From Saprospiraceae bacterium (lineage in GTDB: Bacteria; Bacteroidota; Bacteroidia; Chitinophagales; Saprospiraceae): a stretch of DNA of 64,000 nt. The notes beneath the pieces are model-generated. The model was not told where the DNA came from, searched no databases, and saw only the letters and a program-made list of their open reading frames with translations. A program made the position numbers and the translations under genes. The first letter of the stretch is position 1, and each line of letters begins with the position of its first letter. Below, in pieces: positions 1 to 64,000 of the stretch. The DNA is taken from assembly GCA_958295895.1 (NCBI GenBank), contig CATQHI010000001.1, forward strand, positions 62,001 to 126,000, read 5' to 3'.

Positions 1-902
1 CACTTTTCCTCCTCACCTGCACCCTCGTAGCCTGCAGTAGCCCCCGCCCGCTCACCACGTCCACCGCACCAGCGGACGCGCCCCCTGCCCTGTTCGGAGG
101 GGAGCTACCCACTTACTGGTACCAGGGCACCGCCGAGCTAAGCACCTACCGCCTACAGCAAGCCCGTTACGGCGAACTGCGCGACGGACAGGCCGTACTC
201 ATCCAGGTCACCGAAGATTTCCTGACCGACGAGCAGGTCAAGAACGATACCTACGAGAACCCCCGTAGCGCACCGGTGCTGAAGACCAACCTCATCAAGC
301 GCTTCACCACCGGGCTGTACGACTACTCGATCATGAGCTCGGTGTTTACGCCCACGAATGCAGCCGCGCAGCCGCGTACGCTGAAGGTGACCACCAGTAG
401 CCAGGACTGGTGCGGACAGAGCTTTACGCAGCTGAACTACGACCGGGGCGCGAGCTACAATATGCAACTGCGGAGCTACTTCGAGCGGGAGGGGGACGTA
501 GCTACCAGCCTGGCAGCCGACTTCCTGGAGGACGAGGTATTCAACCGCATCCGTATCGCCGGTGAGGCCCTGCCCGAGGGCACCTTCCGGGTACTGCCGC
601 CGACAAGCTATCTACTACTAACCCACCGGGACTACCACGCCTATACCGCCGAGGCCCGACTGGAGGCTCCCGAAGAAACCACTCGCACCTACACCATCGA
701 CTATCCGGAGCTAGAGCGCCGCTTCACCGTGACCTTTGATCGGGCGGCACCCTACGTGATTCGCGGATGGACCGAGACCTACCCCGATCGCGGCGAGCTG
801 CTCACTACCACGGCCACCCTGGAGGCGCAGAATCAGCAGGCCTACTGGCAGTTGAACGCCGTTAAGGACGCGGCGCTGCGTAGCGAATTAGGCCTGCGGT
901 AG
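1..902 (+). CDS. Conserved Bacteroidota lipoprotein, 5' end missing
   Basis: The reading frame is open from base 3 of the window, so the start codon lies upstream; the first internal ATG at 276 is not the true start. The visible N-terminus is the end of a signal peptide with a lipobox (LVAC followed by SSPRP, around bases 26-50), so the product is probably an outer-membrane or periplasmic lipoprotein of about 300 residues. It carries TYWYQGTAELSTYRLQQARY and VLIQVTEDFLTDEQVKND, segments I remember from Bacteroidota proteins sometimes labelled 'septum formation inhibitor Maf'. It shows no Maf nucleotide-pyrophosphatase motif, so I do not adopt that name. Function unknown. The PAP2 gene starts about 50 bases downstream on the same strand. 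Confidence 0.8.
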   Translation, partial: LFLLTCTLVACSSPRPLTTSTAPADAPPALFGGELPTYWYQGTAELSTYRLQQARYGELRDGQAVLIQVTEDFLTDEQVKNDTYENPRSAPVLKTNLIKRFTTGLYDYSIMSSVFTPTNAAAQPRTLKVTTSSQDWCGQSFTQLNYDRGASYNMQLRSYFEREGDVATSLAADFLEDEVFNRIRIAGEALPEGTFRVLPPTSYLLLTHRDYHAYTAEARLEAPEETTRTYTIDYPELERRFTVTFDRAAPYVIRGWTETYPDRGELLTTTATLEAQNQQAYWQLNAVKDAALRSELGLR

Positions 903-952
903 CACAAAGGTCGGTGGGTGGGGTTGTCTTCATACATTAAGGTATTGCTTAC

Positions 953-1702
953 ATGGCTCGTTTACTTACCCTTCTAGTCCTCGTTTTTTCGCTGCTGTTT
1001 TCGGCCCTGCTGCCCGCCCAGGGGCTCACGGTACAGCCCTACAATCCCAGTAATACCACCAATGCCGTGCTGCTGGGCCTGGGTGGGGCCCTGACCACCA
1101 CCTCCGTGCTGCTGGACCGGCGGGTGAGTCCGCTGACCGAGGACGACGTAGCCATCCTGGAGATCGACCGGGTGCCGAAGATCGACCGCTTCAGCCTGCG
1201 GCAGCTATCGCTCAATGCCGACGAGGGAACCGACAAGCTCCTCCTGGCCAGCTTTGCCAGCCCCTTTTTCCTGCTCCTGGACCGGCCCGGCCGTGACAAC
1301 TTCGACCGCATGGCGCTGATCGTCTTCGAGGGCGCCATGATCAACTCCGGGCTGATCAACCTGACAAAAGTGCTGGTGCGGCGGCCCCGGCCATACACCT
1401 ATAATTCTGACGCCCCCCTGGACACCAAGCTCCGGAAATCGAGCCGCTACTCCTTCTTCAGCGGGCACAGCGCTACTACGGCCTACTTTGCCTTTACGGC
1501 CGCCAAGCTCTATAATGATCTCTACCCGATGAGTAACGCGCGGCCCTACGTCTGGCTCGGCGCAGCCCTGCTACCGGCGGCGGTCAGCTACGGGCGCATG
1601 CGGGCGGGCCGCCATTTTTTCACCGACGTGCTGGTCGGTACGGCCATCGGCACGATCGTTGCACTCACGGTACCGAGCCTCCACAAGACCGGGGCGGAAT
1701 AA
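953..1702 (+). CDS. PAP2-family membrane phosphatase
   Basis: 249 residues, with an N-terminal signal peptide or anchor (residues 1-24) and several hydrophobic segments. All three PAP2/acid-phosphatase motifs are present: K139 x6 R146-P147 (KVLVRRPRP), S170-G171-H172 (FFSGHSAT), and R215 x5 H221 x3 D225 (GRMRAGRHFFTD). The conserved histidines form and resolve the phosphoenzyme in this family. Likely substrates are lipid phosphates such as phosphatidate or undecaprenyl pyrophosphate on the outer face of the inner membrane; the sequence alone does not choose between them. The cbpA gene begins 18 bases after the stop, so read-through is possible although the functions are unrelated. Confidence 0.9.
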   Translation: MARLLTLLVLVFSLLFSALLPAQGLTVQPYNPSNTTNAVLLGLGGALTTTSVLLDRRVSPLTEDDVAILEIDRVPKIDRFSLRQLSLNADEGTDKLLLASFASPFFLLLDRPGRDNFDRMALIVFEGAMINSGLINLTKVLVRRPRPYTYNSDAPLDTKLRKSSRYSFFSGHSATTAYFAFTAAKLYNDLYPMSNARPYVWLGAALLPAAVSYGRMRAGRHFFTDVLVGTAIGTIVALTVPSLHKTGAE

Positions 1703-1720
1703 CTCACACCCCCCACCCGC

Positions 1721-2656
1721 ATGGCACAGTTCATCGACTACTACCAAACGCTCGGCGTCGACAAGTCGGCCGACGACAAGCAGCTCAAGAAGGCCTTCCG
1801 CAAACTGGCCCGCAAGTACCACCCCGACGTAGCCCCCGACGACAAGGATGCCGAGCAGAAATTCAAGGCCGCCAACGAGGCCTACGCCGTGCTCTCCGAC
1901 CCGGAAAAGCGCAAGCAGTACGATAAGTACGGCAAGGACTGGGAACACGCCGAGGCCTTCGAGCAGGCCCGGCAGCAGGGGGGTGGATTCGGTGGCGGTG
2001 GCGGCGGTAATCCTTTCGGTGGACAGTACACCTACTCCGGTGGTGCCGAGGGGGCCGACTTTTCCGACTTCTTCCGCGATATGTTCGGCGGGGCCGCAGG
2101 TGCAGGCTTCGGGGGCGGAGGTTTCGGGGGTGCCGGTGGCGGTGCCCGGGCCTACCGGGGTCGCGATGTCGAAGCCGAACTCCGGGTGGGTATGCAGGAC
2201 GTACTGGAAGACAACAAGCAGGTACTTACCGTGGGCGATAAGCAACTGCGGGTAACGATCCCTGCTGGCGTAGAGGACGGACAGACGCTACGGCTACGCG
2301 GGCAGGGTAGTCCCGGTATGGGCGGCGGGCCGGCCGGTGACCTCTACATCACCTTCCGTGTCACCACACCGCCGGACTACCGCCGCGAGGGAGCCGACCT
2401 CTACAAGACGGAAGAGGTAGACCTGTACACCATGCTGCTTGGCGGTAAGATCACCGTGCAGACGCCCACCGGCGCGGTAAATCTGCCCATCGCGCAAAAC
2501 ACACCCAACGGAAAACGGGTACGGCTAAAGGGTAAGGGACTACCCAACTACAAGCAGGGCGGTAGTGGCGATCTTTACCTCGACCTGACGGTCAAGCTGC
2601 CGGAGTCCCTCACCGCCGCCGAACGAGAAGCCTTCGAGAAATTGGCCGGCCGGTAG
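1721..2656 (+). CDS. cbpA: CbpA-type J-domain co-chaperone
   Basis: 311 residues. An N-terminal J domain (about 5-70) has the HPD tripeptide at 34-36, which stimulates DnaK ATPase activity. A long glycine/phenylalanine-rich linker follows (about 86-145), then the C-terminal peptide-binding beta domains (about 147-305). The CxxCxGxG zinc-finger repeats of classical DnaJ are absent, which makes this the CbpA/DnaJ2 type. The next gene encodes a CbpM-like protein, the known modulator of CbpA, 19 bases downstream, supporting the assignment. The linker contains an exact copy of the dispersed 17-bp repeat (2087-2103), read here as part of the Gly/Ala-rich run, so the repeat sits in a tolerant part of the protein. 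Confidence 0.95.
2087..2103 (-). repeat. Dispersed 17-bp repeat, exact copy inside cbpA
   Basis: Exact GCACCTGCGGCCCCGCC on the minus strand. Read from the plus strand it encodes part of the G-G-A-A-G-A run in the flexible linker of CbpA (residues 123-128). Confidence 0.8.
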
Positions 2657-2675
2657 CCGCCTAAACGCTAGACCT

Positions 2676-2942
2676 ATGAAGCCCGGAGTAGCCTACATCA
2701 CCGTACAGCAATTTTGTGCCTTCCACCACTGCGAGACCGTAGTTATTGAGGAGTTTCTGGATTACGGCATCTTCAAGGTACAGCAGCAGAGTGAGATCCT
2801 CCTTATTCCCGAGGATCAGGTACCGCGCATCGAGCGGGCACTGCGGCTGCGCAATGACCTGGGGGTGAATGCCCCGGGCATCGACATCATTCTGCGCCTG
2901 GTGGAGCGGATCGAGGGGCGGGGTAGGGTGGAGGACCTTTAA
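2676..2942 (+). CDS. cbpM: CbpM-like modulator of CbpA
   Basis: 88 residues, matching the chaperone-modulator CbpM/MerR-like fold: an ITVQQFCAFHHC helix-turn start, a middle segment with ILLIPEDQVPRIERALRL, and a C-terminal helix with DIILRLVERIEG. In characterised bacteria CbpM binds the J domain of CbpA and limits its co-chaperone and DNA-binding activity. The position directly behind cbpA on the same strand is the usual arrangement. The stop codon (TAA, 2940-2942) overlaps the stop codon of the convergent methyltransferase gene (2939-2941 read on the minus strand) through the palindromic TTAA, so the two genes share three bases. Confidence 0.88.
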   Translation: MKPGVAYITVQQFCAFHHCETVVIEEFLDYGIFKVQQQSEILLIPEDQVPRIERALRLRNDLGVNAPGIDIILRLVERIEGRGRVEDL

Positions 2943-3775
2943 AAAAAGCCTACCCGCCAGGGTTTGTACCGCGTAGGAATGAGCGTCAGGTGAGGTCCGT
3001 TTAGCTCCGGCCGCAAAAAGAGTAGTCCGAAGTGGTAGGTGTCTACCGAGGCCGTCACCCGGGGGTGCTTTAGCAACTCGTCCCAGGCCCGCTCCATACC
3101 CCGCGACCAGTGGATATCGGCCACTACGACGACGCTCTCATCGGTTGCCTGCCGGAGTAGCTGCTCGACGTAGTCCAGGGTGGGCCGGTAGCGGTGGTCG
3201 CCATCGAGGAAGGCCAGCAACCGGCTGGGGGGAAGGTGACTGTGTTGGCTAAGCCAGTTCTGAAACGTAGCCACGTGTGCCTGTACAGCCTGGGTGGCCC
3301 CGGCTAGCTGGAGGGTCTCGGTAGCTAAGGAGGCCACGGCGGGGTTGCCCTCTACAGTGACCAGCGGCGTACGGGTGTCGGCGGCGTGGAGGTAGACGGT
3401 GGAAATGCCGGCATTGGTACCGAACTCGACGATGCGTTTGGGCCGCAGCCACAGGGCCAGGCGGAAGAGAAGGCGGCCGGAGCGATCGGAGATCGCATTA
3501 GAGCGTACCAGGCTGGCGGCGGTGCGCTGGGTGCGGCGAGTCGTCTTACTGGGGGCACCGAGTGGCTGTAGGGGCACCGTGTCCGACCGCCCTTCCCAGT
3601 ACCGGCGCAACTGGGGTACTAGGTCGAAGGCGTGGTAATGCCGATCATCGGTGTACACCTCCCGGACGAAACTACTCAGGAAGGGAGAGTGGACGTCGTA
3701 GCGGGTGCGGGCGCGCAGGTACCAGCGTAGGGCGGCGGTGAGGCGGAAGAGCCAGTAGGGGAGATTAACGGACAC
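2939..3775 (-). CDS. SAM-dependent methyltransferase, O-methyltransferase-like
   Basis: 278 residues starting at a GTG (3775). The AdoMet-binding motif is RIVEFGTNAGISTVYL (about 115-130), followed by VTVEGNP and by LLAFLDGDHRY, then VVVADIHWSRGMERAW, the pattern of class I Methyltransf_24/O-methyltransferase-like proteins that bind a metal or hydroxyl substrate near the DGDH segment. The substrate is unknown. The start overlaps the 3' end of vapC by 11 bases, so translation is probably coupled to the toxin-antitoxin operon, an unusual partner. The gene itself is GC-rich like the chromosome, whereas vapBC is visibly AT-richer, suggesting the TA pair landed upstream of a resident gene. Some bacterial relatives are called 'SAM methyltransferase' with no known role. 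Confidence 0.82.
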   Translation of the reverse strand: MSVNLPYWLFRLTAALRWYLRARTRYDVHSPFLSSFVREVYTDDRHYHAFDLVPQLRRYWEGRSDTVPLQPLGAPSKTTRRTQRTAASLVRSNAISDRSGRLLFRLALWLRPKRIVEFGTNAGISTVYLHAADTRTPLVTVEGNPAVASLATETLQLAGATQAVQAHVATFQNWLSQHSHLPPSRLLAFLDGDHRYRPTLDYVEQLLRQATDESVVVVADIHWSRGMERAWDELLKHPRVTASVDTYHFGLLFLRPELNGPHLTLIPTRYKPWRVGFF

Positions 3776-4208
3776 CCCGGATCTGAATCGTATCCTCTGC
3801 TAGAAGCAAGCGAGTAAAATCCTTGAGATTATTAGTGTACAATATCTCGGCTTTACACTTGATGGCGGCCTGAAAATGGAGCGCATCGTAAAATACCGGG
3901 CCGCGAAGATCAAGTGTGACGCAACGATTTAGGGCAGCACGGTAATCGTCAGCGTCGAGAACCACTAATTGGATAACAGCGTCTAACGTGGTTTCCATGG
4001 CTGACTCAAGCGTTCGCAGGGAAAGAGTGGCCATATACTGAGGTACTCGGCTTATACTAGTGTATATCTCCCCATAGGTATGTAGCGTGGTGTAGGGCAC
4101 ATCTTTTGCCGCCAGTGTCCGACGAAATAGCGCTTGCGACTGCTGATGAAGCTCGTGGCTGGGTACGTACGCTGGTACTAAAACCGAAGTGTCGAAATAA
4201 CTAATCAT
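3765..4208 (-). CDS. vapC: PIN-domain toxin, VapC-like
   Basis: 147 residues with the PIN acidic residues in the expected order: D6 (ISYFDTSVLV), E47 (HTYGEIYTS), D108 (PVFYDALHFQAA) and D130 (NNLKDF). PIN toxins are Mg2+-dependent ribonucleases, often cutting tRNA or rRNA. The gene overlaps the upstream AbrB-type antitoxin gene by 8 bases and the downstream methyltransferase gene by 11 bases. The base composition is AT-richer than the neighbours, consistent with horizontal arrival. The RNA target cannot be read from the sequence. Confidence 0.88.
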   Translation of the reverse strand: MISYFDTSVLVPAYVPSHELHQQSQALFRRTLAAKDVPYTTLHTYGEIYTSISRVPQYMATLSLRTLESAMETTLDAVIQLVVLDADDYRAALNRCVTLDLRGPVFYDALHFQAAIKCKAEILYTNNLKDFTRLLLAEDTIQIRGVR

Positions 4209-4497
4209 TTTTCAAACCCAGCACTTTGTCCGCCCGCTCCTCCCGGCCTTGACGAATCATCTCTACCACATCAAAATCTACCGTCATGGGAGGATCAGTG
4301 ACTAACACCGGCCAGCCCCAGTCAGTCATCTCAATTCTCGTTACTGCTGTTTTTGTGCCCGCCGTTGGATGCAGTGCCACACTACGCTCAGCATCAGATA
4401 CCTCTAGCTCTAGTTGATCTCCTGCCTGAAGTCCAATGCGGGTTCTAACATGCTTGGGAATAAGTACTCGACCAAATTTATCAATGGTGACGGTCAT
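4201..4497 (-). CDS. vapB: AbrB/MazE-type antitoxin, VapB-like
   Basis: 98 residues from the ATG at 4497. An upstream in-frame ATG at 4545 would lie on or before the promoter -7 box (4531-4538) and would precede the conserved domain start, so I reject it. The N-terminal 45 residues form a swapped-hairpin AbrB domain (TVTIDKFGRVLIPKHVR then GLQAGDQLELEV), which binds the operator. The C-terminal tail (about 60-98, with VDFDVVEMIRQGREERADK) is the likely toxin-wrapping region. The last 8 bases overlap vapC. TA operons of this type normally repress their own promoter. Confidence 0.87.
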   Translation of the reverse strand: MTVTIDKFGRVLIPKHVRTRIGLQAGDQLELEVSDAERSVALHPTAGTKTAVTRIEMTDWGWPVLVTDPPMTVDFDVVEMIRQGREERADKVLGLKND

Positions 4498-4530
4498 CGA
4501 TTCGTGTTTTGCCAAAAAACAATTCTCTGC

Positions 4531-4538
4531 CAAATATA
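4531..4538 (-). promoter_or_regulatory. -7 box of the vapBC operon
   Basis: TATATTTG on the minus strand, a perfect match to the Bacteroidota TAnnTTTG element, ending 33 bases before the vapB ATG at 4497. No convincing -33 TTG was found at the expected distance. The predicted transcription start is near 4525. Confidence 0.55.
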
Positions 4539-4562
4539 GTTCCAATCTTCAAACTTGCACCC

Positions 4563-5063
4563 ATGTCCCGCGGCTTCGTCAAAGAATCAGATCAGGAGGA
4601 ACTTCCCATCATCCCGCCCCGCTCGCCGCTACCGGCCGGGGAGACGAACTACGTGACGCCCGCCGGACTGCAGGCCCTCCATGCTGAGCGGGAGCAACTG
4701 GAAGCGGACAAAGCCGCCCTGCCCACCGACAATGAGGACGAGCGCCGCCGCGCCGCCACCGTCATTGACGGCAAACTGGCCCTGCTCGACCGACGTATCT
4801 CAACCGCCCGCGTCCTCGAGCCCCGGGAGCAGCCGCAGGAGGAGGTGCGCTTCGGCGCGCACGTCACGCTCAAACACGTCGCCACCGGGAAGCTCCAGGA
4901 GTTCCAGATCGTAGGCGTGGACGAGGCCAACGTGAAGGAGCGCAAGATCAGCTTCACGGCCCCGATTGCCCGGGCGGTGACGGGGCTGTGGGTGGGGGAG
5001 GTGGCGGACTTTCGGTTGGGGGGCGAGCTGCGGCAGCTGGAGGTAGTGGGGATACGGTACTAA
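4563..5063 (+). CDS. GreA/GreB-family transcription elongation factor
   Basis: 166 residues from the ATG at 4563 (MSRGFVKESDQEE). An earlier ATG at 4509 would add 18 residues unlike the family. The N-terminal coiled-coil part (about 35-90) has NYVTPAGLQALHAEREQL, like the GreB start xYxTxxGxxxLxxE. The C-terminal FKBP-like domain contains EVRFGAHVTLKHVATGKLQE and ends in DFRLGGELRQLEVVGIRY. Gre factors enter the RNA polymerase secondary channel and stimulate transcript cleavage in paused complexes. In Bacteroidota this class is often annotated GreB-like. The stop codon (5061-5063) overlaps that of the convergent symporter gene. Confidence 0.85.
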   Translation: MSRGFVKESDQEELPIIPPRSPLPAGETNYVTPAGLQALHAEREQLEADKAALPTDNEDERRRAATVIDGKLALLDRRISTARVLEPREQPQEEVRFGAHVTLKHVATGKLQEFQIVGVDEANVKERKISFTAPIARAVTGLWVGEVADFRLGGELRQLEVVGIRY

Positions 5064-6946
5064 GCGTGGTGCTCCTCCACGTAAGCCGGGCGGTAGTCCT
5101 CCGCGGTGATGTCAGCGGGGTAGTCCTCTAGCTTATCGTACCAGTTGACCTTCAGGATGAGGGTAGTGATGGTAACAATGACCAATGAGCCGATGAGCCA
5201 CGGCCAGTTCTTCACTACCATGAAGATGGGCGAGGCCGTGATGGCGGTCTGCCAGACGATACCAACGGCGACGTTGACCATGTCCCGGCCCGCGGCACGG
5301 TTCTCCACTAGCTCCGGGCGCTCGGCGCGGCAGGCAGCTACCACCGGCCCCCAGAAGCCCCAGGGGCGGGTACGGAAGTAGAAGCGCTTGAGTACCGGCA
5401 GGGGATCGGGTGGGGTAGCCAGACTACCTACGATACATCCCAGCAGACTCAGCGCTAGGTTGATGGGGAAGGCCTGTAGGGCATCTAGGTCGAGCCCCAG
5501 AGCAGGTAGGGCGGTGGGCAGAATGAGTGCGGCCAGGATACCGGCCACCATACCCCAGAAGTAGCCGTAGGCATTGAAGCGCCACCAGTACCACTTTAGT
5601 AAATTGGCCGCGGTATAGCCGCCGTAGAGTCCGCTGACCAGCCAGTTGATGATGCTGTCCAGGCTATCTAGGAATAAGCCGAACACACAGCCCACCACGA
5701 CCACGCCGGCACTGGCCAGGTAGCTCATATTGACGTAGGTCTTTTCCGGCGCATCGGGGTTGATGTACCGCTTATAGATGTCGTTGACCAGGTAGGCGGG
5801 GGCGGCATTGACCGCGGCGGCGAAGGTGGACATAAAGGCCGCCAGCAGTCCGGCGATCAGCAAGCCCAGTAGCCCGGTGGGAATGAACTCCCGCAGGGTG
5901 AAGGGTAGAATTTGCTCGAAGTCCACGTCCGGTCCCATCCCCCGTAGGTCGTCGCTGAAGTAGACCAGGGCGAGGATCGTCAGTCCGGCAATGAGCATGT
6001 ACCGGGGAAAGAGCAGTACCACGTTCACGAAGCCACTCATCTTGGCCGCATCCTTCGGCGTGGCCGTGGAGAGCACCCGCTGCATATCGTAGGTAGGTGC
6101 CGGACCGGCCATCGACTGCAGGATCCCCTTGAAGAGCACCAGGGAGAAGAACAGTCCGAAGATCTCGTAGCCGTCCTCACTGATCTTGTTCTGCACCTCC
6201 GGGATGAGATTATTCCAGTTTAGGTCCAGGTTCCAGCTAAAACCGATCTGCCCCCAGCCATCGGGCACTACGGCGGCCAGCATCTCCGGCGAGATTTGCT
6301 GCATGGCGATCACCCCCACCGCGATACTGGCGATGGTCATGATCACATACTGCAGCACCTCGGTAAAGACCACGGAGTACATGCCCCCCTTGATCACGTA
6401 GCCCGTGGTAAGCACGGTGAAGATGATGGCCCAGTACATCTCGTTCCAGTAGGCGTCCGGCGAGAGCTGAAAGGGCAGAAAGGCCGCCGCGAACTTGCCG
6501 ATACCCAGGAAGCCGAAGGCCACGTTGGCAATCACCACCAGTACGGCAAAGAGCACGACCACGATGTGCGACAGCCGCGAGCCCAGCCCGTCGCCGAAGC
6601 GAAACCGGATCCACTCCGCCCCCGTCATCACCCCCGACCGCCGGAGCCAGATCGACAGGAAGACCATCATGAAAATCTGGTTGAACACCGGCCAGAGCCA
6701 GGGGATCCAGACCGACTTCAATCCGTAGATAAATAGCAGGGTCACCATCCACATCGTCCCCGAGATGTCGAACATGCCCGAGGCATTGCTCAGACCCAGG
6801 AACTGCCACTTGATCTCGTTGCCCCCCAGGAAGTAGTTCTCGATGCTGCTACTGGCCTTCTTAGAAATGTAAAAACCGATGCCGATGGTGAGCAGGATGT
6901 ACAGGACAATGATCCCGATGTCGATGGGGTGAAGTGCGAAATCCAT
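5060..6946 (-). CDS. Sodium:solute symporter (SSS family)
   Basis: 628 residues from the ATG at 6946 (MDFALHPIDIGIIVLYILL). A longer frame to 7069 would run through the REP-like hairpin cluster and give a basic non-membrane leader, so the internal start is preferred. About 13 hydrophobic segments are visible. SSS features include GFYISKKASSSIENYFLGG near the first loop, a long second segment (GMFDISGTMWMVTLLFIYG), GYVIKGGMYSVVFTEVLQY, and GLLGLLIAGLLAAFMSTFAA in the middle. The transported solute (sugar, amino acid or organic acid) is not evident. The stop overlaps that of the GreA/GreB-like gene by three bases. Confidence 0.92.
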   Translation of the reverse strand: MDFALHPIDIGIIVLYILLTIGIGFYISKKASSSIENYFLGGNEIKWQFLGLSNASGMFDISGTMWMVTLLFIYGLKSVWIPWLWPVFNQIFMMVFLSIWLRRSGVMTGAEWIRFRFGDGLGSRLSHIVVVLFAVLVVIANVAFGFLGIGKFAAAFLPFQLSPDAYWNEMYWAIIFTVLTTGYVIKGGMYSVVFTEVLQYVIMTIASIAVGVIAMQQISPEMLAAVVPDGWGQIGFSWNLDLNWNNLIPEVQNKISEDGYEIFGLFFSLVLFKGILQSMAGPAPTYDMQRVLSTATPKDAAKMSGFVNVVLLFPRYMLIAGLTILALVYFSDDLRGMGPDVDFEQILPFTLREFIPTGLLGLLIAGLLAAFMSTFAAAVNAAPAYLVNDIYKRYINPDAPEKTYVNMSYLASAGVVVVGCVFGLFLDSLDSIINWLVSGLYGGYTAANLLKWYWWRFNAYGYFWGMVAGILAALILPTALPALGLDLDALQAFPINLALSLLGCIVGSLATPPDPLPVLKRFYFRTRPWGFWGPVVAACRAERPELVENRAAGRDMVNVAVGIVWQTAITASPIFMVVKNWPWLIGSLVIVTITTLILKVNWYDKLEDYPADITAEDYRPAYVEEHHA

Positions 6947-6958
6947 TAGCGTAAGGTA

Positions 6959-7075
6959 AGTACAATGCTGTCTCCGACAGCGCCAGTACAATGCGGCCTC
7001 CGGCCGCGCTACCCAGGTATTCCAGCGCAGCCAGAGGCTGCATTTTTCTACCGCTGCCGGAGGCAGCATCGTACT
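6959..7075 (+). repeat. Cluster of four REP-like hairpins
   Basis: Four short inverted repeats share the core GCKGYCTCCGRCMGC. Two are direct, each preceded by AGTACAAT (6959-6982 and 6985-7008). Two are in the opposite orientation (7026-7043 and 7052-7075); the last ends in ATCGTACT, the mirror of the AGTAC lead. This head-to-tail plus inverted arrangement resembles the REP/BIME clusters of other bacteria. It lies between the divergent symporter and DUF885 genes and runs to within 9 bases of the DUF885 ATG. A fifth copy is at 39214-39237. Confidence 0.75.
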
Positions 7076-7083
7076 TTCGCTGA

Positions 7084-8865
7084 ATGCGCTACCTCGTTCT
7101 CCTGCCCATCCTCCTCTGCACCTGCGGCCCCGCCGACCCCGACCCCTCCGCCGCCGCCACCGTAGATGAAGGCACCACAGATACTTTCCAGCAGCTCCTC
7201 ACCGACTACCAGGAAGGCCGTCTCCAGCTCAACCCCCTCGAGGCTACCTTCCTGGGCGACGACCGCTACAACGACCGCCTGCCCAACATGCTCTCCCAGG
7301 AGTACAAGGCCGAAAGCCGCGCCTTCTTTCAGGATTACTTTCAGCGCTTACAACAGATTGACCGCGATGCCCTCGGCCCCACCGACCGGGTGAGCTACGA
7401 CGTGCTCCACTGGGACCTAAACATCGCGCTACAGGGCTACGACTTCATGACCGAGCTGCTACCCCTCGACCAGTTTGACAGCCCCCACCTGATGATCGGG
7501 CAGCTGGCCAGCGGACAGAGCGCCCAACCCTTCCGGACCGCCGAGGACTACGAGAACTGGCTCGCGCGGCTGGAGGACTTTGCCGTAATGATGGACACCG
7601 CCAAGGTCAACCTACAGCGCGGCGCGGCAAAGGGCTACGTCCTGCCCCGCCCCCTGGCCGAAAAGCTGCTGCCCCAACTTGAAAGCCTGTCCGAGGAGCC
7701 GTTAGAGGACCACCTCTTCTACAGTCCCGTAAAGATGATGGACAGCCTTTCTACCGAAGACCGTGACCGCCTCACTCAGGAATATAAGCGTATGGTAGGT
7801 CAGCGGATCATCCCGCTCTTCACCGACCTGACGGCCTACGTGCGCGATGAGTACCTGCCGCAGACCCGCACCACCAGCGGCATCGACGCCATCCCGAACG
7901 GAGAGGCCTACTATAACTACCTCATCAAGCTTTACACCACTACCGATATGGGGGCCGACGAGATTCACGAGCTCGGCCTGAGTGAGGTGGCCCGCCTGCG
8001 CGGCGAGATGGAACGCGTGCAGGCCGAGGTCGGCTTCGAGGGGGAGCTCAAGGACTTCTTCGACTACGTCCGCACCCGCCCCGAGCTCATGCCCTTTACC
8101 AAACCCGAGCAGGTGATCGCCAACTTTGAGTCGATCTACGACCGGATGAAACCGCAGCTCAAGGTGCTGTTCAACAAGGTACCCAAGACGCCCTTCGAGG
8201 TGCGCCGCACGGAGGCCTTCCGCGAGGCCAGCGCCTCGGCGGAGTACAACCCCGGCAGTCAGGACGGCAGCCGCCCCGGCATCTTCTACGTCCCCATCCC
8301 CGCCGTGGAGGAGTACAACGTGTTCAGCGACGAGGACCTCTTCCTCCACGAAGCCATCCCCGGTCACCACTACCAGATCAGCCTTACCCTAGAGAACGAG
8401 GACTTACCCGCCTTCCGCCGTAACCTCTGGTACTCGGCCTACGGCGAGGGCTGGGCCCTGTACTGCGAGAGTCTCGGTCGTGAGCTCGGGCTGTACGAAG
8501 ACCCCTACCAGTACTTCGGTATGCTCTCGGCCGAGATGCACCGCGCCATCCGCCTGGTCGTCGATACCGGTATTCACAGCAAGGGGTGGACCCGCGAGCG
8601 CGCTATTCAGTATAGCCTCGATAATGAGGCGGAGAGCGAGGCCAGCATCGTGGCGGAGATCGAGCGGTATATGGCCATCCCCGGTCAGGCGCTGAGCTAT
8701 AAGGTCGGCCAGCTGAAGATCCGCGAGCTACGTGCCCGGGCGGAGGAGGCCCTGGGGGATGGGTTTGACGTTAGGGCCTTCCACGACTTGGTGCTGGAGG
8801 GGGGCTGTCTACCGCTGGCGGTACTGGAGCAGAAGGTCGACGGTTGGATCGCAGCAGCGAAGTAG
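7084..8865 (+). CDS. DUF885-family secreted metallopeptidase-like lipoprotein
   Basis: 593 residues. The N-terminus is a signal peptide with cysteines at 12 and 14 (PILLCTCGPADP), so it is probably a lipoprotein; the exact lipidated cysteine is uncertain. The family signature HEAIPGHHYQ (about 422-431) resembles the HExxH-type zinc site of M3-like peptidases, and YGEGWALYCESLG follows about 25 residues later, supplying the usual downstream glutamate. DUF885 proteins are widespread secreted proteins of unproven substrate, probably peptidases. The signal peptide is partly encoded by an exact copy of the dispersed 17-bp repeat (7118-7134), and another copy in reverse orientation lies directly after the stop (8866-8882), so the gene is bracketed by inverted copies. 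Confidence 0.9.
   Translation: MRYLVLLPILLCTCGPADPDPSAAATVDEGTTDTFQQLLTDYQEGRLQLNPLEATFLGDDRYNDRLPNMLSQEYKAESRAFFQDYFQRLQQIDRDALGPTDRVSYDVLHWDLNIALQGYDFMTELLPLDQFDSPHLMIGQLASGQSAQPFRTAEDYENWLARLEDFAVMMDTAKVNLQRGAAKGYVLPRPLAEKLLPQLESLSEEPLEDHLFYSPVKMMDSLSTEDRDRLTQEYKRMVGQRIIPLFTDLTAYVRDEYLPQTRTTSGIDAIPNGEAYYNYLIKLYTTTDMGADEIHELGLSEVARLRGEMERVQAEVGFEGELKDFFDYVRTRPELMPFTKPEQVIANFESIYDRMKPQLKVLFNKVPKTPFEVRRTEAFREASASAEYNPGSQDGSRPGIFYVPIPAVEEYNVFSDEDLFLHEAIPGHHYQISLTLENEDLPAFRRNLWYSAYGEGWALYCESLGRELGLYEDPYQYFGMLSAEMHRAIRLVVDTGIHSKGWTRERAIQYSLDNEAESEASIVAEIERYMAIPGQALSYKVGQLKIRELRARAEEALGDGFDVRAFHDLVLEGGCLPLAVLEQKVDGWIAAAK
7118..7134 (+). repeat. Dispersed 17-bp repeat, exact, in a signal peptide
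   Basis: Exact GCACCTGCGGCCCCGCC. It is read in frame as C-T-C-G-P-A (residues 12-17) in the DUF885 lipoprotein, spanning the lipobox. Confidence 0.8.
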
Positions 8866-8882
8866 GGCGGGGCCGCAGGTGC
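8866..8882 (-). repeat. Dispersed 17-bp repeat, exact, between convergent stops
   Basis: Exact copy on the minus strand. It begins directly after the DUF885 TAG (8863-8865), and its last base is the first base of the BNR gene stop (8882-8884, CTA on the plus strand). It therefore fills the whole gap between the two genes. Confidence 0.8.
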
Positions 8883-11800
8883 TACCGCTTGGTGGCCTCG
8901 GCGGCGGGCGGGACGAGCAGGGCCGGAAGGTCGAGCTCGCGGTAGAGGGCGTTGTAGGCGGCTACGTCCTCGTCGATGATGCGGTCTAGTACGCGCCGGT
9001 ACGTCTGCCAGTCTTGCTGCAACTCCTCCAGGCGTGCCTGTGCGCCCTGGGTGACGACCGGTACGGGGCCGTCCACACGATCCTTTAGGTTCATCAGCTC
9101 GGCGTTCAGGCGGTTGGGGAAGTTGATGACGTCCTGGAAGGTCTTTTGCTCGGGTTGAATGAGCGTATTCTCCCAGTCCGTGATGCGGTCGATGATGTCC
9201 GTCCCCTTTGCCCTTAAATCTTCCGTGCCGGATATACTCTGTAGGTTAGTATTTAGCGCTTCGACCTGCCCGCGCACGCGGCGCATGCGGTTGACGGACA
9301 GGTGGATGTCGCGTACGGCTTCCTCTACCTCTGTGAGTAGGCGCACCTGGGCGGTATAGTTGGCCGGGGTAGCCTCGATACTCGGGTCGGCAAGTAATTC
9401 GGCACGGGTGGTGACGGTGTCCGTCGGGGTAGAAAGGCGTAGCGTGTAGCTTCCGGGGGCAACGAGCCCGCCCCGGTAGTCACCCAGCACGAACACGCCC
9501 TCTACAGCCGGTAGGGTGGCGCGCCGCAGGTCCCAGTTGAAGCGGTTCAGACCGGTTTCGGCCGGTAGGGCCGGGGGCGCGGGTGGCCCCCCGGGCCAGC
9601 TTTTGGTCTTTGCCGGCTGGCTCGTGTAGCTGCGGATTACGTCGCCGGTTTCATTCAGGACTTCGAGGGTCACTACGCTGCTGTCCATTTCTTCCGGCAA
9701 GTAGTAATCAATGGTAATGCCCGCCGCGGCGTTTTCGCCCTCCCCCTCCTCCGGGCCGCCACCGGGGCTAAGCGTATACCGGTAGGTGGGTTTGGGGGTT
9801 ACGATGGCCGGGCTGTCCGGTAGCTCAGGACCCAGTTGCTGGAGGGCACCGAGATCGTCCAGCACCCAGAAGGCACGGCCGGAGGTGGCTACGATCAGGT
9901 CGTTGTCGTGGACGACGAGGTCGAGGATGGGTACGTCGGGCAGGTTCAACTTCGGTTTCTCCCAGCTTGCGCCGCCGTCGAAGGAGAGGTACAGTCCGCG
10001 TTCGCTGCCCCCGTAGAGCAGTTCGGGCCGCCTGGGGTCCTCGCGGATGACGTGCACAAACTCCTCCTCGCCGAAGCCCGTATCGATGCGTGTCCAGCTA
10101 CCGCCGTAGTCGGTGGTTCGGTAGGCTTCGGGGGTGAAGTCATTGAACTTGTAGTTCGTTACGGCCAGGTAGGCGGTGCCGGGAGTGGTGGGGGAGACCT
10201 CGATGGCATTCACCTGGTGCTCGCCCATGTCGGCCGGGGTGATCTCCTTCCAGTTGCCGCCCTCGTCCCGGGTCACCCACACGCGGCCGTCGTCCGTGCC
10301 GGCCCAAAGTTCCCCCGCTTGGTGGGGACCGGCGACCAGGTAGGTGATGGTGCCGTAGATCTCCCCACCGGCCCCCTCGTTGGTGAAGGGGCCGCCGCCA
10401 TCGACCAGTTTGCTGGTGTCGTTGCGGGTGAGGTCGGGACTGATCTCGGTCCAACTGCGGCCCCTATCCTTCGACCGCAGGACCTTGTTGCCCCCATGGT
10501 AGAAAACACTAGGATCCTGGGGGGAGGCGACGATCGGTGCGTTCCAGTTAAATCGGTACTGCATGTCGGAGGGGGGGGTAGCCAGGCCCGCCACCGGGGT
10601 GGCCATGACGTCGACCTCGGTGCCCGTTTCGTTGTCGTACACCGAGATGTTGCCCTGGTAACTGCCGCCCATCACGTAGCGGGGCGCCTTGGGGTCGAAG
10701 GCTAGGAAAGCGCTCTCGCCCCCGGCGGTGGGGTGCCAGTCAGCGGGGCCAATGCCGCCGCCGCGGGTACGGCTTACGATGTCGACGGTACTGTTGTCCT
10801 GCTGGCCGCCGTAGATGCGATAGGGCACCTGGTGGTCGGTGATGACGCGGTAGAACTGGGCGGTGGGTTGGTTGTCCTGGCTGCTCCAGCTCCTGCCGCC
10901 GTCGAAGGTGATGGCCGCCCCGCCGTCGTTGCCCAGGATCATGTTGTCGGCATCGTCGGGGTTGATCCAGAGGTCGTGCTGATCGCCGTGGTTGACCTCA
11001 ATGGTAGCGAAGCTGGCCCCGCCGTCGATGGACTTCAGGACGGGGGCATTCAGTACGTACACCTGGTTCGGGTTGACCGGGTCGGCGAAGATTTCGATGT
11101 AGTACCAGGCTCGGGCAACGGTGATGCGGTCGGTACTGGTCTGCTGCCAGCTCTTGCCGCCGTCGTCGCTGCGGTAGACGCCGCCACTATCCCGTGCCGC
11201 TTCGAGGTTGGCGAAGACGCGGTTTGGGCGGGCGGGACTGACCGATACGGCCACCTTGCCCAGGGTGTCGGGTAGGCCCTCCGTGAGTTGATCCCAGGTG
11301 GTGCCTCCGTCGGTGGTTTTGTAGAGTCCGCTGCCGGGACCGCCGCTGCGGACAGTCCAGGGGTAGCGGCGGTGATCCCACATACCGGCATAGAGCACAC
11401 GGGGGTTGGTGGGGTCCATGCTTAGGTCGGCGGCACCCGTGGTGGCATCGACGTAGAGGATCCGCTCCCAGTGCTGTCCGCCATCGGTACTACGGTATAC
11501 CCCACGCTCGTCGCTATCACCGTGTACGGCTCCCTGTACGGCTACGTAGAGGTGGTCGGGATCCTGGGGGTGCACCACGATGTCTGCAATGTGCCGGCTG
11601 CTGTCTAGGCCGAGGTGCTGCCAGGTAGCGCCCCCATCGCCGCTGCGGTAGACGCCATCGCCGGCCGAGGTCATCACGCCCCGTACGGCGTGCTCGCCGG
11701 TGCCGGCGTAGAGTACGTTGGGGTCGGAGGGGGCCACGGTGAGGGCACCGATGGAACCGGTATTGAGCTGTCCGTCGGAGATGTTACGCCAGTGGTGGCC

Positions 11801-12022
11801 CGCGTCGTCGGTCCGGAAGATGCCGCCGCCCACTCCACCGAAGTAGTAGCGCAGCGGGTAGCCGGGTACGCCGGTGACCGTATTGGTCCTTCCCCCACGG
11901 AAGGGGCCGATATTGCGAAACTCCAGGCTTTTGAATCGCTCACTGCGGGTGGTGTCGGCCACCCCCTGGGCGGGGACCAGGAGCGGGAAGCAGAGCAGTA
12001 GGAGGGTAGGGAGTAATCTCAT
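8882..12022 (-). CDS. Secreted BNR/sortilin-type beta-propeller protein
   Basis: 1046 residues with a clear signal peptide (MRLLPTLLLLCFPLLVPAQ). The first 700 residues are beta-propeller repeats with many Asp-box/BNR motifs such as GVYRSTDGGQHWE, GLYKTTDGGTTWD, GVYRSDDGGKSW and LYLSFDGGASWE, the pattern of the VPS10/sortilin-type or 'glycosyl hydrolase' annotated proteins of Bacteroidota. The remaining 300 residues include beta strands with ITIDYYLPEEM and LNRFNWDLRRATLP and then a helical tail (EEAVRDIHLSVNRMRRVRGQ) typical of the same large family. No catalytic glycosidase residues can be assigned, so the label 'glycosyl hydrolase' would be unsafe. It probably acts in the periplasm or at the cell surface. 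Confidence 0.88.
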   Translation of the reverse strand: MRLLPTLLLLCFPLLVPAQGVADTTRSERFKSLEFRNIGPFRGGRTNTVTGVPGYPLRYYFGGVGGGIFRTDDAGHHWRNISDGQLNTGSIGALTVAPSDPNVLYAGTGEHAVRGVMTSAGDGVYRSGDGGATWQHLGLDSSRHIADIVVHPQDPDHLYVAVQGAVHGDSDERGVYRSTDGGQHWERILYVDATTGAADLSMDPTNPRVLYAGMWDHRRYPWTVRSGGPGSGLYKTTDGGTTWDQLTEGLPDTLGKVAVSVSPARPNRVFANLEAARDSGGVYRSDDGGKSWQQTSTDRITVARAWYYIEIFADPVNPNQVYVLNAPVLKSIDGGASFATIEVNHGDQHDLWINPDDADNMILGNDGGAAITFDGGRSWSSQDNQPTAQFYRVITDHQVPYRIYGGQQDNSTVDIVSRTRGGGIGPADWHPTAGGESAFLAFDPKAPRYVMGGSYQGNISVYDNETGTEVDVMATPVAGLATPPSDMQYRFNWNAPIVASPQDPSVFYHGGNKVLRSKDRGRSWTEISPDLTRNDTSKLVDGGGPFTNEGAGGEIYGTITYLVAGPHQAGELWAGTDDGRVWVTRDEGGNWKEITPADMGEHQVNAIEVSPTTPGTAYLAVTNYKFNDFTPEAYRTTDYGGSWTRIDTGFGEEEFVHVIREDPRRPELLYGGSERGLYLSFDGGASWEKPKLNLPDVPILDLVVHDNDLIVATSGRAFWVLDDLGALQQLGPELPDSPAIVTPKPTYRYTLSPGGGPEEGEGENAAAGITIDYYLPEEMDSSVVTLEVLNETGDVIRSYTSQPAKTKSWPGGPPAPPALPAETGLNRFNWDLRRATLPAVEGVFVLGDYRGGLVAPGSYTLRLSTPTDTVTTRAELLADPSIEATPANYTAQVRLLTEVEEAVRDIHLSVNRMRRVRGQVEALNTNLQSISGTEDLRAKGTDIIDRITDWENTLIQPEQKTFQDVINFPNRLNAELMNLKDRVDGPVPVVTQGAQARLEELQQDWQTYRRVLDRIIDEDVAAYNALYRELDLPALLVPPAAEATKR

Positions 12023-12088
12023 CGTTGTTATTTGCTACCAAGATAAACGGCAGTTGTCAGACCGTGAGGCGCCCGGCGTTGGGGCTAC

Positions 12089-12622
12089 CTACCGGCGATT
12101 GTCCGCCTTGATGTAGGCATTGAGCTCGCGGTAGTCCAGCTTGCCGTCGACGGACTTTAGGTAGTCGTGGATCTGTACGGCCTTCTTGGCCCGGGCCTCG
12201 AGTCCCTTGAGTTTGGCGATTTGGTAGAGCAGGCCGCGCTGCTTGCCGGGGCTGAGCTGATGGAATACCGCGTGTGCCTCGGGGTCGATGCTCCAGAGCT
12301 CGGCGGCCTCGGCCGGAAGAGGGATGCCATAGGTGCTTTCGTCGGGCAGCAAGTCAAGCGCTACCTCTTCGCCCAGGGTTAAGCTGAAGCGCTCCCGGAC
12401 TGCTTTATTGACGGTGATGAAAAAATCCCCCTTTCCATCCGGCATCAGTCCGGAGTGGATACTGCCGGACCCATTGATGTGGCAAATGACCCGGTTGGCA
12501 TTTTCTTCCCGCTCGAGGAGTTGCGCTACGACCTCGTGCGGAATGGGAAAAACAGTGTAATACACGTCTCCGTAATTCAGGTGCTCACCGGCATCCGAAA
12601 GGGTGGTAGTAAGCTGCACCAC
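12089..12622 (-). CDS. DUF1905/YdeI-like protein
   Basis: 177 residues. The N-terminal half is a DUF1905 beta-barrel (VYYTVFPIPHEVVAQLLE, then HSGLMPDGKGDFFITVNKAV and LTLGEEVALDLLPDES). The C-terminal half is the YdeI/OmpD-associated helical region (LSPGKQRGLLYQIAKLKG then RAKKAVQIHDYL). Homologues are annotated as bacteriocin-protection or OmpD-associated proteins on weak evidence; the biochemical role is unknown. Divergent from the DUF6155 gene with only 34 bases between the two starts, so they share a promoter region. Confidence 0.82.
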   Translation of the reverse strand: MVQLTTTLSDAGEHLNYGDVYYTVFPIPHEVVAQLLEREENANRVICHINGSGSIHSGLMPDGKGDFFITVNKAVRERFSLTLGEEVALDLLPDESTYGIPLPAEAAELWSIDPEAHAVFHQLSPGKQRGLLYQIAKLKGLEARAKKAVQIHDYLKSVDGKLDYRELNAYIKADNRR

Positions 12623-12656
12623 GGGCGGGGGATTTTTGGCGTTCTTGCACTAAGTT

Positions 12657-13166
12657 ATGAAACGCGATTTCAATAAGTACCTCGGTCACCTGGAAGAGGA
12701 TGAGCTGCGGACGGAACTGCAAAAGCTCTACGCCCGCTTCCCCATCCTGCGCGAGTACTACACCATGGAGCTTACCGACCCGAAGAAGGTCATCGATAAG
12801 TACAAGGTCGGGATGCGCAAGGCCTTCTTCCCTACCCGGGGCCGGGGTAAGCGCGGCCGCTCGCAGTCTAGTAAGCTGATCAAACGCTTTGCCGCCATCT
12901 CGATCCACCCCAAGGACCTGGTCGAGCTCTACTTCTACCGCGCCGAACTGATGACCGAGTACATCGGTGCCCGCCGGGTAGATAGCGAGGCCTTCCACGC
13001 TAGCACCGTCAAGACCTTTGCGCAGGCCTGCGAGCTGGCCGAGCGGGAGGTATTGCTGGACTACTTCGCCGGAGGTGCACGCCAATTGGCGGAGCTGTTC
13101 GAAGCGCAACGGCGCGACCGCCGGCACAGTCTGTGGCCCGTATTCTGCACCCACTGGGAGAATTAG
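12657..13166 (+). CDS. DUF6155-type protein
   Basis: 169 residues, mostly helical and charged, beginning MKRDFNKYLGHLEEDELRTE. A central basic patch (FFPTRGRGKRGRSQSSKLIK, about 58-77) and a segment on stem length and count (ISIHPKDLVELYFYRAELM) match my memory of DUF6155 proteins of Bacteroidota. No catalytic motif or signal peptide is visible, so it is a cytoplasmic protein of unknown function. Divergently transcribed from the DUF1905/YdeI-like gene. Confidence 0.75.
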   Translation: MKRDFNKYLGHLEEDELRTELQKLYARFPILREYYTMELTDPKKVIDKYKVGMRKAFFPTRGRGKRGRSQSSKLIKRFAAISIHPKDLVELYFYRAELMTEYIGARRVDSEAFHASTVKTFAQACELAEREVLLDYFAGGARQLAELFEAQRRDRRHSLWPVFCTHWEN

Positions 13167-13309
13167 GATCAGAGAATTGTTGAAGTAATAGAGTGAAGAA
13201 CAAAATAATTAGGTGTATTTACATAGTTAGCCGGTACATCGCTTGGAATTTCGGTGTAGTTTGCGTAAGTTAATTGCCGCGACCGGCATTGCATCCACTG
13301 GCGTTCACC

Positions 13310-13326
13310 GCACCTGCGGCCCCGCC
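13310..13326 (+). repeat. Dispersed 17-bp repeat, exact, upstream of the aldehyde dehydrogenase
   Basis: Exact GCACCTGCGGCCCCGCC located 71 bases before the dehydrogenase ATG. It is followed at 13361 and 13384 by the octamer GCAACAAC, an arrangement repeated upstream of murQ and of the AAA+ ATPase gene. Confidence 0.8.
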
Positions 13327-13396
13327 CCCATCATGCCTACCACGCATTGCCACCCGCACCGCAACAACTCAACAACTAAAAACGCAACAACCACCC

Positions 13397-14920
13397 ATGA
13401 GCACTACCGCCACCAGAAGCGCCGACACCCTGGCCAAACCGAAATTCAAAGACCAGTACGAGAATTACATCGGAGGAGAATGGACGCCGCCCACGAACGG
13501 GGAATACTTCGACAACGTCTCGCCCGTAGACGGCCAGAGCTTCACCCGCATACCGCGCTCGACCAAGGAGGACGTGGATAAGGCCGTAGCCGCCGCCTGG
13601 AAAGCCGCCCCGCAGTGGAATAATAGCTCGGCCACCGAGCGAAGCAACATCCTGCTCAAGATCGCGCAGGTGATGGAAGACAACCTCGAGGTGCTAGCGC
13701 GCTCCGAGACCTGGGACAACGGCAAGGCCCTACGCGAGACCCGCGCCGCCGATATGCCGCTGGCTGTAGACCACTTCCGCTACTTTGCCGGGGTGATCCG
13801 GGCCGAGGAGGGTGGAGTGGCCGAGCTCAACAGCGACACCGTGTCGATGAACGTGTGGGAGCCACTGGGCGTGGTGGGACAGATCATCCCCTGGAACTTC
13901 CCGATCCTGATGGCCGCCTGGAAGCTGGCCCCCGCGCTGGCCGCCGGTAACTGTGTAGTGCTGAAGCCCGCCGAGCAAACGCCCGTAGGCATCCTGCTGC
14001 TGATGGAGCTGATCGAGGACCTGCTGCCCGCCGGCGTGCTCAACATCATCAATGGCTTCGGCGTAGAGGCCGGTAAGCCGCTGGCCAGCCACCCGGACAT
14101 CAATAAGATCGCCTTCACCGGCGAGACGACGACCGGGCAGCTGATCATGCAGTACGCCAGTAAGAACATCATCCCCGTGACCCTGGAGCTGGGGGGGAAG
14201 AGCCCGAACGTATTTATGGAATCGGTGATGGAGGCCGACGATGCCTTCTTCGATAAATGCCTGGAGGGGGCGGCCATGTTTGCGCTGAATCAGGGGGAGG
14301 TGTGTACCTGTCCGAGTCGGCTGCTGGTGCAGGAGTCGATCTACGATAAGTTCATGGAGCGCTTCATCGAGCGGGTGGAGGCCATTAAGATGGGCCATCC
14401 GCTGGACCCCTCGACGATGATGGGCGCCCAGGCAAGCAACGACCAGTACGAAAAGATTCTGAAGTACATCAAGATCGGTAAGGAAGAGGGCTGTAAGGTG
14501 CTCACCGGGGGCAAACCCGCCCATGTCGACGGACTCGGCGAGGGCTTCTACATCCAGCCCACCGTGCTGGAGGGGAACAACAAGATGCGGGTGTTTCAGG
14601 AAGAGATCTTCGGTCCGGTGCTCTGCGTGACCACCTTTAAGGACGAGGCCGAGGCCATCGAGATCGCCAACGATACCCTTTACGGCCTCGGTGCCGGGGT
14701 GTGGACGCGCGATGCCCACCAATTGTACCGCATCCCCCGCGCCATTAAGGCCGGTCGGGTATGGGTGAACTGCTATCATGACTATCCCGCTCATGCGCCC
14801 TTCGGCGGGTACAAGAAGTCGGGCATCGGCCGCGAGAACCATAAGATGATGCTCGACCACTACCGGCAGACCAAGAACATGCTCATCAACTACAGCAAGG
14901 ACAAGCTGGGCTTCTTTTAG
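13397..14920 (+). CDS. NAD(P)-dependent aldehyde dehydrogenase, AldB/Adh type
   Basis: 507 residues from the ATG at 13397 ([20 protein letters not shown]); the open frame extends back to 13274 but through a repeat-bearing leader. The Rossmann and catalytic domains are intact: [20 protein letters not shown] (about 163-182), [11 protein letters not shown] for cofactor binding, FTGETTTGQ, general-base E264 in [11 protein letters not shown], and catalytic C303 in [11 protein letters not shown]. The [11 protein letters not shown] form is that of E. coli AldB-like acetaldehyde/chloroacetaldehyde dehydrogenases, so short aldehydes are likely substrates. The DUF779 gene 60 bases downstream is a recurrent neighbour of this dehydrogenase class. 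Confidence 0.94.
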
Positions 14921-14936
14921 ACCCTCTCCCCCGACC

Positions 14937-14955
14937 CCTCTCCATAGGAGAGAGG
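14937..14955. repeat. CTCTCC hairpin between dehydrogenase and DUF779 genes
   Basis: CCTCTCC, loop ATA, then GGAGAGAGG, preceded by another CCCTCTCCC run. It has the look of the dispersed CCCTCTCC intergenic element also seen at 54661-54690. It may act as a weak attenuator or mRNA-stability element between the two co-directional genes; no U tract follows. Confidence 0.45.
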
Positions 14956-14980
14956 AGAAATAACCAGCCTGTGTAATTTT

Positions 14981-15316
14981 ATGTCGAGAGTAGATATTAC
15001 GGACGACGCCCGCGCCATCATCGATAAGCTCCGCGCGCAGCACGGTCCCCTCATCTTTCACCAGAGTGGGGGCTGCTGTGATGGGAGCTCGCCGATGTGC
15101 TTTCCGGAGGGGGAGTTTTACATCGACGATAATGACGTACTACTGGGGAAGATACACGGCTGTCCCTTCTACATGTCGAAGTTTCAGTACGAATACTGGA
15201 AGCATACGCACCTGACCCTGGATGTGACGGAGGGGCGGGGGGCGAGCTTTTCGGCGGAGGTGCCGCTGGGGCTTCGGTTTGTGATCGACTCGCGGTTGCT
15301 GGTGGAGGGGGAGTAG
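14981..15316 (+). CDS. DUF779 protein, aldehyde dehydrogenase partner
   Basis: 111 residues. The conserved DUF779 cysteine-rich signature is present: QSGGCCDGSSPMCFP (about 27-41), followed by GCPFYMSKFQYEYWKHT (about 61-77). The clustered cysteines suggest metal or thiol chemistry but no function has been proven to my knowledge. DUF779 genes are repeatedly found next to AldB/Adh-type aldehyde dehydrogenases, as here, which suggests a role in activity, maturation or regulation of that enzyme (inference). Confidence 0.88.
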   Translation: MSRVDITDDARAIIDKLRAQHGPLIFHQSGGCCDGSSPMCFPEGEFYIDDNDVLLGKIHGCPFYMSKFQYEYWKHTHLTLDVTEGRGASFSAEVPLGLRFVIDSRLLVEGE

Positions 15317-15337
15317 GGGCCTGGCGGCTTCCGTTCA

Positions 15338-15390
15338 CCACGGATGGGCCTGCGGCCTACACGGAGGGCTTCACGGAGGTTTCACGGAGG
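15338..15390. repeat. CACGGA repeat run
   Basis: Four copies of CACGGA (CACGGAT, then three CACGGAGG forms) in 53 bases, followed by an ACAGAGAGG/ACAGAGG pair and an AGAAGC-TAGC-GCTTCT hairpin (15421-15436). It fills the gap between the DUF779 gene and the 3' end of ileS. I recall similar CACGGAGG intergenic runs from other bacteria; no role is known to me. Confidence 0.5.
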
Positions 15391-15453
15391 ACTCGTCTCT
15401 ACAGAGAGGGGTACAGAGGTAGAAGCTAGCGCTTCTGAGGGAGAAGCAACCAA

Positions 15454-18400
15454 CTAGCTCTTAGTAATTTCAATGGTGGCTTCCTGTCCGTTGGGAAGGG
15501 TGATTGGCTCACCCACGACGGTGCCCGGATGGATGAGCTCGTCGGCAAGGGTCTCCGCTACGATGTAGTCGCGGTAGGTGGATGCGGCTTGCTGTACTTC
15601 TGCCGGGGCGGCAAGGGCGATGCGGATCCGATCGGTGACTTCCAGTCCGCTGTCTCTACGTAGCGTCTGGATACGGCTCACGAGCTCGCGGGCCAGTCCC
15701 TCGCGGGCCAGCTCCGGAGTGACATCGACGTCGAGGGCTACGGTGAGCTCTCCGTCGGTGGCTACCTTCCAGCCGGGAATGTCTTCGGTGATTACTTCGA
15801 CCTCTTCGGTGGTGATGGTCACGGGTTCCCCCTCTAGGTCTAGGGTATAGCTACCGGTGGCTTCCAGCTCATTGATGCCCGCACTACTCATCGTTGAGAT
15901 CGCCTTAGCCGCTGCCTTCATCTGCTTCCCGAGCCGCTTGCCGAGCACCTTGAAGTTGGCCTTTACGGACTTCTTCAGAAAGTCATCGTCGGTCAAAAAC
16001 TCTACCTCCTTGATGTTAGTCTCTGCTTTGATAATATGTGCTACATCGGCGACCTGCCGGCGAAACTCGTCGCTCAGGGTGGGAATCAGTACCTTCTGTA
16101 GCGGCTGCCGTACCCGGAGCTTTTCGCGCTTGCGTAGGCTCAGCACGAGGGAAGAAATGCGCTGGGCATAGGCCATGCGCTGCTCCAGGTCGGCATCGAT
16201 GCGGGTGGGGTCCGCGGGTGCAAGCAGGGTGAGATGGACGCTGGGTGCTGTAGCGGCGACTTCAGTCGCCACGCTGCCCGTCACGTTCCGATACAGCCAA
16301 TCGGCAAAGAACGGTGCCACAGGTGCCATCAACTGACTCACCCGCACGAGACAAGTATGTAGTGTGTAGTAGGCCGCTTGCTTATCCGCCGTCATCTCCC
16401 CCCGCCAGAACCGCCGCCGACTCTGCCGTACGTACCAGTTGCTGAGCTCATCGTTGACGAAGCCGTCGATCGCCCGGATGGCCGGGGTAGCATCGTAGGC
16501 GGAGAACAGTTCATCCACCTGCTGGGTGAGGCTTTCCAATCGGCTCAGGACCCAGCGGTCGATCTCGGCCAGTTCGAGTTCCTTGGCACCTGCGTTCGCG
16601 GCAGATTGGGGTACGGTGTAGCCGTCGATGTTGGCGTATAAGGCGAAGAAGCCGTAGGTATTATAGAGGGTACCGAAGAAGCGACGCTGCACCTCCTTGA
16701 TGCCCTCTAGATCGAACTTGAGGTTGTCCCAGGGGTCGCTGTTGCCGATCATGTACCAGCGGGTGGCATCGGCGCCGAAGGTATCGATGGTGGTGAAGGG
16801 GTCGACGGCATTACCCAGGCGCTTGGACATCTTTTTGCCGTCCTTGTCCAGGACCAGTCCGTTCGACACCACGTTTTTATAGGCTACCGAGTCGAAGACC
16901 ATGGTGGCGATGGCGTGCAGGGTGTAGAACCAGCCCCGCGTTTGATCTACCCCCTCAGCGATGAAGTCGGCCGGGAAGGAACGCTCGAAGGTCTCTTCGT
17001 TCTCGAAGGGATAGTGCCACTGGGCGTAGGGCATGCTACCGGAGTCGAACCAGACGTCGATCAGATCAAGCTCGCGGCGTAGCTCCTTGCCGTTTTGCCA
17101 CAGTACTACCTCGTCGATGTAGGGGCGGTGAAGGTCCTGCGGTACCTGTTGCTCTAAGCCGAGCTCGCGGTTAGCGATGGTCACGAGTTCCGCTAGCTCA
17201 GCCAGGGAGCCGATGCAGACTTCCTCTTCCCCATCCGCACTACGCCAGATCGGCAACGGGATGCCCCAGTAGCGGCTCCGGCTGAGGTTCCAGTCCTGCA
17301 GATTCTCCAGCCACTTGCCGAAGCGGCCCTCCCCGGTGCTGGCCGGCTGCCAGTTGATGGTCGTGTTGAGCTCCTGCATCCGCTCCTTGACCGCGCTGGC
17401 CTTGATGAACCAGCTATCGAGGGGGTAATAGAGCACGGGCTTATCGGTGCGCCAGCAGTGGGGGTAGGAGTGGCTGTACTTGGCTACGTTGAAGGCGCGG
17501 CCGGCTTTTTTCAGGTGGACGGCGATGTCGATGTTGACGTCGAAGTAGCCCTCCTCGTCCTTATAGTCCTTGACGTAGCGCCCCGCGAAGGGACCGGCTT
17601 CCTCGGTGAATTTTCCCGTTTTGTCTACCAGCGTGAGTGAGCCGATGCCGTTGAGCTTACCAACTAGCATGTCGTCCGCGCCAAAACTTGGTGCTGTGTG
17701 CACAATTCCGGTACCGGCCTCGGTGGTCACGAAGTCCCCCGGGATCACCCGAAAGGCATCGCCATCGGTAGGCGTAGCCCCCGGTAACAACTGCTCGTAG
17801 CGCAGACCCACCAACTCCGACCCCTTGAAGGGCGCGCTCTGCTCCTCCACCTCCGGCTGGTTGTTGCCTCCGAACCACTTATCGACCAGCGCCTCGGCCA
17901 GCACGACCTCGATGGGCTCCTCGGTGTAGGGGTTCGTGGTCTTCACTGTTACGTAGTCGATGTCAGGGCCTACAGTGAGGGCAGTATTGCTCGGTAGGGT
18001 CCAGGGGGTGGTCGTCCAGGCAAGGAGGTAGGGGGTAGGCGGTAGGGGGTAGGCGGTAGGTGCTGTGGCACTACCCCCTACCCGACTACCCGCTACCAAC
18101 TTAAACATCGCCACCACCGTAGTATCCGTCACGTCCTGATACGCCCCCGGCATATTTAGCTCGTGGGAGCTCAGTCCGGTACCGGCGGCGGGGCTGTAGG
18201 GCTGGATGGTGTAGCCTTTATAGACGAGCCCCTTATCGTATATCTGCTTGAGGAGCCACCAGACCGACTCCATGTACTCCCGCTCGTAGGTGATGTAGGG
18301 GCTCTCGAGATCGACCCAGTAGCCCATTTTACGCGTGATGTCGTCCCAGACGTCCTTGTAGCGCATGACGGTCTCGCGACAGGCGCGGTTGTAGTCGTCG

Positions 18401-18735
18401 ACGCTGATCTTGGTGCCGATGTCCTCCTTGGTGATGCCGAGCTCGGATTCGACCTTGAGCTCGATGGGTAGTCCGTGGGTGTCCCAGCCGCCCTTGCGCT
18501 CTACGCGTTTGCCCTTCAGGGTCTGGAAGCGGCAGAACATATCCTTGATCGTGCGGGCCATCACGTGGTGGATGCCCGGCTGTCCGTTCGCGCTGGGAGG
18601 ACCCTCGTAAAAAACGAAGGGGTTATCGGCCGGCCGCTCCTCGATGCTACGCCGGAAGATGCCCTGCTCGGCCCAGAAGGCGAGGATGTCCCGGTCGATG
18701 GCGGGTAGGTCGAGGGTCTTGTATTCCTGGTACAT
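15454..18735 (-). CDS. ileS: Isoleucyl-tRNA synthetase
   Basis: 1093 residues from the ATG at 18735 (MYQEYKTLDLPAIDRDILAF). The HIGH-type signature is PGIHHVMART preceded by GPPSANGQ, and the KMSKS motif is KDGKKMSKRLGN (about 640-650). WTTTPWTLPSNTAL marks the editing (CP1) domain, and the C-terminal anticodon-binding domain starts around 780. The enzyme charges tRNA-Ile and edits Val-tRNA-Ile. The length and GIHH signature fit the eukaryote-like IleRS clade used by many Bacteroidota. Two repeats are inserted in frame: a GGTAGGGGG array just before the WTTTPWTL motif and a perfect palindrome in a C-terminal loop. Both sit in loops, and the frame is preserved. Confidence 0.96.
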   Translation of the reverse strand: MYQEYKTLDLPAIDRDILAFWAEQGIFRRSIEERPADNPFVFYEGPPSANGQPGIHHVMARTIKDMFCRFQTLKGKRVERKGGWDTHGLPIELKVESELGITKEDIGTKISVDDYNRACRETVMRYKDVWDDITRKMGYWVDLESPYITYEREYMESVWWLLKQIYDKGLVYKGYTIQPYSPAAGTGLSSHELNMPGAYQDVTDTTVVAMFKLVAGSRVGGSATAPTAYPLPPTPYLLAWTTTPWTLPSNTALTVGPDIDYVTVKTTNPYTEEPIEVVLAEALVDKWFGGNNQPEVEEQSAPFKGSELVGLRYEQLLPGATPTDGDAFRVIPGDFVTTEAGTGIVHTAPSFGADDMLVGKLNGIGSLTLVDKTGKFTEEAGPFAGRYVKDYKDEEGYFDVNIDIAVHLKKAGRAFNVAKYSHSYPHCWRTDKPVLYYPLDSWFIKASAVKERMQELNTTINWQPASTGEGRFGKWLENLQDWNLSRSRYWGIPLPIWRSADGEEEVCIGSLAELAELVTIANRELGLEQQVPQDLHRPYIDEVVLWQNGKELRRELDLIDVWFDSGSMPYAQWHYPFENEETFERSFPADFIAEGVDQTRGWFYTLHAIATMVFDSVAYKNVVSNGLVLDKDGKKMSKRLGNAVDPFTTIDTFGADATRWYMIGNSDPWDNLKFDLEGIKEVQRRFFGTLYNTYGFFALYANIDGYTVPQSAANAGAKELELAEIDRWVLSRLESLTQQVDELFSAYDATPAIRAIDGFVNDELSNWYVRQSRRRFWRGEMTADKQAAYYTLHTCLVRVSQLMAPVAPFFADWLYRNVTGSVATEVAATAPSVHLTLLAPADPTRIDADLEQRMAYAQRISSLVLSLRKREKLRVRQPLQKVLIPTLSDEFRRQVADVAHIIKAETNIKEVEFLTDDDFLKKSVKANFKVLGKRLGKQMKAAAKAISTMSSAGINELEATGSYTLDLEGEPVTITTEEVEVITEDIPGWKVATDGELTVALDVDVTPELAREGLARELVSRIQTLRRDSGLEVTDRIRIALAAPAEVQQAASTYRDYIVAETLADELIHPGTVVGEPITLPNGQEATIEITKS
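16255..16270. repeat. Perfect palindrome inside ileS
   Basis: GGCGACT-TC-AGTCGCC, a 7-bp stem with a 2-base loop, encoding part of the VATEVAAT stretch between YRNVTG and SVHL in the C-terminal domain of IleRS. This position is normally a variable loop, so the palindrome looks like a small insertion tolerated in frame. Confidence 0.55.
18027..18097. repeat. In-frame GGTAGGGGG repeat inside ileS
   Basis: Two direct copies of the 14-mer GGTAGGGGGTAGGC (18027-18054) plus a partial third, then the inverted form CTACCCCCTACC with extra CTACC units (18071-18097). On the coding strand it adds about 22 residues rich in Pro, Ala and Gly (TAPTAYPLPPTPY) between KLV and LLAWTTTPWTLP of the editing domain, where I expect a much shorter loop. 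Confidence 0.7.
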
Positions 18736-18763
18736 AGCGGAGGGGGGATGAGCGGGCGGGCGG

Positions 18764-18771
18764 CAAAAATA
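18764..18771 (-). promoter_or_regulatory. -7 box of ileS
   Basis: TATTTTTG on the minus strand, a perfect TAnnTTTG match, 28 bases before the ileS ATG. No clear -33 TTG was found. The predicted transcript start is near 18757, giving a leader of about 22 bases. Confidence 0.5.
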
Positions 18772-18828
18772 GAAAAGCTCCCAGGCCCGTGGCCGGTAAC
18801 GACTCAGGCTAGCCCATAGTTTCAAGCG

Positions 18829-18845
18829 GGCGGGGCCGCCGGTGC
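18829..18845 (-). repeat. Dispersed 17-bp repeat, one mismatch, upstream of ileS
   Basis: GCACCGGCGGCCCCGCC on the minus strand, differing from the consensus at one base. It lies 93 bases upstream of ileS and just upstream of the opposite-strand TAnnTTTG at 18862. Confidence 0.65.
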
Positions 18846-18861
18846 AACGACCGGTGAAAAA

Positions 18862-18869
18862 TAAATTTG
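18862..18869 (+). promoter_or_regulatory. -7 box for a plus-strand transcript without a gene
   Basis: TAAATTTG, a perfect TAnnTTTG match, preceded by a CCGGT-GCAACG-ACCGG hairpin and an A-rich run. No -33 TTG at the usual spacing. It points into the gene-free interval that ends with the terminator at 18985. Confidence 0.4.
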
Positions 18870-18874
18870 CACGT

Positions 18875-19011
18875 TTGCGTACTAAAGATTACATTTAATG
18901 TATCTTACGAGTCCGGCACCGCGGTATTATTTACGGCAGTGTCCGGCAAGAAATAGTTTTCATTTGGTTTTTTGGGGTTATTGGGAGGCAACTTGTTGCC
19001 TCTTTTTTTTT
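18875..19011 (+). ncRNA. Candidate small RNA
   Basis: The 342-base interval between ileS and the helicase gene (18736-19077) holds no convincing gene. It does contain a TAAATTTG promoter box, a bulged hairpin (AGA-T-TACATT/AATGTA-TCT, about 18885-18906), a GTCCGGCA duplication (around 18909 and 18938) and a strong plus-strand terminator, together defining a transcript of about 137 bases. I compared it by eye with the SRP RNA signature (TCCGGAAGGAAGCAG); only part of it (TCCGGcAaGAAatAG) is similar and the tetraloop stem cannot form, so I do not call SRP RNA. A short frame at 18898-19089 is compositionally unlike a protein. Confidence 0.35.
18985..19011 (+). terminator. Strong intrinsic terminator on the plus strand
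   Basis: GAGGCAAC-TT-GTTGCCTC, a perfect 8-bp stem with a 2-base loop, followed directly by nine T residues. The T tract exists only on the plus-strand side, so it does not serve the helicase gene, which is read the other way. No plus-strand gene ends nearby; the closest upstream one stops at 15316. Confidence 0.8.
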
Positions 19012-19077
19012 GCCCGGGAGGCTACGTCACCCGCTACGCCCCAAAGGCTAGCGCCCTGGGTTAGGGGAGGGGAACCG

Positions 19078-21534
19078 CTACGCGGTTGAGCGTAACGGGA
19101 GGGTGGAGGCGGCTAGTCGGATCTCTTCGTAGGTGTAGGTCTGGTTGAAGTGGTCATAGACCTGCTTGAAGCCGGTGATCTCGGTGGTGGCTAGGTAGTC
19201 GGTGATGGCTTCAAGGCGCGCCGGATTCACGATCTCTTCTACTGCTAACTTACCCTCGCCGACCCAGTGGGCCAGGTGGGTGTGGATGGTGCCCTCTGTG
19301 TAGCCGCGTTCTTTAGCGATCTCGGGGATGGTGAGTCCGCGGCGGAAAGCATCGAGGGTGATCTGTTTGCTGCTGCCTGGTGCCGGGGGTGGTGAGGTGA
19401 CAAGGGGCTTCGCTTGGCGTCGACCCGTGGTTGGTGTGACTCCCTCTACGGTGCAGTAATCACCTACGAGTTTCAAGATATCATCGCCGTAGGAGCTAAG
19501 GGATTTCTCGCCAATTCCAGTCACGCTCAGTAAGGCTTTCTCGTCACCAGGTAGGGCTTCGGCCAATCCCAGCAGGACCGAGTTGTGCAGGATACGGTAG
19601 GGGGCAACATCCTGCTCGGCGGCTGCTTGCTGTCTCCACTTGTGCAGTTCCTGGTAGAGCATCGGATGGCTGGTGGTGGTGACGGGGGGCTGCTTCGGTT
19701 TTTTCTCGGTGACTTTAGCCTTCTGCTCGAACTCGATCTGGGCATCGGTGCGGGCGCGGAGGTAGCGGTCGGGGGTGAAGTCTTCGGTGAGACTAGCCAG
19801 GGTGCGGAGTTTGGTGAGGCCGGTGAGTGCTACGTCCTTCAGGCGGTCGGTGACGGCATCGTAGACCTTGCGGTTGTCGGACATGAAGGGTAGGGCACCG
19901 AGCCGAGCGTAGGCTTGTTCGAGGCGGGGCCGGAAGTAGGCACCGGCTTTTATTAGGCGATCGGTGAGGTCCGGATTCTCGGCGGGCAGTTCAGCGGCCC
20001 GGGCGTAGGTAGGTAACTGGCGGGTGAAACCACGGGCGGGCTTGAGTACCCCTTTTTGTAACTCACTGCGTAGTGCACGCACTTCAGCTAGTGCCTCGCC
20101 CTGAATGGCCGCCTCGTGTTCGAACAGTACCCGCTCTAAGTAGGCCAACTGGCGGTCGAAGCCCGCAAAGTCAAACAGCTCCCGCAGGCAGTTAAGCTGA
20201 AACTGCCGTCGGTCCTCGCGTAGATCGGTAACGGTAGGAGCCTCCGCTTCGGCGCGGGTGGAGTAGTCCCGCACCACCGTATCGGTCCGCACGCTACCGT
20301 CACCGATGCGGCTGCGCAGTACGATGCCCTCGAAGGTCTTGCAGCGACTCAGCGCCACGTACACCTGCCCGTGGGCAAAGGCGGCGGCCGCATCGATGAT
20401 GACCCGCTCGAAGGTCAGTCCCTGACTTTTGTGGATCGTGATGGCCCAGGCCAGCCGCAGGGGGTGCTGCTCGTAGGTACCGATGACCTCGTCCGTAACT
20501 TCCTTAGTCGTTTTGTTGAGCTCGTACTTGCGGTTTTCCCACTCTACCGGGGTGACTACGATGAGATCTTCCCCGGGGCAGAGGACCGTGATCTCCTTGC
20601 CCTCGATGGCGGTGATGCGACCGATCTTTCCGTTGTAGTAAAGCTGCTCGGCGGTGTCGTTCTTATTAAACATTACCTGCGCTCCGAGCCGAAAGCTTAG
20701 CTCCGCGTCGTTGGGATACATGGATTCCGGGAAGGTGCCCGACACCACCGCTTTGAAGGTGTGGAGTGGGGTGGTGAGGGTGCCCAGCTGGCGGTCGTTG
20801 ATCTGGTTGGCCGTGCGGTTGTGGGAGGTGAGGGTGATGTAGTCCTCCTCCGCGGGCGGCTGGAACTCCGGGCCGCGGTAACGGGAGTTGAGCTGCCGGA
20901 GGCTGGCGGCGTCGAGCCGGTCGTTGCGCACCTGATTGAGCAGTTGAATGAAGTCAGCATCCGACTGCCGGTAGATATGGGTCAGTTGGATGGTCCGCAC
21001 ACCGGCGTCGGCCAGCTCCCGGCTACCGAAGAAGTAGGCCGTGCGGTAGTGCTCGCGCAACTGGTTCCAGTCGTTATCACGCACTACGGGGGGAAGCTGG
21101 TGCAGGTCACCGATCATAAGTAGCTGTACACCGCCGAAGGGCCTGTCCGAGCGGCGGTACTTACGCAGTACGGCACCGATGGCGTCGAGCACATCGGCGC
21201 GCACCATGCTAATCTCGTCTATGACGAGCAGATCGAGGCTCCGGAGCACGTCGGCCTTCTGGCGACTCAGCCGGTGGGTACGCAGATCGGCCTCGATGCG
21301 GTCTGGTGTCAGGACGCCGAAGGGAAGTTGAAACTGACTGTGTATCGTCACCCCCTTTGCGTTGATAGCCGCTACGCCCGTGGGTGCTACCACAATAGTA
21401 CGCTTGCTCACCTCGCGGCGCACCCGGTGTAGAAAGGTCGTCTTGCCGGTCCCAGCCTTTCCGGTAAGAAAAACGTGGCGGTCGGTCTGGCTCACGTACC
21501 GGTGGGCGAGCTCCAGTTGTTCGTTGCGGTCCAT
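19078..21534 (-). CDS. Pif1-like helicase with HRDC and C-terminal helix-turn-helix
   Basis: 818 residues if started at the ATG at 21534 (MDRNEQLELAHRYVSQ); an ATG 8 codons earlier (21558) is possible. Walker A is TGKAGTGKTT (about 24-33), Walker B LLVIDEISMV (about 102-111), and GDLHQLPPVV and QLTHIYRQ are further superfamily 1 motifs. A late UvrD-like helicase motif is LAWAITIHKSQGLTFERVII (about 360-380). The C-terminal part has an HRDC-like domain (VLLGLAEALPGDEKALLSVT) and a helix-turn-helix (FRRGLTIPEIAKERGYTEGT). Pif1-type enzymes unwind DNA 5' to 3' and resolve structured DNA such as G-quadruplexes, relevant in a genome with G-rich repeats like the one in ileS (inference). The stop lies in an AACCGC-TAC-GCGGTT hairpin (19073-19087). 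Confidence 0.9.
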   Translation of the reverse strand: MDRNEQLELAHRYVSQTDRHVFLTGKAGTGKTTFLHRVRREVSKRTIVVAPTGVAAINAKGVTIHSQFQLPFGVLTPDRIEADLRTHRLSRQKADVLRSLDLLVIDEISMVRADVLDAIGAVLRKYRRSDRPFGGVQLLMIGDLHQLPPVVRDNDWNQLREHYRTAYFFGSRELADAGVRTIQLTHIYRQSDADFIQLLNQVRNDRLDAASLRQLNSRYRGPEFQPPAEEDYITLTSHNRTANQINDRQLGTLTTPLHTFKAVVSGTFPESMYPNDAELSFRLGAQVMFNKNDTAEQLYYNGKIGRITAIEGKEITVLCPGEDLIVVTPVEWENRKYELNKTTKEVTDEVIGTYEQHPLRLAWAITIHKSQGLTFERVIIDAAAAFAHGQVYVALSRCKTFEGIVLRSRIGDGSVRTDTVVRDYSTRAEAEAPTVTDLREDRRQFQLNCLRELFDFAGFDRQLAYLERVLFEHEAAIQGEALAEVRALRSELQKGVLKPARGFTRQLPTYARAAELPAENPDLTDRLIKAGAYFRPRLEQAYARLGALPFMSDNRKVYDAVTDRLKDVALTGLTKLRTLASLTEDFTPDRYLRARTDAQIEFEQKAKVTEKKPKQPPVTTTSHPMLYQELHKWRQQAAAEQDVAPYRILHNSVLLGLAEALPGDEKALLSVTGIGEKSLSSYGDDILKLVGDYCTVEGVTPTTGRRQAKPLVTSPPPAPGSSKQITLDAFRRGLTIPEIAKERGYTEGTIHTHLAHWVGEGKLAVEEIVNPARLEAITDYLATTEITGFKQVYDHFNQTYTYEEIRLAASTLPLRSTA

Positions 21535-21617
21535 CGCTGGATATTTAGTTGGCTGCAAGTAAGGGCGGTGGAAGACGGGTAGTGGTCATGTAAACGAATA
21601 CTTGCGAATTTATGCGT

Positions 21618-22106
21618 TTATAGACGGCTGCTACTCACAACGCTGCTTACCAAGCCGGCATAGGTGATAGGTACCTTTACGGAATTAGCGATGAAGCACT
21701 TCTCGCCCGCTTCGTTGTGCAGTTCCCGCGCACGTTGCACCTGCGACCCCGCGATGATAATGGTTGGCCGGAGCGTGACGGAAGAAAAGGACCCCGCCCC
21801 ACTATCATCTTCCTGCATGGTGCCCTCGGCGTGGTCCTCGTACTCCAGTACTACGATGTCGTTGACGGCGGCAAGGTGAAGGTACCAGAGCATGTGGCAG
21901 GCTGAAATGCTGGAGAGGAAGAGTTCCTCCGGATTGTACCGGGACCGGTCACCCCGGAAGGCCGGATCGCTGGAGCAGGGGATGGTGGCCTCCTTCCCAT
22001 CGCCGGAGACCACATGGTCGCGGGAGTAAGCGCGGTAGTCGAGGGTGCCCGAGCCGTGGTTGCCGGTCCAGCGGGTGAGTGTGGTGTAATGGTGTTGGCG
22101 GTTCAT
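21618..22106 (-). CDS. OsmC-family peroxide-reducing protein
   Basis: 162 residues from the ATG at 22106 (MNRQHHYTTLTRWTGNHG); an upstream in-frame ATG at 22124 would add MCYFGC, unlike the family. Two catalytic cysteines occupy the OsmC positions: SSISACHMLWYLHLAAV and EAGEKCFIANSVKVPI. OsmC/Ohr proteins reduce organic hydroperoxides through these thiols. The substrate preference (Ohr or OsmC subtype) is not decided here; the form CHMLWYLHLA is frequent in the YhfA/OsmC-like branch. Divergent from rsgA with 49 bases between starts; TATTTTGG at about 22113-22120 on the minus strand could be a -7 box with imperfect spacing. Confidence 0.88.
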   Translation of the reverse strand: MNRQHHYTTLTRWTGNHGSGTLDYRAYSRDHVVSGDGKEATIPCSSDPAFRGDRSRYNPEELFLSSISACHMLWYLHLAAVNDIVVLEYEDHAEGTMQEDDSGAGSFSSVTLRPTIIIAGSQVQRARELHNEAGEKCFIANSVKVPITYAGLVSSVVSSSRL

Positions 22107-22155
22107 GCAACCAAAATAGCACATTGGTGCATTAGGTCTGTACTATGGTACGTCT

Positions 22156-23130
22156 ATGATCGAAGGAACCGTCATCAAATCCACCGGCAGTTGGTACAAC
22201 GTGCTGCTCGACGAGCAAACGCCCGAGGGGGCCCGCGAACTGCGCTGCCGCGTGGCCGGTAAGTTCCGCCTCGACGAGCTGAACCTCACTAACCCCATCG
22301 CCGTCGGCGACCGCGTGACCGTAGAGATGGAGACCAACAACGACGCCGAGACCGGGGCCATCCGTGGCATCGCCGACCGGACGAACTACGTCGTACGCCA
22401 GAGCCCGCGCCGCAAGCACGACCTCCACCTCATCGCCAGCAACGTCGATCAGGCCGTGTGCATCACCACCATCATCGACCCGGGGGTGAAGCTGGGCTTC
22501 ATCGACCGCTTCCTGCTGATGACCGAGCCCTTCGGTATCCCTACCGTGATCGTAGTCAACAAGGCCGACCTGTACGAAGAGGATGAGCTGGAGACCTACC
22601 AGGTCATCCACGATCTATACACCGACATCGGCTACACCGTACTGCTCGTCAGCGCCACCACCGGACAGGGCATCGAGGAGCTCCGTACTCTGCTCCGGGA
22701 CAAGCGCAATCTACTCAGCGGACAGAGCGGCGTCGGCAAGAGCACCCTCGTCAACGCCGTAGAACCCGGCCTCGACCTGCGCACCGGCGAGCTTAGCGGC
22801 TATACGGGCAAGGGGCAGCACACGACTACCTTTGCCGAGTTGTTCCAGCTCAGTTTCGGTGGCGAGCTCATCGATACCCCCGGTATCAAGACACTCGGGT
22901 TCAACTACCTCAAACCGCAGGATGTCGCCCACAACTTCCGCGAAATCTTCGCGCTGAGCGAGGAGTGCCGCTTCGGTGGCTCCTGCCTACATAAGGACGA
23001 GCCCGGCTGCACTGTCAAGGAATCGGTCGAGGAGGGGGACGATCGGGTGACCGACTTGCGCTACTACTCGTACTTGCAGATTTTGGAGGAGGTGGAGGCG
23101 CAGAACTACTGGGAGCGGCGGAAGGTGTAG
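22156..23130 (+). CDS. rsgA: Ribosome small-subunit biogenesis GTPase RsgA
   Basis: 324 residues with the circularly permuted GTPase order of RsgA: an N-terminal OB fold (about 1-75), then G4 NKAD (about 134-137), G5-like SATTGQG, G1 GQSGVGKST (about 190-198) and G3 DTPGI (about 240-244). The C-terminal zinc domain has CRFGGSCLHKDEPGC, supplying the Cys-Cys-His-Cys ligands. RsgA is a late 30S assembly factor that releases when GTP is hydrolysed. A CGCTCA-GAGT-TGAGCG hairpin follows at 23161-23176, without a U tract. Confidence 0.96.
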   Translation: MIEGTVIKSTGSWYNVLLDEQTPEGARELRCRVAGKFRLDELNLTNPIAVGDRVTVEMETNNDAETGAIRGIADRTNYVVRQSPRRKHDLHLIASNVDQAVCITTIIDPGVKLGFIDRFLLMTEPFGIPTVIVVNKADLYEEDELETYQVIHDLYTDIGYTVLLVSATTGQGIEELRTLLRDKRNLLSGQSGVGKSTLVNAVEPGLDLRTGELSGYTGKGQHTTTFAELFQLSFGGELIDTPGIKTLGFNYLKPQDVAHNFREIFALSEECRFGGSCLHKDEPGCTVKESVEEGDDRVTDLRYYSYLQILEEVEAQNYWERRKV

Positions 23131-23218
23131 GGGAGGACCTTTACGCAAGCGTGATCGCTTCGCTCAGAGTTGAGCGTCCGGTCAAGCTCCCAAAAACTAC
23201 CCGAACAGCTACCTTGTG

Positions 23219-23238
23219 ATCTAATCATATGATTAGAT
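23219..23238. promoter_or_regulatory. Perfect 20-bp palindrome before the Fic gene
   Basis: ATCTAATCAT followed by its exact reverse complement, ATGATTAGAT, ending one base before the Fic ATG at 23240. It is much more AT-rich than its surroundings. The placement suits an operator or a translation-blocking hairpin. The Fic protein has a winged-helix-like C-terminus, so autoregulation is plausible (inference). Confidence 0.6.
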
Positions 23239-23239
23239 T

Positions 23240-24202
23240 ATGCCCTACAAGCCACCCTACACCATCACCCCGGATATTCAGTCAGCGCTTGGAGAGGTGA
23301 TCCGCCTCATCGGCCAGCTAGAAGGCTATCAATTGTTAGCTGGTAACCTACGCCTGCGGAGAGAAAACAAGATCAAGTCACTGCATTCTAGTCTGGCTAT
23401 CGAAGGCAATATACTGACCCGAGAGCAGGTGACGGCGATTCTGGAAGGAAAGCCAGTCATAGGTTCACGCCGGGATATCCAAGAAGTGAAAAATGCCATC
23501 CAGGTGTACGATAGTGTAGGCGACCTGAAGGCTACGAATGAAGACGACCTACTGCGCGCACACGGTATGTTAATGGAAGCACTGATCGATGATGCGGGGC
23601 GCTACCGCAACAGTGGGGTAGGGGTAGTGGATGGCGACCGCGTAATCCACATTGCCCCCCCGGCCCGCCAGGTGCCCCGTCTGATGGGTGACCTGTTCGA
23701 CTACGTAGTAAACTACCGGGAGGATACGGTATTGAAAAGCTGCGTGTTTCACTACGAGTTCGAGTTCATCCACCCCTTCTCGGATGGCAATGGACGAATG
23801 GGACGCTTATGGCAGTCCGTCCTACTAAAAGAGAAGTACCCCACGCTACAGTACGTACCCCTGGAAACCATCGTGCATAGTCGGCAGCAAGGCTACTACG
23901 ATGCGCTGAGCAATAGCCAGTCTGTAGGCAATTCCAACCCCTTTATCGTATATATGCTAGCCGCCATGCAGGAAGCACTCATCCAACAACTGCAGAGCGT
24001 TAATGTACAGCGTACTCCGAGCGACCGCCTGGCTGCCTACCACGAAGTAGTAGGTACTGCTACCTTCACCCGCAAACAGTACCAGCAATTTCACAAAGCC
24101 ATCTCCCCGGCAACCGCTACTCGCGACTTACGTAAGGGAGTGGACCAGAACCGATTGGTTAAGTCCGGAGACCAGGCTGATGCAACCTACCGGTTCGCTT
24201 AG
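23240..24202 (+). CDS. Fic-domain protein with built-in inhibitory motif
   Basis: 320 residues. The Fic core motif is HPFSDGNGRMGR (about 178-189), the complete active AMPylation-type HPFx(D/E)GNGRxxR, with catalytic His. Near the N-terminus (about 50-57) SSLAIEGN matches the inhibitory (S/T)xxxE(G/N) helix, whose glutamate blocks ATP binding, so this is a class II Fic protein. A Fic_N-like helical segment (about 10-35) precedes it. The C-terminal 55 residues (VVGTATFTRKQYQQFHKAIS, then ATRDLRKGVDQNRLVKSG) resemble a winged helix. Targets are unknown. The gene is less GC-rich than rsgA and sits next to a perfect palindrome. Confidence 0.92.
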   Translation: MPYKPPYTITPDIQSALGEVIRLIGQLEGYQLLAGNLRLRRENKIKSLHSSLAIEGNILTREQVTAILEGKPVIGSRRDIQEVKNAIQVYDSVGDLKATNEDDLLRAHGMLMEALIDDAGRYRNSGVGVVDGDRVIHIAPPARQVPRLMGDLFDYVVNYREDTVLKSCVFHYEFEFIHPFSDGNGRMGRLWQSVLLKEKYPTLQYVPLETIVHSRQQGYYDALSNSQSVGNSNPFIVYMLAAMQEALIQQLQSVNVQRTPSDRLAAYHEVVGTATFTRKQYQQFHKAISPATATRDLRKGVDQNRLVKSGDQADATYRFA

Positions 24203-24206
24203 CCCC

Positions 24207-24223
24207 GCACCCGCGGCCCCGCC
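24207..24223 (+). repeat. Dispersed 17-bp repeat, one mismatch, between Fic and methyltransferase genes
   Basis: GCACCCGCGGCCCCGCC, one base different from the consensus, beginning four bases after the Fic stop codon (24200-24202). Confidence 0.65.
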
Positions 24224-24244
24224 CATCCCTACACCCCCCACCCC

Positions 24245-25168
24245 GTGCCCAACTGGATCCTAAAGGCCGCCGTCCAAAAAGCCATCTCCTTCCTGCCCTA
24301 CAAGCAGGACATCAACTTCTTTTTCCAGAAGCACATCACCCGCGGGGTCGACCTCGACGATACCCACTTCGGCTACAAACTCGCCGCGGCCCGCGACCAC
24401 ATCCGCTACTACCGAAAATACTGTACCGTACCGGCCCGGGAAACCACCGTCCTGGAGCTCGGCACCGGCTGGTACCCCATCGTGCCCACCCTGCTCTACC
24501 TAGCCGGCTTCGACCGCATCGTGACCATCGACATCCGCGACTGGACGAGCAAGGAGCGACAGCTCACGGCCATCCGCCGCATCCTCGACTACCACGATAC
24601 GGGGCGACTGCGGAAATACCTAGCGACGGTCGATTCCCAACGCCTAGCCGATTTGCGTGCCTCGGTGGAGCAGCCGCGGGACCACACCGTAGCCAGCCTC
24701 CACACCGCCATTCGCACCGAGGCCTGCATCATGGACGCCACCCAGCTCGACGCTGCCGACCACACCTTCGACTTCATCTGCTCCAACAACACCTTCGAGC
24801 ACATCCATACCCCCGTCCTGCGCGACATCCTGCGCGAGTTCAAGCGGGTCCTGAAACCCGGCGGCGTGATGAGCCACTTCATCGACCTGAGCGATCATTT
24901 CGCCCACCTGGACCCCGGCATCACCATTTATAATTTCCTGCGCTTCACCGAGCGGCAGTGGGCGACCATCGACAACAGCATCCAACCCCAGAACCGGCTG
25001 CGCTGGCGCGATTACGTGACCATGTACCGGGAGCTGGGCATCCCCATCCGGGAGGAGGAGGTAGTGAGCGGGGACGCAGGTGCACTGGCCACGGTGCCGG
25101 TAGCGGAGCAGTTTCGCGACTATACCGCGGCGGAGCTGGCGATCAGCCACGGCTCCATCATCAGTTAA
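24245..25168 (+). CDS. Class I SAM-dependent methyltransferase
   Basis: 307 residues starting at GTG 24245 (MPNWILKAAVQKAISFLPYK). Motif I is VLELGTGWYPIVPTLLYLAG (about 76-95), motif II DRIVTIDIRDW, and the later part has CSNNTFEHIHTPVLRDILRE and KRVLKPGGVMSHFID, the Methyltransf_11-type pattern. The central insertion between motif II and CSNNTFEH is long (about 75 residues). The substrate is unknown; the two glycosyltransferase-like membrane genes that follow hint at a cell-surface glycan context (inference). A two-mismatch copy of the dispersed repeat lies in the 3' part of the gene (25067-25083). Confidence 0.82.
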   Translation: MPNWILKAAVQKAISFLPYKQDINFFFQKHITRGVDLDDTHFGYKLAAARDHIRYYRKYCTVPARETTVLELGTGWYPIVPTLLYLAGFDRIVTIDIRDWTSKERQLTAIRRILDYHDTGRLRKYLATVDSQRLADLRASVEQPRDHTVASLHTAIRTEACIMDATQLDAADHTFDFICSNNTFEHIHTPVLRDILREFKRVLKPGGVMSHFIDLSDHFAHLDPGITIYNFLRFTERQWATIDNSIQPQNRLRWRDYVTMYRELGIPIREEEVVSGDAGALATVPVAEQFRDYTAAELAISHGSIIS

Positions 25169-25171
25169 AGC

Positions 25172-26713
25172 TCAGCGGAATTTTTGATCGATGATGATGA
25201 CCGCATCGCTTTCGGTAATGTACTTGCGCAACAGCGGTTTTTGGTGATCGGTGAAGGCCGCAAACTTGTAGCCAGCGCGTACTAAACTGTCGAACTCTAC
25301 CTCCTCGGGAAAGAAGTGGTAGGCATTGACGTCCTGGTAGAACATTAGCTCTGCGTCTTCCATCGATTTCAAATTGATGATCACCCGACCTTCCAGGGGG
25401 GCGGTATCTAGGTCGCGCATGATGGCGGCATTGTGTATTTCGGCGTTGCGGCGCGCATTATCCGGCGAGCGGTAGTCCAGCAGGTAAGGGGGATCCAGAC
25501 TGTACAGCGCACCAATGAGGGTGAGTATTAGGAGGCTTACGGTACTACTTACCCGGGCGCGGGCACTCAGCCAGGCAGTTAGCCGGTAGGTACCATAGCC
25601 GATGAGCGACCAGATCAATGCGTGTACCGGAAAGGTAAACGCTGGCATCCGGGTAGCCACTACGGTAAAGAAACCATACAGCACCACGATCATGGCGAGG
25701 TGGGCTACGGTGAGTAATTTGTCGATGCGTCGGTCCCACCAGATCCAAACCAGACCGATTGCCGCAAAGGCAGCTAACAGCCGTTCGTACAGCAGCGGTA
25801 AGGTGAGTAGGTGATACCAGGTATCCCCGCCGTGGCCGTCGAGCGCCTCGAAGATGTGGCGGCGGTTGTGGGCGTACGTGATGACACTTTCCTCGGGGAA
25901 TGCGTGCAGGATGTACAACTGCCAGGGTAGGAAAACCGCTACGGCTACCACCGCAGCAGTAGCTAGCTGGGCCCAGGCCCGTACCTCACTTCGTGCCGGA
26001 CTACCCAGCAGATGCAGCCCCCAACCGCCAAAAACCAGTAGGCCAGTAAGCCACTTATTGAGCACCGCACACCCGACGAACACCCCCACAGCAATTGCCC
26101 AGCGCCAGCTTCGTCCGGTCGACAGGTAGCGGGTGAAGGCCCAGATGCTCGTAGTGACATAAAACGCAAAGGCTACATCATTGTGATCTAGGCTGTACCG
26201 CCCCGAGGTCAGTTCCAGGTGGTAGCTTGAGAAGCCAAACCACACCGCCGCGATGAAGGCCGCCTCCCGGCTCCTAGTCCAGTACCGCCCGATACCGTAT
26301 ACCAGTAGCGTACCCACTGCCCCCATCACCGCGGAGGGTAGCCGCACCGCCACCTCGTTCACCCCAAAAACCTTCATCGACAGCGCCATCTGCCACAGGA
26401 ATAGCGGCTGCTTGTGCACCCAGATGTGGTTGCAGCACCAGGCCTCCAGGTCGTAGGGTAGGATGGGGTCGAGCCGCAGCATGGGTCGGAAGGGCTCCGT
26501 CATCATGTGTTTAGCGACCAGGGCGTGGAAGCGCTCGTCCCAGGGGTGGAGGAAGGGGTCGGCGGCGGCCATGGTCAGGTGGAGCAGGAAGCTGGAAACC
26601 ATGAGCAGGGTGAGGGCCAGGGTGGTACGGCTGCGGACGAAGAAGAGGTAGACGCTGACCACTCCCGGCAGCGCTGCGACTACAAGTCCGACGCTAAGCT
26701 CCTGGACATCCAT
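25172..26713 (-). CDS. GT39/ArnT-like membrane glycosyltransferase
   Basis: 513 residues from the ATG at 26713 (MDVQELSVGLVVAALPG); an ATG at 26725 is possible. About 11 hydrophobic segments are visible. The first extracytoplasmic loop has DPFLHPWDERFHALVAKHM, where the WDE acidic pair matches the position of the catalytic aspartate region of PMT/ArnT enzymes, followed by WVHKQPLFLWQMALSMKVFG and RLPSAVMG. These transfer sugars from polyprenyl phosphates to lipid or protein. The acceptor is unknown. The C-terminal 100 residues are soluble. Its start lies 57 bases from the divergent GT39-like gene. Confidence 0.82.
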   Translation of the reverse strand: MDVQELSVGLVVAALPGVVSVYLFFVRSRTTLALTLLMVSSFLLHLTMAAADPFLHPWDERFHALVAKHMMTEPFRPMLRLDPILPYDLEAWCCNHIWVHKQPLFLWQMALSMKVFGVNEVAVRLPSAVMGAVGTLLVYGIGRYWTRSREAAFIAAVWFGFSSYHLELTSGRYSLDHNDVAFAFYVTTSIWAFTRYLSTGRSWRWAIAVGVFVGCAVLNKWLTGLLVFGGWGLHLLGSPARSEVRAWAQLATAAVVAVAVFLPWQLYILHAFPEESVITYAHNRRHIFEALDGHGGDTWYHLLTLPLLYERLLAAFAAIGLVWIWWDRRIDKLLTVAHLAMIVVLYGFFTVVATRMPAFTFPVHALIWSLIGYGTYRLTAWLSARARVSSTVSLLILTLIGALYSLDPPYLLDYRSPDNARRNAEIHNAAIMRDLDTAPLEGRVIINLKSMEDAELMFYQDVNAYHFFPEEVEFDSLVRAGYKFAAFTDHQKPLLRKYITESDAVIIIDQKFR

Positions 26714-26735
26714 ATACTCGAGCAATTGAGTGGGG

Positions 26736-26765
26736 GAAGGTAGCGCAGCCTACGAATTACCTTTA
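26736..26765 (+). promoter_or_regulatory. Possible promoter of the second GT39-like gene
   Basis: TTG (26736-26738), 19 bases, then TACCTTTA (26758-26765), one base off TAnnTTTG. The GTG start at 26771 follows within six bases, so the message would be nearly leaderless. Confidence 0.35.
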
Positions 26766-26770
26766 CCCCC

Positions 26771-28273
26771 GTGCCCCGCCGCCCCTACCTCATCGCCCTC
26801 GGTTTTTTGGTCAGTCTGGCGCTGAGTGCCCTGCTGCACCGCCCGGTGTTTACCCTCGACATGCAGGGACGGCACAATTGGCGGCAGGCCCAGACCATGT
26901 GGAACGTGCGCAACTTCGTGCGCTACGACAACGACATCACCCATCCCCGCGTCAGTCACTTCAACGGCTCGAATAACAACTTACTCCGCTATGAATTTCC
27001 CATCATGCAGTGGAGCATCGCACAGGTGCAACGTGTGCTGGGAGAGGAGATTTGGGTTGCCCGTACCATGGTTTGGCTCATCGGGGCCTTCGGGCTGCTG
27101 GGCTTTTATCTGCTACTTCGCACCCTAGCTTATCCGCCAGGCATTGCCCTAGTCGGCACCTTTTTACTCCAGTTTTCCCCCCTTTTTTACTTCTACACCA
27201 TCAATATTCTGCCAGATAACCTCGCCCTGGCCGCCGGCATCTGGTACCTCTACTTTTGCTTCGCCTACTTTCGCGATCGGAGGCCGTGGCAGCTTCTCGG
27301 ACTGGGTAGCTTTCTTCTACTCGCTGCGCTGGCCAAGCTTCCCTTTGCCATGTTCGGCATCGTCGGACTGGTATTTTGCCTACGCTACATTTGGGTTTCA
27401 AGTGAGTCAGGACGGGTGCGGTGGCAGGTGGTGGGCGTCGGTCTGGCGCACCTCGCCTTTCTCTACCCCGCCTACCGTTGGTACGCCATGGTCATGCCCG
27501 GCTGGAAGAATAATCCGGTGGTGTACGGCATTTTTGCTAACGCTGCGGACGCCGCGACCAACTGGCGTATTTTCAACGTCCAGGCCACGGACATTTTTCC
27601 CTACAGTCTGCTCTCGCCGGCCGTCTGGCTACCCTTTGCCCTGGGCGTCTTCTGTGCAGGACGCCGTACAGCAGCAGCCTTTTCTGCCCGCCCGTACATC
27701 TGGGCACTGGTATTCATCACCTTCCTCTTTTTGGCCCTACAGTGGAATACCATCGGTACGGTCCACGATTACTATCTACTGCCCTTCCTCCCCTGGATGT
27801 ACATTACCGTCACCGCCGGGGTACAGCGGCTCTGGCAGTGGAGTCAAGCATGGACTCCCACCCTGTGGCGCTGGCTTCCCCTGGCGGTGGTTGTGGCGGT
27901 TCTCGTCGGTGCCCCCCTCGATGCCTACCAGCTCCGCAAACGCTACTGGGAAGTCAAGTTTAGCTACGGATACGAGGAACTACGCGACGTCTTTATCCAC
28001 CAGGCCGCCCTACGGGCAGCAGTCGACGACGACGCCATGGTGATCGTGCTCAACGATCCCTCGATGCAGATCTTCACCTGGCTTATCCGTAAGCGGGGGT
28101 ACGTGTTCGGCAATAATAACCTTAAGCCGGCCTGGCTCGACGATATGCGCAAGCACGGCGCTACCCACCTCTACTCCAGCTCCCGGTACTTCGACGAACA
28201 GCCGGGGGTGCAGGAGCGGGTCGACAGCCTACTGTTAGAAGCCGGCAATATCCGCGTCTACCGCTTAAAGTAA
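26771..28273 (+). CDS. GT39-like integral membrane protein
   Basis: 500 residues starting at GTG 26771 (MPRRPYLIALGFLVSLALSA). It has about ten hydrophobic segments and the first-loop signature DMQGRHNWRQAQTMWNVRNF, found in PMT-2/GT39-type proteins of Bacteroidota. The motif HNWRQ instead of WDE indicates another branch than the neighbouring gene. LLPFLPWMYITVTAGVQRLW is a late membrane helix. It probably transfers sugars from lipid carriers; donor and acceptor are unknown. The stop lies 8 bases from the convergent sulfatase stop. Confidence 0.78.
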   Translation: MPRRPYLIALGFLVSLALSALLHRPVFTLDMQGRHNWRQAQTMWNVRNFVRYDNDITHPRVSHFNGSNNNLLRYEFPIMQWSIAQVQRVLGEEIWVARTMVWLIGAFGLLGFYLLLRTLAYPPGIALVGTFLLQFSPLFYFYTINILPDNLALAAGIWYLYFCFAYFRDRRPWQLLGLGSFLLLAALAKLPFAMFGIVGLVFCLRYIWVSSESGRVRWQVVGVGLAHLAFLYPAYRWYAMVMPGWKNNPVVYGIFANAADAATNWRIFNVQATDIFPYSLLSPAVWLPFALGVFCAGRRTAAAFSARPYIWALVFITFLFLALQWNTIGTVHDYYLLPFLPWMYITVTAGVQRLWQWSQAWTPTLWRWLPLAVVVAVLVGAPLDAYQLRKRYWEVKFSYGYEELRDVFIHQAALRAAVDDDAMVIVLNDPSMQIFTWLIRKRGYVFGNNNLKPAWLDDMRKHGATHLYSSSRYFDEQPGVQERVDSLLLEAGNIRVYRLK

Positions 28274-28280
28274 GCCCCGG

Positions 28281-29720
28281 CTACCGCGCTACAAAGGGAA
28301 ACAGCTCTGAATCCACCCGGCTAGTGCGGATCAGCGAATCCAGGCGAGCTACGATCTCGGGGTGCTCAGCCGCCACGTCGGTCTCCTCGCCAGCGTCCGT
28401 GCGCAGGTCGTACAGTTCGAGCGGGCTACTGGCATCGGCAAACACATCGTACCTCACCCCCTTCCACGGTCCCATCCGCACGGCCTGCCGACCGCCCTGC
28501 TCGTGAAACTCCCAGTACAGGTAGTCGTGCTGTGCCTGCTGCCCTTGGCCGAATAGCGTAGGTAGCATTGAGATGCCGTCGATGCGTCGCTCGGTAGGTG
28601 CTCCCGTAAATTCAGCCAGGGTAGGGTACACGTCCCAGAAGGCCGACACCTGGTCGCTCGTACCCACCGGCACCGTGCCCGGCATACTGGCGATCATGGG
28701 CACGCGGATGCCCCCCTCGTACAGGTCCCGCTTGTACCCCCGCAGCGGACCGTTGCTGTCAAAGTAGTCCGGATCGGCACCCCCCTCCAGGTGCGGGCCA
28801 TTATCGCTGGTGAAAATTACGAGGGTATTTTCGGTCAGCCCCAGCGCGTCCAGCCGGTCCATAAGCTCGCCGACGTGGCGGTCCAGGACGGTAACCATGG
28901 CGGCAAAGGTGGCGTGCGGCTGGGCGGAGGACTCATACGACCCCAGGCGGTACCTGGGCCCCTCATCGTAGCCTTCGTAGGGGGTCTCCGGGTCGAACTG
29001 TCCGGCAAAGCGTTCCAAGACACTATCGGGGGCGGCCAGCTCGGCGTGGGCGATGACGTGGGCGTAGTACAGAAAGAAGGGGGCGTCGCGGTTAGTTTCC
29101 ACGAAGTCCAGTACCTGTTCCTGGATCAGCGTCGGGGCGTACTGCTCCTTGTTTGCACCTGCGTTCCCGGCCAGTGTATCCCGCCGGTCGTCGTCCCAGA
29201 GGAAATAGGGGTAGTAGTGGTGGGCCAGCCGCTGGCAGTTGTAGCCGTAGAAGCGATCGAAGCCCTGCCGCAGCGGGGTGCCCTCCGAGCCCGGGTAGCC
29301 TAGTCCCCACTTGCCGAAGGCCCCGGTACGGTAGCCGCGGTCGTGCAGCAGTTCGGCCAGGGTGTACACGCTATCGGGGAGGGGCACCTGTCCCTCGGGC
29401 TGCACCTCCTGGTTGCCGCGCACGTAGGTATGGCCGGTGTGGAGACCGGTCAGCAGGGCCGAGCGACTGGGCGCACACACGGTACTGCCACTGTAGTGCT
29501 GCGTAAAGCGTAGTCCCCGTGCCGCCAGCCGGTCGATGTTAGGCGTAGTGAAGTGTTGCTGTCCGTAGCAGCTCAGGTCTCCGTAGCCCAGATCGTCCGC
29601 CAGGATGTAGATAATGTTCGGGGGCCGCTCTGCGGTACTGGTCTGCTGTTCGGCATCCGGGGCGGGGCCGCAGGTGCAAAGAAAAATGGGGAGGCAAAGC
29701 GAGTAGAGGAGGTAGCGCAT
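28281..29720 (-). CDS. Sulfatase (type I) lipoprotein
   Basis: 479 residues. The N-terminus is a signal peptide with CTCGPAPDAEQQ (cysteines 15 and 17), likely lipidated. The sulfatase signature CAPSRSALLTG begins at C82, the cysteine converted to formylglycine; metal ligands are D42-D43 (YILADDLGYGD) and the later FTSDNGPH. The type I enzymes desulfate carbohydrates or aryl sulfates and need a maturase, not present in this window. The NhaC antiporter lies 14 bases upstream on the same strand, so they may be cotranscribed. The signal peptide is encoded by an exact 17-bp repeat copy (29661-29677). Marine polysaccharide use fits the GH16 and PL8-type genes in the window. Confidence 0.93.
   Translation of the reverse strand: MRYLLYSLCLPIFLCTCGPAPDAEQQTSTAERPPNIIYILADDLGYGDLSCYGQQHFTTPNIDRLAARGLRFTQHYSGSTVCAPSRSALLTGLHTGHTYVRGNQEVQPEGQVPLPDSVYTLAELLHDRGYRTGAFGKWGLGYPGSEGTPLRQGFDRFYGYNCQRLAHHYYPYFLWDDDRRDTLAGNAGANKEQYAPTLIQEQVLDFVETNRDAPFFLYYAHVIAHAELAAPDSVLERFAGQFDPETPYEGYDEGPRYRLGSYESSAQPHATFAAMVTVLDRHVGELMDRLDALGLTENTLVIFTSDNGPHLEGGADPDYFDSNGPLRGYKRDLYEGGIRVPMIASMPGTVPVGTSDQVSAFWDVYPTLAEFTGAPTERRIDGISMLPTLFGQGQQAQHDYLYWEFHEQGGRQAVRMGPWKGVRYDVFADASSPLELYDLRTDAGEETDVAAEHPEIVARLDSLIRTSRVDSELFPFVAR
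29661..29677 (-). repeat. Dispersed 17-bp repeat, exact, in the sulfatase signal peptide
   Basis: Exact copy on the minus strand, read in frame as C-T-C-G-P-A (residues 15-20), the same frame and peptide as in the DUF885 lipoprotein. Confidence 0.8.
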
Positions 29721-29734
29721 GATTGTCGGCTAAT

Positions 29735-31687
29735 TTAATCATCCATTGCCATAGTTCTTCCTACTAGCTTGACGACAAAGAAAAGCAGCATCAGCCCGCC
29801 GGCCATAAGGGACAGGCAGACCGTCCAGCCGCCCCCCAGCACGGTAGAAAGAAACCCGCAGCCCATCGCCACCGAGCCCACCGTCAGGGCGTACGGCAAC
29901 TGCGTACGCACGTGGTCGATGTGGTTACAGTCGGAAGCCAGACTACTCAGGATGGTGGTATCCGAAATCGGTGAGCAGTGGTCGCCCAGTACACTGGCGG
30001 CCAGCACGGTACTGATCACGTTGTAGAGCAGCCCGGCCGCATCCGGCTCCTCCCAGCCCGAGAACATGGCCACCGACCAGGTCAGTGGGATGGCGATGGG
30101 GTAGAGGATCGCCATCGTACTCCAACTGCTACCCGTAGAAAAGCTCACCACGGCGGCCAGGACGAAGATGACCGGCTGGAGAAAGTAGGGATTGAGCGCC
30201 TCGCCCAGCAGCTCCACCAGGAAGGTGGCCGTGTGTAGTTCCTCGGTGGTCAGCGCCAGGGCCCAGGCCAGGGTCAGGATCATCACCGCGGAGAACATCG
30301 CCTTGAAGCCGGCGGTGAGCGAGCCGATGGTCTGCTCGATGTTCATGATGCGCTGGCCGACGGTCATCGCCATGGCCACCAGTACCCCGCTCATGCTGGC
30401 CCAGAGCAGGGCCACGTAGCTATCGGCCGCGCCGATGGTCAGGCCGAGCTTACCGAAGAAGCCGCCCTCGAGGGCACCCCAGACGGCCGTCCAGTCGTTG
30501 GTGGTCATGGGCACGGCCATGGCGTCGGATAGGTTTTCCAGGCCGGTGTCGACCAGGCCCACGATGGTCATGATGACCACGACGGCTACCGGGATAGCGG
30601 CATTACGGGCGCGTAGCGGGGCACCGGGGATAGGGTCAAGGTCCTCCTGCTCAGTGCCCCCGGCGGCCTCCTCATTGACGCGCTTGACCATGCCGGTGGA
30701 GCGGGCACGGGCCTCGGCCTCCCACATCGCCCCGAAGTCGCGCCGCTGGTAGATGAGGAAGAGGATGAAGGCCAGGGTGAGCACCGGGTAGTAGCTGTAC
30801 TTCAGCGACTCGATGAACACCGCGTAGGGCGTAGTGCCGGCGAAGTGCTCGACCTGGTCGATGCCGTCGCCGATGTAGCCGAGCTCAGCGCCGATCCAGG
30901 TGGTGATGAAGGCCACCGAGGCCACGGGGGCGGCGGTGGAGTCTACGATGTAGGCCAGCTTCTCGCGACTGATGCGGAAGCGGTCGGTGACCGAGCGCAT
31001 GGTATTCCCCACGATTAGGGTGTTGGCGTAGTCGTCGAAGAAGATCGCTACGCCCAGTAGCCAGGTGACGAACTGCCCGCGGCGTGGGTTCGTGGCGTAC
31101 TGGGTCATCCGCTGCACCACCCCGGCCATGCCGCCGTTGCGACTGATGATGGCCACCATGCCCCCGATCATCAGGCTGAAGACCAGCACGCTCAGGTGGC
31201 CACTGTCGTTGAGGGAGTCGATGATGTAGGTATCGATGGTGGTCAGCAGCGCCTTAATCAGCCCCAGCATGAACTCAAAGCGGAAGCCCCCGGCAATAAA
31301 GGCCCCCACCCAGATGCCGGCAAAAAGCGAGATAATGACCTCCTTAAAAATCAGCGCCAATCCAATGGCGATCAGCGGCGGCAGGATCGACAGCCACAGC
31401 GGTACCCGCCGTAGCCGGTCCGGCCCCGGGTCCTTGCTCAAGTGGTAGAGCTCCGTCTGCTTGCCCGACTTGATGAGACTGATGCCGGGCTCAACGGGTA
31501 GCAGGAGTCCACCGGCTATGGGGCTAGCGGGCACGGTATCGCCATTCACCCTGAACACTGCACCCGCGACCGCGCCCTCTATAATTAGGCCCTGGTCGGC
31601 GGCTCGCACGCTGCTGTACTGCGCGTGGGAGAGACCGGAAGAGAGTGAAAATAGGAGGAGAACAATCAGGCGGGTAAGGGGAGGCAT
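29735..31687 (-). CDS. NhaC-family antiporter with a secreted N-terminal extension
   Basis: 650 residues from the ATG at 31687 (MPPLTRLIVLLLFSLSSGLS). The first 22 residues look like a cleavable signal peptide, followed by about 75 extracytoplasmic residues of beta character (GLIIEGAVAGAVFRVNGDTV, then GGLLLPVEPGISLI). The antiporter body starts around residue 100 (VPLWLSILPPLIAIGLALIF) and has about 12 membrane segments, including GGMVAIISRNGGMAGVV and SAWLLG-like FVTWLLGVAIFFDDYANTLI. FDDYANTLIVGNTMR is an NhaC/Na+-H+ antiporter hallmark. It exchanges Na+ or an organic ion pair for H+. The secreted extension is unusual. A possible promoter box (TATCTTGG) lies inside the 28-bp direct repeat. 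Confidence 0.88.
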   Translation of the reverse strand: MPPLTRLIVLLLFSLSSGLSHAQYSSVRAADQGLIIEGAVAGAVFRVNGDTVPASPIAGGLLLPVEPGISLIKSGKQTELYHLSKDPGPDRLRRVPLWLSILPPLIAIGLALIFKEVIISLFAGIWVGAFIAGGFRFEFMLGLIKALLTTIDTYIIDSLNDSGHLSVLVFSLMIGGMVAIISRNGGMAGVVQRMTQYATNPRRGQFVTWLLGVAIFFDDYANTLIVGNTMRSVTDRFRISREKLAYIVDSTAAPVASVAFITTWIGAELGYIGDGIDQVEHFAGTTPYAVFIESLKYSYYPVLTLAFILFLIYQRRDFGAMWEAEARARSTGMVKRVNEEAAGGTEQEDLDPIPGAPLRARNAAIPVAVVVIMTIVGLVDTGLENLSDAMAVPMTTNDWTAVWGALEGGFFGKLGLTIGAADSYVALLWASMSGVLVAMAMTVGQRIMNIEQTIGSLTAGFKAMFSAVMILTLAWALALTTEELHTATFLVELLGEALNPYFLQPVIFVLAAVVSFSTGSSWSTMAILYPIAIPLTWSVAMFSGWEEPDAAGLLYNVISTVLAASVLGDHCSPISDTTILSSLASDCNHIDHVRTQLPYALTVGSVAMGCGFLSTVLGGGWTVCLSLMAGGLMLLFFVVKLVGRTMAMDD

Positions 31688-31705
31688 ACGGCGAGCTTGG
31701 CCGGC

Positions 31706-31733
31706 CAAGATACGCTACCGCAGGAACCGCACC
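31706..31733. repeat. 28-bp direct repeat, left copy
   Basis: Twenty-eight bases identical to 37379-37406 and in the same orientation, starting CAAGATACGCTACCG. It lies just upstream of the NhaC start. In the right copy the same bases encode the last residues (VRFLR, stop) of the GH16 gene and the 10 bases after it, so this copy looks like the displaced end of that gene. Confidence 0.85.
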
Positions 31734-31899
31734 TTTCCACCGCAAGGTGAAAGAGGTAGTTCCCCACCCGGAAAACCCAGGAGGGTCGTCACTAACGCTA
31801 TTAAAGCCAAACTCATTAACCGTATCTTTGCTACCGGGCCACGGCGGCTATCAACCGTGGCACCGAATATGCAGGCCTAGGATAGAATGAGGATGCGTT

Positions 31900-34200
31900 T
31901 TATTCTTTGATCAGTTTAATAGTTTTTCCCTGCGCGGTGCGCAGTACATACACTCCGTTCGGCTTATCCGACAAGTCGATCATCCGTTCTTCCGGGTTAA
32001 ACTCCCTCACGACTCGACCTGACAAATCCATTACGCGCAACTTCGTTTTCGAGGTTGCCCCCAATCGGATATAAAATATCCCTTCACCTGGGTTTGGATA
32101 TACGATTATCTCCTCTGTCTCTGAAAGGCCTTCGCTTGCTTGCCTGGACGTAAAGTTAGCAGTAGCTACACTAGCATTGGCCAAGTCATTGCTACAGCCA
32201 TATACCCGCACTTCCCGCAACGATGTCCAGTTATAGACCGAGCAATTGCTACCGCTACAGCCCGTAAACGTGAAGCGCACATACCGCGCATCCCTAGCCG
32301 CAAAGTTGGCTCTGAGCAATGCGGTGTTGCCTGCCGTATTGCCCATTTCATCTACCGCCGTACTATAGCTACTATTTGCTGTGCTCTTAGTTTCTATTTT
32401 GTACTGATACCCGCGGTTTCGGTAAGGCACAATCTCTATCTTATCTACAGACTGTACGCTGCCTAAATCTACTTCTACCCAGTTACCAAAGCCTCGCACC
32501 GACCAGCGGTTGGCATCCGTATTATCAGTGCCATCCACCACCCTGCTGGCCGGGTTGCCATTCTGAGCACCGGAAGCGCTGACTGACTGGCCCAAGGCTA
32601 GGTTACCCGTAGCCGTACAGCTGTCTCCCATGTACTCATAGGCACCAATATCGGGAGCACTGCCTTCAAAAGGTAAACCTACATTGACGCCCTTATCCAC
32701 CACAAAGCTGCTGGCACTGGCCGGACGGTAGTAAGGGAATGGCTTCTCTCCGGATAAAAACAACCCAGGGTCTTGGCCAGTAAAATTGCCAGCAGGTACC
32801 TCATCGGTGGTGTTGAGCACCAAGTTATTCTCAAAATCAACCTCTATGTCGGTACAGCTTGGGCAGCCCACGCCGCCCCCCAAGGCACGTGGCTGTGATT
32901 CGGCTGCAACAAAGATATTGTTTTTCACTTCCCAGCCTTTGGCGTTGTCGTAGACATCAAGCATAGCAGCGGCTCGTTCTTCGGCATCGGCAAAATATAC
33001 CGTGTTGTTGTAAACTTTCACGCTATCAAGCCGTCCATCGGTTTTCCAGATAAAAGAGCGGTCTACATTACGGGCTACGTTGTTATAAATCCAGATAGGC
33101 CCATCAGTACTACCGCCAAACTGTGTATATATTCTTCCATCAATGCCTTTGACATTAAAGAAGTTATCCGTTAACAGTAGGTGGTTGCGCGGACCCTCAA
33201 TAGCATAGGGCGTGGTGATGTAGTTGTCATGGATCCAAAAGGAATAAGGAAAGCCCCGGGTGTTCGGATCATCTTCTGGTAACCTTGTTTCTCGGGAAAA
33301 AGGAATAGAGATAGCAGCGTCGAACTTACAGTTATAAATTTCCACCCCATATTCTTTTTCGAAGGGAATCTCAATGTCAAAGCCCTGGCCATCCTCCATA
33401 AATGAGCAGTTATATATCTTCACATTCTCATGACCGCCGCCTTTGTAGCCTGCCCCTTCTATGCCGCGTATGCTTGGGTCCGGGTTGAGGTTGTTGATAA
33501 AGGTGATGTCATGAAAGACGGCATCCTCTATGAAAGCAGTATAGATATCTCCTGGAAAGAAAGGGTCGCCCGTAGTGTTCACGTTGATCAGCTCACAGTC
33601 TCTTACCTCCACGCCAGTATCAAAAGCCAGTCGCATGGCTGTCCATCTAAAGTCTTCGATGTGCAGGTTGAAGAGAGCCAGGTCGTAAACATCTCTCATG
33701 TAAATGGCGCCGTCTAACAGATGATTGGGCGAAGAACGCAAGTCAATGTCCCTGATAGTAATATCACGTCCAAGCTCAAAACTACCCGGGGTGATTTCGA
33801 AGGGGGTGGCTGCGATGATATAATTGGTATAGTTGAACTCACTTGGTGTGCCTGTAATCACCCAGTCTGCGGATGCCACTACCTGCGTAGCATCAGAACC
33901 GGACATCCCACTACCAACAATGCTGATGCCATTTTTTGGATAAGATGTGTGTGTTTCTATGAAGGTGCCTGCGCCTAGCTTAATCTGGTTGTCGCCAGCC
34001 GGTACTCTTTCACAAGCGTAGGCCAGGCTTTTCCAGGCGGTGGCTGCCGTCAAGCCATCCCTGTTTTCTGAATCTACGCCCGACACAGTCACAAAATAAA
34101 CGGTCTGTTGCTCCTGCAGTGGTGCACTATACAGTGCCTGAGACCCAATATTTGATAGCATCAGACATGCCATCAATATCACCTTGGTAATGTTGATCAT
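31900..34200 (-). CDS. T9SS-secreted beta-helix protein with F5/8-type domain
   Basis: 766 residues. Signal peptide (MINITKVILMACLMLSNIGS), then a right-handed parallel beta-helix region (about 30-530) with repeated short strands and turns (VRDCELINVNTTGDPF, IYNNVARNVDRS, GWEVKNNIFVA). A discoidin/F5/8 type C-like domain follows (about 535-670; NLALGQSVSASG, GNWVEVDLGSVQSVDKIEIV, YVRFTFTGCSG). The end is a T9SS type A sorting domain (VYPNPGEGIFYIRLG, then GVYVLRTAQGKTIKLIKE). Secreted to the surface or medium; a polysaccharide-lyase or glycan-binding role is likely, but the active site cannot be assigned. Lower GC than the chromosome and inside the direct-repeat island. Confidence 0.85.
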   Translation of the reverse strand: MINITKVILMACLMLSNIGSQALYSAPLQEQQTVYFVTVSGVDSENRDGLTAATAWKSLAYACERVPAGDNQIKLGAGTFIETHTSYPKNGISIVGSGMSGSDATQVVASADWVITGTPSEFNYTNYIIAATPFEITPGSFELGRDITIRDIDLRSSPNHLLDGAIYMRDVYDLALFNLHIEDFRWTAMRLAFDTGVEVRDCELINVNTTGDPFFPGDIYTAFIEDAVFHDITFINNLNPDPSIRGIEGAGYKGGGHENVKIYNCSFMEDGQGFDIEIPFEKEYGVEIYNCKFDAAISIPFSRETRLPEDDPNTRGFPYSFWIHDNYITTPYAIEGPRNHLLLTDNFFNVKGIDGRIYTQFGGSTDGPIWIYNNVARNVDRSFIWKTDGRLDSVKVYNNTVYFADAEERAAAMLDVYDNAKGWEVKNNIFVAAESQPRALGGGVGCPSCTDIEVDFENNLVLNTTDEVPAGNFTGQDPGLFLSGEKPFPYYRPASASSFVVDKGVNVGLPFEGSAPDIGAYEYMGDSCTATGNLALGQSVSASGAQNGNPASRVVDGTDNTDANRWSVRGFGNWVEVDLGSVQSVDKIEIVPYRNRGYQYKIETKSTANSSYSTAVDEMGNTAGNTALLRANFAARDARYVRFTFTGCSGSNCSVYNWTSLREVRVYGCSNDLANASVATANFTSRQASEGLSETEEIIVYPNPGEGIFYIRLGATSKTKLRVMDLSGRVVREFNPEERMIDLSDKPNGVYVLRTAQGKTIKLIKE

Positions 34201-34328
34201 AGTGCATTTTTTATGTTATAACCTTAAGAATAGGGTTAGAAATATGAAACAGCCGAAACAGCGTTAACTGCTTCACTTGCATCCATAGTAAATTAGAGAA
34301 TAGCATTAAAAAACGAAGCCTCCTCAAT

Positions 34329-37259
34329 TTATTGAATCACAATACGCTGTTGCATCTGAGGATGATCACCATCGCTTATGTTGATAACATAGACACCTGA
34401 GTGCAGGTGACTGATGTCCAGTGATGCCTTCCCTTTTAAATGATTGAGCTGCATCACCTTCCTGCCACTCATGTCATACAACGCTACCGCATACTCCTCA
34501 CTGCCCTGCACAATCAACTGCTCAGAAGCCGGGTTGGGATACACCTGGAACGGCACCTCAGAGGGGGTAAACTCTAAGTCTCCGCCTGGAACCTGGACGT
34601 TGCTTCTAGCCACAGCGGAAGTACCACAGCCTACCGTACCAAAGTCAAATTTGCCGTTGGCGTAGAGCTTGGACTTATTGGCCAGACAACAGCCTGAGGT
34701 TTTAACCGCAGCGGTCTCGGTCTGGTAGGTAGTCCCGCATACCCTGATGTAGTCCACTTCCAGATTCTTGTCCGCACAGTCTCCCCTAGGGTTGTTATTG
34801 GTAAAATGCACGCTGATCGCTCCTGAGCCGGTGAAGCCACTATACGTATAGTTCGTGAAGGTAGTGGCTACGTTCTGCCAGCCTTTTACCTTTACGCCAT
34901 CTACCCGCAACTCCATGTCTTCGGTGCCACAATCTCCCTTGGCTCGTATCACGATGTTGCCAAAGCTACCAAAGTCAATGTAACCGTTGCAGTACATATT
35001 CTGCGTCAGAGTGCCCGTACCACAGCCCGCTGAGGTCCAGGAAGCCGTGTTCACGGTCCGCGCTTCGGCTTCTTTCTGCTGACTGCCTACCCGCAGCCAG
35101 TCCAGCACCACGTCCCTGCCGCCTGCATCGTTGACAAAGGCTACCTTGAAGTTGCCCGTAGGGTTATCCACCTGCATTGTGTATTCTGCAAAGGAGGTGC
35201 TCAGCGTGATGACTTCTCCCACACGTACATCATTGTAGCGCACTTCTATCTTCTCGCTACCACTGGTACCCCGTGCTCGTACGGTCACGTTGCCCGTGGG
35301 GGGGGGAGGAGAGGTAGTCAGGTTGTTTCCGGTGCGGTACAGCCCCACGATATGGTTGCCCTGGGAAGTTACAAAAGCGGTACTGTCGCCGTTCTGTATT
35401 TCTATAGCGGTAATATTGCGCGTGCGCCCACCACAGCAATCGTACTGCCAGTAAGCTGCTGACAGCGAGGCATTGTCTACTTTAAAGTAAGGCGGTAGGC
35501 CGGTGTAGCTGATTTGATCTCTGAAAAAGCCACCCAGTAATTCTACACAAGCCCCCTCCGAAATATCAATATGCGTGGCAATGCCCTCGGTCTTCATGCC
35601 AAGCAGCCACCCCGTACCGCCTGTCTGCTGGTAGTACACCAGATCAGTATCTTCTCCGGCAGGGTTGTTCTCGATATTATAGTGGCGAGCCCACACCTGC
35701 ATCGGATAGTCCAGGTCCACGTTCAGGTGCGTATCCTCTAGGTAGAGTTTGCCCCCGGAAGCCTGAGCGGTATTGGTAATTGTATTGTTTCGGTCGGGTC
35801 GACACGATTTCAGAAAAACCGGTTGATTCGTATTTACCTCAAAAGCCTGGTACTTAAAATTGGGGTATTGACTAGTTCCCAAAAACTCGATAGAGAGGGG
35901 CTGTTGGTTTTCCAGGCGGAAAAGAGGAATAGTACCGTCCTGGAAGCTTTGCTGAGGACCGTACACTCCCGCACCCATGCCGACAATCCTCCTGACGTTG
36001 CCTCTCACAATGATGGTAGCAGAGATGTTGTAGCTTGCCCCGTACTGGAAGTAAATGGTACGGGCACCGGAATCAATGGCCTTTTGGATGTTCTCCGTGT
36101 CATCGTCAGCGGATGCATCTACCAATACCCAGTTCTCAAGCGGTTCGTACAGCGTCGGTGGGGCATCCTCGATGGGTAGACCAAGATGGGAAACGGGTAG
36201 CTCCGTGGAACGCACATTTATCTCTCCAGTGATGTACGCATCAATGCTAGCGCCGCCCACAACAGTACCTTGGTCAGTCAATACGCTTTGGTAGCCGGAA
36301 GCCTGTAGATCGCGCAGGACGACTGTTCCTTCGCCCGTATTGACGATCGCACTGGAATTGGCGGCCCCGCCCACGAAGTTGCCCTCGATCAGTACCAACT
36401 GCGCCAGTACGCCATCTCCGTTCCGCACGACCGGCACGGCGTTGTTGCTGCTCAGGTTGTGAATAGAAACCGGAAGGTTGTTTTGTAAGCCTACCTGCTG
36501 CTGGTTGTTGAGCGCGATATTCTCAAAGGTAGCGTGTGAGGGCAGACCGGGAGTAAGGATGCCGGTGTTAAAACCATCGATGGTCACGTTCTTGATCAGC
36601 CCGGGGCCGAACTCGGTTTCGGCCATGTCTAGGCCGATGAACCCGGCGTGGTTGGCATCACTAGAGCGGATAGTTACCTCGCGCACCGCTCCCAGATTGT
36701 GGTTGCTGTAGCGGATACCAATGGCTCCCGGATTGCCACGGCCTACGTCTACGGTCAAGTTTTGAATGTAGTTGGCAAAGGAGGAGTTGTTATCACCGTC
36801 GGAGGGCGAGCATTCCAAACCGGTAAATCGGCAGCGAAGCACCGGCTTGGGTTGCGCTGGGTCCTGGTAACCCGGGCAGTTGTCTTTGAGTTTGATGATG
36901 GTGTTGGCTTCACTTTGCCCCTGAAAGGTGACCCAGCGCATCCAGAACACCTCGTCGCTTACCAGGTAAGTACCGTCGGGGACGTACAAAAACCGATAGT
37001 TGTTTGCCCTTCCCCCGCAGAAGGTATAATTCTCGTCGATGGCTCGCTGAAAGGCTTCGGTATCGTCGGTGACGCCGTCGCCCACGGCTCCGTAGTCTTT
37101 CACGTTGAGCTGACCGGCATCCGTCGGAAAATCAATCCGCTGAGCGAAGGTATCGGCGGGACGCGCAAGTAGGATTGCCAAGAGTAGCAACCCAAATGAA
37201 TACCGGGTGATTGCCGGGTTCAGGGAAAACATCGAGTAAGAACGGTTCACTTTTCTCAT
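34329..37259 (-). CDS. T9SS-secreted pectate-lyase-3/GH55-like protein with two CBM-like domains
   Basis: 976 residues from the ATG at 37259 (MRKVNRSYSMFSLNP); earlier in-frame ATGs up to 37313 and a later one at 37232 are possible. After the signal peptide (LLLLAILLARPADTFAQ), NVKDYGAVGDGVTDDTEAF opens a Pectate_lyase_3 beta-helix of the type found in GH55 exo-beta-1,3-glucanases and polygalacturonase-like enzymes; a second NIQKAIDSGARTIYF copy begins around residue 385, giving the two-helix layout of GH55. Two repeated beta-sandwich modules follow (NVTVRARGTSGSEKIEVRYN and NIVIRAKGDCGTEDMELRVD), like xylan-binding CBM36/60-type modules. A T9SS domain ends the protein. With the adjacent GH16 a beta-glucan role is plausible. 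Confidence 0.83.
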   Translation of the reverse strand: MRKVNRSYSMFSLNPAITRYSFGLLLLAILLARPADTFAQRIDFPTDAGQLNVKDYGAVGDGVTDDTEAFQRAIDENYTFCGGRANNYRFLYVPDGTYLVSDEVFWMRWVTFQGQSEANTIIKLKDNCPGYQDPAQPKPVLRCRFTGLECSPSDGDNNSSFANYIQNLTVDVGRGNPGAIGIRYSNHNLGAVREVTIRSSDANHAGFIGLDMAETEFGPGLIKNVTIDGFNTGILTPGLPSHATFENIALNNQQQVGLQNNLPVSIHNLSSNNAVPVVRNGDGVLAQLVLIEGNFVGGAANSSAIVNTGEGTVVLRDLQASGYQSVLTDQGTVVGGASIDAYITGEINVRSTELPVSHLGLPIEDAPPTLYEPLENWVLVDASADDDTENIQKAIDSGARTIYFQYGASYNISATIIVRGNVRRIVGMGAGVYGPQQSFQDGTIPLFRLENQQPLSIEFLGTSQYPNFKYQAFEVNTNQPVFLKSCRPDRNNTITNTAQASGGKLYLEDTHLNVDLDYPMQVWARHYNIENNPAGEDTDLVYYQQTGGTGWLLGMKTEGIATHIDISEGACVELLGGFFRDQISYTGLPPYFKVDNASLSAAYWQYDCCGGRTRNITAIEIQNGDSTAFVTSQGNHIVGLYRTGNNLTTSPPPPTGNVTVRARGTSGSEKIEVRYNDVRVGEVITLSTSFAEYTMQVDNPTGNFKVAFVNDAGGRDVVLDWLRVGSQQKEAEARTVNTASWTSAGCGTGTLTQNMYCNGYIDFGSFGNIVIRAKGDCGTEDMELRVDGVKVKGWQNVATTFTNYTYSGFTGSGAISVHFTNNNPRGDCADKNLEVDYIRVCGTTYQTETAAVKTSGCCLANKSKLYANGKFDFGTVGCGTSAVARSNVQVPGGDLEFTPSEVPFQVYPNPASEQLIVQGSEEYAVALYDMSGRKVMQLNHLKGKASLDISHLHSGVYVINISDGDHPQMQQRIVIQ

Positions 37260-37378
37260 AGCAAGATTAATTGGATGAAGTATGAACCGGGGAATAGTAT
37301 GATTGAACATCAATTTTACGGTTTAGTTCATGCTATTTCGCATCTTGTAGCTTCATCGAGTACGTGCTCGTGCCGCAT

Positions 37379-37406
37379 CAAGATACGCTACCGCAGGAAC
37401 CGCACC
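37379..37406. repeat. 28-bp direct repeat, right copy, at the GH16 gene end
   Basis: Identical to 31706-31733 in the same orientation. It includes the last five codons and stop of the GH16 gene (VRFLR, stop codon 37388-37390) and nine bases beyond the stop. Confidence 0.85.
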
Positions 37407-39205
37407 GTGGCTGACTGATTACCCACCTGCACTCGCGCCAGGTAGACGCCCGGCGCTAGATCGGCCACCGGTAGCCGGAGGGTTTGCGTACTGCCCGACC
37501 GGCCCGTAAAGCTAGCCGTGCGCAGCAGCCGGCCCTCCGCCGTGAAGAGCGAGACCGACAGCGGACCGGTATAATCCAGGGCGGCACGAAGCTGTAGCTG
37601 GTCGGTGGCGGGATTGGGAGAGGCGGTAAGCCCGAAGTCGGCGGTACGCGGCGTGAAAATGCCGGTACTACCCTCTGCGTAGACATCCAGGTTATCGAAG
37701 CGGTAGGTATCGCCGGTGTTGCTGTTGGGGGCAAAGAGGAGGATGAGGCGCGTGACGCCCGCGTCATCGGCGTTCGGGTCGGGCCGGTCGAGTAGGGGTA
37801 GGTAGAGCCGCTGCCAGCCGTTCTGTACGGTAGTGGTGGCCTGGTAGCGGCTGTGGCGGCCGGTGGGGTAGTTTTCGCCGGAGGCGTTGCCGGTCTCTAA
37901 TTGCAGCAGGACCTCGGTGCCAACGGGGGCCGTGGTATACACATCGATGTAGAAGCGCTGCTCGCCGGTGACGAACAGGTTTGCATCGGTGATGGAGCTG
38001 ACGTCGTAGATCAGCACGTCATACTGGGAGCCGGCCGCGCGTACGTACTCGCCCACCTGGGTAGCACCCACCAGGCTGTCGGGGGCGGGATTAGCCTGCT
38101 CGGTAAGGGTGCCGGTGGCGAAGTTGAAGGTAAGCTCGGCCTCGTCGTCGAAGTTCTCCAGGCTGCGTAGGTAGGTGTAGGCCGCTGCAACGGTCACGTC
38201 GAGGGCTAGGGTATCGGTGCCGCAGTCCAGGGTGGTTACCGCGCTAATCGCTCCGCCAGTGCTGCCGGCCCAGTCGACGGTAAGGGTGGGGGTACCCTGT
38301 CCGGACACGATGGTCGCACCCGCGGGCACCGACCAGGTGACGGGGGTAGTTTCGGCCAGGTTACCCAGGGTATACTCCACGCCGCTGGCCGCATTTTCTA
38401 CGCTACGCTCCCCGCTGATATAGGGCCGGTTGCCACCGTACACCCGCACGTAGTCCACCTCCATGGTGGCCGGAAAGATGGCATCGTCGACCGCCCCGCC
38501 GAGGTTACCCCCGATGGCTACGTTGAGGATGAAGAAGAAGTCCTGGTCGAAGGGCCAGCGCTGTCCGTTCAGGTCGGCGGGCGTCTGGGTACCGTAGAGG
38601 ATGCCGTCGTAGAACCAACGAATCTCGCCCTCTTCCCACTCCACGGCGAACTCGTGAAAGTCATCGGCTACCGGCTCCTCCGTTTCGATGCGGCTGGTGT
38701 TATACTGGTTATTGGGAGCGGGCTGTCCGTAGTGGATGGTGCCCAGCACCTCGTTGGGCGCGCGGCCTACGTACTCCATGATGTCAATCTCGCCACTTTG
38801 CGGCCAGGTCCCGTACACCTCATCGGTCGAGAGCATCCAGAAGGCCGGCCACGTGCCCTGTCCACCGGGCACCTTGATGCGGGCCTCCATACGTCCGTAG
38901 GTAAAGTCCTGCTTATCGCGGCTGATCAGGCGACTGGAGGTATAGGAGCGGCCGTCCACCTCCTCACGCCGGGCGGTAATCTTGAGGGTACCGTCGCTTA
39001 CGGTGGTGTTTTCCTCGCGGTAGGTCTGCAGCTCGTTGTTACCCCAGCCGCAGAGGTTGCGGTCGCAGCCATCGCCGAGCTCGTAGCTCCAGTTGTCGAG
39101 GTTGAGACTTTCGCCGTCGAACTCATCGGACCAGACCAGCGTGGGGCACTGGGCGGGGAGAGTAGCGGAGAGAAGAAATAAGAATAGTGGGTAGAGTTGT
39201 TGCAT
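37388..39205 (-). CDS. GH16 beta-glucanase/laminarinase with CBM-like region and T9SS domain
   Basis: 605 residues. Signal peptide (MQQLYPLFLFLLSATLPAQ), then a GH16 domain (about 22-260): LVWSDEFDGESLNLDNW, GWGNNELQTY, and the catalytic SGEIDIMEYVG with nucleophile E139, D141 and acid/base E144 (ExDxxE). This fits laminarinase-type endo-beta-1,3-glucanases. A PKD-like linker (about 265-345; VTWSVPAGATIVSGQGTPTL) and a jelly-roll carbohydrate-binding region (about 350-520; YDVLIYDVSSITDANLFV) follow. The end is a T9SS sorting domain (LTASPNPATDQLQL, ATVRFLR). Secreted; probably cuts algal or fungal beta-glucan. Its last codons form the right copy of the 28-bp direct repeat. Confidence 0.92.
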   Translation of the reverse strand: MQQLYPLFLFLLSATLPAQCPTLVWSDEFDGESLNLDNWSYELGDGCDRNLCGWGNNELQTYREENTTVSDGTLKITARREEVDGRSYTSSRLISRDKQDFTYGRMEARIKVPGGQGTWPAFWMLSTDEVYGTWPQSGEIDIMEYVGRAPNEVLGTIHYGQPAPNNQYNTSRIETEEPVADDFHEFAVEWEEGEIRWFYDGILYGTQTPADLNGQRWPFDQDFFFILNVAIGGNLGGAVDDAIFPATMEVDYVRVYGGNRPYISGERSVENAASGVEYTLGNLAETTPVTWSVPAGATIVSGQGTPTLTVDWAGSTGGAISAVTTLDCGTDTLALDVTVAAAYTYLRSLENFDDEAELTFNFATGTLTEQANPAPDSLVGATQVGEYVRAAGSQYDVLIYDVSSITDANLFVTGEQRFYIDVYTTAPVGTEVLLQLETGNASGENYPTGRHSRYQATTTVQNGWQRLYLPLLDRPDPNADDAGVTRLILLFAPNSNTGDTYRFDNLDVYAEGSTGIFTPRTADFGLTASPNPATDQLQLRAALDYTGPLSVSLFTAEGRLLRTASFTGRSGSTQTLRLPVADLAPGVYLARVQVGNQSATVRFLR

Positions 39206-39213
39206 GATCGATA

Positions 39214-39237
39214 CGTATAATGCTGCCTCCGGCAGCG
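39214..39237 (+). repeat. Lone REP-like hairpin upstream of GH16
   Basis: TGCTGCCTCCGGCAGCG with the ATAA-lead, the same core as the four-copy cluster at 6959-7075, lying 9 bases upstream of the GH16 ATG on the opposite reading. A degenerate GC-rich hairpin follows (39242-39264). The gap 39206-39404 holds no gene. Confidence 0.6.
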
Positions 39238-39404
39238 ATGTGCCGCGCGGGCTACGGCCGCGCTGGATAAGTAGTAAAGCCGAAAATAGACCCCCGGTTC
39301 CAAACTACCCAAATAATTCAACCGTCCGCCCCCCAACACACCGCCACATCCCCCCAAACTTAAGCTTTCCACCAACGTAATTTGTACCAGTCCCATTTCC
39401 ATCC

Positions 39405-41639
39405 ATGCTCCGACTCGCCCTCAGCGCCCTCACACTACTTCTTACCAACGGCCTCCCGGCGCAGCTCGGACTTGCACCGGCCTTGCCCACCGTGACCGGC
39501 ATAGACAACCAGCCCCTCCCCCTGGTCTGGCTTGGCGGCCTCAACGCCCCAGAGTACAACGCCGCTGACCTCGACGGCGATGGCCTGGGCGACCTGGTAA
39601 TTTTTGACCGGGCCGGCGATGCGCTGCTGGCGCTGCGGGGAAGCGGCGGAGGAAACTACCGGCCGGCCCCCGAGCTACTCGTCGGCTTCCCGCGCGACCT
39701 GACTAACTGGCTGTTGCTGCGCGACTACGATGCGGACGGTGTAGAAGACCTCTTCGCCTACTCGGCCGAGTACGACGGCTTTCGGGTGTACCGGGGGCAG
39801 CGGGCGGCGGACGGGCTGCTCACCTATCCGGCGACTCCCACCTACCGGGGCCTTCGGTACCCACTGCAGGGAGGCACTACGCCCCTGTTCGTAACGAACG
39901 TCGACTACCCGGCAGTGAACGACGTGGACGGCGACGGCGACCTGGACATCCTCACCTTCAGTGTCGGCGGCAGCTACCTGGAGTACTACCAGAACCAGAG
40001 CGTGGAGCGCGGCTTCGGCACCGATACGCTCATCTACACGCTGGCTAGCGAATGTTACGGGGGCGTCTACGAGTCGGGCCGAAGCTCGGCGCTTACGCTA
40101 GCGGCTGCCCCCGGCGAATGCGCGCGGAGCATACGGGGGGCCGATCCCATCGAGCGCCGTCATTCCGGCTCTACCACCCTGAGTATCGACGTCGACGGGG
40201 ACGGGCTGCAGGACATCATGATCGGTGACATCTCCTCCGAACATATCGTACTGGCGCACAACACCGGTAGCCGTGCCCAGGCGTACATGACCTCCCAGGA
40301 CTCGATCTGGCCCAGTAGCGGCGTAGCCGTCAGTGTGGATTATTTCCCCGCTATTTTTCACCTCGACATCGACCAGGACGGGGTGCGTGACCTCATCGCC
40401 GCGCCCACCCAGACCCTCAACGCCGAGAACGTCGACGTGGGCTGGTACTACCGCAATGTAGGTACGGAGGCCCGGCCCGCCTTCGTCTTTCAGGACAGTC
40501 AGCAGTTCGTGCGTCAGAGCATCGACTACGGTAGTGGGACGACCCCGGCCGCCTTCGACTACGATGCCGACGGGCGGCCCGATCTGGTGGTCGGCAACAA
40601 CGAGGAATACATCGACGGCCTCACCCTCGGCAGCCAGCTTCGCCTCTTGCGTAACACGACTCCCCCCGGCGGCCCTACTAGTTTTGCCGTCGTCGATACC
40701 GACTACCTTAGCCTGCGCCAGTTCACTACCACAACCTCTGCCTTTGCCCCGGCCTTCGGTGACCTGGACGGTGATGGCGACACCGATGCCGTAATCGGCG
40801 AGCGCGGCGGGCAGCTCATCTACCTGGAAAACACCGCCGGACCGGGCCGACCGGCCACCTTTGCCGCCCCCGTGTTCGGCTACATGGGGCTCGATGCCGG
40901 TCAGCTCAGCAAGCCCACCCTGGCCGATTTGGACCGCGACGGCCTCACCGACCTCCTCGTCGGCGGCTTCGACGGCCGTGTTCGCTTCTATCGCAACCTG
41001 GGTACCGCCGGTGCCCCGCGCTTCGATCCCTCCTTCACCACCGCCGGCAACGTAGAGCAACTCGGCGGCATCAACACCAATACGCCGGGTGGCAGCAGCG
41101 GTCATCCCGCCCCAACCGTGGTCACCTACGCCGATCACTTCGTGCTGCTTACCGGCAACCGCGTCGGCACCCTGGAGGCCTATTCGTTTACGGACTATAC
41201 TCAGGCGTTCATGCCCCTTAGCCGCAGCGTTGACCGGCTTGATATTGGTGGCTTTTCTACTCCCGCCACGGCGGATTTTGACGGCGACGGCCTGCTTGAG
41301 TTGGTGCTCGGCAATCAGCGCGGGGGGCTGAGCTACTATACTACGCAGCTTGCGGCCGAGCTATCTACGGGCCTGTTTAGTCCCTCGTTTCCTGCTCTTG
41401 AGTTTACCCTCGCGCCTAATCCTACGACGGGACAGCTGCAACTCCGTAATCTGCCGGGGTCGCGGGTGCAGACGGTGTCGGTGTATAGCTCGGTGGGCCA
41501 GCTCGTACTCCGGGTAGACGACGCCAGTAGCCGGAGCAGCCTGGACCTCGAGTTGGGGCGGCTGGCGGCGGGGGTGTACGTGGTGCGGGTGGAAACTGGG
41601 GAGGGAGTGGGTGCCCGGCGGGTAGTGGTTAGTTATTGA
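39405..41639 (+). CDS. FG-GAP/VCBS repeat protein with T9SS sorting domain
   Basis: 744 residues. Signal peptide (MLRLALSALTLLLTNGLPAQ), then an integrin-alpha-like beta-propeller built of FG-GAP/VCBS repeats with calcium-binding loops: ADLDGDGLGDLVIF, DVDGDGDLDILTF, DVDGDGLQDIMIGD, DIDQDGVRDLIA, DYDADGRPDLVVGN, DLDGDGDTDAVIGE, DLDRDGLTDLLVGG, DFDGDGLLELVLGN. The C-terminal T9SS type A domain is EFTLAPNPTTGQLQL then GVYVVRVETGEG. Such proteins act as surface adhesins or cargo scaffolds; no enzyme motif is visible. TAATTTG 20-some bases before the ATG (39382 region) may be a -7 box with one base less than usual. Confidence 0.88.
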   Translation: MLRLALSALTLLLTNGLPAQLGLAPALPTVTGIDNQPLPLVWLGGLNAPEYNAADLDGDGLGDLVIFDRAGDALLALRGSGGGNYRPAPELLVGFPRDLTNWLLLRDYDADGVEDLFAYSAEYDGFRVYRGQRAADGLLTYPATPTYRGLRYPLQGGTTPLFVTNVDYPAVNDVDGDGDLDILTFSVGGSYLEYYQNQSVERGFGTDTLIYTLASECYGGVYESGRSSALTLAAAPGECARSIRGADPIERRHSGSTTLSIDVDGDGLQDIMIGDISSEHIVLAHNTGSRAQAYMTSQDSIWPSSGVAVSVDYFPAIFHLDIDQDGVRDLIAAPTQTLNAENVDVGWYYRNVGTEARPAFVFQDSQQFVRQSIDYGSGTTPAAFDYDADGRPDLVVGNNEEYIDGLTLGSQLRLLRNTTPPGGPTSFAVVDTDYLSLRQFTTTTSAFAPAFGDLDGDGDTDAVIGERGGQLIYLENTAGPGRPATFAAPVFGYMGLDAGQLSKPTLADLDRDGLTDLLVGGFDGRVRFYRNLGTAGAPRFDPSFTTAGNVEQLGGINTNTPGGSSGHPAPTVVTYADHFVLLTGNRVGTLEAYSFTDYTQAFMPLSRSVDRLDIGGFSTPATADFDGDGLLELVLGNQRGGLSYYTTQLAAELSTGLFSPSFPALEFTLAPNPTTGQLQLRNLPGSRVQTVSVYSSVGQLVLRVDDASSRSSLDLELGRLAAGVYVVRVETGEGVGARRVVVSY

Positions 41640-41662
41640 GTTTGTGGGTCGATGCGTTTGTG

Positions 41663-41781
41663 GGAATGCCCGCTTCGCTCGTCTGGTGTCATAGGGTGTT
41701 GCCTTTTACATTTGCCCTTGCACCTGCGGCCCCGCCATTGGCTTAGCCTACGACACTACACGAGTGAAGCGAGCATCCCCC
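41663..41781. repeat. Long imperfect inverted repeat around a 17-bp repeat copy
   Basis: Arms of about 28 bases (41665-41692 and 41750-41777) pair with about six mismatches and a few further pairs on each side, enclosing an exact copy of the dispersed repeat at 41720-41736. It lies in the 177-base gap before murQ. It could form a long hairpin in the murQ leader or be a remnant of a small mobile element. Confidence 0.55.
41720..41736 (+). repeat. Dispersed 17-bp repeat, exact, upstream of murQ
   Basis: Exact GCACCTGCGGCCCCGCC, sitting in the loop of the long inverted repeat, with the octamer GCAACAAC 59 bases further on (41796-41803). Confidence 0.8.
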
Positions 41782-41816
41782 ATAGACGCGACAACGCAAC
41801 AACCTACAACCACCTC

Positions 41817-42617
41817 TTGCAAAAACTAACCGAACAACCCGGTCCTTACCGCCACCTGGAAACGCGCTCCGCAGGAGAGCTCCTTGCACTGATTAATACG
41901 CAGGACCAGCTGGTAGCCCCGGCCGTAGCCAACTGCATTCCCGCCCTGACGCCGCTGGTGGAGGGCATCGTGGAGCGCATGGAGCGCGGCGGCCGGCTAT
42001 TCTATATCGGAGCCGGGACGAGTGGCCGCCTCGGAGTCCTGGACGCCAGTGAATGCCCACCTACCTACGGGGTGCCGCCGGGGCTAGTGACCGGACTGAT
42101 CGCCGGGGGGGACCGAGCGCTGCGCGACGCGGTGGAGGCCGCGGAGGACAGTGCCGGACAGGCGTGGCGGGATCTGGCCGAGTACACGCCGAATGCGGAC
42201 GATACGCTGGTAGGCATTGCCGCTTCGGGAACTACGCCCTATGTGATCGGGGGACTGCAGGAGGCCCGGGCTGCGGGACTGCTCACGGGCTGCGTAACCT
42301 GTAACCCCGGGGCACCGGTCACCGAGGTGTGCGATCACCCGATCGTGGCGGCGGTGGGCCCCGAGGTGGTGACCGGTAGTACGCGGATGAAATCGGGCAC
42401 TGCGCAGAAATTAGTCCTGAATATGATCACCACTACGGTGATGATCCGCCTGGGCCGAGTGCGCGATAACCGGATGGTGGACATGAAGCTGAGCAACGCC
42501 AAGCTCGTGGACCGGGGCACGAAGATGATCGTGGAGGCTACGGAACTCCCGTACGAGGAGGCGCGGCGGCGGCTACTCGAGGTGGGTAGCGTCCGTCAGG
42601 TGATTGACGGGAAGTAG
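41817..42617 (+). CDS. murQ: N-acetylmuramic acid 6-phosphate etherase
   Basis: 266 residues if started at TTG 41817. The frame is open back to an ATG at 41652, but that stretch crosses the inverted repeat and the 17-bp repeat and has no similarity to MurQ, whereas QKLTEQPGPYRHLETRSAGE after the TTG fits the family N-terminus (ERRNPNS-like region, then LINTQDQ). The SIS domain has RLFYIGAGTSGRLGVLDASE (about 65-84) and CPPTYGVP, and GSTRMKSGTAQKLVLNMIT is the C-terminal signature. MurQ splits MurNAc-6-P into GlcNAc-6-P and D-lactate in cell-wall recycling. No ATG start exists in the proper place, so a TTG start is required. Confidence 0.9.
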   Translation: MQKLTEQPGPYRHLETRSAGELLALINTQDQLVAPAVANCIPALTPLVEGIVERMERGGRLFYIGAGTSGRLGVLDASECPPTYGVPPGLVTGLIAGGDRALRDAVEAAEDSAGQAWRDLAEYTPNADDTLVGIAASGTTPYVIGGLQEARAAGLLTGCVTCNPGAPVTEVCDHPIVAAVGPEVVTGSTRMKSGTAQKLVLNMITTTVMIRLGRVRDNRMVDMKLSNAKLVDRGTKMIVEATELPYEEARRRLLEVGSVRQVIDGK

Positions 42618-42637
42618 GTATCTGTCAAACGCTGCCA

Positions 42638-43267
42638 TCACCAGGACACAAACGGCATGTCCTGCTTATAGCTTCCCTCCTCCACAATTTTCAGGATGAA
42701 GTCAGCCACGTCACCGCGGCTGATCTTGTTACCCCCCGTAGTACCGACGTAGCCCACCTTATAGGTACCCTGATCCGGCTCATCGAGCAGGCGGGGCGCA
42801 CGCACGATGGTCCAGTCAAGATCGTTACCACGCAGTACCGCAGCGTGGTCTTTAGCATCCTTGATGATGCCGCGGAAGAATACGCCCATCACGCCACGAA
42901 ACACCCGATCGATCGCCCTGGGCTCGTCCTTTTCGTAGGGTAATCCGCCGCCGCTCATACTGATAATCCGCCGTACACCGGCTGCCTGCATGGCGGTGAC
43001 CATGTGTCCGGTACCAACGGTCTGCACGTCCTTACGGCCGCCGCTGGTCTGGCCGAGCAGGGATACGACTACCTCACTGCCCTGGATGACCTTAGCCACG
43101 TCGTCACGATTCAGGACGTCGCCGCCGGTGATGGTCAGGGCGGGGTCGGCGTAGGGGAGTTTCTCCGGGCTGCGGGCCAGGACGTGCAATTGGTGGCCGG
43201 CCTCCAGGGCGCGGGGAATAAACTCGACGCCGGTGCGGCCGGAGCCACCGAATAGGGCAATGGTCAT
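42638..43267 (-). CDS. NAD(P)-binding Rossmann protein, NmrA/SDR-like
   Basis: 209 residues. The dinucleotide motif ALFGGSGRTGVEFIPRALEA (about 4-23) and LTITGGDVLNRDDVAKVIQG mark an atypical short-chain dehydrogenase fold of the NAD(P)H-binding (PF13460) type. No Tyr-x3-Lys pair is evident, and WTIVRAPRLLDEPDQGTYKV near the end is typical of these redox-sensor or isomerase-like proteins. Substrate unknown. It is the last gene of a leftward group that starts with the AAA+ ATPase, but a 54-base gap separates it from the antiporter. Confidence 0.83.
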   Translation of the reverse strand: MTIALFGGSGRTGVEFIPRALEAGHQLHVLARSPEKLPYADPALTITGGDVLNRDDVAKVIQGSEVVVSLLGQTSGGRKDVQTVGTGHMVTAMQAAGVRRIISMSGGGLPYEKDEPRAIDRVFRGVMGVFFRGIIKDAKDHAAVLRGNDLDWTIVRAPRLLDEPDQGTYKVGYVGTTGGNKISRGDVADFILKIVEEGSYKQDMPFVSW

Positions 43268-43321
43268 GATGGTGGGTACTGGTGTACCCGGTGAACGGCT
43301 AGGGTGTGGGTGGAGGTTCGG

Positions 43322-44650
43322 CTAGTGCTGCTCGACCTCCTTTTCGATGGGGGCGTCGGCCAGGGTGGGGGCCTTCCAGCGTTCGTAACCGATGGGGGCC
43401 GAGGCGACCCGGCGAATGGCTGAGGTAGTACGCTTCTTGTCCACGATCATGGCGAAGGTCATAATGAGGCTGGTACCGATGATGATGTAGAGTAGGATGC
43501 CCGGCTCGAAGCCCTGGATCTGGACCTCCTGCGGAATGGCATTGAAGAGCAGCACCGTAATGAGGCCCCGGGGAGCGACGAATAGTTGTGGCAGGATATC
43601 ACTACCAATAAAGATGCGCAGAATCACAAAACGAATCAGGTAGATGCTCAGGATGATCAGCCCACTCACCATGGCAACCTGCAGGCTCAGCAGGGAGGAG
43701 AGTACAATGGTGATACCGAAAATAACGAAGAAGAAGGTACGCACCACAAAGGCCGTTTCCACGGTCACTACGTGCAGCCCCTCGTAGATGTGTAGGGCCT
43801 GCTTGTAGTTGAGTAATTTACGCAACGGGCCCCGGAAAAAGAGCCGCATGTTGGCGATGATGAGACCGAAGGTGAGGATGATGATGAGCGACGACAGGTG
43901 GGCCGTCTTGCCGATGGCGTAGAGCAACAGGAGCACGGCAATGAGCAGAAAGAGCTTTACGTGGCTCTTGATGTTCTGAAACACCAGGATGATGGCGTAA
44001 CTGGCCACCAGCGAGGCGACGATGGTGATGAGGATGTTGCCCAGGTAGGCCAGGCCGCTGGCGTGGTGCTCGATCACCTCCAGGCCCTCCTCACCCATTG
44101 GATCGGGGAGTAGGGGCAGCTGGCTACTGATGAAGTAAAAGAGCATGATGCCCATGATGTCAGAAAAGGTGCTCTCGTAGATGTGGAACTCCTTTTTATG
44201 CCCCTTGAGCCCCGTGACGCTGGGGATGATGATGGCGCTCGACAGGATCGACAGCGGGGTGGCGTAGAGCCAGGCGAGCTGGTCCGTCATGCCGTCGATG
44301 AAGTACTTGAGGATCTCGGCCGCCGCCCAGGTGGAGGCGATGAGGCCGATGAAGGCTACGGCCAGGGCCTTGCCGATGGACAGGAACTTATCGCGCTCCA
44401 GTTTTAACTCCAGGGCGGCCTCCAGCACGATCATGATCAGGCCTATGATACCGAGGATCTGGAGGATGGGGAAGAAATCCAGATTGCCCAGGCCGAAGTA
44501 GCGCAGTCCCTGCTGCAGCAGGATACCCAGGATGATGAGCATCAGCACCGAGGGTACGTTCGTGCGCTTACTGATCTCGCCGAAGAAGAAGGAGAGAATG
44601 ATGATCACCGAGGCCTCGATGATCAGGTAGTAGGGGTTAGCTAAGTCCAT
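43322..44650 (-). CDS. Cation:proton antiporter (CPA family)
   Basis: 442 residues with about 12 hydrophobic segments (for example IIEASVIIILSFFFGEI, ILQILGIIGLIMIVLEAALE, IILTFGLIIANM). EAALELKLERDKFLSIGKAL and LSILSSAIIIPSVTGLKGHK fit Na+/H+ exchangers of the CPA1/CPA2 group. It probably exports Na+ or K+ in exchange for H+ at the inner membrane. Three bases separate it from the MscS-like gene upstream, so they form one operon with the AAA+ ATPase gene. The C-terminal tail is short and cytoplasmic; no RCK/TrkA domain is present. Confidence 0.88.
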   Translation of the reverse strand: MDLANPYYLIIEASVIIILSFFFGEISKRTNVPSVLMLIILGILLQQGLRYFGLGNLDFFPILQILGIIGLIMIVLEAALELKLERDKFLSIGKALAVAFIGLIASTWAAAEILKYFIDGMTDQLAWLYATPLSILSSAIIIPSVTGLKGHKKEFHIYESTFSDIMGIMLFYFISSQLPLLPDPMGEEGLEVIEHHASGLAYLGNILITIVASLVASYAIILVFQNIKSHVKLFLLIAVLLLLYAIGKTAHLSSLIIILTFGLIIANMRLFFRGPLRKLLNYKQALHIYEGLHVVTVETAFVVRTFFFVIFGITIVLSSLLSLQVAMVSGLIILSIYLIRFVILRIFIGSDILPQLFVAPRGLITVLLFNAIPQEVQIQGFEPGILLYIIIGTSLIMTFAMIVDKKRTTSAIRRVASAPIGYERWKAPTLADAPIEKEVEQH

Positions 44651-44653
44651 AAG

Positions 44654-45379
44654 TTAGCGTTTGGCGATGGTGGCGGGGTAGCCCCATTCGTTGAGGAGGG
44701 CGAGCAGCTCGGTCAGGTGCTTTTCTTCACGCACCGAGAGCCGGGCGTCGATGCGCTGCTGCTCCCGGCCGCCGTAGGCCAGCTCGGGCTTAAAGCTGCG
44801 GTCTAGGTAAGGAGTGGTAGTGAACCGATCAGCTAAATCCTGTAGCGGGTATTCGACCTCTGCGGGCGCGGTAAGCTGTAGCTGGTAGTACCCCCCGATG
44901 TCTTTACCGGTGATGAGGCTGTAGCCCTGGGTGAGCAGGGTGGTGTAGTTGACGAAGTGCAGCCCCTCACCGGTCTGTAGGTACAGCCCGATGCGGCTGA
45001 CCCGGCTGATCACCCCCTTGTGTTTCTCGGTACGCATGCGCTTGCCCACCGTGATGAGGGGGTTGAACAAAATGATACGTCCGCTCAGGTAGTCACGGAT
45101 GCGCGAAAAGCCAGCGGCGATCAGCAGCAAGAGCACCGTACCGTGCAGTACCGGATTGATGAATACGAAGATCAGCGCCAGTACCAGTACGGTAAGGGGC
45201 TGGTAGAGCAGCAGGAAGGGGGCCACAATATTGTATGCCCCGGCCCGAAAGCCCTCTACCCGTTTGGTCCGCTGTAGGCGCTCGCGCAGCAGCACCAGTA
45301 CGGCGTATACACCGTAGAGCAGCACGGCGGCCAGCAGTAGGTCGGTCCAGGAATAGTAAGCACGAAAGAGGTCGTTCAC
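44654..45379 (-). CDS. MscS-like membrane protein
   Basis: 241 residues from GTG 45379 (VNDLFRAYYSWTDLLLAAVL), 14 bases after the upstream stop; the longer frame to 45463 overlaps the ATPase gene and starts with a low-complexity leader. Three hydrophobic segments (LLLAAVLLYGVYAVLVLL, FLLLYQPLTVLVLALIFVF, LHGTVLLLLIAAGF) precede a beta domain (GRIILFNPLITVGKRM, GVISRVSRIGLYLQTGEG, VNYTTLLTQGYSLITG) recalling the MscS channel beta domain with its glycine-rich loop and asparagine-for-proline turn. The family link is weak, and the MscS pore-helix pattern is not obvious. Possibly an ion channel or anchor for the antiporter. Confidence 0.65.
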   Translation of the reverse strand: MNDLFRAYYSWTDLLLAAVLLYGVYAVLVLLRERLQRTKRVEGFRAGAYNIVAPFLLLYQPLTVLVLALIFVFINPVLHGTVLLLLIAAGFSRIRDYLSGRIILFNPLITVGKRMRTEKHKGVISRVSRIGLYLQTGEGLHFVNYTTLLTQGYSLITGKDIGGYYQLQLTAPAEVEYPLQDLADRFTTTPYLDRSFKPELAYGGREQQRIDARLSVREEKHLTELLALLNEWGYPATIAKR

Positions 45380-45392
45380 GGCCTGAGGGGGG

Positions 45393-47759
45393 CTAGTTGG
45401 GGTAGCTAAGGTACGTCTCGGCGTCGAGCATGCGGCCGACGTCGTTGGCCACGCTTTCGGCAACTTCCAGACTTCCGTCGGTATTGCGCGTCACTATGCC
45501 GATGCGAATAAGGCGCTGTAGGATGCTGCCGTAGCGGTCGGTATAGGCGGGGCCGAACAGCTTGCGCAGGCGGTAGTCGCGACCGCGCTTTTCGAGCAGC
45601 AGGGTGCTGAGTAGGGTAGCGGTGTCGGGCGAGAGGAAATTGGGCAGATTGTAGCGCCGCCCCCGCCGCTGACGTACCCGCTCGTCGTCGACCCGCTCGG
45701 TGTAGTAGGCCCAGCGGTTGATGGTATCGCCCACGTTGCCCTCCGTGGCCCGGTAAATGCGCCGCACGAGCTGCCCGAAAGCCGTCTCACTAATGGGTTC
45801 GCCCTCGGCATCGACCAGCTGCTTCTGGGTGGCACCGTGACGAATGAGCACGGCCCGCTGCATATCCTCCAGGGAGAAGCCATCCAGATTAATTTCGCTC
45901 TGGAATACCCGGTCGAGGTCCAGGAAGCGGTCCAGGTGGCGGTACACCGCGTTGGTGGTCGTGACGAGGTAGAAGATGCGCCCCGAGTAGTCGTCGATGT
46001 GCTCGCCCAGCGCCCGCACGTTCCGGGCCAGGCTGTGGTCATTATCCCACCAGAGCTCCAGGTCGTCGATCCACACCAGGGGGCGCGACTGTAGCGTGTA
46101 CTTCTGGACAAAGGCCAGCGCCTCGGCCAGGTCACCGCTGGTCTTGGTGCGGCGGCCCTGCACGGTGAGCTGGGCGTTGGGCTTCAGGCGGATGGTCTTT
46201 CCGGCAAAGAAGCGGTTGGTGATCATCTCGCCGAAGAGGGTCTTACCCGCCAGCCGGTTGCCGGTCAGTACCACCGAGCCGCGGTAGCCCAGGCGCCAAC
46301 TGTCGATGAGCTGCGCCAGGTGGTTCGTCTCCCGCTCGCGTCCTACCAGAAAGGACTCACCGATGTAGCCCCTGGTCATCAGGATATTGGTGTAGGCCGC
46401 ATTGTCGGGCGAGACGCTGCGCTGGCGGATCACCCGCACGGTGCGTTCGCTGATGCTCAGGCGGTCCTCGCGGGCGGCGTCGCCGAGGAGTTTATTGAGT
46501 CCGGTGACGTGCTCGCCCAGCCAGGTCTGTAGTCCGGTCACCCAGCGACTCTGGCGGTGGGTGAAGGCGTTGATACCCGACTGGAGGGGCAGCGGCAAAA
46601 AACCCGGCTCGGCCCGGTACACCGAGGTCAGCCGCAGGTCGCGCGCGATACGCTCCTCGAGGCGCCGGCGCAGATCGTTGTAGTCCTGGTGCCGCTGTCC
46701 GCTCCGCTCCGTGAAGTCCACGAAGGGCTGGGCCAGCGAGCTATTGGTGAAGGTCACGTCGTGGCCGGCCTTGACCTCGTTACTCAGCAGGAGGGCACGG
46801 TTGCGCACGTTGACCATCGCTACGTTGAGGCCGTTGCCGACCTGCTGGGCTACCTCCCAGAGTTCGTAGAGCAGGGGCATCACCTGGGCCGAGATCCACT
46901 GATCCGTGGCGCGGCGAAAGTTCACCTCCTTGTACCGCAGTAGGCCCTGATCGGAGGCCACCGTGACCCGCACCGACTCGGTCAGTTGGGCGGTCTTTGC
47001 CGTGATGGCATTGGTGAAGCGATCGAGTCGGGGCAGGGTGGCCTCCTCGGTGATGTAGTCTTCGAGTTTACTGGCGATCAGACCGGGGCGTTCCGGTTCA
47101 TGGTCACCGGTGCTGATGAAGTCGGTCAGTTCCCGGGCGCGCTGCTCGGCGCGGTCCATCACCTGCTGACTGGCCGCGATGGCCTCGTCGAGTAGCTCGC
47201 GTAGGGCGGCAAAGCGCTTTTGCTCCCGCTGCAGCTTGGTGAATTCCTTTGCCAGGCCCTCCGACTGTCCGGCCAGTTCCCCGAGTTGGTGGCGGTACAC
47301 GGTCCAGGGGTTATGCTGTAGTTGCCAGGCGCGGAGTTGCCTGCGGCGTTGTTTTTCGTCGCGTTCCAGGGCATCGTGCTGGTCACGGAAGTCGGTTTCC
47401 CATTCCCCCAGGGCTGCCTTCAACGCGTGGCGCGAGCGGGTGTACAGGTCAGCTACCTGATCGCGGTTCGAGGCCCCCTCGTTGACCAGCAGCGTGGCCA
47501 CCTGTAGTTGTAACTGCACGTCGCGGTACAACATCAGAAAGTGCTTGGCGCGCTCAGCCCACACGAAGTGCAGCAGGCGGCAGTCCAGGTTCAGCGGGTC
47601 CTCGTCCTCGCCGGTCGGGCAGGTATCTCCGCGGGCGATCATGGTATCGGCCAGCTCGCGAATGTGCTGGGCCATCTCCTCCACGGGCTCCTCCACGGTC
47701 AGGCGCTGGATACTGGATTCGGCGGTCACCGTGAGGGGGGCGGGCAGGATGGTCGACAT
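45393..47759 (-). CDS. AAA+/STAND-like ATPase with coiled-coil N-terminus
   Basis: 788 residues. The first 470 are helical and charged, with coiled-coil stretches (ALERDEKQRRRQLRAWQLQH, then KLQREQKRFAALRELLDEAI). FLVGRERETNHL, typical of the start of STAND/Orc-type ATPase modules, precedes Walker A GNRLAGKT (about residues 501-508) and Walker B RPLVWIDDLELWW. A C-terminal winged-helix-like segment (YGSILQRLIRIGIVTRNTDG) follows. There is no signal peptide or membrane segment. The operon continues with the MscS-like and antiporter genes, an unusual partnership suggesting ATP-dependent control of ion traffic (inference). I do not recognise the family; a defence role cannot be excluded. Confidence 0.75.
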   Translation of the reverse strand: MSTILPAPLTVTAESSIQRLTVEEPVEEMAQHIRELADTMIARGDTCPTGEDEDPLNLDCRLLHFVWAERAKHFLMLYRDVQLQLQVATLLVNEGASNRDQVADLYTRSRHALKAALGEWETDFRDQHDALERDEKQRRRQLRAWQLQHNPWTVYRHQLGELAGQSEGLAKEFTKLQREQKRFAALRELLDEAIAASQQVMDRAEQRARELTDFISTGDHEPERPGLIASKLEDYITEEATLPRLDRFTNAITAKTAQLTESVRVTVASDQGLLRYKEVNFRRATDQWISAQVMPLLYELWEVAQQVGNGLNVAMVNVRNRALLLSNEVKAGHDVTFTNSSLAQPFVDFTERSGQRHQDYNDLRRRLEERIARDLRLTSVYRAEPGFLPLPLQSGINAFTHRQSRWVTGLQTWLGEHVTGLNKLLGDAAREDRLSISERTVRVIRQRSVSPDNAAYTNILMTRGYIGESFLVGRERETNHLAQLIDSWRLGYRGSVVLTGNRLAGKTLFGEMITNRFFAGKTIRLKPNAQLTVQGRRTKTSGDLAEALAFVQKYTLQSRPLVWIDDLELWWDNDHSLARNVRALGEHIDDYSGRIFYLVTTTNAVYRHLDRFLDLDRVFQSEINLDGFSLEDMQRAVLIRHGATQKQLVDAEGEPISETAFGQLVRRIYRATEGNVGDTINRWAYYTERVDDERVRQRRGRRYNLPNFLSPDTATLLSTLLLEKRGRDYRLRKLFGPAYTDRYGSILQRLIRIGIVTRNTDGSLEVAESVANDVGRMLDAETYLSYPN

Positions 47760-47849
47760 GGAGGCAAGGTAAGGTGCGGGGGGGTTAGTTGGTGCGTTGT
47801 TGCGGGGCGGTCGTTAGACATAGAATAGGTGTGGGAGGTAATACAGGGG

Positions 47850-47866
47850 GGCGGGGCCGCAGGGGC
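47850..47866 (-). repeat. Dispersed 17-bp repeat, one mismatch, upstream of the ATPase gene
   Basis: GCCCCTGCGGCCCCGCC on the minus strand, one base off the consensus, 91 bases upstream of the ATPase ATG. The octamer GCAACAAC (47796-47803 on the minus strand) lies 46 bases downstream, as in the dehydrogenase and murQ leaders. Confidence 0.65.
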
Positions 47867-47910
47867 AATAAATATCGTGAGGGAAATCAAAAAAATGATA
47901 AAGTTGCTTG

Positions 47911-47938
47911 TTGTAATCAAAGTAGTTACGTAGCTTTG
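47911..47938 (+). promoter_or_regulatory. Promoter of the DUF4132-type operon
   Basis: TTG (47911-47913), 17 bases, then TAGCTTTG (47931-47938), a full Bacteroidota -33/-7 promoter with a perfect -7 box, in an AT-rich stretch 21 bases before the ATG at 47959. The divergent ATPase gene begins at 47759. Confidence 0.6.
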
Positions 47939-47958
47939 TTGCACACACCTCCCTCTAC

Positions 47959-48378
47959 ATGCCACCACTCACGCTACACCTCAAGCGCCTCGGAAAACAG
48001 CGGGTACGTACGGTCAGCTATCCGGTAGAAGCCTGGCCGGCTACCTTTCACGAGTTGCTGTGCACCTGCGTCCGCGCCGAGGTGATGCGCTATAATACCG
48101 GACAGCGTGGGGAAGCGGTGCTGCCGTACCTGCTACCGGCGGAGATTGACACCCAGCTACACACCCGGGGCAGGGTCACTTTTAACGACCCGGCCGAAAA
48201 ACGGCTAGTGGAGGCGGAACCCTGCATTGATGCCGCTCTGCTAGCCCTTAAGGACGGACTCTTTGCCGCCTTCGTCGACGACACGGAGCTTACTGCCCCG
48301 GAGCAGCCGTTGCACCTCAATCCCGAAAGTGTGGTCACCTTCATTCGCCTCACTTTCCTGGCGGGTAGCCCCTGGTAG
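47959..48378 (+). CDS. Uncharacterised protein upstream of the DUF4132-type gene
   Basis: 139 residues (MPPLTLHLKRLGKQRVRTVS), no signal peptide or membrane segment, and mixed alpha/beta. Short features visible are YPVEAWPATFHELLCTCVRA near the N-terminus and PLHLNPESVVTFIRLTFLAG at the end, before the closing SPW. I do not recognise a family. It sits 41 bases upstream of the DUF4132-type gene on the same strand under a strong promoter, so the two are probably cotranscribed and may work together. Codons 34-40 (LCTCVRA) are encoded by a two-mismatch relative of the dispersed repeat (48062-48078). Confidence 0.72.
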   Translation: MPPLTLHLKRLGKQRVRTVSYPVEAWPATFHELLCTCVRAEVMRYNTGQRGEAVLPYLLPAEIDTQLHTRGRVTFNDPAEKRLVEAEPCIDAALLALKDGLFAAFVDDTELTAPEQPLHLNPESVVTFIRLTFLAGSPW

Positions 48379-48419
48379 CCACGGTTATCCCTTGTTTCTT
48401 CACCCCCTTATTTCTTGCC

Positions 48420-51400
48420 ATGATCCCTACCGAACGCGCAAAAGCCTACCTGGAAGCCCACCGCCTGCCCCGAGTTACGGATCAGGCGCTACAGTCCTTC
48501 TCGCCACCCTATCGTTTAGTAGGTGAGGCCGTCACGCAACCGCTGTACGGGCACCGGGGGAAGACGCCTCGAGAGCTCTATCACGAGGCCTTCGGGACGA
48601 CGGAGCGGGGTACGAACCCCTGGCGTAGTGAAGAGGGCGCTCGGCTGGCGGAACTGGTGTTCGGGCCGGGGCGCGGACCCTACGTGGCTGCGGCCTGGGA
48701 GTGGTACGATAGGCTGCCCTACCAGACGGGCTACGGCCGGCGGCCCTTCCGGACTGCCTACACGGAACAGTACGTAGGCAGCAAACTACAGCGCTTCCAG
48801 GAAATGTACCACGATGACCTTGGCGGCCTGGAGCTGCAGGAGGTACTGCGCTACGAGGGGTATAGTAGGCAGTACAACACCGACAACAGTTTGATCTACG
48901 CCGTCGCACTGGCCGGTGCGGAAGGGGAGGCGGTACACAGCTTGATGCTCGACATCGTCAACGGAGAGGATGAAATCGGCACGCTGACGCGTAGTATCGT
49001 AAAGGGACTGCTACTGAGCGAGGATCGCCGGGACTGGGAGGTGATCGGCAGATTACTTTTGGCTGCCCAGCAGCAAGAGGGGCTGCGGCAGACGATCCTG
49101 GAGGCACTGGACGAGACCTCGCTCGGGGCACTGCATTATATGATCGGTGTAATCCTGGAGCACGACCTGAGTCGCTTCAGCAGCGTGGTGCGGGCGGTAG
49201 GCACCTGGACCGGACTGGGTTGGGACGCGCCGCGCGCTTTGGTAGTCGAGCGGAGCCTACAGCTCATGCACGACTATTTTGGGGCGGAGGACACGCAGGT
49301 GCAGGGACTGGCGAGTGACGACCACCTGGAACGCTACCTGGCGCTGTGGCACATCGGACTAACGGACGTGGATGCCGCCAACCGGTCGGCGCTGGCCATG
49401 CTGGACGACCCCCGACGGACGGTGCGGGTACTGGCGCTATTTTTCGTGCAGCAGACCGCCCGGACTAACCAGCAGATCGTGTCCTGGACGGAGGCCCACT
49501 TCGGCGAGGACCCGGAGGTGGACTACCGCCTGATGTCGGTGCTGCCGGGGGAACTGACGTTTTCGGCCGAGTTGTTCGAGCGGGTACGCACTGTCGCCGA
49601 TGCAGTGCCCACCCAGGGGAAGGTGTACCGGGCTACGGTCTTCGAGTGGTTGCAGACGGCGGTGGACGCCGCGGCATTCTACCGGCCCCTCATTACCTAC
49701 GCGAGCCCGGAGCAACTGCAACTGCTCGGGGAGGACCTGGCCCGTATGCCATCTGACGCGCGGGAGGATTACCTACGGGCCATCTTCCCCGACCGCTACA
49801 CCTATCGCTACGGCAAGGACAAGGAGGAGCAGCCTCTTGACCTGCGTAGCGCGCCCTGGAAGCGGGGGGTGATCCTACAGGCCGTCACCGACCGTAATCA
49901 GCAGGTGATGCTAAACGGTCTGGCACTGCTACGGAGCATCGAGTTACAGGAGGAGGATTTGCCCGTACTGGTGGGGTTACTGGCGCGTAAGGGTAAGTCG
50001 CTGCGTAGCGGGCTTATCTCGGCTATTCTCGGGGCCAAGCCGCAGTGGATCGAGCAGCTCGTACCCCGGTTGCTCGATAGTAAGAAGGTAGAGCAGCGGG
50101 TAGCGGGCCTGGAGATTCTGAGCGAGCTGCACGAGGGGGAGCGGCAGCCTGGCTTCGTGGCGGCGCAGATTGCCGCCTACCGGGAGCGGGATGGGTTCAG
50201 TAAGAACGAATCGGTATTTCTGGACAAGTTCGTGCTACAGCGGGAGCAGGTGTCGTACGGTAACGGCTTCGGCGTAATTGATTTTGACCAGCTACGTCCG
50301 CTGCGGCAGGCAGCGCTAAAGATTAAGCGGGCCAAGCGGAAGGGCGTACTGGCGCGCCTACTGGGTACGGAGAATACGGATACCTATTTACTTAGTCACC
50401 TGGTCGACCGGGAAAAAATCCTGCGGGAGTTACCCAAGCTACTGGCGCTGATTAAGCAGCACGCTCACCACGAGTACGACGGAGAGATCTATACCGACCA
50501 TCCGGTGAGTCTGTTGGTGGGCCAGCGTATAGAACCGCGAATTGGTATGCCGCAGCACACGACCGGGGAGATCCTGCAGGCCCTGCCCCTCAGCGAGGTG
50601 TGGCGGCAGTGGTATACGGACGGTGGGCTGAGCCCCTTTGATCTTTACGCCATTCTTAATCAGTACGAAAAGCCCTCCTGGCGGCGGCACCCCGAGGTAT
50701 ACGACACTTTCCTGCAACGGTACTACCCGCTACTGCCAGCGGACTGCTTTGGGGAACGAGACCAGTACGGTAACCCCCTGCTACCGGTACGGCAACTGCT
50801 TACTCACCTCTACGACGCCTACGCCGATCACCGCATGATGGGTCAGTTCGTAGTGGATTTGTACGAGGATCAGATCGCCCGACTGCCGGAGCAGTTGCGC
50901 ACTACGCTGGCCTGGAAGGACCACTACGGCACGCAGTGGCAGACGCACTGGTCGCAAGTCCTCCGTGACCAGTCACCGAACACCACCGGCGGTAGCATTG
51001 GGCTCCGTCACGAGGTAGTAGACGCCCAAACGCGGCTGCAACTCTTCGATCTTCAACAACTGCTTCGGGTCAGTAGGCAGTTGGCTACCTACCCTGTACC
51101 ACCGATTGCCTATTTCGCCGCCACCGAACCCTCCGCCGAGCAAAACACCGTACCGGACGCCGGCCTCGTGGTACACCTACACACCGAGGGGCAGCTCAGC
51201 GACGACGACCTGCGCCTGAATGCCCTCCACGGCAAGCAGCTACTCGATACCCTGGAAGGCCTGAGTTACAACGACAAGCCACAGTACGCCGCGCAGCGTG
51301 CCGCCGCCCGCCGCGTCCTGCTCCCCCTCAAGGAGGCGCTACTGGATATCGAGCTGGAACGCGGTGACCTACCGACGAACGTCAGTATGCAGATCGCTCA

Positions 51401-53420
51401 GTTCAAGGTGATGGAGGGCAGTGACCGGCTCGTGCACACCCTGGCCCGCCTGGGCAGGGATACCTTTCATCGGGGATACAGCTACTACGGGGACAAATCG
51501 AGACAAGAGGTATTCAGTAGGCTGATCAAGGGTAGTGTGCCCCGGGAGACAGAGGAGCTAACGGATTTTCTCCGGGAGGTAGCGCCCAGTAAGCTTCCCC
51601 AGAAGCGCTGGCTGGAGGTAGCCATGTACGCCCCCCAGTGGAGCCCCTGGATCGCCGAGCTGCTCGGTGTGCCGGAGCTGGAGTCGGCCGTATGGTGGTT
51701 CCACGCCCACGCTACCTCCTACATGAATAAGGAAAAGGAGACGATCGTGGCCCGCTACACCGCCATCGAGCGCGATGACCTGGCGCGGGGGGCTATTGCT
51801 ATCGACTGGTTCTACGCGGTATACGGGGCGGTGGGCAAGGCGAATTGGAAGCTGCTGCACGCTGCCAGCAAGTACATCAGTGACGGGAATGCCCACCGCC
51901 AGGTCAAGCTTTACTCCGGCATCCTGCTCGGTGAGGTAAAGATCACGGAAACCCTAGCGCGAATCAAGGAAAAGCGCGATCAGCTGTACGTAAAGGGTCT
52001 CGGTCTCGTACCCCTGAGCAAGTGTAATCCGGCCGGGGATACCCTCAGCCGCTACGAGCTCCTGCAGCAATTCCTGAACGAACGTAAGCAATTTGGTAGC
52101 CAGCGGCAGGAGAGCGAGCGGCAGGCGGTTGAGATTGCCATCGACAACCTGGCACGCACCGCCGGCTACGAAGACGCCACCCGTTTCAGTTGGATCATGG
52201 AGGGCGAGAGTACCCGCAACCTGCTGGAGGATGCAGTAGTAGAGATGGACGATACCCGCGTAGAGCTCTACATCGACGAACTGGGCAAGGCACAGATCGC
52301 AGTCGAGAAGAAGGGTAAACTGCTCAAGGATGTACCCGCCAAGTACCGCAAGGACCAGCGTATCGTGGCGCTAAAGGAAAGTAAGTTGGCGCTGCGCAAG
52401 CAACTCAGCCGCACCCGACAGTCGCTGGAGCAGGCCATGGTGAACGGTACAGTCTTTACCGCCGCCGAGCTAGCTGAGATTTACCGCCACCCCGTCGTGC
52501 GCGTGATGCTCGACCAGTTAGTGTTATCCACGGCGGAGGGGGAGACGACCGGCTTCTGGCGGGATGAGCAAATAGAGGGTGTAGACGGCGAACTTACCGC
52601 CATCACCTCAGAGGAGCGACTGCGCATCGCTCATCCCTACGATCTCTACCAACGGGTGTGCTGGGACCAGTACCAGAAGTTGGCCTTCGATCGCAAGTTA
52701 CGGCAGCCCTTCAAGCAGATATTCCGGGAGCTCTACCTGGTCACGGCCGATGAGCGGGAGACCAGCCGCCACTCCAACCGCTATCAGGGCCATCAGATTC
52801 AACCCAAAAAAGCAGTGGCGCTACTGCGGGGTCGCGGCTGGACGGTCAGCCACGAGGAGGGACTGCAGCACGTCGATCACGCCCGCGGGGTGATCGCCAC
52901 CATGTACGCCGCCGCCGACTGGTACACCCCCGCCGACGTGGAGGCTCCCACCATTGAACAGGTAGCCTTTTATGACCGCAGGACGTACACCTACCTACCC
53001 GTAGATCAGATCGACCCCCTACTCTTCAGTGAGGTGATGCGCGACATCGACCTGGTAGTGAGCGTGGCCCACGTCGGGGGCGTCGACCCCGAAGCCAGTC
53101 ATTCGACTCTGGAAATGCGGGCTGCCCTGGCCCGGGAAAGTGCTCGGCTCTTTAGGCTCGATAACGTGGAGGTCAAGACGCGCTACGTCGTGATCGACGG
53201 TACGCTCGGGCAGTTCCAAATTCACCTCGGGAGTGGGGTGGTGAGCAAGCACGGGCTGCAACTACACATCCAGGCAGTCCAGAGTCAGCACCGCGGGCGG
53301 GTCTTTCTGCCCTTCGTGGATGATGACCCGAAGTCGGCCGAGATCATCACCAAGATGCGGCTGATTGCTCGCGATAAGGAGCTGAAGGACCCGACGATAC
53401 TGGCGCAGTTGGCGAAGTAG
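48420..53420 (+). CDS. Giant DUF5724/DUF4132-type protein with HEAT-like repeats
   Basis: 1666 residues, without signal peptide. The N-terminal half is mostly helical, with HEAT-like pairs (LALWHIGLTDVDAANRSALA, ILQAVTDRNQQVMLNGLALL, ILSELHEGERQPGFVAAQI). The C-terminal third fits the DUF4132 region (about 1380-1560): LVLSTAEGETTGFW, LRIAHPYDLYQRVCWDQYQK, QPFKQIFRELYLVT, HQIQPKKAVALLRGRGWTVS. The closing part (about 1560-1666) has DIDLVVSVAHVGGVDPEASH and YVVIDGTLGQFQIHLGSG. DUF4132 occurs in E. coli YehI/MolR-type proteins of unknown biochemistry. It probably works with the small upstream protein; the divergent ATPase-antiporter operon is next to it. Confidence 0.85.
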   Translation: MIPTERAKAYLEAHRLPRVTDQALQSFSPPYRLVGEAVTQPLYGHRGKTPRELYHEAFGTTERGTNPWRSEEGARLAELVFGPGRGPYVAAAWEWYDRLPYQTGYGRRPFRTAYTEQYVGSKLQRFQEMYHDDLGGLELQEVLRYEGYSRQYNTDNSLIYAVALAGAEGEAVHSLMLDIVNGEDEIGTLTRSIVKGLLLSEDRRDWEVIGRLLLAAQQQEGLRQTILEALDETSLGALHYMIGVILEHDLSRFSSVVRAVGTWTGLGWDAPRALVVERSLQLMHDYFGAEDTQVQGLASDDHLERYLALWHIGLTDVDAANRSALAMLDDPRRTVRVLALFFVQQTARTNQQIVSWTEAHFGEDPEVDYRLMSVLPGELTFSAELFERVRTVADAVPTQGKVYRATVFEWLQTAVDAAAFYRPLITYASPEQLQLLGEDLARMPSDAREDYLRAIFPDRYTYRYGKDKEEQPLDLRSAPWKRGVILQAVTDRNQQVMLNGLALLRSIELQEEDLPVLVGLLARKGKSLRSGLISAILGAKPQWIEQLVPRLLDSKKVEQRVAGLEILSELHEGERQPGFVAAQIAAYRERDGFSKNESVFLDKFVLQREQVSYGNGFGVIDFDQLRPLRQAALKIKRAKRKGVLARLLGTENTDTYLLSHLVDREKILRELPKLLALIKQHAHHEYDGEIYTDHPVSLLVGQRIEPRIGMPQHTTGEILQALPLSEVWRQWYTDGGLSPFDLYAILNQYEKPSWRRHPEVYDTFLQRYYPLLPADCFGERDQYGNPLLPVRQLLTHLYDAYADHRMMGQFVVDLYEDQIARLPEQLRTTLAWKDHYGTQWQTHWSQVLRDQSPNTTGGSIGLRHEVVDAQTRLQLFDLQQLLRVSRQLATYPVPPIAYFAATEPSAEQNTVPDAGLVVHLHTEGQLSDDDLRLNALHGKQLLDTLEGLSYNDKPQYAAQRAAARRVLLPLKEALLDIELERGDLPTNVSMQIAQFKVMEGSDRLVHTLARLGRDTFHRGYSYYGDKSRQEVFSRLIKGSVPRETEELTDFLREVAPSKLPQKRWLEVAMYAPQWSPWIAELLGVPELESAVWWFHAHATSYMNKEKETIVARYTAIERDDLARGAIAIDWFYAVYGAVGKANWKLLHAASKYISDGNAHRQVKLYSGILLGEVKITETLARIKEKRDQLYVKGLGLVPLSKCNPAGDTLSRYELLQQFLNERKQFGSQRQESERQAVEIAIDNLARTAGYEDATRFSWIMEGESTRNLLEDAVVEMDDTRVELYIDELGKAQIAVEKKGKLLKDVPAKYRKDQRIVALKESKLALRKQLSRTRQSLEQAMVNGTVFTAAELAEIYRHPVVRVMLDQLVLSTAEGETTGFWRDEQIEGVDGELTAITSEERLRIAHPYDLYQRVCWDQYQKLAFDRKLRQPFKQIFRELYLVTADERETSRHSNRYQGHQIQPKKAVALLRGRGWTVSHEEGLQHVDHARGVIATMYAAADWYTPADVEAPTIEQVAFYDRRTYTYLPVDQIDPLLFSEVMRDIDLVVSVAHVGGVDPEASHSTLEMRAALARESARLFRLDNVEVKTRYVVIDGTLGQFQIHLGSGVVSKHGLQLHIQAVQSQHRGRVFLPFVDDDPKSAEIITKMRLIARDKELKDPTILAQLAK

Positions 53421-53488
53421 GGGTGTACTTTTGAAAGTGCGGTTTTGGCTTAGCCCACCAAAAGCCGTCCCAAGCGCATCACCCCCGT

Positions 53489-54634
53489 ATGCTACACTTC
53501 TACCGCAGCGCAGCACTCAGCTTCGTGCTCGCCCTGCTCCTCTCCTGCGGCGGTCCCGAACCCCGCCTCGCCCCCGCAGGTGAATACTGGCTGGTGCACG
53601 ATACGCTGCCGCCACCGCCGGAAGGTATCGCTACGCTAACCGCAACCCGCTTTGTGCTTGAAAACGACTCGGTGTACATCTACACACCAATCTACGGTCC
53701 GGGCACCCGCTACCCCGCCTACGCCGCCGATAGTAGCGCGCGGTTTGCGGACTCGATGTATGTCGTGTACCAACTCACCGACGACAGTACCGTACACCTG
53801 CGTATGCACGGCCCGCAGGGGGCATCCCCCGAACGGCTGCTTCGGCGGCGACCCACCGGACTGCGGCCCGCAGCCCTACCCCCTTCCGTAGCGGGTAAGA
53901 CGTACCGCTTCGATTTAGCGGATTCTCCTCTATTACTCTACTTTGGCGCGGTGGTCACTCCCCAAACAACGCTTAACCTACGGGGCGCGCCGCAAGTAAG
54001 GCCGATCGATCTACGTAAGAGCGACTCCATCGTTGGACCCCAGGGGTTACCCAGGGTAGGCCTATCCTACGCGGAATCGGTCGGGAAGAACCGAGTACTG
54101 ATTCACGATCTACTCGTGTGCGCTACGCAGCGGGGGGTGCCGCAGATATATGTGCTACGCGATGAAAGGGAAACCGGCGGCGGGGGAGTGCGCGGGCCCT
54201 ATCCCGGCATCCTTTACGGACCGGTAGTGCCGGCGGTGGAGGCCGATCAAAACATCGTAAACCGCCTACAACTGGGGCGGATTGAAGTCCTACCACCCGC
54301 ACCCGTTGACACAAGTAGTGGTTTTCGTCCGCTCTCCTTGCCACGCTACGGCGGTATAGCGTCCGGCAGCCTGCCTACCCTTGACTTCGAGTTCCGTGAT
54401 GATGGTACCTACCTGATGCTAGCGGAAAATGAAATCGTGGATGAGGGAAGTTGGGGCCTTTCCACCGACCGTAACTTTTTATTACTGGCCGGACCCCACG
54501 AGAATGAACCACCTATCCTGTACCCCTTCCTGGAATACAACGAAACCTACCTGTCGCTCGAACTACCCATCAGCATCTACAGCAGCAGTACCATGTACAC
54601 CACTACGGTACCCATACGCTTTTATGCCCCCTGA
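53489..54634 (+). CDS. Uncharacterised lipoprotein
   Basis: 381 residues with a lipobox signal peptide (SFVLALLLSCGGPEPRLAPA; the lipidated cysteine is at about 20). The rest is rich in short beta strands and tyrosine/threonine, as in GEYWLVHDTLPPPPEGIA and FEFRDDGTYLMLAENEIV, and has no catalytic motif I can see. The second half (about 270-380) resembles a lipocalin-like domain that ends in strands (WGLSTDRNFLLLAG); this is only an impression. Located between the DUF4132-type gene and a Dabb lipoprotein, both on the same strand. Confidence 0.75.
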   Translation: MLHFYRSAALSFVLALLLSCGGPEPRLAPAGEYWLVHDTLPPPPEGIATLTATRFVLENDSVYIYTPIYGPGTRYPAYAADSSARFADSMYVVYQLTDDSTVHLRMHGPQGASPERLLRRRPTGLRPAALPPSVAGKTYRFDLADSPLLLYFGAVVTPQTTLNLRGAPQVRPIDLRKSDSIVGPQGLPRVGLSYAESVGKNRVLIHDLLVCATQRGVPQIYVLRDERETGGGGVRGPYPGILYGPVVPAVEADQNIVNRLQLGRIEVLPPAPVDTSSGFRPLSLPRYGGIASGSLPTLDFEFRDDGTYLMLAENEIVDEGSWGLSTDRNFLLLAGPHENEPPILYPFLEYNETYLSLELPISIYSSSTMYTTTVPIRFYAP

Positions 54635-54660
54635 CTACGGTGCTATACTTTGCCCGTTCT

Positions 54661-54690
54661 CCCTCTCCTTTGGAAAGGGCTGGGGGGAGG
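54661..54690. repeat. CCCTCTCCTTTGGAAAGGG intergenic element
   Basis: CCCTCTCCTTTGGAAAGGGC followed by TGGGGGGAGG. Its arms CTCTCC/CCTTT and AAAGG fold back, and the form is that of a widely seen bacterial intergenic CCCTCTCC-type inverted repeat. It lies between two lipoprotein genes. A related short form is at 14937. Confidence 0.55.
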
Positions 54691-54725
54691 AAAGTCTAGG
54701 GCTATATATAGTAATGTACCTCTAA

Positions 54726-54751
54726 TTGGCAACCCATTTACCCTATATTTG
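54726..54751 (+). promoter_or_regulatory. Promoter placing the Dabb lipoprotein transcript start at its ATG
   Basis: TTG (54726-54728), 15 bases, then TATATTTG (54744-54751), a perfect -7 box. The ATG at 54756 is five bases further, so the mRNA would be leaderless or nearly so. It also rules out the upstream in-frame start at 54726. Confidence 0.5.
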
Positions 54752-54755
54752 GCGG

Positions 54756-55196
54756 ATGCGCCTGTCCAATCTCCTGCTTCTTCTCTTACTCAGCCTAGCC
54801 ACCACCGCCTGCCAGGAAGAACTCCCGCCGCCCACCGTAGAAACCCCCGCCGTCATGGAAAATGAAACCACCGAGGCTGCCCCCGATAGCCTGCTACGCC
54901 ACGCCGTGTTTTTTTCCTTTAAAGACGAGGCTACCCAGGCCGATATCGACCGCGTACAGCAGGCCTTCAGCGCCCTACCGGAACAAATAGCGCAGATCCA
55001 GGACTACGAGTGGGGCACCAACAACAGCCCCGAAAACCTCAATAAGGGCTTCACCCACGCCTTCTTCGTCACCTTCGCCAGCGAGGCCGACCGCGAGGCG
55101 TACCTGCCGCACCCCGCTCACCAGGCCTTCGTAGAGGTGTTGCAGCCGCATTTGAAGGATGTATTTGTAGTAGACTACTGGGCGCAGCGAGATTGA
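54756..55196 (+). CDS. Dabb-domain lipoprotein
   Basis: 146 residues from the ATG at 54756 (MRLSNLLLLLLLSLATTACQ), with a clean lipobox (TTAC, lipidated cysteine near 19). After a linker of about 30 residues, a stress-responsive alpha/beta barrel (Dabb) domain follows: LLRHAVFFSFKDEATQADID, FSALPEQIAQIQDYEWG, KGFTHAFFVTFASEADREAY and LKDVFVVDYW. Dabb proteins form dimeric ferredoxin-like barrels; functions range from stress response to aromatic chemistry. A lipid-anchored version is typical for Bacteroidota. The TAnnTTTG box just before the ATG supports this start. Confidence 0.87.
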   Translation: MRLSNLLLLLLLSLATTACQEELPPPTVETPAVMENETTEAAPDSLLRHAVFFSFKDEATQADIDRVQQAFSALPEQIAQIQDYEWGTNNSPENLNKGFTHAFFVTFASEADREAYLPHPAHQAFVEVLQPHLKDVFVVDYWAQRD

Positions 55197-55311
55197 GATC
55201 AATACCGTTTTACGGGCACATTATGTTATTTTAGATAACACTATACACCCTAGAACACCCCGTTGCCCCCCGGTCTTGTGTGAGCATACCAATCACACAA
55301 AACCGCATAGT

Positions 55312-56169
55312 ATGTTCTACCACGACGGAGGTAAACTCCAGTATCACGTAAAGGTCGATAAGCCCGATCCCGTATTCGCCAAGGCGCTGCAGCAGGCCAT
55401 CGGAGGCATTCAGGGGGAGATTCGCGTCTGCCTACAGTATATGTTCCAGGCCTGGGGCTCGCGCGGGCCCTCGAAGTACCGCGATATGCTACTCGAAACC
55501 GGCACCGAGGAAATGGGCCACATCGAAATGCTCGCCACGGCCGTAGCCATGAACCTGGAGGGTGCCCCCCTGGAGCAGGACAAGGCCGCCGGTGACCCGG
55601 TTGTGCTCGCAGCCATGGGTGGCATGAACATCCAGCACGTCATCAGCACCTGTATGGCCGCCATGCCCGTTGATGCCAGCGGCGTGCCGTTCAACTGTAG
55701 CCACGTCTACGCCAGCGGAAACGCCGCAGCCGATATGCTCGCTAACGTTACCGCCGAAAGCACCGGCCGCATGCTCGCCGTGCAGTTGTACAAGATGACC
55801 AACGATAAGGGCATGAAGGATATGCTCAGCTTTCTCATTGCCCGCGATACCATGCACCAGGAGCAGTTCTTTTCCGCCTGGGAGGAGCTCGGCGGACGCG
55901 ACAACCACCCCATCCCCAACAACTTCGACCAGAGCCTCGAGCCCTCCGAGTACAACTACACCTTCTATACCACCGGAAAGGATGACTCCGTACCCGTGCC
56001 CACCGGACTGTGGAGCGATGGGCCAAGTTTCGACGGCCGCGCCACCTTCAACACCAAGCCCATGAAGCCAGTAGGCGGAAAGCCGAATCTAGGCTACGCC
56101 AGCCCCAGCGCAGCGGTACAGAAGGACCAGGAAAAAGGTAGCGAGCACGTTAGCAACGGAGTGCAGTAG
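55312..56169 (+). CDS. Manganese catalase
   Basis: 285 residues from the ATG at 55312 (MFYHDGGKLQYHVKVDKPDP); an upstream TTG at 55276 gives a 12-residue leader not seen in the family. Di-manganese ligands are in place: E36 (GGIQGEIRVCLQYMFQAW), E67 and H70 (GTEEMGHIEML), E149 (VTAESTGRMLAVQLY), H182 (IARDTMHQEQFFSAW). It converts hydrogen peroxide to water and oxygen without haem. Upstream lies GTTAT-TTTAG-ATAAC (55225-55239), a possible operator with no known regulator here. The stop is one base from the convergent stop of the beta-barrel gene. Confidence 0.94.
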   Translation: MFYHDGGKLQYHVKVDKPDPVFAKALQQAIGGIQGEIRVCLQYMFQAWGSRGPSKYRDMLLETGTEEMGHIEMLATAVAMNLEGAPLEQDKAAGDPVVLAAMGGMNIQHVISTCMAAMPVDASGVPFNCSHVYASGNAAADMLANVTAESTGRMLAVQLYKMTNDKGMKDMLSFLIARDTMHQEQFFSAWEELGGRDNHPIPNNFDQSLEPSEYNYTFYTTGKDDSVPVPTGLWSDGPSFDGRATFNTKPMKPVGGKPNLGYASPSAAVQKDQEKGSEHVSNGVQ

Positions 56170-56170
56170 C

Positions 56171-58558
56171 CTAGTCCCCTAGTCGTCCTCGCTCCTCCTC
56201 ACTGGCGCTGCCCCTGCGTTCCCGCCCCTTCAAAAAGCGGTTGCCGAACTTGTAGGTCAGTTTCGCGGTGAAAATGGGTGCCTCCCAGGTGGAGCGGACG
56301 TCCAGGTCCTGCTCCTGGTAGTTGATAGTGCCGGTAAAGAACTGCTGGACGATCCCCTCGGCCGATAACACCAGGTTGAGGCGGTCGTCCAGCAGGTCTT
56401 TTTCCAGCCCTGCGTCGACGCCGTAGAGCGGGTCGTAGCGGATGATACCGTCCAGCCCCCGCCCCTGGTAAAAGCCCGTCACCTGTAGTTTCCACTCGTG
56501 GGGTAGCTTCACGTCGACCTGCGCGAAGGCCGTAAGACTGAGCTGATCCTGCGCGAAGTCGCCACCCAGGTAGTTACTGGTGTAGTCGTTGTAGTACAGC
56601 ATGAAGCCGCCGTACCCGCTTACGGGCTTGGCTACCCAGTCGAGGGGAAAATAGAGGCTGCCACCGTAGCGAACGTAGCGGTCCAGATTTACTGTGGTCT
56701 GGAAGGCCGCTCCGGTCAGGGGGTCCTGCTCGGTCACTTGACTGATGATATCACTGGTGAAGTCGTAGCCTAGGTTTAAAAAGGGCTGCTTATCGTAGGT
56801 CACGGAGAGCTGCCCGCTGTGGATGAGCTCCGGTTGCAGGAACGGATTACCCTTCGTGAAGGTGATGGGGTCGATGTAGGTAACGAAGGGATTAAGGTCG
56901 TAGTAGCTCGGCCGCTCGATGCGGTAACTGTAGGCCAGACTCACCCCGAAACTGCCCGCCAGGGGTGCATTCACACTCAGGCTCGGAAAGAGCTGGGCGA
57001 AGTCGCGCACGTTCGTACTATCGATGGTCACGTTGTAGCCCTCCATTTGGGTAGCCTCGTAGCGCAGGCCCAGATTCGCACTCCAGTCCCCCCGCTCCCA
57101 GGCCAGGGCCGTGTAGGCTGCCTCGATGTCCTCGTCGTACTGAAAACGGTTACTGAGGTTACGGTCGATCTCCATCACCCCGTTGATCTGTTCGCGGGCG
57201 AGTAGCTCGTTGTCCAGGGAGGCGCGACTCACCTTGGCGCCGGCGGTAAACACGTAGGCATCGCCCAGGGGCCGGCGGTAATCAACCTTTGCGCTGTAGA
57301 TCTTTGCCTCGGAAGGCTCCGCGTTCAGTCGGTCGTTGTACTCCGCCCCCTCCGTAGTTAGGGTAGTACGGGTATCGCGAGTGAAGGTGTTGAGGCTACC
57401 GTCGAAGGTCAGTTCCTGTCCGCTGGTATCGAGCTGGATGCGGTAGTAGGCATCCAGGTTCAGGTTATCGAAGTCGCGGCTGCGGTTGCGTAGGGTGGTG
57501 AAGCTTTCGCGTAGCGCTCCGGTGCTAGGGTCAAACACGTCGGTGCGGTTGGTCCCCGTATTCGGACTGTCGCCGAAGCTGTAGCGGCCATTGATGCCCA
57601 CCCGGTGCCGCTCGCTCAGATCGTAATCGGCCCCCAGTCGGACTTGGTAGCTATTCGGTGTACCGTACTCACTGTTGCGCTGCACAAAGGTGCGGTCGTC
57701 GAAGCGGCGCACCAGTTCCAGCCCCTCGACCCACTCGCGGCGGTTGTAGCTCAGTCCGCCGGTGAGGTTGAGCCCCCCGGCCTGGTGACTCAGTTCCAGC
57801 CCGGAGCGGTACTTGGGGCGCTCTCCGTAGCCGCCGCTGATATAGACCTGGCCGTTGGTGCCCAGTAGGCTATTTCTCTTCGGCACGATGTTGATCACCC
57901 CGCCGTTGCCCTCCGCGTCGTAGGCCGCCCCGGGCTGGCTGATCACCTCGATCGACTTGATGTTATCGGCCGGCATATCGCGCAGCAGGCTATTGACGTC
58001 CAGGTACTTGGTGGGGCGGCCGTCGATCAGGATCGTCAGTCCCGTCTTACCCGCCATACTGATGCGGTTACCGGCTACGACCACGCCCGGCACTTTCTTA
58101 AGGAGGTCGATCACGCTACCGCCCTGTCCGGTGATGGCCTGGTCCACGTTTACCACCAGACGGCCGGCTTTCTGCTCCAGGAAAGGCTTGGTGGCCGTTA
58201 CCTCGATGGTTTCCAGGTCGGTGGCGGCGCTTTCGAGGAGGTAGTCGGGTAGCGTCAAGTTTTCCCCCGCTGCTAGCGTGAATACCGGGTGGTCCTGTTG
58301 CGGCATCCCGATCCCCGTAGTTCGCACGAAGTAGCTGGCCGAGTCGAGGCCCGTGAAGGTGAAGCGCCCCTGTTCGTCGGCCAGTTCCAGCTTGACGACC
58401 CCGGAGTCCCGGGCGGCTAGGAGCAGTACGTTGGCAAACTCGGCCGGGCCGTTGGCAGTGCGTATTCGTCCGTTTATCACCCCATCCTGGGCCATCAGGA
58501 GGGCGGGGCCGCAGGTGCAAAGTAGGTAGAAGGAGCGGAGGAATCGTCGTGGGTGCAT
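56171..58558 (-). CDS. Outer-membrane beta-barrel protein, TonB-receptor-like
   Basis: 795 residues from the ATG at 58558 (MHPRRFLRSFYLLCTCGPAL). After the signal peptide a carboxypeptidase-regulatory-like domain (about 25-105; GVINGRIRTANGPAEFANVL) precedes a plug domain (about 115-230; VIDLLKKVPGVVVAGNRISM, NIKSIEVISQPGAAYDAEGN) and a long barrel region with many aromatic-ending strands, up to LTYKFGNRFLKG. This fits the OMP_b-brl_3/TonB-dependent receptor-like family. The plug motif GGVINIVPK is present; no TonB box can be seen. The signal peptide carries an exact 17-bp repeat copy (58502-58518). Confidence 0.88.
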   Translation of the reverse strand: MHPRRFLRSFYLLCTCGPALLMAQDGVINGRIRTANGPAEFANVLLLAARDSGVVKLELADEQGRFTFTGLDSASYFVRTTGIGMPQQDHPVFTLAAGENLTLPDYLLESAATDLETIEVTATKPFLEQKAGRLVVNVDQAITGQGGSVIDLLKKVPGVVVAGNRISMAGKTGLTILIDGRPTKYLDVNSLLRDMPADNIKSIEVISQPGAAYDAEGNGGVINIVPKRNSLLGTNGQVYISGGYGERPKYRSGLELSHQAGGLNLTGGLSYNRREWVEGLELVRRFDDRTFVQRNSEYGTPNSYQVRLGADYDLSERHRVGINGRYSFGDSPNTGTNRTDVFDPSTGALRESFTTLRNRSRDFDNLNLDAYYRIQLDTSGQELTFDGSLNTFTRDTRTTLTTEGAEYNDRLNAEPSEAKIYSAKVDYRRPLGDAYVFTAGAKVSRASLDNELLAREQINGVMEIDRNLSNRFQYDEDIEAAYTALAWERGDWSANLGLRYEATQMEGYNVTIDSTNVRDFAQLFPSLSVNAPLAGSFGVSLAYSYRIERPSYYDLNPFVTYIDPITFTKGNPFLQPELIHSGQLSVTYDKQPFLNLGYDFTSDIISQVTEQDPLTGAAFQTTVNLDRYVRYGGSLYFPLDWVAKPVSGYGGFMLYYNDYTSNYLGGDFAQDQLSLTAFAQVDVKLPHEWKLQVTGFYQGRGLDGIIRYDPLYGVDAGLEKDLLDDRLNLVLSAEGIVQQFFTGTINYQEQDLDVRSTWEAPIFTAKLTYKFGNRFLKGRERRGSASEEERGRLGD
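58502..58518 (-). repeat. Dispersed 17-bp repeat, exact, in an outer-membrane protein signal peptide
   Basis: Exact copy on the minus strand, read in frame as C-T-C-G-P-A (residues 14-19), the third signal peptide with the same peptide and frame. Confidence 0.8.
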
Positions 58559-58768
58559 GGTCAATGAGGTGTCGATCAGTGGGTGTAGCCTTCGGGGAGA
58601 AGGGACGAGCCGACACCACACAAGTTGCAGGGCCGGACACGAAATCGACCATTTACTATACTAACCGGGGCCAGACAGCGATTAATAGGTAGGTCATAAG
58701 CGTATATGCTATTATTTCAGCAATATGCGCGGTCGACTGCTATCCTAATCTTCCCCCGTCCCCTACGT

Positions 58769-58978
58769 ATGAAAGCTTACGCTACCATCGCTCTTGTTAT
58801 ATCCGTACTTATTCTTTTTTGGAGTGTACTGATTTTTGCCAATTTCGCCCGCTTTAGCGGCTCGGAGATGGCCCACGTCTTACTTATCTACGCCGGGCTC
58901 ATGGTTGCCTTCGCGCTGGCTACCTTCTTTTACGTCAGCAAGATGGAGCGGCGGCGACTTTCGCGGCGGCGGAGCTAA
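58769..58978 (+). CDS. Small two-helix membrane protein
   Basis: 69 residues from the ATG at 58769 (MKAYATIALVISVLILFWSV); the frame opens at 58706 but the extra 21 residues are not hydrophobic. Two membrane segments (ATIALVISVLILFWSVLIFA and LLIYAGLMVAFALATFFYV) are followed by a basic tail (KMERRRLSRRRS). No family recognised. It precedes the bestrophin-like gene by 80 bases on the same strand and may have its own promoter. Confidence 0.6.
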   Translation: MKAYATIALVISVLILFWSVLIFANFARFSGSEMAHVLLIYAGLMVAFALATFFYVSKMERRRLSRRRS

Positions 58979-59008
58979 GGGAGCAGCAGGTAGTACGAAA
59001 ATACCCTG

Positions 59009-59038
59009 TTGTAAGATTAGGTCGTTAGCTTACTTTAG
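59009..59038 (+). promoter_or_regulatory. Promoter of the bestrophin-like gene
   Basis: TTG (59009-59011), 19 bases, then TACTTTAG (59031-59038), one base off the TAnnTTTG consensus, 20 bases before the ATG at 59059. Confidence 0.4.
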
Positions 59039-59058
59039 CTTCCGCCAAGTCCTCATGA

Positions 59059-59817
59059 ATGTATAACCTCAACAGCATCCTCATCGTCACCATCCTGTTC
59101 GCCCTCATCCTGGCGGCGGATGCCCTGGGGTTGCGGATGGGCCACCGGGTGAAGGATAAGTCCGATAGCGACGTCAAGTCCCAGACCTCCGCCATCCAGG
59201 GCGGCATCATCGGTATGCTGGCCCTGATTCTGGGGTTCACCTTCAATATGTCGATCCAGCGCTACGACAGCCGCGCCGGGGCGGAGGTCGAGGAGGCTAA
59301 TGCCATCGGCACGGCTGAGTTGCGCGCCTCGCTGCTACCCGCCCCCTACGCCGAGCAGGCCCAGGCGGCCATCGATGAATACATCGACCTGCGCCTCGAG
59401 AGCAGCTACGTCGACCTGACGCACGTCGAGCAACGCCGGGCCCTCAATCAAACTACGAGCGAACTCCAGCAGCGCATTTGGGACATCGGCGTAGCCGCCG
59501 CTGATGCTGCCCCTAACCCCGTGCGCACCGGCTACTTCCTCACCGCCGTCAACGACATGATCGACGCACAGGGTAGCCGCCTCGACGTGCTTAACCGCCA
59601 CGTACCCTCCGCTATCTTTTACCTGCTGTTCATCTTCTTCGTGGCCACCGGGGGGCTGATCGGGTACTCCACCGGGCTCGGCGAGCGCCGCTCCCGCGTC
59701 CCCGCCCTGGTCCTCAACCTGCTGATCTGCCTACTGGTGTTCATCATCATCGACCTGGACCGACCGCGGCGGGGCGTGATTCAGGTGCGGCAGGATAGTA
59801 TGGAAGCCTTACGGTAG
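59059..59817 (+). CDS. Bestrophin-like membrane protein (DUF4239 type)
   Basis: 252 residues. Two membrane segments at the N-terminus (SILIVTILFALILAADALGL and GGIIGMLALILGFTFNMSIQ), a soluble central region (about 75-175; GAEVEEANAIGTAELRASLL, ALNQTTSELQQRIWDIGVAA) and two C-terminal segments (SAIFYLLFIFFVATGGLIGY, VLNLLICLLVFIIIDLDRPR). The order and the IIIDLDRPRRG end match DUF4239 'bestrophin-like' proteins. These may be anion channels, but function is unproven. Convergent with the PL8-type gene, 8 bases apart. Confidence 0.82.
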   Translation: MYNLNSILIVTILFALILAADALGLRMGHRVKDKSDSDVKSQTSAIQGGIIGMLALILGFTFNMSIQRYDSRAGAEVEEANAIGTAELRASLLPAPYAEQAQAAIDEYIDLRLESSYVDLTHVEQRRALNQTTSELQQRIWDIGVAAADAAPNPVRTGYFLTAVNDMIDAQGSRLDVLNRHVPSAIFYLLFIFFVATGGLIGYSTGLGERRSRVPALVLNLLICLLVFIIIDLDRPRRGVIQVRQDSMEALR

Positions 59818-59825
59818 ACAGCAAT

Positions 59826-61943
59826 TTATTCATAGGCTACGGTAACGGACTGCCCGGCGTACTCCCCTCGGGGCAGCTCCACGCGCAGTACCTGGTCAAC
59901 CGCCGCGCCGGAAAGGGCAAACTCCAGTACCTCTAATTGCTGGGTAGGGTCGGCCACTGTAAGGGTCTTGCGCCCGTGGTCGATCAGTACCACCGCCGGC
60001 TGCTCCGCCCGTAGTGTGGTGGCGTCGGTAAGCTGGAGGGCCCCCGGTGCATAGAAAACGCAGGCAGTGAGTGCCAGGTCAGCGTGGTGTACGGCCTGCA
60101 TTTCGGGGCGGTTTACCAAAATGGTTGGACTGTCCGCGTACTCGGAACGACTAAACGCGGCAGAGTCGATACCCGGCACCACGACGTAGGCGTAGGTCGC
60201 TGCCTGCGGCCGGCTGCCGTGATCGATCCAGGCGCGGAGCAGCTCGCCCATTACGATGCCTTTTGGAATGCGGGACTGCCGGTTGATCTCGGTCCAGGTA
60301 CCGCCAACCCGATCGTTCATTACGGTGAGGGGCAGGGGAGTAGGGAAGCGGTAGCCCACGCTATCGTGCCACAGCGAGGTGGCGGCCGGGTAGGTGTGGG
60401 TACCCATGGAGAGTACCTCCGCGCCGCCGGTGCTGCCCACAATCACTTCCCCCTCCAGCCGCCGTTGGTCGAGAGTGGTAAGGACCGGCTCCGGTCGGTC
60501 GGACCGGATACCGGCACCGAGGCACACGTACTCATCGGCAAAGAAGAACCACGCCTTGCGGGCCGCTAGCGAATCTAGCGGGCTGATAAAATTAAAACCT
60601 ACTACCCCGTACCGTCCGTTGGATGCACCCCCCACGAAGTCCGTCAGCCCCCGTTGTTGTACCGCCTCGGATGGCGGCAAGCGTTCGTGCTGTACCACGG
60701 TAGTGCCCGGGATCTTCTGCCAATCCCAGAGCGGAAAGATGTCAAAGTACTCCCGCCCGTCCCGGATCAGAAAATTGCTGCCGTCGGCCAGGTGGTGCAT
60801 TAGCAGCCCCTCGCTGTTGTAGGGCTGTTCGGTGGAGTGGTTGCGGCGGGAGTACATCCGCACCGAGGTGAAGTAATCGGGCTGTTGGTGACTGTGGTAG
60901 CTGCTGGTCCAGAAGGCGCGGTCGGCGGGTTGCGGCGGCTCCGGGGCCGTGCCGCGCCGCCGGTCTACGAGGGTGCGTAGTTCCTCCCCGCGGTAGTCTG
61001 TAGCCTGCAGGAGCTGTAGGGGGAGTTCCGGACCGTAGGGTGTGAGTGCCCCGGGCCGGCTCAGCCCGCGGTTCATGGCCCCGGGGTCGGGGTAAGTGCC
61101 GAAGGCGGCGGACTTCGAGATGCCGTCCAGGTAGTAGTCGACGAGCCTACGCGTAGCCTGTTGCGGCAGGGCATAGGAGGTTCCGGCGAGCCGCTCGGCC
61201 CAGGTCGCAAAGGCCTCGGCGTAACCCAGGCCGTAGGAGAGAATGGAGGTAACCCGGTCGTCGCGGTGCTGAAAGCCGTAATCCACCTGCATTCCGCGTA
61301 GGTCCTCCGGAGTACCCCGCGCCTCGGCAAACTGGATCTCACTGGCCAGGGTAGTGACCACCGTACGCAGCGTAGCTGTATCCCGGGTGAATAGGGCATA
61401 CTCACCGAGGATACCCGCGATTTTGATCAGGTCGCCACCCGGCCGGGCCCCCCAGGCCTCCAGGGTAGCCCTGCCCATGATGGGGGCTGCTAGTTCCCGT
61501 TGCCGTTCGGTCAGGGCATCATCGTAGAGGAGCAGGACACGCACGAGTTGGCGCGGCGTACCGATCTGATTGTCCCACCAGTTTTCGCCGATCCAGTCGT
61601 TGATAAGCCAGTCGTCGAGGCCACGAGCGATGACGGCACTCAGCTCGCTATCTCCGGTGTACGGGGTACCGGGTTTGCGGTAGGCACGGGCTAGCTCCAC
61701 TAATCGAGCCAGGTGGCGGGAGTGATCGAAGCCGGTGCGCGACGTGTCCCGGTAGTTGATGTCGGGCCACTGCCCGGCCGGTGACAGGCTGGATAGTAGC
61801 TCCACCACCTGATCCTCCATCACGGTATCGCGGAGTAATTCGGTGATGACCCGGTCGCGCACCCGCTCCAGGTCCTGGGCGGTCAGGCTCGTCCGCAGCG
61901 CACATACCACGAATAGAAGAAGCAGGAAGTACCGCAATTGCAT
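59826..61943 (-). CDS. Polysaccharide lyase, PL8-like
   Basis: 705 residues with a signal peptide (MQLRYFLLLLFVVCALRTSL). The N-terminal alpha/alpha toroid (about 25-340) has ENWWDNQIGTPRQLV with the catalytic-type asparagine N125, and YGFQHRDDR with H226 and SYG (Y237) for the base/acid step; the H-to-Y spacing is about two longer than in chondroitinase AC. The rest is beta-sandwich (WLINDW, YHSHQQPDYFTSVRMYSRRN, GHKTLTVADPTQQLEVL-like end). PL8 enzymes cleave hyaluronan, chondroitin or xanthan by beta-elimination; this one has an unusual spacing and no T9SS tail, so its substrate is open. Divergent from the PmoA/ThuA gene. Confidence 0.8.
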   Translation of the reverse strand: MQLRYFLLLLFVVCALRTSLTAQDLERVRDRVITELLRDTVMEDQVVELLSSLSPAGQWPDINYRDTSRTGFDHSRHLARLVELARAYRKPGTPYTGDSELSAVIARGLDDWLINDWIGENWWDNQIGTPRQLVRVLLLYDDALTERQRELAAPIMGRATLEAWGARPGGDLIKIAGILGEYALFTRDTATLRTVVTTLASEIQFAEARGTPEDLRGMQVDYGFQHRDDRVTSILSYGLGYAEAFATWAERLAGTSYALPQQATRRLVDYYLDGISKSAAFGTYPDPGAMNRGLSRPGALTPYGPELPLQLLQATDYRGEELRTLVDRRRGTAPEPPQPADRAFWTSSYHSHQQPDYFTSVRMYSRRNHSTEQPYNSEGLLMHHLADGSNFLIRDGREYFDIFPLWDWQKIPGTTVVQHERLPPSEAVQQRGLTDFVGGASNGRYGVVGFNFISPLDSLAARKAWFFFADEYVCLGAGIRSDRPEPVLTTLDQRRLEGEVIVGSTGGAEVLSMGTHTYPAATSLWHDSVGYRFPTPLPLTVMNDRVGGTWTEINRQSRIPKGIVMGELLRAWIDHGSRPQAATYAYVVVPGIDSAAFSRSEYADSPTILVNRPEMQAVHHADLALTACVFYAPGALQLTDATTLRAEQPAVVLIDHGRKTLTVADPTQQLEVLEFALSGAAVDQVLRVELPRGEYAGQSVTVAYE

Positions 61944-61974
61944 AAACTGTAGTATTATGGGCGTGAAATACCCC

Positions 61975-62008
61975 TAATGGTACGAAGTGTGGTGCCCGGC
62001 CACCATTA
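61975..62008. promoter_or_regulatory. Inverted repeat between the PL8-like and PmoA/ThuA genes
   Basis: TAATGG near 61975 pairs with CCATTA near 62003, and an inner GTGG/CCAC pair encloses TGCCCGG. It lies in the shared upstream region of the divergent PL8-like and PmoA/ThuA genes and could be an operator for both. No regulator is identified. Confidence 0.3.
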
Positions 62009-62076
62009 AGGTACAGGCTGTGCAACCGATTGCTGGGTGGTTAGCGGTATTTCAGTCACGTGCTTAAAGTTATTTC

Positions 62077-64000
62077 ATGCAGCAGTTTATGCACACCGGC
62101 GTTCTCGTACTGGCCTGCCTTAATGCGGCTGCCCAGACCACTGTTACCAACCTTACCGTCTACGCAGGGAACTACGCACGGCAAAATACCCCGGTGTGTG
62201 CGCAACTTGCCGATAGTCTACCCAGTGACGGCTCCGTTCAGTTGCACGAATTAGCCGATGGGCAGCCACGCGTGGTCACCAGCCAGTTAGAAGGGCGCTC
62301 CCTGTGCTGGACACTAGATGGTACCACCCCCGCCGGCACCACCCGGGAGTACGAACTGAGTATAAGCCCCCCCGCCACCTCCGCCGCACCTGCGGCCGCG
62401 GCAACATTTTCTGACGGGAAGGTGACATTTGCCGACGGGGGAAAAACTTTGCTCAGCTACCAGATCGATAAGGCTCCGGTGCCCCATGGCGTAGACCCCA
62501 TTTACTCCCGTGGCGGCTTCGTCCACCCCCTGCTGAGTCCGGCTGGTGATACCCTGACGCGTATCCAACCCGATGACCACTACCACCACTACGGGGTGTG
62601 GAACCCCTGGGTGCACGCCGAGTACGACGGCCGCGAGCTCGACTTCTGGAACCTCGTAAAGGGGCAGGGCACGGTGGCCGTCGACGGGGTGGGGGAGCTG
62701 GTCGAGGGACCGTTACTAAGTGGCCTGACGGCCCGGCAAAGCTACCTGGCCTTCCGCGATAGTGCCGTGACGGACGACCCGCAAAAGCTGCTCGACGAGA
62801 CGCTGCGATTGCGAGTACACCCCCTGGACGAAGACCGCTACCTGGTTGATTATCGAACCACCCAGACCAACACGACCGAGCTACCCTTCACCGTGCGGGC
62901 TTACCGCTACCAGGGCTTCGGCTACCGGGCCCGGGCCAGCTGGAACGATAGCAACGTGACCCTGCTAACCTCGGAGGGCCATGGCAAAAGTGACGGCAAC
63001 GGCACCCGCGCCCGCTGGATGAACGTGAGCGGCCCCACGGAGCACGGGCAGGCCGGCATCCTCTTTATGACCCACCCGGAGAACTACAACTTCCCGGAGC
63101 AGATCCGCATCTGGCCCACCGGTATGATGGAGGGGAGGGAAAATGTCTTCGTCAACTTCAATCCGGCCCAGGAACAGGACTACGTACTACGGCCCGGTGG
63201 GGCCTACCGCCTACGGTACGGCATGCTGGTGTACGACGGGACGATCGACTCCACCACAGCCGAGCGCTACTGGCAGGACTTTGCCCACCCGCCCGAGGTG
63301 GTGATACAAAAAGACAGACTGGCGGGGACGCGGGTGCTAGTGTACACGCGAAATGGCGAGGGCTACGTACACGACAATATCGCGGCCAGCGTGGCGGCGA
63401 TCGAGGGGCTGGGGGAGCGGCACGGCTTCACGGTGACAGCGACGGAAGATCCAACGGTCTTCACCCCAGAGCGGCTGGTGGACTTCGATGTACTGGTATT
63501 CTCTAATACTAACAACGAAGTGTTCGACAGTCCAGACCAGGAGCGGGCGCTGAAGGACTACATCGCCGGCGGTGGGGGCTTCGTGGGTATCCACTCGGCC
63601 TGCGGCACGGAGCGCGACTGGCCCTGGTTTGCCCGAATGCTTGGGGGGCGCTTCCACCGCCACGCCCGGCGGCAGGACTTTGACGTGGCCGTGCTCGACA
63701 ATGACCACCCCTCTACGAGTCACCTGCCGCCGACCTGGCACATCCGCGACGACGAGTGCTACTACCTCAGGCAGCTCAACCCCAACATCCACGTCCTCCT
63801 GGCCGCCGATCTTACTTCCGTCGCGGACGAGGAGGGTAAGACGGACTACCCCGCCGATACCTTCGGCGACTACTTCCCCACCAGCTGGTACCACACCACC
63901 GATGGCGGGCGGCAGTGGTACACCTCCCTGGGCCACCGCAGCGAGCAGTATAGCGATCCCCTCTTCCTCCAACACATCCTCGGCGGCATCCGGTGGGCTG
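62077..64000 (+). CDS. PmoA-like (DUF6807) and ThuA-like secreted protein, 3' end missing
   Basis: An uninterrupted frame runs from the ATG at 62077 (MQQFMHTGVLVLACLNAAAQ, a signal peptide) to the end of the window, 641 codons so far, and no stop is seen. The first part (about 20-420) has DDHYHHYGVWNPWVHAEYDG and YRYQGFGYRARASW, the PmoA-like DUF6807 pattern. The second (about 425 onward) is ThuA-like: AGTRVLVYTRNGEGYVHDNI, GGGGFVGIHSACGTERDWPW, YTSLGHRSEQYSDPLFLQHI. ThuA proteins are linked to trehalose use, and this family to secreted sugar metabolism; exact chemistry is unknown. A two-mismatch copy of the dispersed repeat (62386-62402) encodes part of an Ala-rich linker. Confidence 0.85.
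   Translation, partial: MQQFMHTGVLVLACLNAAAQTTVTNLTVYAGNYARQNTPVCAQLADSLPSDGSVQLHELADGQPRVVTSQLEGRSLCWTLDGTTPAGTTREYELSISPPATSAAPAAAATFSDGKVTFADGGKTLLSYQIDKAPVPHGVDPIYSRGGFVHPLLSPAGDTLTRIQPDDHYHHYGVWNPWVHAEYDGRELDFWNLVKGQGTVAVDGVGELVEGPLLSGLTARQSYLAFRDSAVTDDPQKLLDETLRLRVHPLDEDRYLVDYRTTQTNTTELPFTVRAYRYQGFGYRARASWNDSNVTLLTSEGHGKSDGNGTRARWMNVSGPTEHGQAGILFMTHPENYNFPEQIRIWPTGMMEGRENVFVNFNPAQEQDYVLRPGGAYRLRYGMLVYDGTIDSTTAERYWQDFAHPPEVVIQKDRLAGTRVLVYTRNGEGYVHDNIAASVAAIEGLGERHGFTVTATEDPTVFTPERLVDFDVLVFSNTNNEVFDSPDQERALKDYIAGGGGFVGIHSACGTERDWPWFARMLGGRFHRHARRQDFDVAVLDNDHPSTSHLPPTWHIRDDECYYLRQLNPNIHVLLAADLTSVADEEGKTDYPADTFGDYFPTSWYHTTDGGRQWYTSLGHRSEQYSDPLFLQHILGGIRWA

What the first reader, a model, noticed from the sequence alone, without database searches (positions are those of the whole stretch)
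2087..58518. A dispersed 17-bp sequence, possibly an undescribed repeat family
GCACCTGCGGCCCCGCC occurs exactly at 2087, 7118, 8866, 13310, 29661, 41720 and 58502, and with one mismatch at 18829, 24207 and 47850, on both strands. Two-mismatch relatives are at 25067, 48062 and 62386. Chance cannot give seven exact 17-mers in 64 kb. Copies sit in intergenic gaps, in 5' leaders, in frame in signal peptides, and in a protein linker. The flanks differ and the core is not a palindrome, so it is not a classical REP. It could be a small mobile repeat, a DNA-uptake or chromosome-organisation sequence, or a regulatory site.
Basis: seen in the sequence. Interest (0 to 1): 0.78.

Follow-up and report, generated by a model that had tools for sequence, protein, structure and literature searches.

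The report
Genus-wide DNA signature with species dialects
The repeated 17-letter sequence is real: it occurs hundreds of times across this marine bacterium's genome, related species carry other spellings of it, and it behaves like the tags by which some bacteria recognise and take up DNA of their own kind, which would be new for this branch of life if confirmed.

Summary
The window belongs to the genus that holds Neolewinella aquimaris (Bacteroidota). Its genome has 569 places within one mismatch of GCACCTGCGGCCCCGCC (reversed control 2), or 931 for GCACCNGCGNCCCCGCC (control 9). In 396 sampled genomes of the order, genomes of other genera have 0-14 places; most of the genus has hundreds. Relatives use other spellings: GCACCTGCGGCAGCGCC (861 in G013), ACCTGCGCNCCGCCGCC (572 in G001), and in G011 a very different TTGCTACTTTGNNAGNC (926; 0-4 in each of the other 20). 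Copies lie on both strands at near-random spacing; 95 of 186 are in genes, in several reading frames, and intergenic density is 5.6-fold higher. Inside genes the motif is conserved at DNA level: in 21 copies with orthologues in G009, 61 of 70 synonymous third bases match against 35.7 expected; flanks show nothing. This speaks against a recently mobile repeat, a protein motif or a promoter as the general explanation. The pattern resembles DNA-uptake sequences of Neisseriaceae and Pasteurellaceae, including dialects. ComEC and DprA are present, but no type IV pilus motor was found in this genome, so the receptor would differ. Uptake is untested; I put DUS-like function at about 0.55.

The parts
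2087..2103 (-). exact copy, inside the DnaJ gene (1721-2656 +), on the opposite strand; encodes GGAAGA in the Gly-rich linker
   Evidence: same motif in G009, and close forms in 6 of 11 relatives aligned (G004, G007, G009, G016, G017, G020) although the linker shifts
7118..7134 (+). exact copy in the signal peptide of a DUF885 lipoprotein (7084-8865 +), reading LLCTCGPA
   Evidence: absent at this place in G009; four of the eight relatives shown have a copy upstream of the same gene instead
8866..8882 (-). exact copy in the gap between two convergent genes
13310..13326 (+). exact copy, intergenic, facing a downstream gene; the orthologous gap of G009 has GCACCTGCGTTCCCGCC
18829..18845 (-). one-mismatch copy (perfect to GCACCNGCGNCCCCGCC) upstream of the isoleucyl-tRNA synthetase gene (15454-18825 -)
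   Evidence: not in the G009 gap
21737..21753 (+). two-mismatch copy inside gene 21618-22124 (-), opposite strand
   Evidence: not kept in the seven relatives aligned
24207..24223 (+). one-mismatch copy (perfect to the N form) between a Fic-domain gene and the next gene
   Evidence: not in the G009 gap
25067..25083 (-). two-mismatch copy inside gene 24245-25168 (+), opposite strand; of eight relatives aligned, G009 and G020 carry GCACCTGCGTCCCC at the same codons
29661..29677 (-). exact copy in the signal peptide of a sulfatase lipoprotein (28281-29720 -), reading FLCTCGPA
   Evidence: no usable orthologue for this stretch in G009
31560..31576 (+). three-mismatch copy (one to the N form) in the Na+/H+ antiporter gene (29735-31708 -), opposite strand; seven of the eight relatives aligned keep a form of it at the same codons
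41453..41469 (-). three mismatches, one to the N form, in the FG-GAP gene (39405-41639 +), opposite strand; close forms in six of eight relatives aligned (G004, G009, G012, G016, G017, G020)
41720..41736 (+). exact copy between the FG-GAP and SIS-domain genes; a TACATTTG box lies 5 bases upstream of it; the G009 gap has GCACCTGCGCTCCCGCC
47850..47866 (-). one-mismatch copy, in a divergent gap upstream of gene 45393-47759 (-)
48062..48078 (+). two-mismatch copy (one to the N form) in a predicted short gene
53703..53719 (+). weak copy (three mismatches, one to the N form) in gene 53489-54634; not kept in G009, may be chance
58502..58518 (-). exact copy in the signal peptide of an outer-membrane beta-barrel protein (56171-58621 -), reading LLCTCGPALLMAQ; my gene script started this gene later and counted the copy as intergenic
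59690..59706 (+). weak copy (three mismatches, one to the N form) in gene 59059-59817; kept in G009, but in a protein stretch that is itself invariant
63321..63337 (-). two-mismatch copy (perfect to the N form); once the contig beyond the window is read it lies in a long gene, opposite strand, and G009 has it with one change

Best explanation
The 17-mer is the local dialect of a genus-wide, DNA-level recognition motif that most likely works like a DNA-uptake sequence. Proposed mechanism: an unidentified envelope DNA receptor prefers DNA bearing the motif; DNA goes in through ComEC and recombines with help from DprA and RecA. Uptake-biased recombination then spreads and maintains copies wherever genes and gaps tolerate them, and drift of the receptor's preference produces dialects that favour DNA of the same kind. 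SHOWN: abundance, restriction to the genus among the order's sampled genomes, dialects, location in gaps and in a few permitted reading frames, DNA-level conservation inside genes against one relative, no single gene-relative position, presence of ComEC and DprA. INFERRED: that a protein reads the motif, that it acts in uptake, and that dialects follow a receptor.
For: Abundance: 569 places (<=1 mismatch) against control 2; 931 against 9 for GCACCNGCGNCCCCGCC. Sharpness: in 1.066 Mb 122 perfect, 65 with one and 70 with two mismatches, against 0.07, 2.0 and 20 for 60 scrambled patterns. Genus restriction: of 396 genomes drawn from the order (18 of the genus, own included), those outside the genus have 0-14 places with controls of 0-9. 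Dialects. DNA-level conservation: 61 of 70 same-residue third bases identical in G009 against 35.7 expected (z 6.5); flanking 30 bp 119 of 242 against 127.1; 40 scrambled patterns mean z 0.26, largest 3.0. Reading frames 30, 20, 20, 19, 5, 1 of 95, with linkers, Gly/Ala stretches and signal peptides among the examples. Both strands; spacing fits an exponential (KS p 0.16) once one gap is set aside. That 72.8-kb gap holds a transposase gene and accessory carbohydrate genes. ComEC in 21 of 21 and DprA in 20 of 21 genomes. Dialects and permissive locations are reported for Neisseriaceae DUS (PMC3630211, passages), and atypical DUS distribution in mobile DNA (PMC7371117, abstract).
Against: No uptake or transformation experiment on this genus was found. 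DUS and USS systems known to me use type IV pili; the two PF00437 matches in the window's genome are a ClpB (over the cut-off only with its neighbours) and a helicase-like AAA protein (under it), so the known receptor class is unlikely. No excess of close inverted pairs (2 within 150 bp against 4.8 expected), unlike Neisseria DUS. At 17 bp or more it is longer than known cores (12 and 9 bp, recalled). In G000 copies in co-directional gaps lean to the direction of transcription (37:15), hinting at promoter or leader co-option. Genes with a G009 orthologue are not clearly richer than those without (21 in 143.1 kb against 10 in 84.4 kb). Copy-free islands: one case only. Intergenic enrichment is not seen in the small samples of G016 (6 of 6 in genes) and G020 (7 of 8). 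Three of 21 genic copies are absent in G009 and intergenic copies turn over. A conserved binding site of another protein would also give DNA-level conservation.
Confidence: 0.55

Rival explanations
1. Chromosome-organising or nucleoid-protein binding sites (in the manner of HIP1, KOPS, matS or SMC-related sites): a cytoplasmic protein of the genus binds ~900 sites for organisation, segregation or repair, and its preference has drifted between species.
For: Abundance, DNA-level conservation inside genes, both strands.
Against: Spacing fits randomness, not evenness; no relation of orientation to local GC skew (r 0.06); near-complete replacement of the motif in one species (G011) would be unusual for an essential chromosome protein (established knowledge, recalled).
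Confidence: 0.2
2. Regulatory site or promoter element: a global regulator binds between the -33 and -7 boxes or in leaders of many genes.
For: 5.6-fold intergenic enrichment and 37:15 orientation towards the downstream gene in G000; -7-like box 0-14 bp downstream in 13 of 58 gene-facing intergenic copies against 3, 7 and 5 of 58 in control windows; at the DUF885 gene four of eight relatives shown have the motif directly before a TATATT- or ATCTTT-like box.
Against: 95 of 186 copies are inside genes on either strand (44 same, 51 opposite), with -7 boxes in 1 of 39 and 0 of 36; orientation 19:18 in 12 relatives pooled; perfect copies dominate, unlike typical regulator sites (recalled); of 75 adjacent orthologous gaps 2 share a copy with G009, 7 have it only in G000 and 2 only in G009.
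Confidence: 0.12
3. Recombination hotspot of the Chi kind, read by an AddAB/RecBCD-type enzyme.
For: About one site per 5 kb; lineage-specific motifs are known for Chi (recalled); an AddA-like helicase-nuclease gene lies about 5 kb from comEC.
Against: 17 bp with two free positions is far longer than known Chi motifs of 5-8 bp (recalled); no relation to local GC skew.
Confidence: 0.08
4. Small mobile repeat (REP/REPIN- or MITE-like) spread by a transposase.
For: Many dispersed copies on both strands; intergenic enrichment.
Against: No strongly conserved extension beyond the core and a few flanking bases; no unusual folding of the one copy tested; of 21 genic copies the G009 orthologue has the motif without a gap in 13, with two mismatches in 1, a gap in the motif in 4 (two of these with an own copy a few bases off), and no motif in 3; synonymous conservation.
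Confidence: 0.04

Closest known systems
DNA uptake sequences (DUS) of Neisseriaceae and their dialects (PMC3630211; passages read)
   Same: Large copy numbers, both strands, permissive intragenic and intergenic places, dialects within a clade, part of the motif kept between dialects.
   Different: Bacteroidota instead of Neisseriaceae; longer, two free positions; no inverted-pair excess; no type IV pilus motor found in the window's genome, so no ComP-type receptor expected; function untested.
Uptake signal sequences (USS) of Pasteurellaceae (PMC2346458 and PMC12616744, abstracts and outlines)
   Same: Abundance, orientation or reading-frame preference inside genes, several dialects.
   Different: Different sequence; the candidate receptor there is a type IV minor pilin; longer motif here.
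Self-DNA preference in Riemerella columbina (PMC7965970, passages) and transformation in R. anatipestifer by unfamiliar machinery (PMC8459023, passages)
   Same: Bacteroidota; ComEC, DprA and a DUF1343 (PF07075) gene in both; preference for own DNA is what the motif would predict.
   Different: That work lists abundant k-mers such as AAAAATAAAA and leaves their role open; no long dialect-forming motif shown in the passages read. DUF5689, part of one Riemerella transformation protein, was found in only 1 of 21 genomes here.
HIP1 of cyanobacteria (recalled)
   Same: Genome-wide over-represented motif of debated function.
   Different: HIP1 is a palindromic octamer; this is a long asymmetric motif with dialects.
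REP/REPIN elements (recalled)
   Same: Dispersed short repeats.
   Different: REPs are mostly intergenic imperfect palindromes; here about half the copies are in genes and the core is not a palindrome.

Membership tests
DUS/USS (DNA uptake sequence) | strongly over-represented short motif on both strands of the host genome | tested here: met
   569 places vs control 2, 259 + and 310 -
DUS/USS (DNA uptake sequence) | clade-limited, with dialects sharing part of the motif | tested here: met
   the skeleton shared with G011 is only a few positions, so common descent of that one is open
DUS/USS (DNA uptake sequence) | maintained at DNA level inside genes, in permissive segments | tested here: met
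   61/70 vs 35.7 expected; frames 30/20/20/19/5/1
DUS/USS (DNA uptake sequence) | depleted in recently acquired DNA | tested here: inconclusive
   one 72.8-kb gap on an island-like stretch; genes with and without G009 orthologue do not differ clearly
DUS/USS (DNA uptake sequence) | frequent inverted pairs, terminator-associated (Neisseria) | tested here: not met
   2 pairs within 150 bp against 4.8 expected; a feature of Neisseria DUS rather than a definition of function
DUS/USS (DNA uptake sequence) | competence machinery present | tested here: inconclusive
   ComEC 21/21, DprA 20/21, but both ring in most control genomes too; no pilus ATPase found in the window's genome; other pilus families and other genomes not searched
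DUS/USS (DNA uptake sequence) | motif raises uptake or transformation | not testable with these tools
   needs an experiment
REP/REPIN or MITE mobile repeat | palindromic or terminal-inverted structure, mostly intergenic | tested here: not met
   no palindrome in the logo, one copy folded without surprise; 95 of 186 copies in genes
REP/REPIN or MITE mobile repeat | clean presence/absence insertions at orthologous sites | tested here: not met
   relatives at about 83% protein identity only, so recent insertions, above all in gaps, could be missed
Regulator site or promoter element | preferred place relative to gene starts or promoter boxes | tested here: not met
   minority only: 13 of 58; 19:18 orientation in relatives; G000 alone shows 37:15
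Chi/KOPS-type strand-biased motif | co-orientation with replication | tested here: inconclusive
   correlation with local GC skew 0.06 over 187 copies; draft contigs and weak skew limit the test

The most novel reading that the evidence does not exclude
This genus has a DNA-uptake-sequence system of its own, independent of type IV pili, in which a Bacteroidota-specific envelope receptor reads a long motif; the receptor's drift has produced a range of dialects inside one genus, up to complete replacement in one species (G011).
Probability: 0.5. Interest if true: 0.9.

Novelty: new variant of a known kind. Interest (0 to 1): 0.78.

Why it matters
Dialect-forming uptake sequences are, to my knowledge, described only in Neisseriaceae and Pasteurellaceae, both with type IV pili. 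A third, unrelated occurrence in a phylum where transformation without known pilus machinery has been reported would show that sequence-tagged self-recognition of DNA evolves repeatedly. It offers 21 genomes of one genus with at least four clearly different spellings for finding the receptor by co-variation, and makes the open question of why some Bacteroidota prefer their own DNA directly testable. If it is not an uptake tag, about 900 DNA-level conserved sites per genome still point to an unknown genus-specific DNA-binding system.

Tried and rejected
Mobile repeat: looked for clean insertions at orthologous loci; in genes 13 of 21 are gapless and kept, in gaps there is turnover that cannot be aligned at this divergence. 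Promoter element: attractive after the DUF885 loci, but general tests failed. Protein motif: rejected by use of several frames and by synonymous conservation. Phage origin: 19 stretches in the viral collection with one exact match each; they were not read further. An information-content estimate was diluted by background sites at <=3 mismatches and is not used. Similar motifs in other genera: no convincing candidate in 120 kb of G021, in 13-40 kb of eight other genera, or in five named 23-kb loci; G025 and G036 had 12-mers at 4 separate places that I did not follow, and G024 (5 kb) was fetched but not analysed. Power was low, since 40 kb of G000 itself and 120 kb of G009 did not rank the motif at the top, so this says little. 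DUF5689 as candidate receptor: found in only 1 of 21 genomes. The scrambled controls were invalid (a script default made every control reuse the true sites); one search replaces them. Gene calls are from a simple hexamer script, so in-gene and intergenic counts shift between runs (95/91 of 186, 100/87 of 187) and some gene starts are wrong (58502).

Literature searched for a prior description (PMC open-licence library only, search listings); none of the listed titles and abstract starts described such a motif in Neolewinella or Bacteroidota; two searches were for DUS/USS background. Papers: PMC3630211, PMC7965970, PMC8459023 passages; PMC7371117, PMC2346458, PMC12616744 abstract and outline. 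Nothing was read in full.


Full report
WHAT WAS CHECKED. Up to three mismatches there are 22 places in the window against 0.84 expected. In 1.066 Mb of the same genome, window included, 56 exact copies were found against about 0.003 or fewer expected. In the whole assembly (4.77 Mb, 35 contigs) 569 places lie within one mismatch, 259 forward and 310 reverse; the pattern read backwards gives 2.

WHOSE GENOME. The relative G017 has a contig of 313,679 bases, the length of a contig of Neolewinella aquimaris DSM 105137, whose IleRS gene lies at the same coordinates. The window therefore belongs to the genus, as the tool groups it, that holds N. aquimaris; the species was not identified.

ANATOMY. 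In 864 kb, the 96 copies within one mismatch (47 exact, 49 with one; copies near stretch ends dropped) show the logo TTGCACC[T/c]GCG[G/n]CCCCGCC(C), with the loosest positions 6 and 10 of the core, a preference for TT just before it and weaker preferences for C at -4, A at -9 and C at -11. With the two loose positions open (GCACCNGCGNCCCCGCC, the N form) the genome holds 931 places, control 9. In 1.066 Mb the counts by mismatch are 122, 65 and 70 for 0, 1 and 2, against 0.07, 2.0 and 20 for 60 scrambled patterns: perfect copies dominate.

WHERE COPIES LIE. Of 187 copies (<=1 mismatch to the N form) in 1.066 Mb, 186 could be placed: 95 in predicted genes (44 same strand, 51 opposite) and 91 between genes, about 104 and 582 per Mb. 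In co-directional gaps 37 point with the genes and 15 against; 32 are in divergent and 7 in convergent gaps. In 12 relatives, each with its own dialect pattern and only 31-260 kb each, the co-directional counts are 19 and 18, and genic copies 49 and 49; intergenic enrichment varies, and in G016 (6 of 6 genic) and G020 (7 of 8) it is not seen. Reading frames in genes are uneven: 30, 20, 20, 19, 5 and 1 of 95. Readings seen in the alignments include GGxAGA, APAAP, AGTRV and LCTCGPA; in the frame of the last, 10 of 19 copies lie within the first 40 codons. Spacing fits an exponential apart from one gap of 72.8 kb, which has an expected number of about 0.0002 and contains a transposase gene and carbohydrate-use genes with stretches of lower GC. 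There is no correlation with local GC skew and no excess of close pairs.

GENUS AND DIALECTS. Among 59 relatives each of the 20 same-genus genomes has a match to the 17-mer, from 1 (G011) to 835 (G005); the other 39 have 0 or 1. In 396 genomes drawn from the order, genomes outside the genus have 0 to 14 places of the N form (the 14 in G345, control 6; controls elsewhere 0 to 9). The 17 relatives of the genus in that draw have 8 (G011) to 1450 (G005); G001 (9), G007 (57) and G013 (59) are also low and spell it otherwise. Other orders and phyla were not searched. Words found without a prior pattern in relatives, and with an ACCYGCG seed, show other spellings. Three were counted in all 21 genomes of the genus, <=1 mismatch: ACCTGCGCNCCGCCGCC, G001 572, G007 220, G012 204, G020 199, G016 175, G000 77, and 2 each in G013 and G011, controls 0-4; GCACCTGCGGCAGCGCC, G013 861, G006 780, G005 420, G000 20, 0 in G001 (one mismatch also catches the related GCACCTGCGGCCGCGCC); TTGCTACTTTGNNAGNC, G011 926 and 0 to 4 in each of the other 20. 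G011's 28 seed copies in 100 kb extend to roughly CCAaCATTGCTACTTTGwtAGyCaaaA, sharing with G000 the C at -4, TT before and GC at the start. Whether G011's motif descends from the same ancestral motif or replaced it is open.

DNA-LEVEL CONSERVATION. A 266-kb stretch of G000 and 260 kb of G009 share 123 reciprocal best genes, median identity 83%. Of 30 genic copies in G000, 21 lie in such genes. In 13 the aligned G009 sequence has at most one mismatch to the N form, in 1 it has two, in 4 a gap falls in the motif (in two of these G009 has its own copy a few bases off), and in 3 the motif is absent (recounted). At codons with the same residue and a third base in a fixed motif position, 61 of 70 third bases agree against 35.7 expected from the same codons elsewhere (z 6.5). 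The 30 bp on either side give 119 of 242 against 127.1. Forty scrambled patterns, at <=3 mismatches so that they have matches, gave mean z 0.26, largest 3.0. Residue identity in motif codons (93 of 118) is about that elsewhere (whose scrambled controls were invalid). This test used one pair of species. At single genes the motif can persist more widely: in the Na+/H+ antiporter seven of eight relatives keep a form of it, in the FG-GAP gene six of eight, in DnaJ six of eleven; at 21737 none of seven does. Between genes turnover is faster: of 75 adjacent orthologous gaps 2 share a copy, 7 have it only in G000 and 2 only in G009.

PROMOTER OVERLAP. At the DUF885 gene G012, G016, G020 and G001 have their own spelling directly before a TATATT- or ATCTTT-like box, whereas G000 has its copy in the signal peptide. 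In general 13 of 58 gene-facing intergenic copies have a TAnnTTTG box within one mismatch 0-14 bp downstream, against 3, 7 and 5 of 58 in control windows, and 1 of 39 and 0 of 36 genic copies. I read this as occasional co-option: the TTG at the head of the motif could serve as a -33 box (inference).

INTERPRETATION. A motif this abundant, sharp, strand-neutral, randomly spaced, permissively placed and synonymously conserved in genes, and spelled differently among related species, is what uptake-biased recombination is thought to produce in Neisseriaceae and Pasteurellaceae. Competence genes are present: ComEC in 21 of 21 genomes, DprA in 20 of 21, and a DUF1343/NamZ gene, needed for transformation in Riemerella, in 20 of 21 (the miss in both cases is the 55% complete G010). 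These are common genes and do not prove competence. A type IV pilus motor was not found in the window's genome: the two PF00437 matches are a ClpB and a helicase-like AAA protein; other pilus families and the other genomes were not searched for this. R. anatipestifer transforms with ComEC, DprA and proteins unlike known machinery (PMC8459023, passages), and R. columbina prefers its own DNA (PMC7965970, passages), so a pilus-free receptor in Bacteroidota is plausible but inferred.

VERDICT. Real, undescribed as far as the named searches reach, and not an artefact. I do not file it as a DUS, because the defining function was not tested; I say that it most likely works like one (0.55). The chief rival is a genus-specific chromosome or repair protein.

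Noticed in passing
window 6963-7070: A second repeat family: neighbouring hairpin units such as GCTGTCTCCGACAGC, GCGGCCTCCGGCCGC, GCAGCCAGAGGCTGC and GCTGCCGGAGGCAGC, with changes on both sides of the stem and TGTAC-like spacers; similar units recur elsewhere in the genome and in G020. The stretch folds far better than shuffles (z -8.8).
   Followed up: partly
G000:C3 about 230000-302800 (L062-L066): A 72.8-kb stretch without any copy of the motif (<=1 mismatch to the N form), with lower-GC ends, a transposase gene and SusCD/GH43/arabinose isomerase-like genes; looks like an acquired island.
   Followed up: partly
G000:C2:226251 (L042): A copy of the motif lies inside the ComEC gene itself, and an AddA-like helicase-nuclease gene lies about 5 kb away.
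   Followed up: no
L095-L098 (G007), L103-L104 (G005), L109-L110 and L141-L145 (G015): Some species of the genus have other high-copy short repeats such as CCAATTCAGTCATTCA, TACCTGATACCTGATA and CAGACTAACAGACTAA, probably tandem arrays.
   Followed up: no
L083-L086 (G004): A repeat around ACCGCTATAGCCGTCCAAC, its best 14-mer 9 times in 80 kb.
   Followed up: no
L239-L240 (G025), L249-L250 (G036), other genera: 12-mers such as CTTGGATAGGAG and CTTCCGTAAATG at 4 separate places in 40 kb each, far above expectation; could be repeats or motifs of those genera.
   Followed up: no
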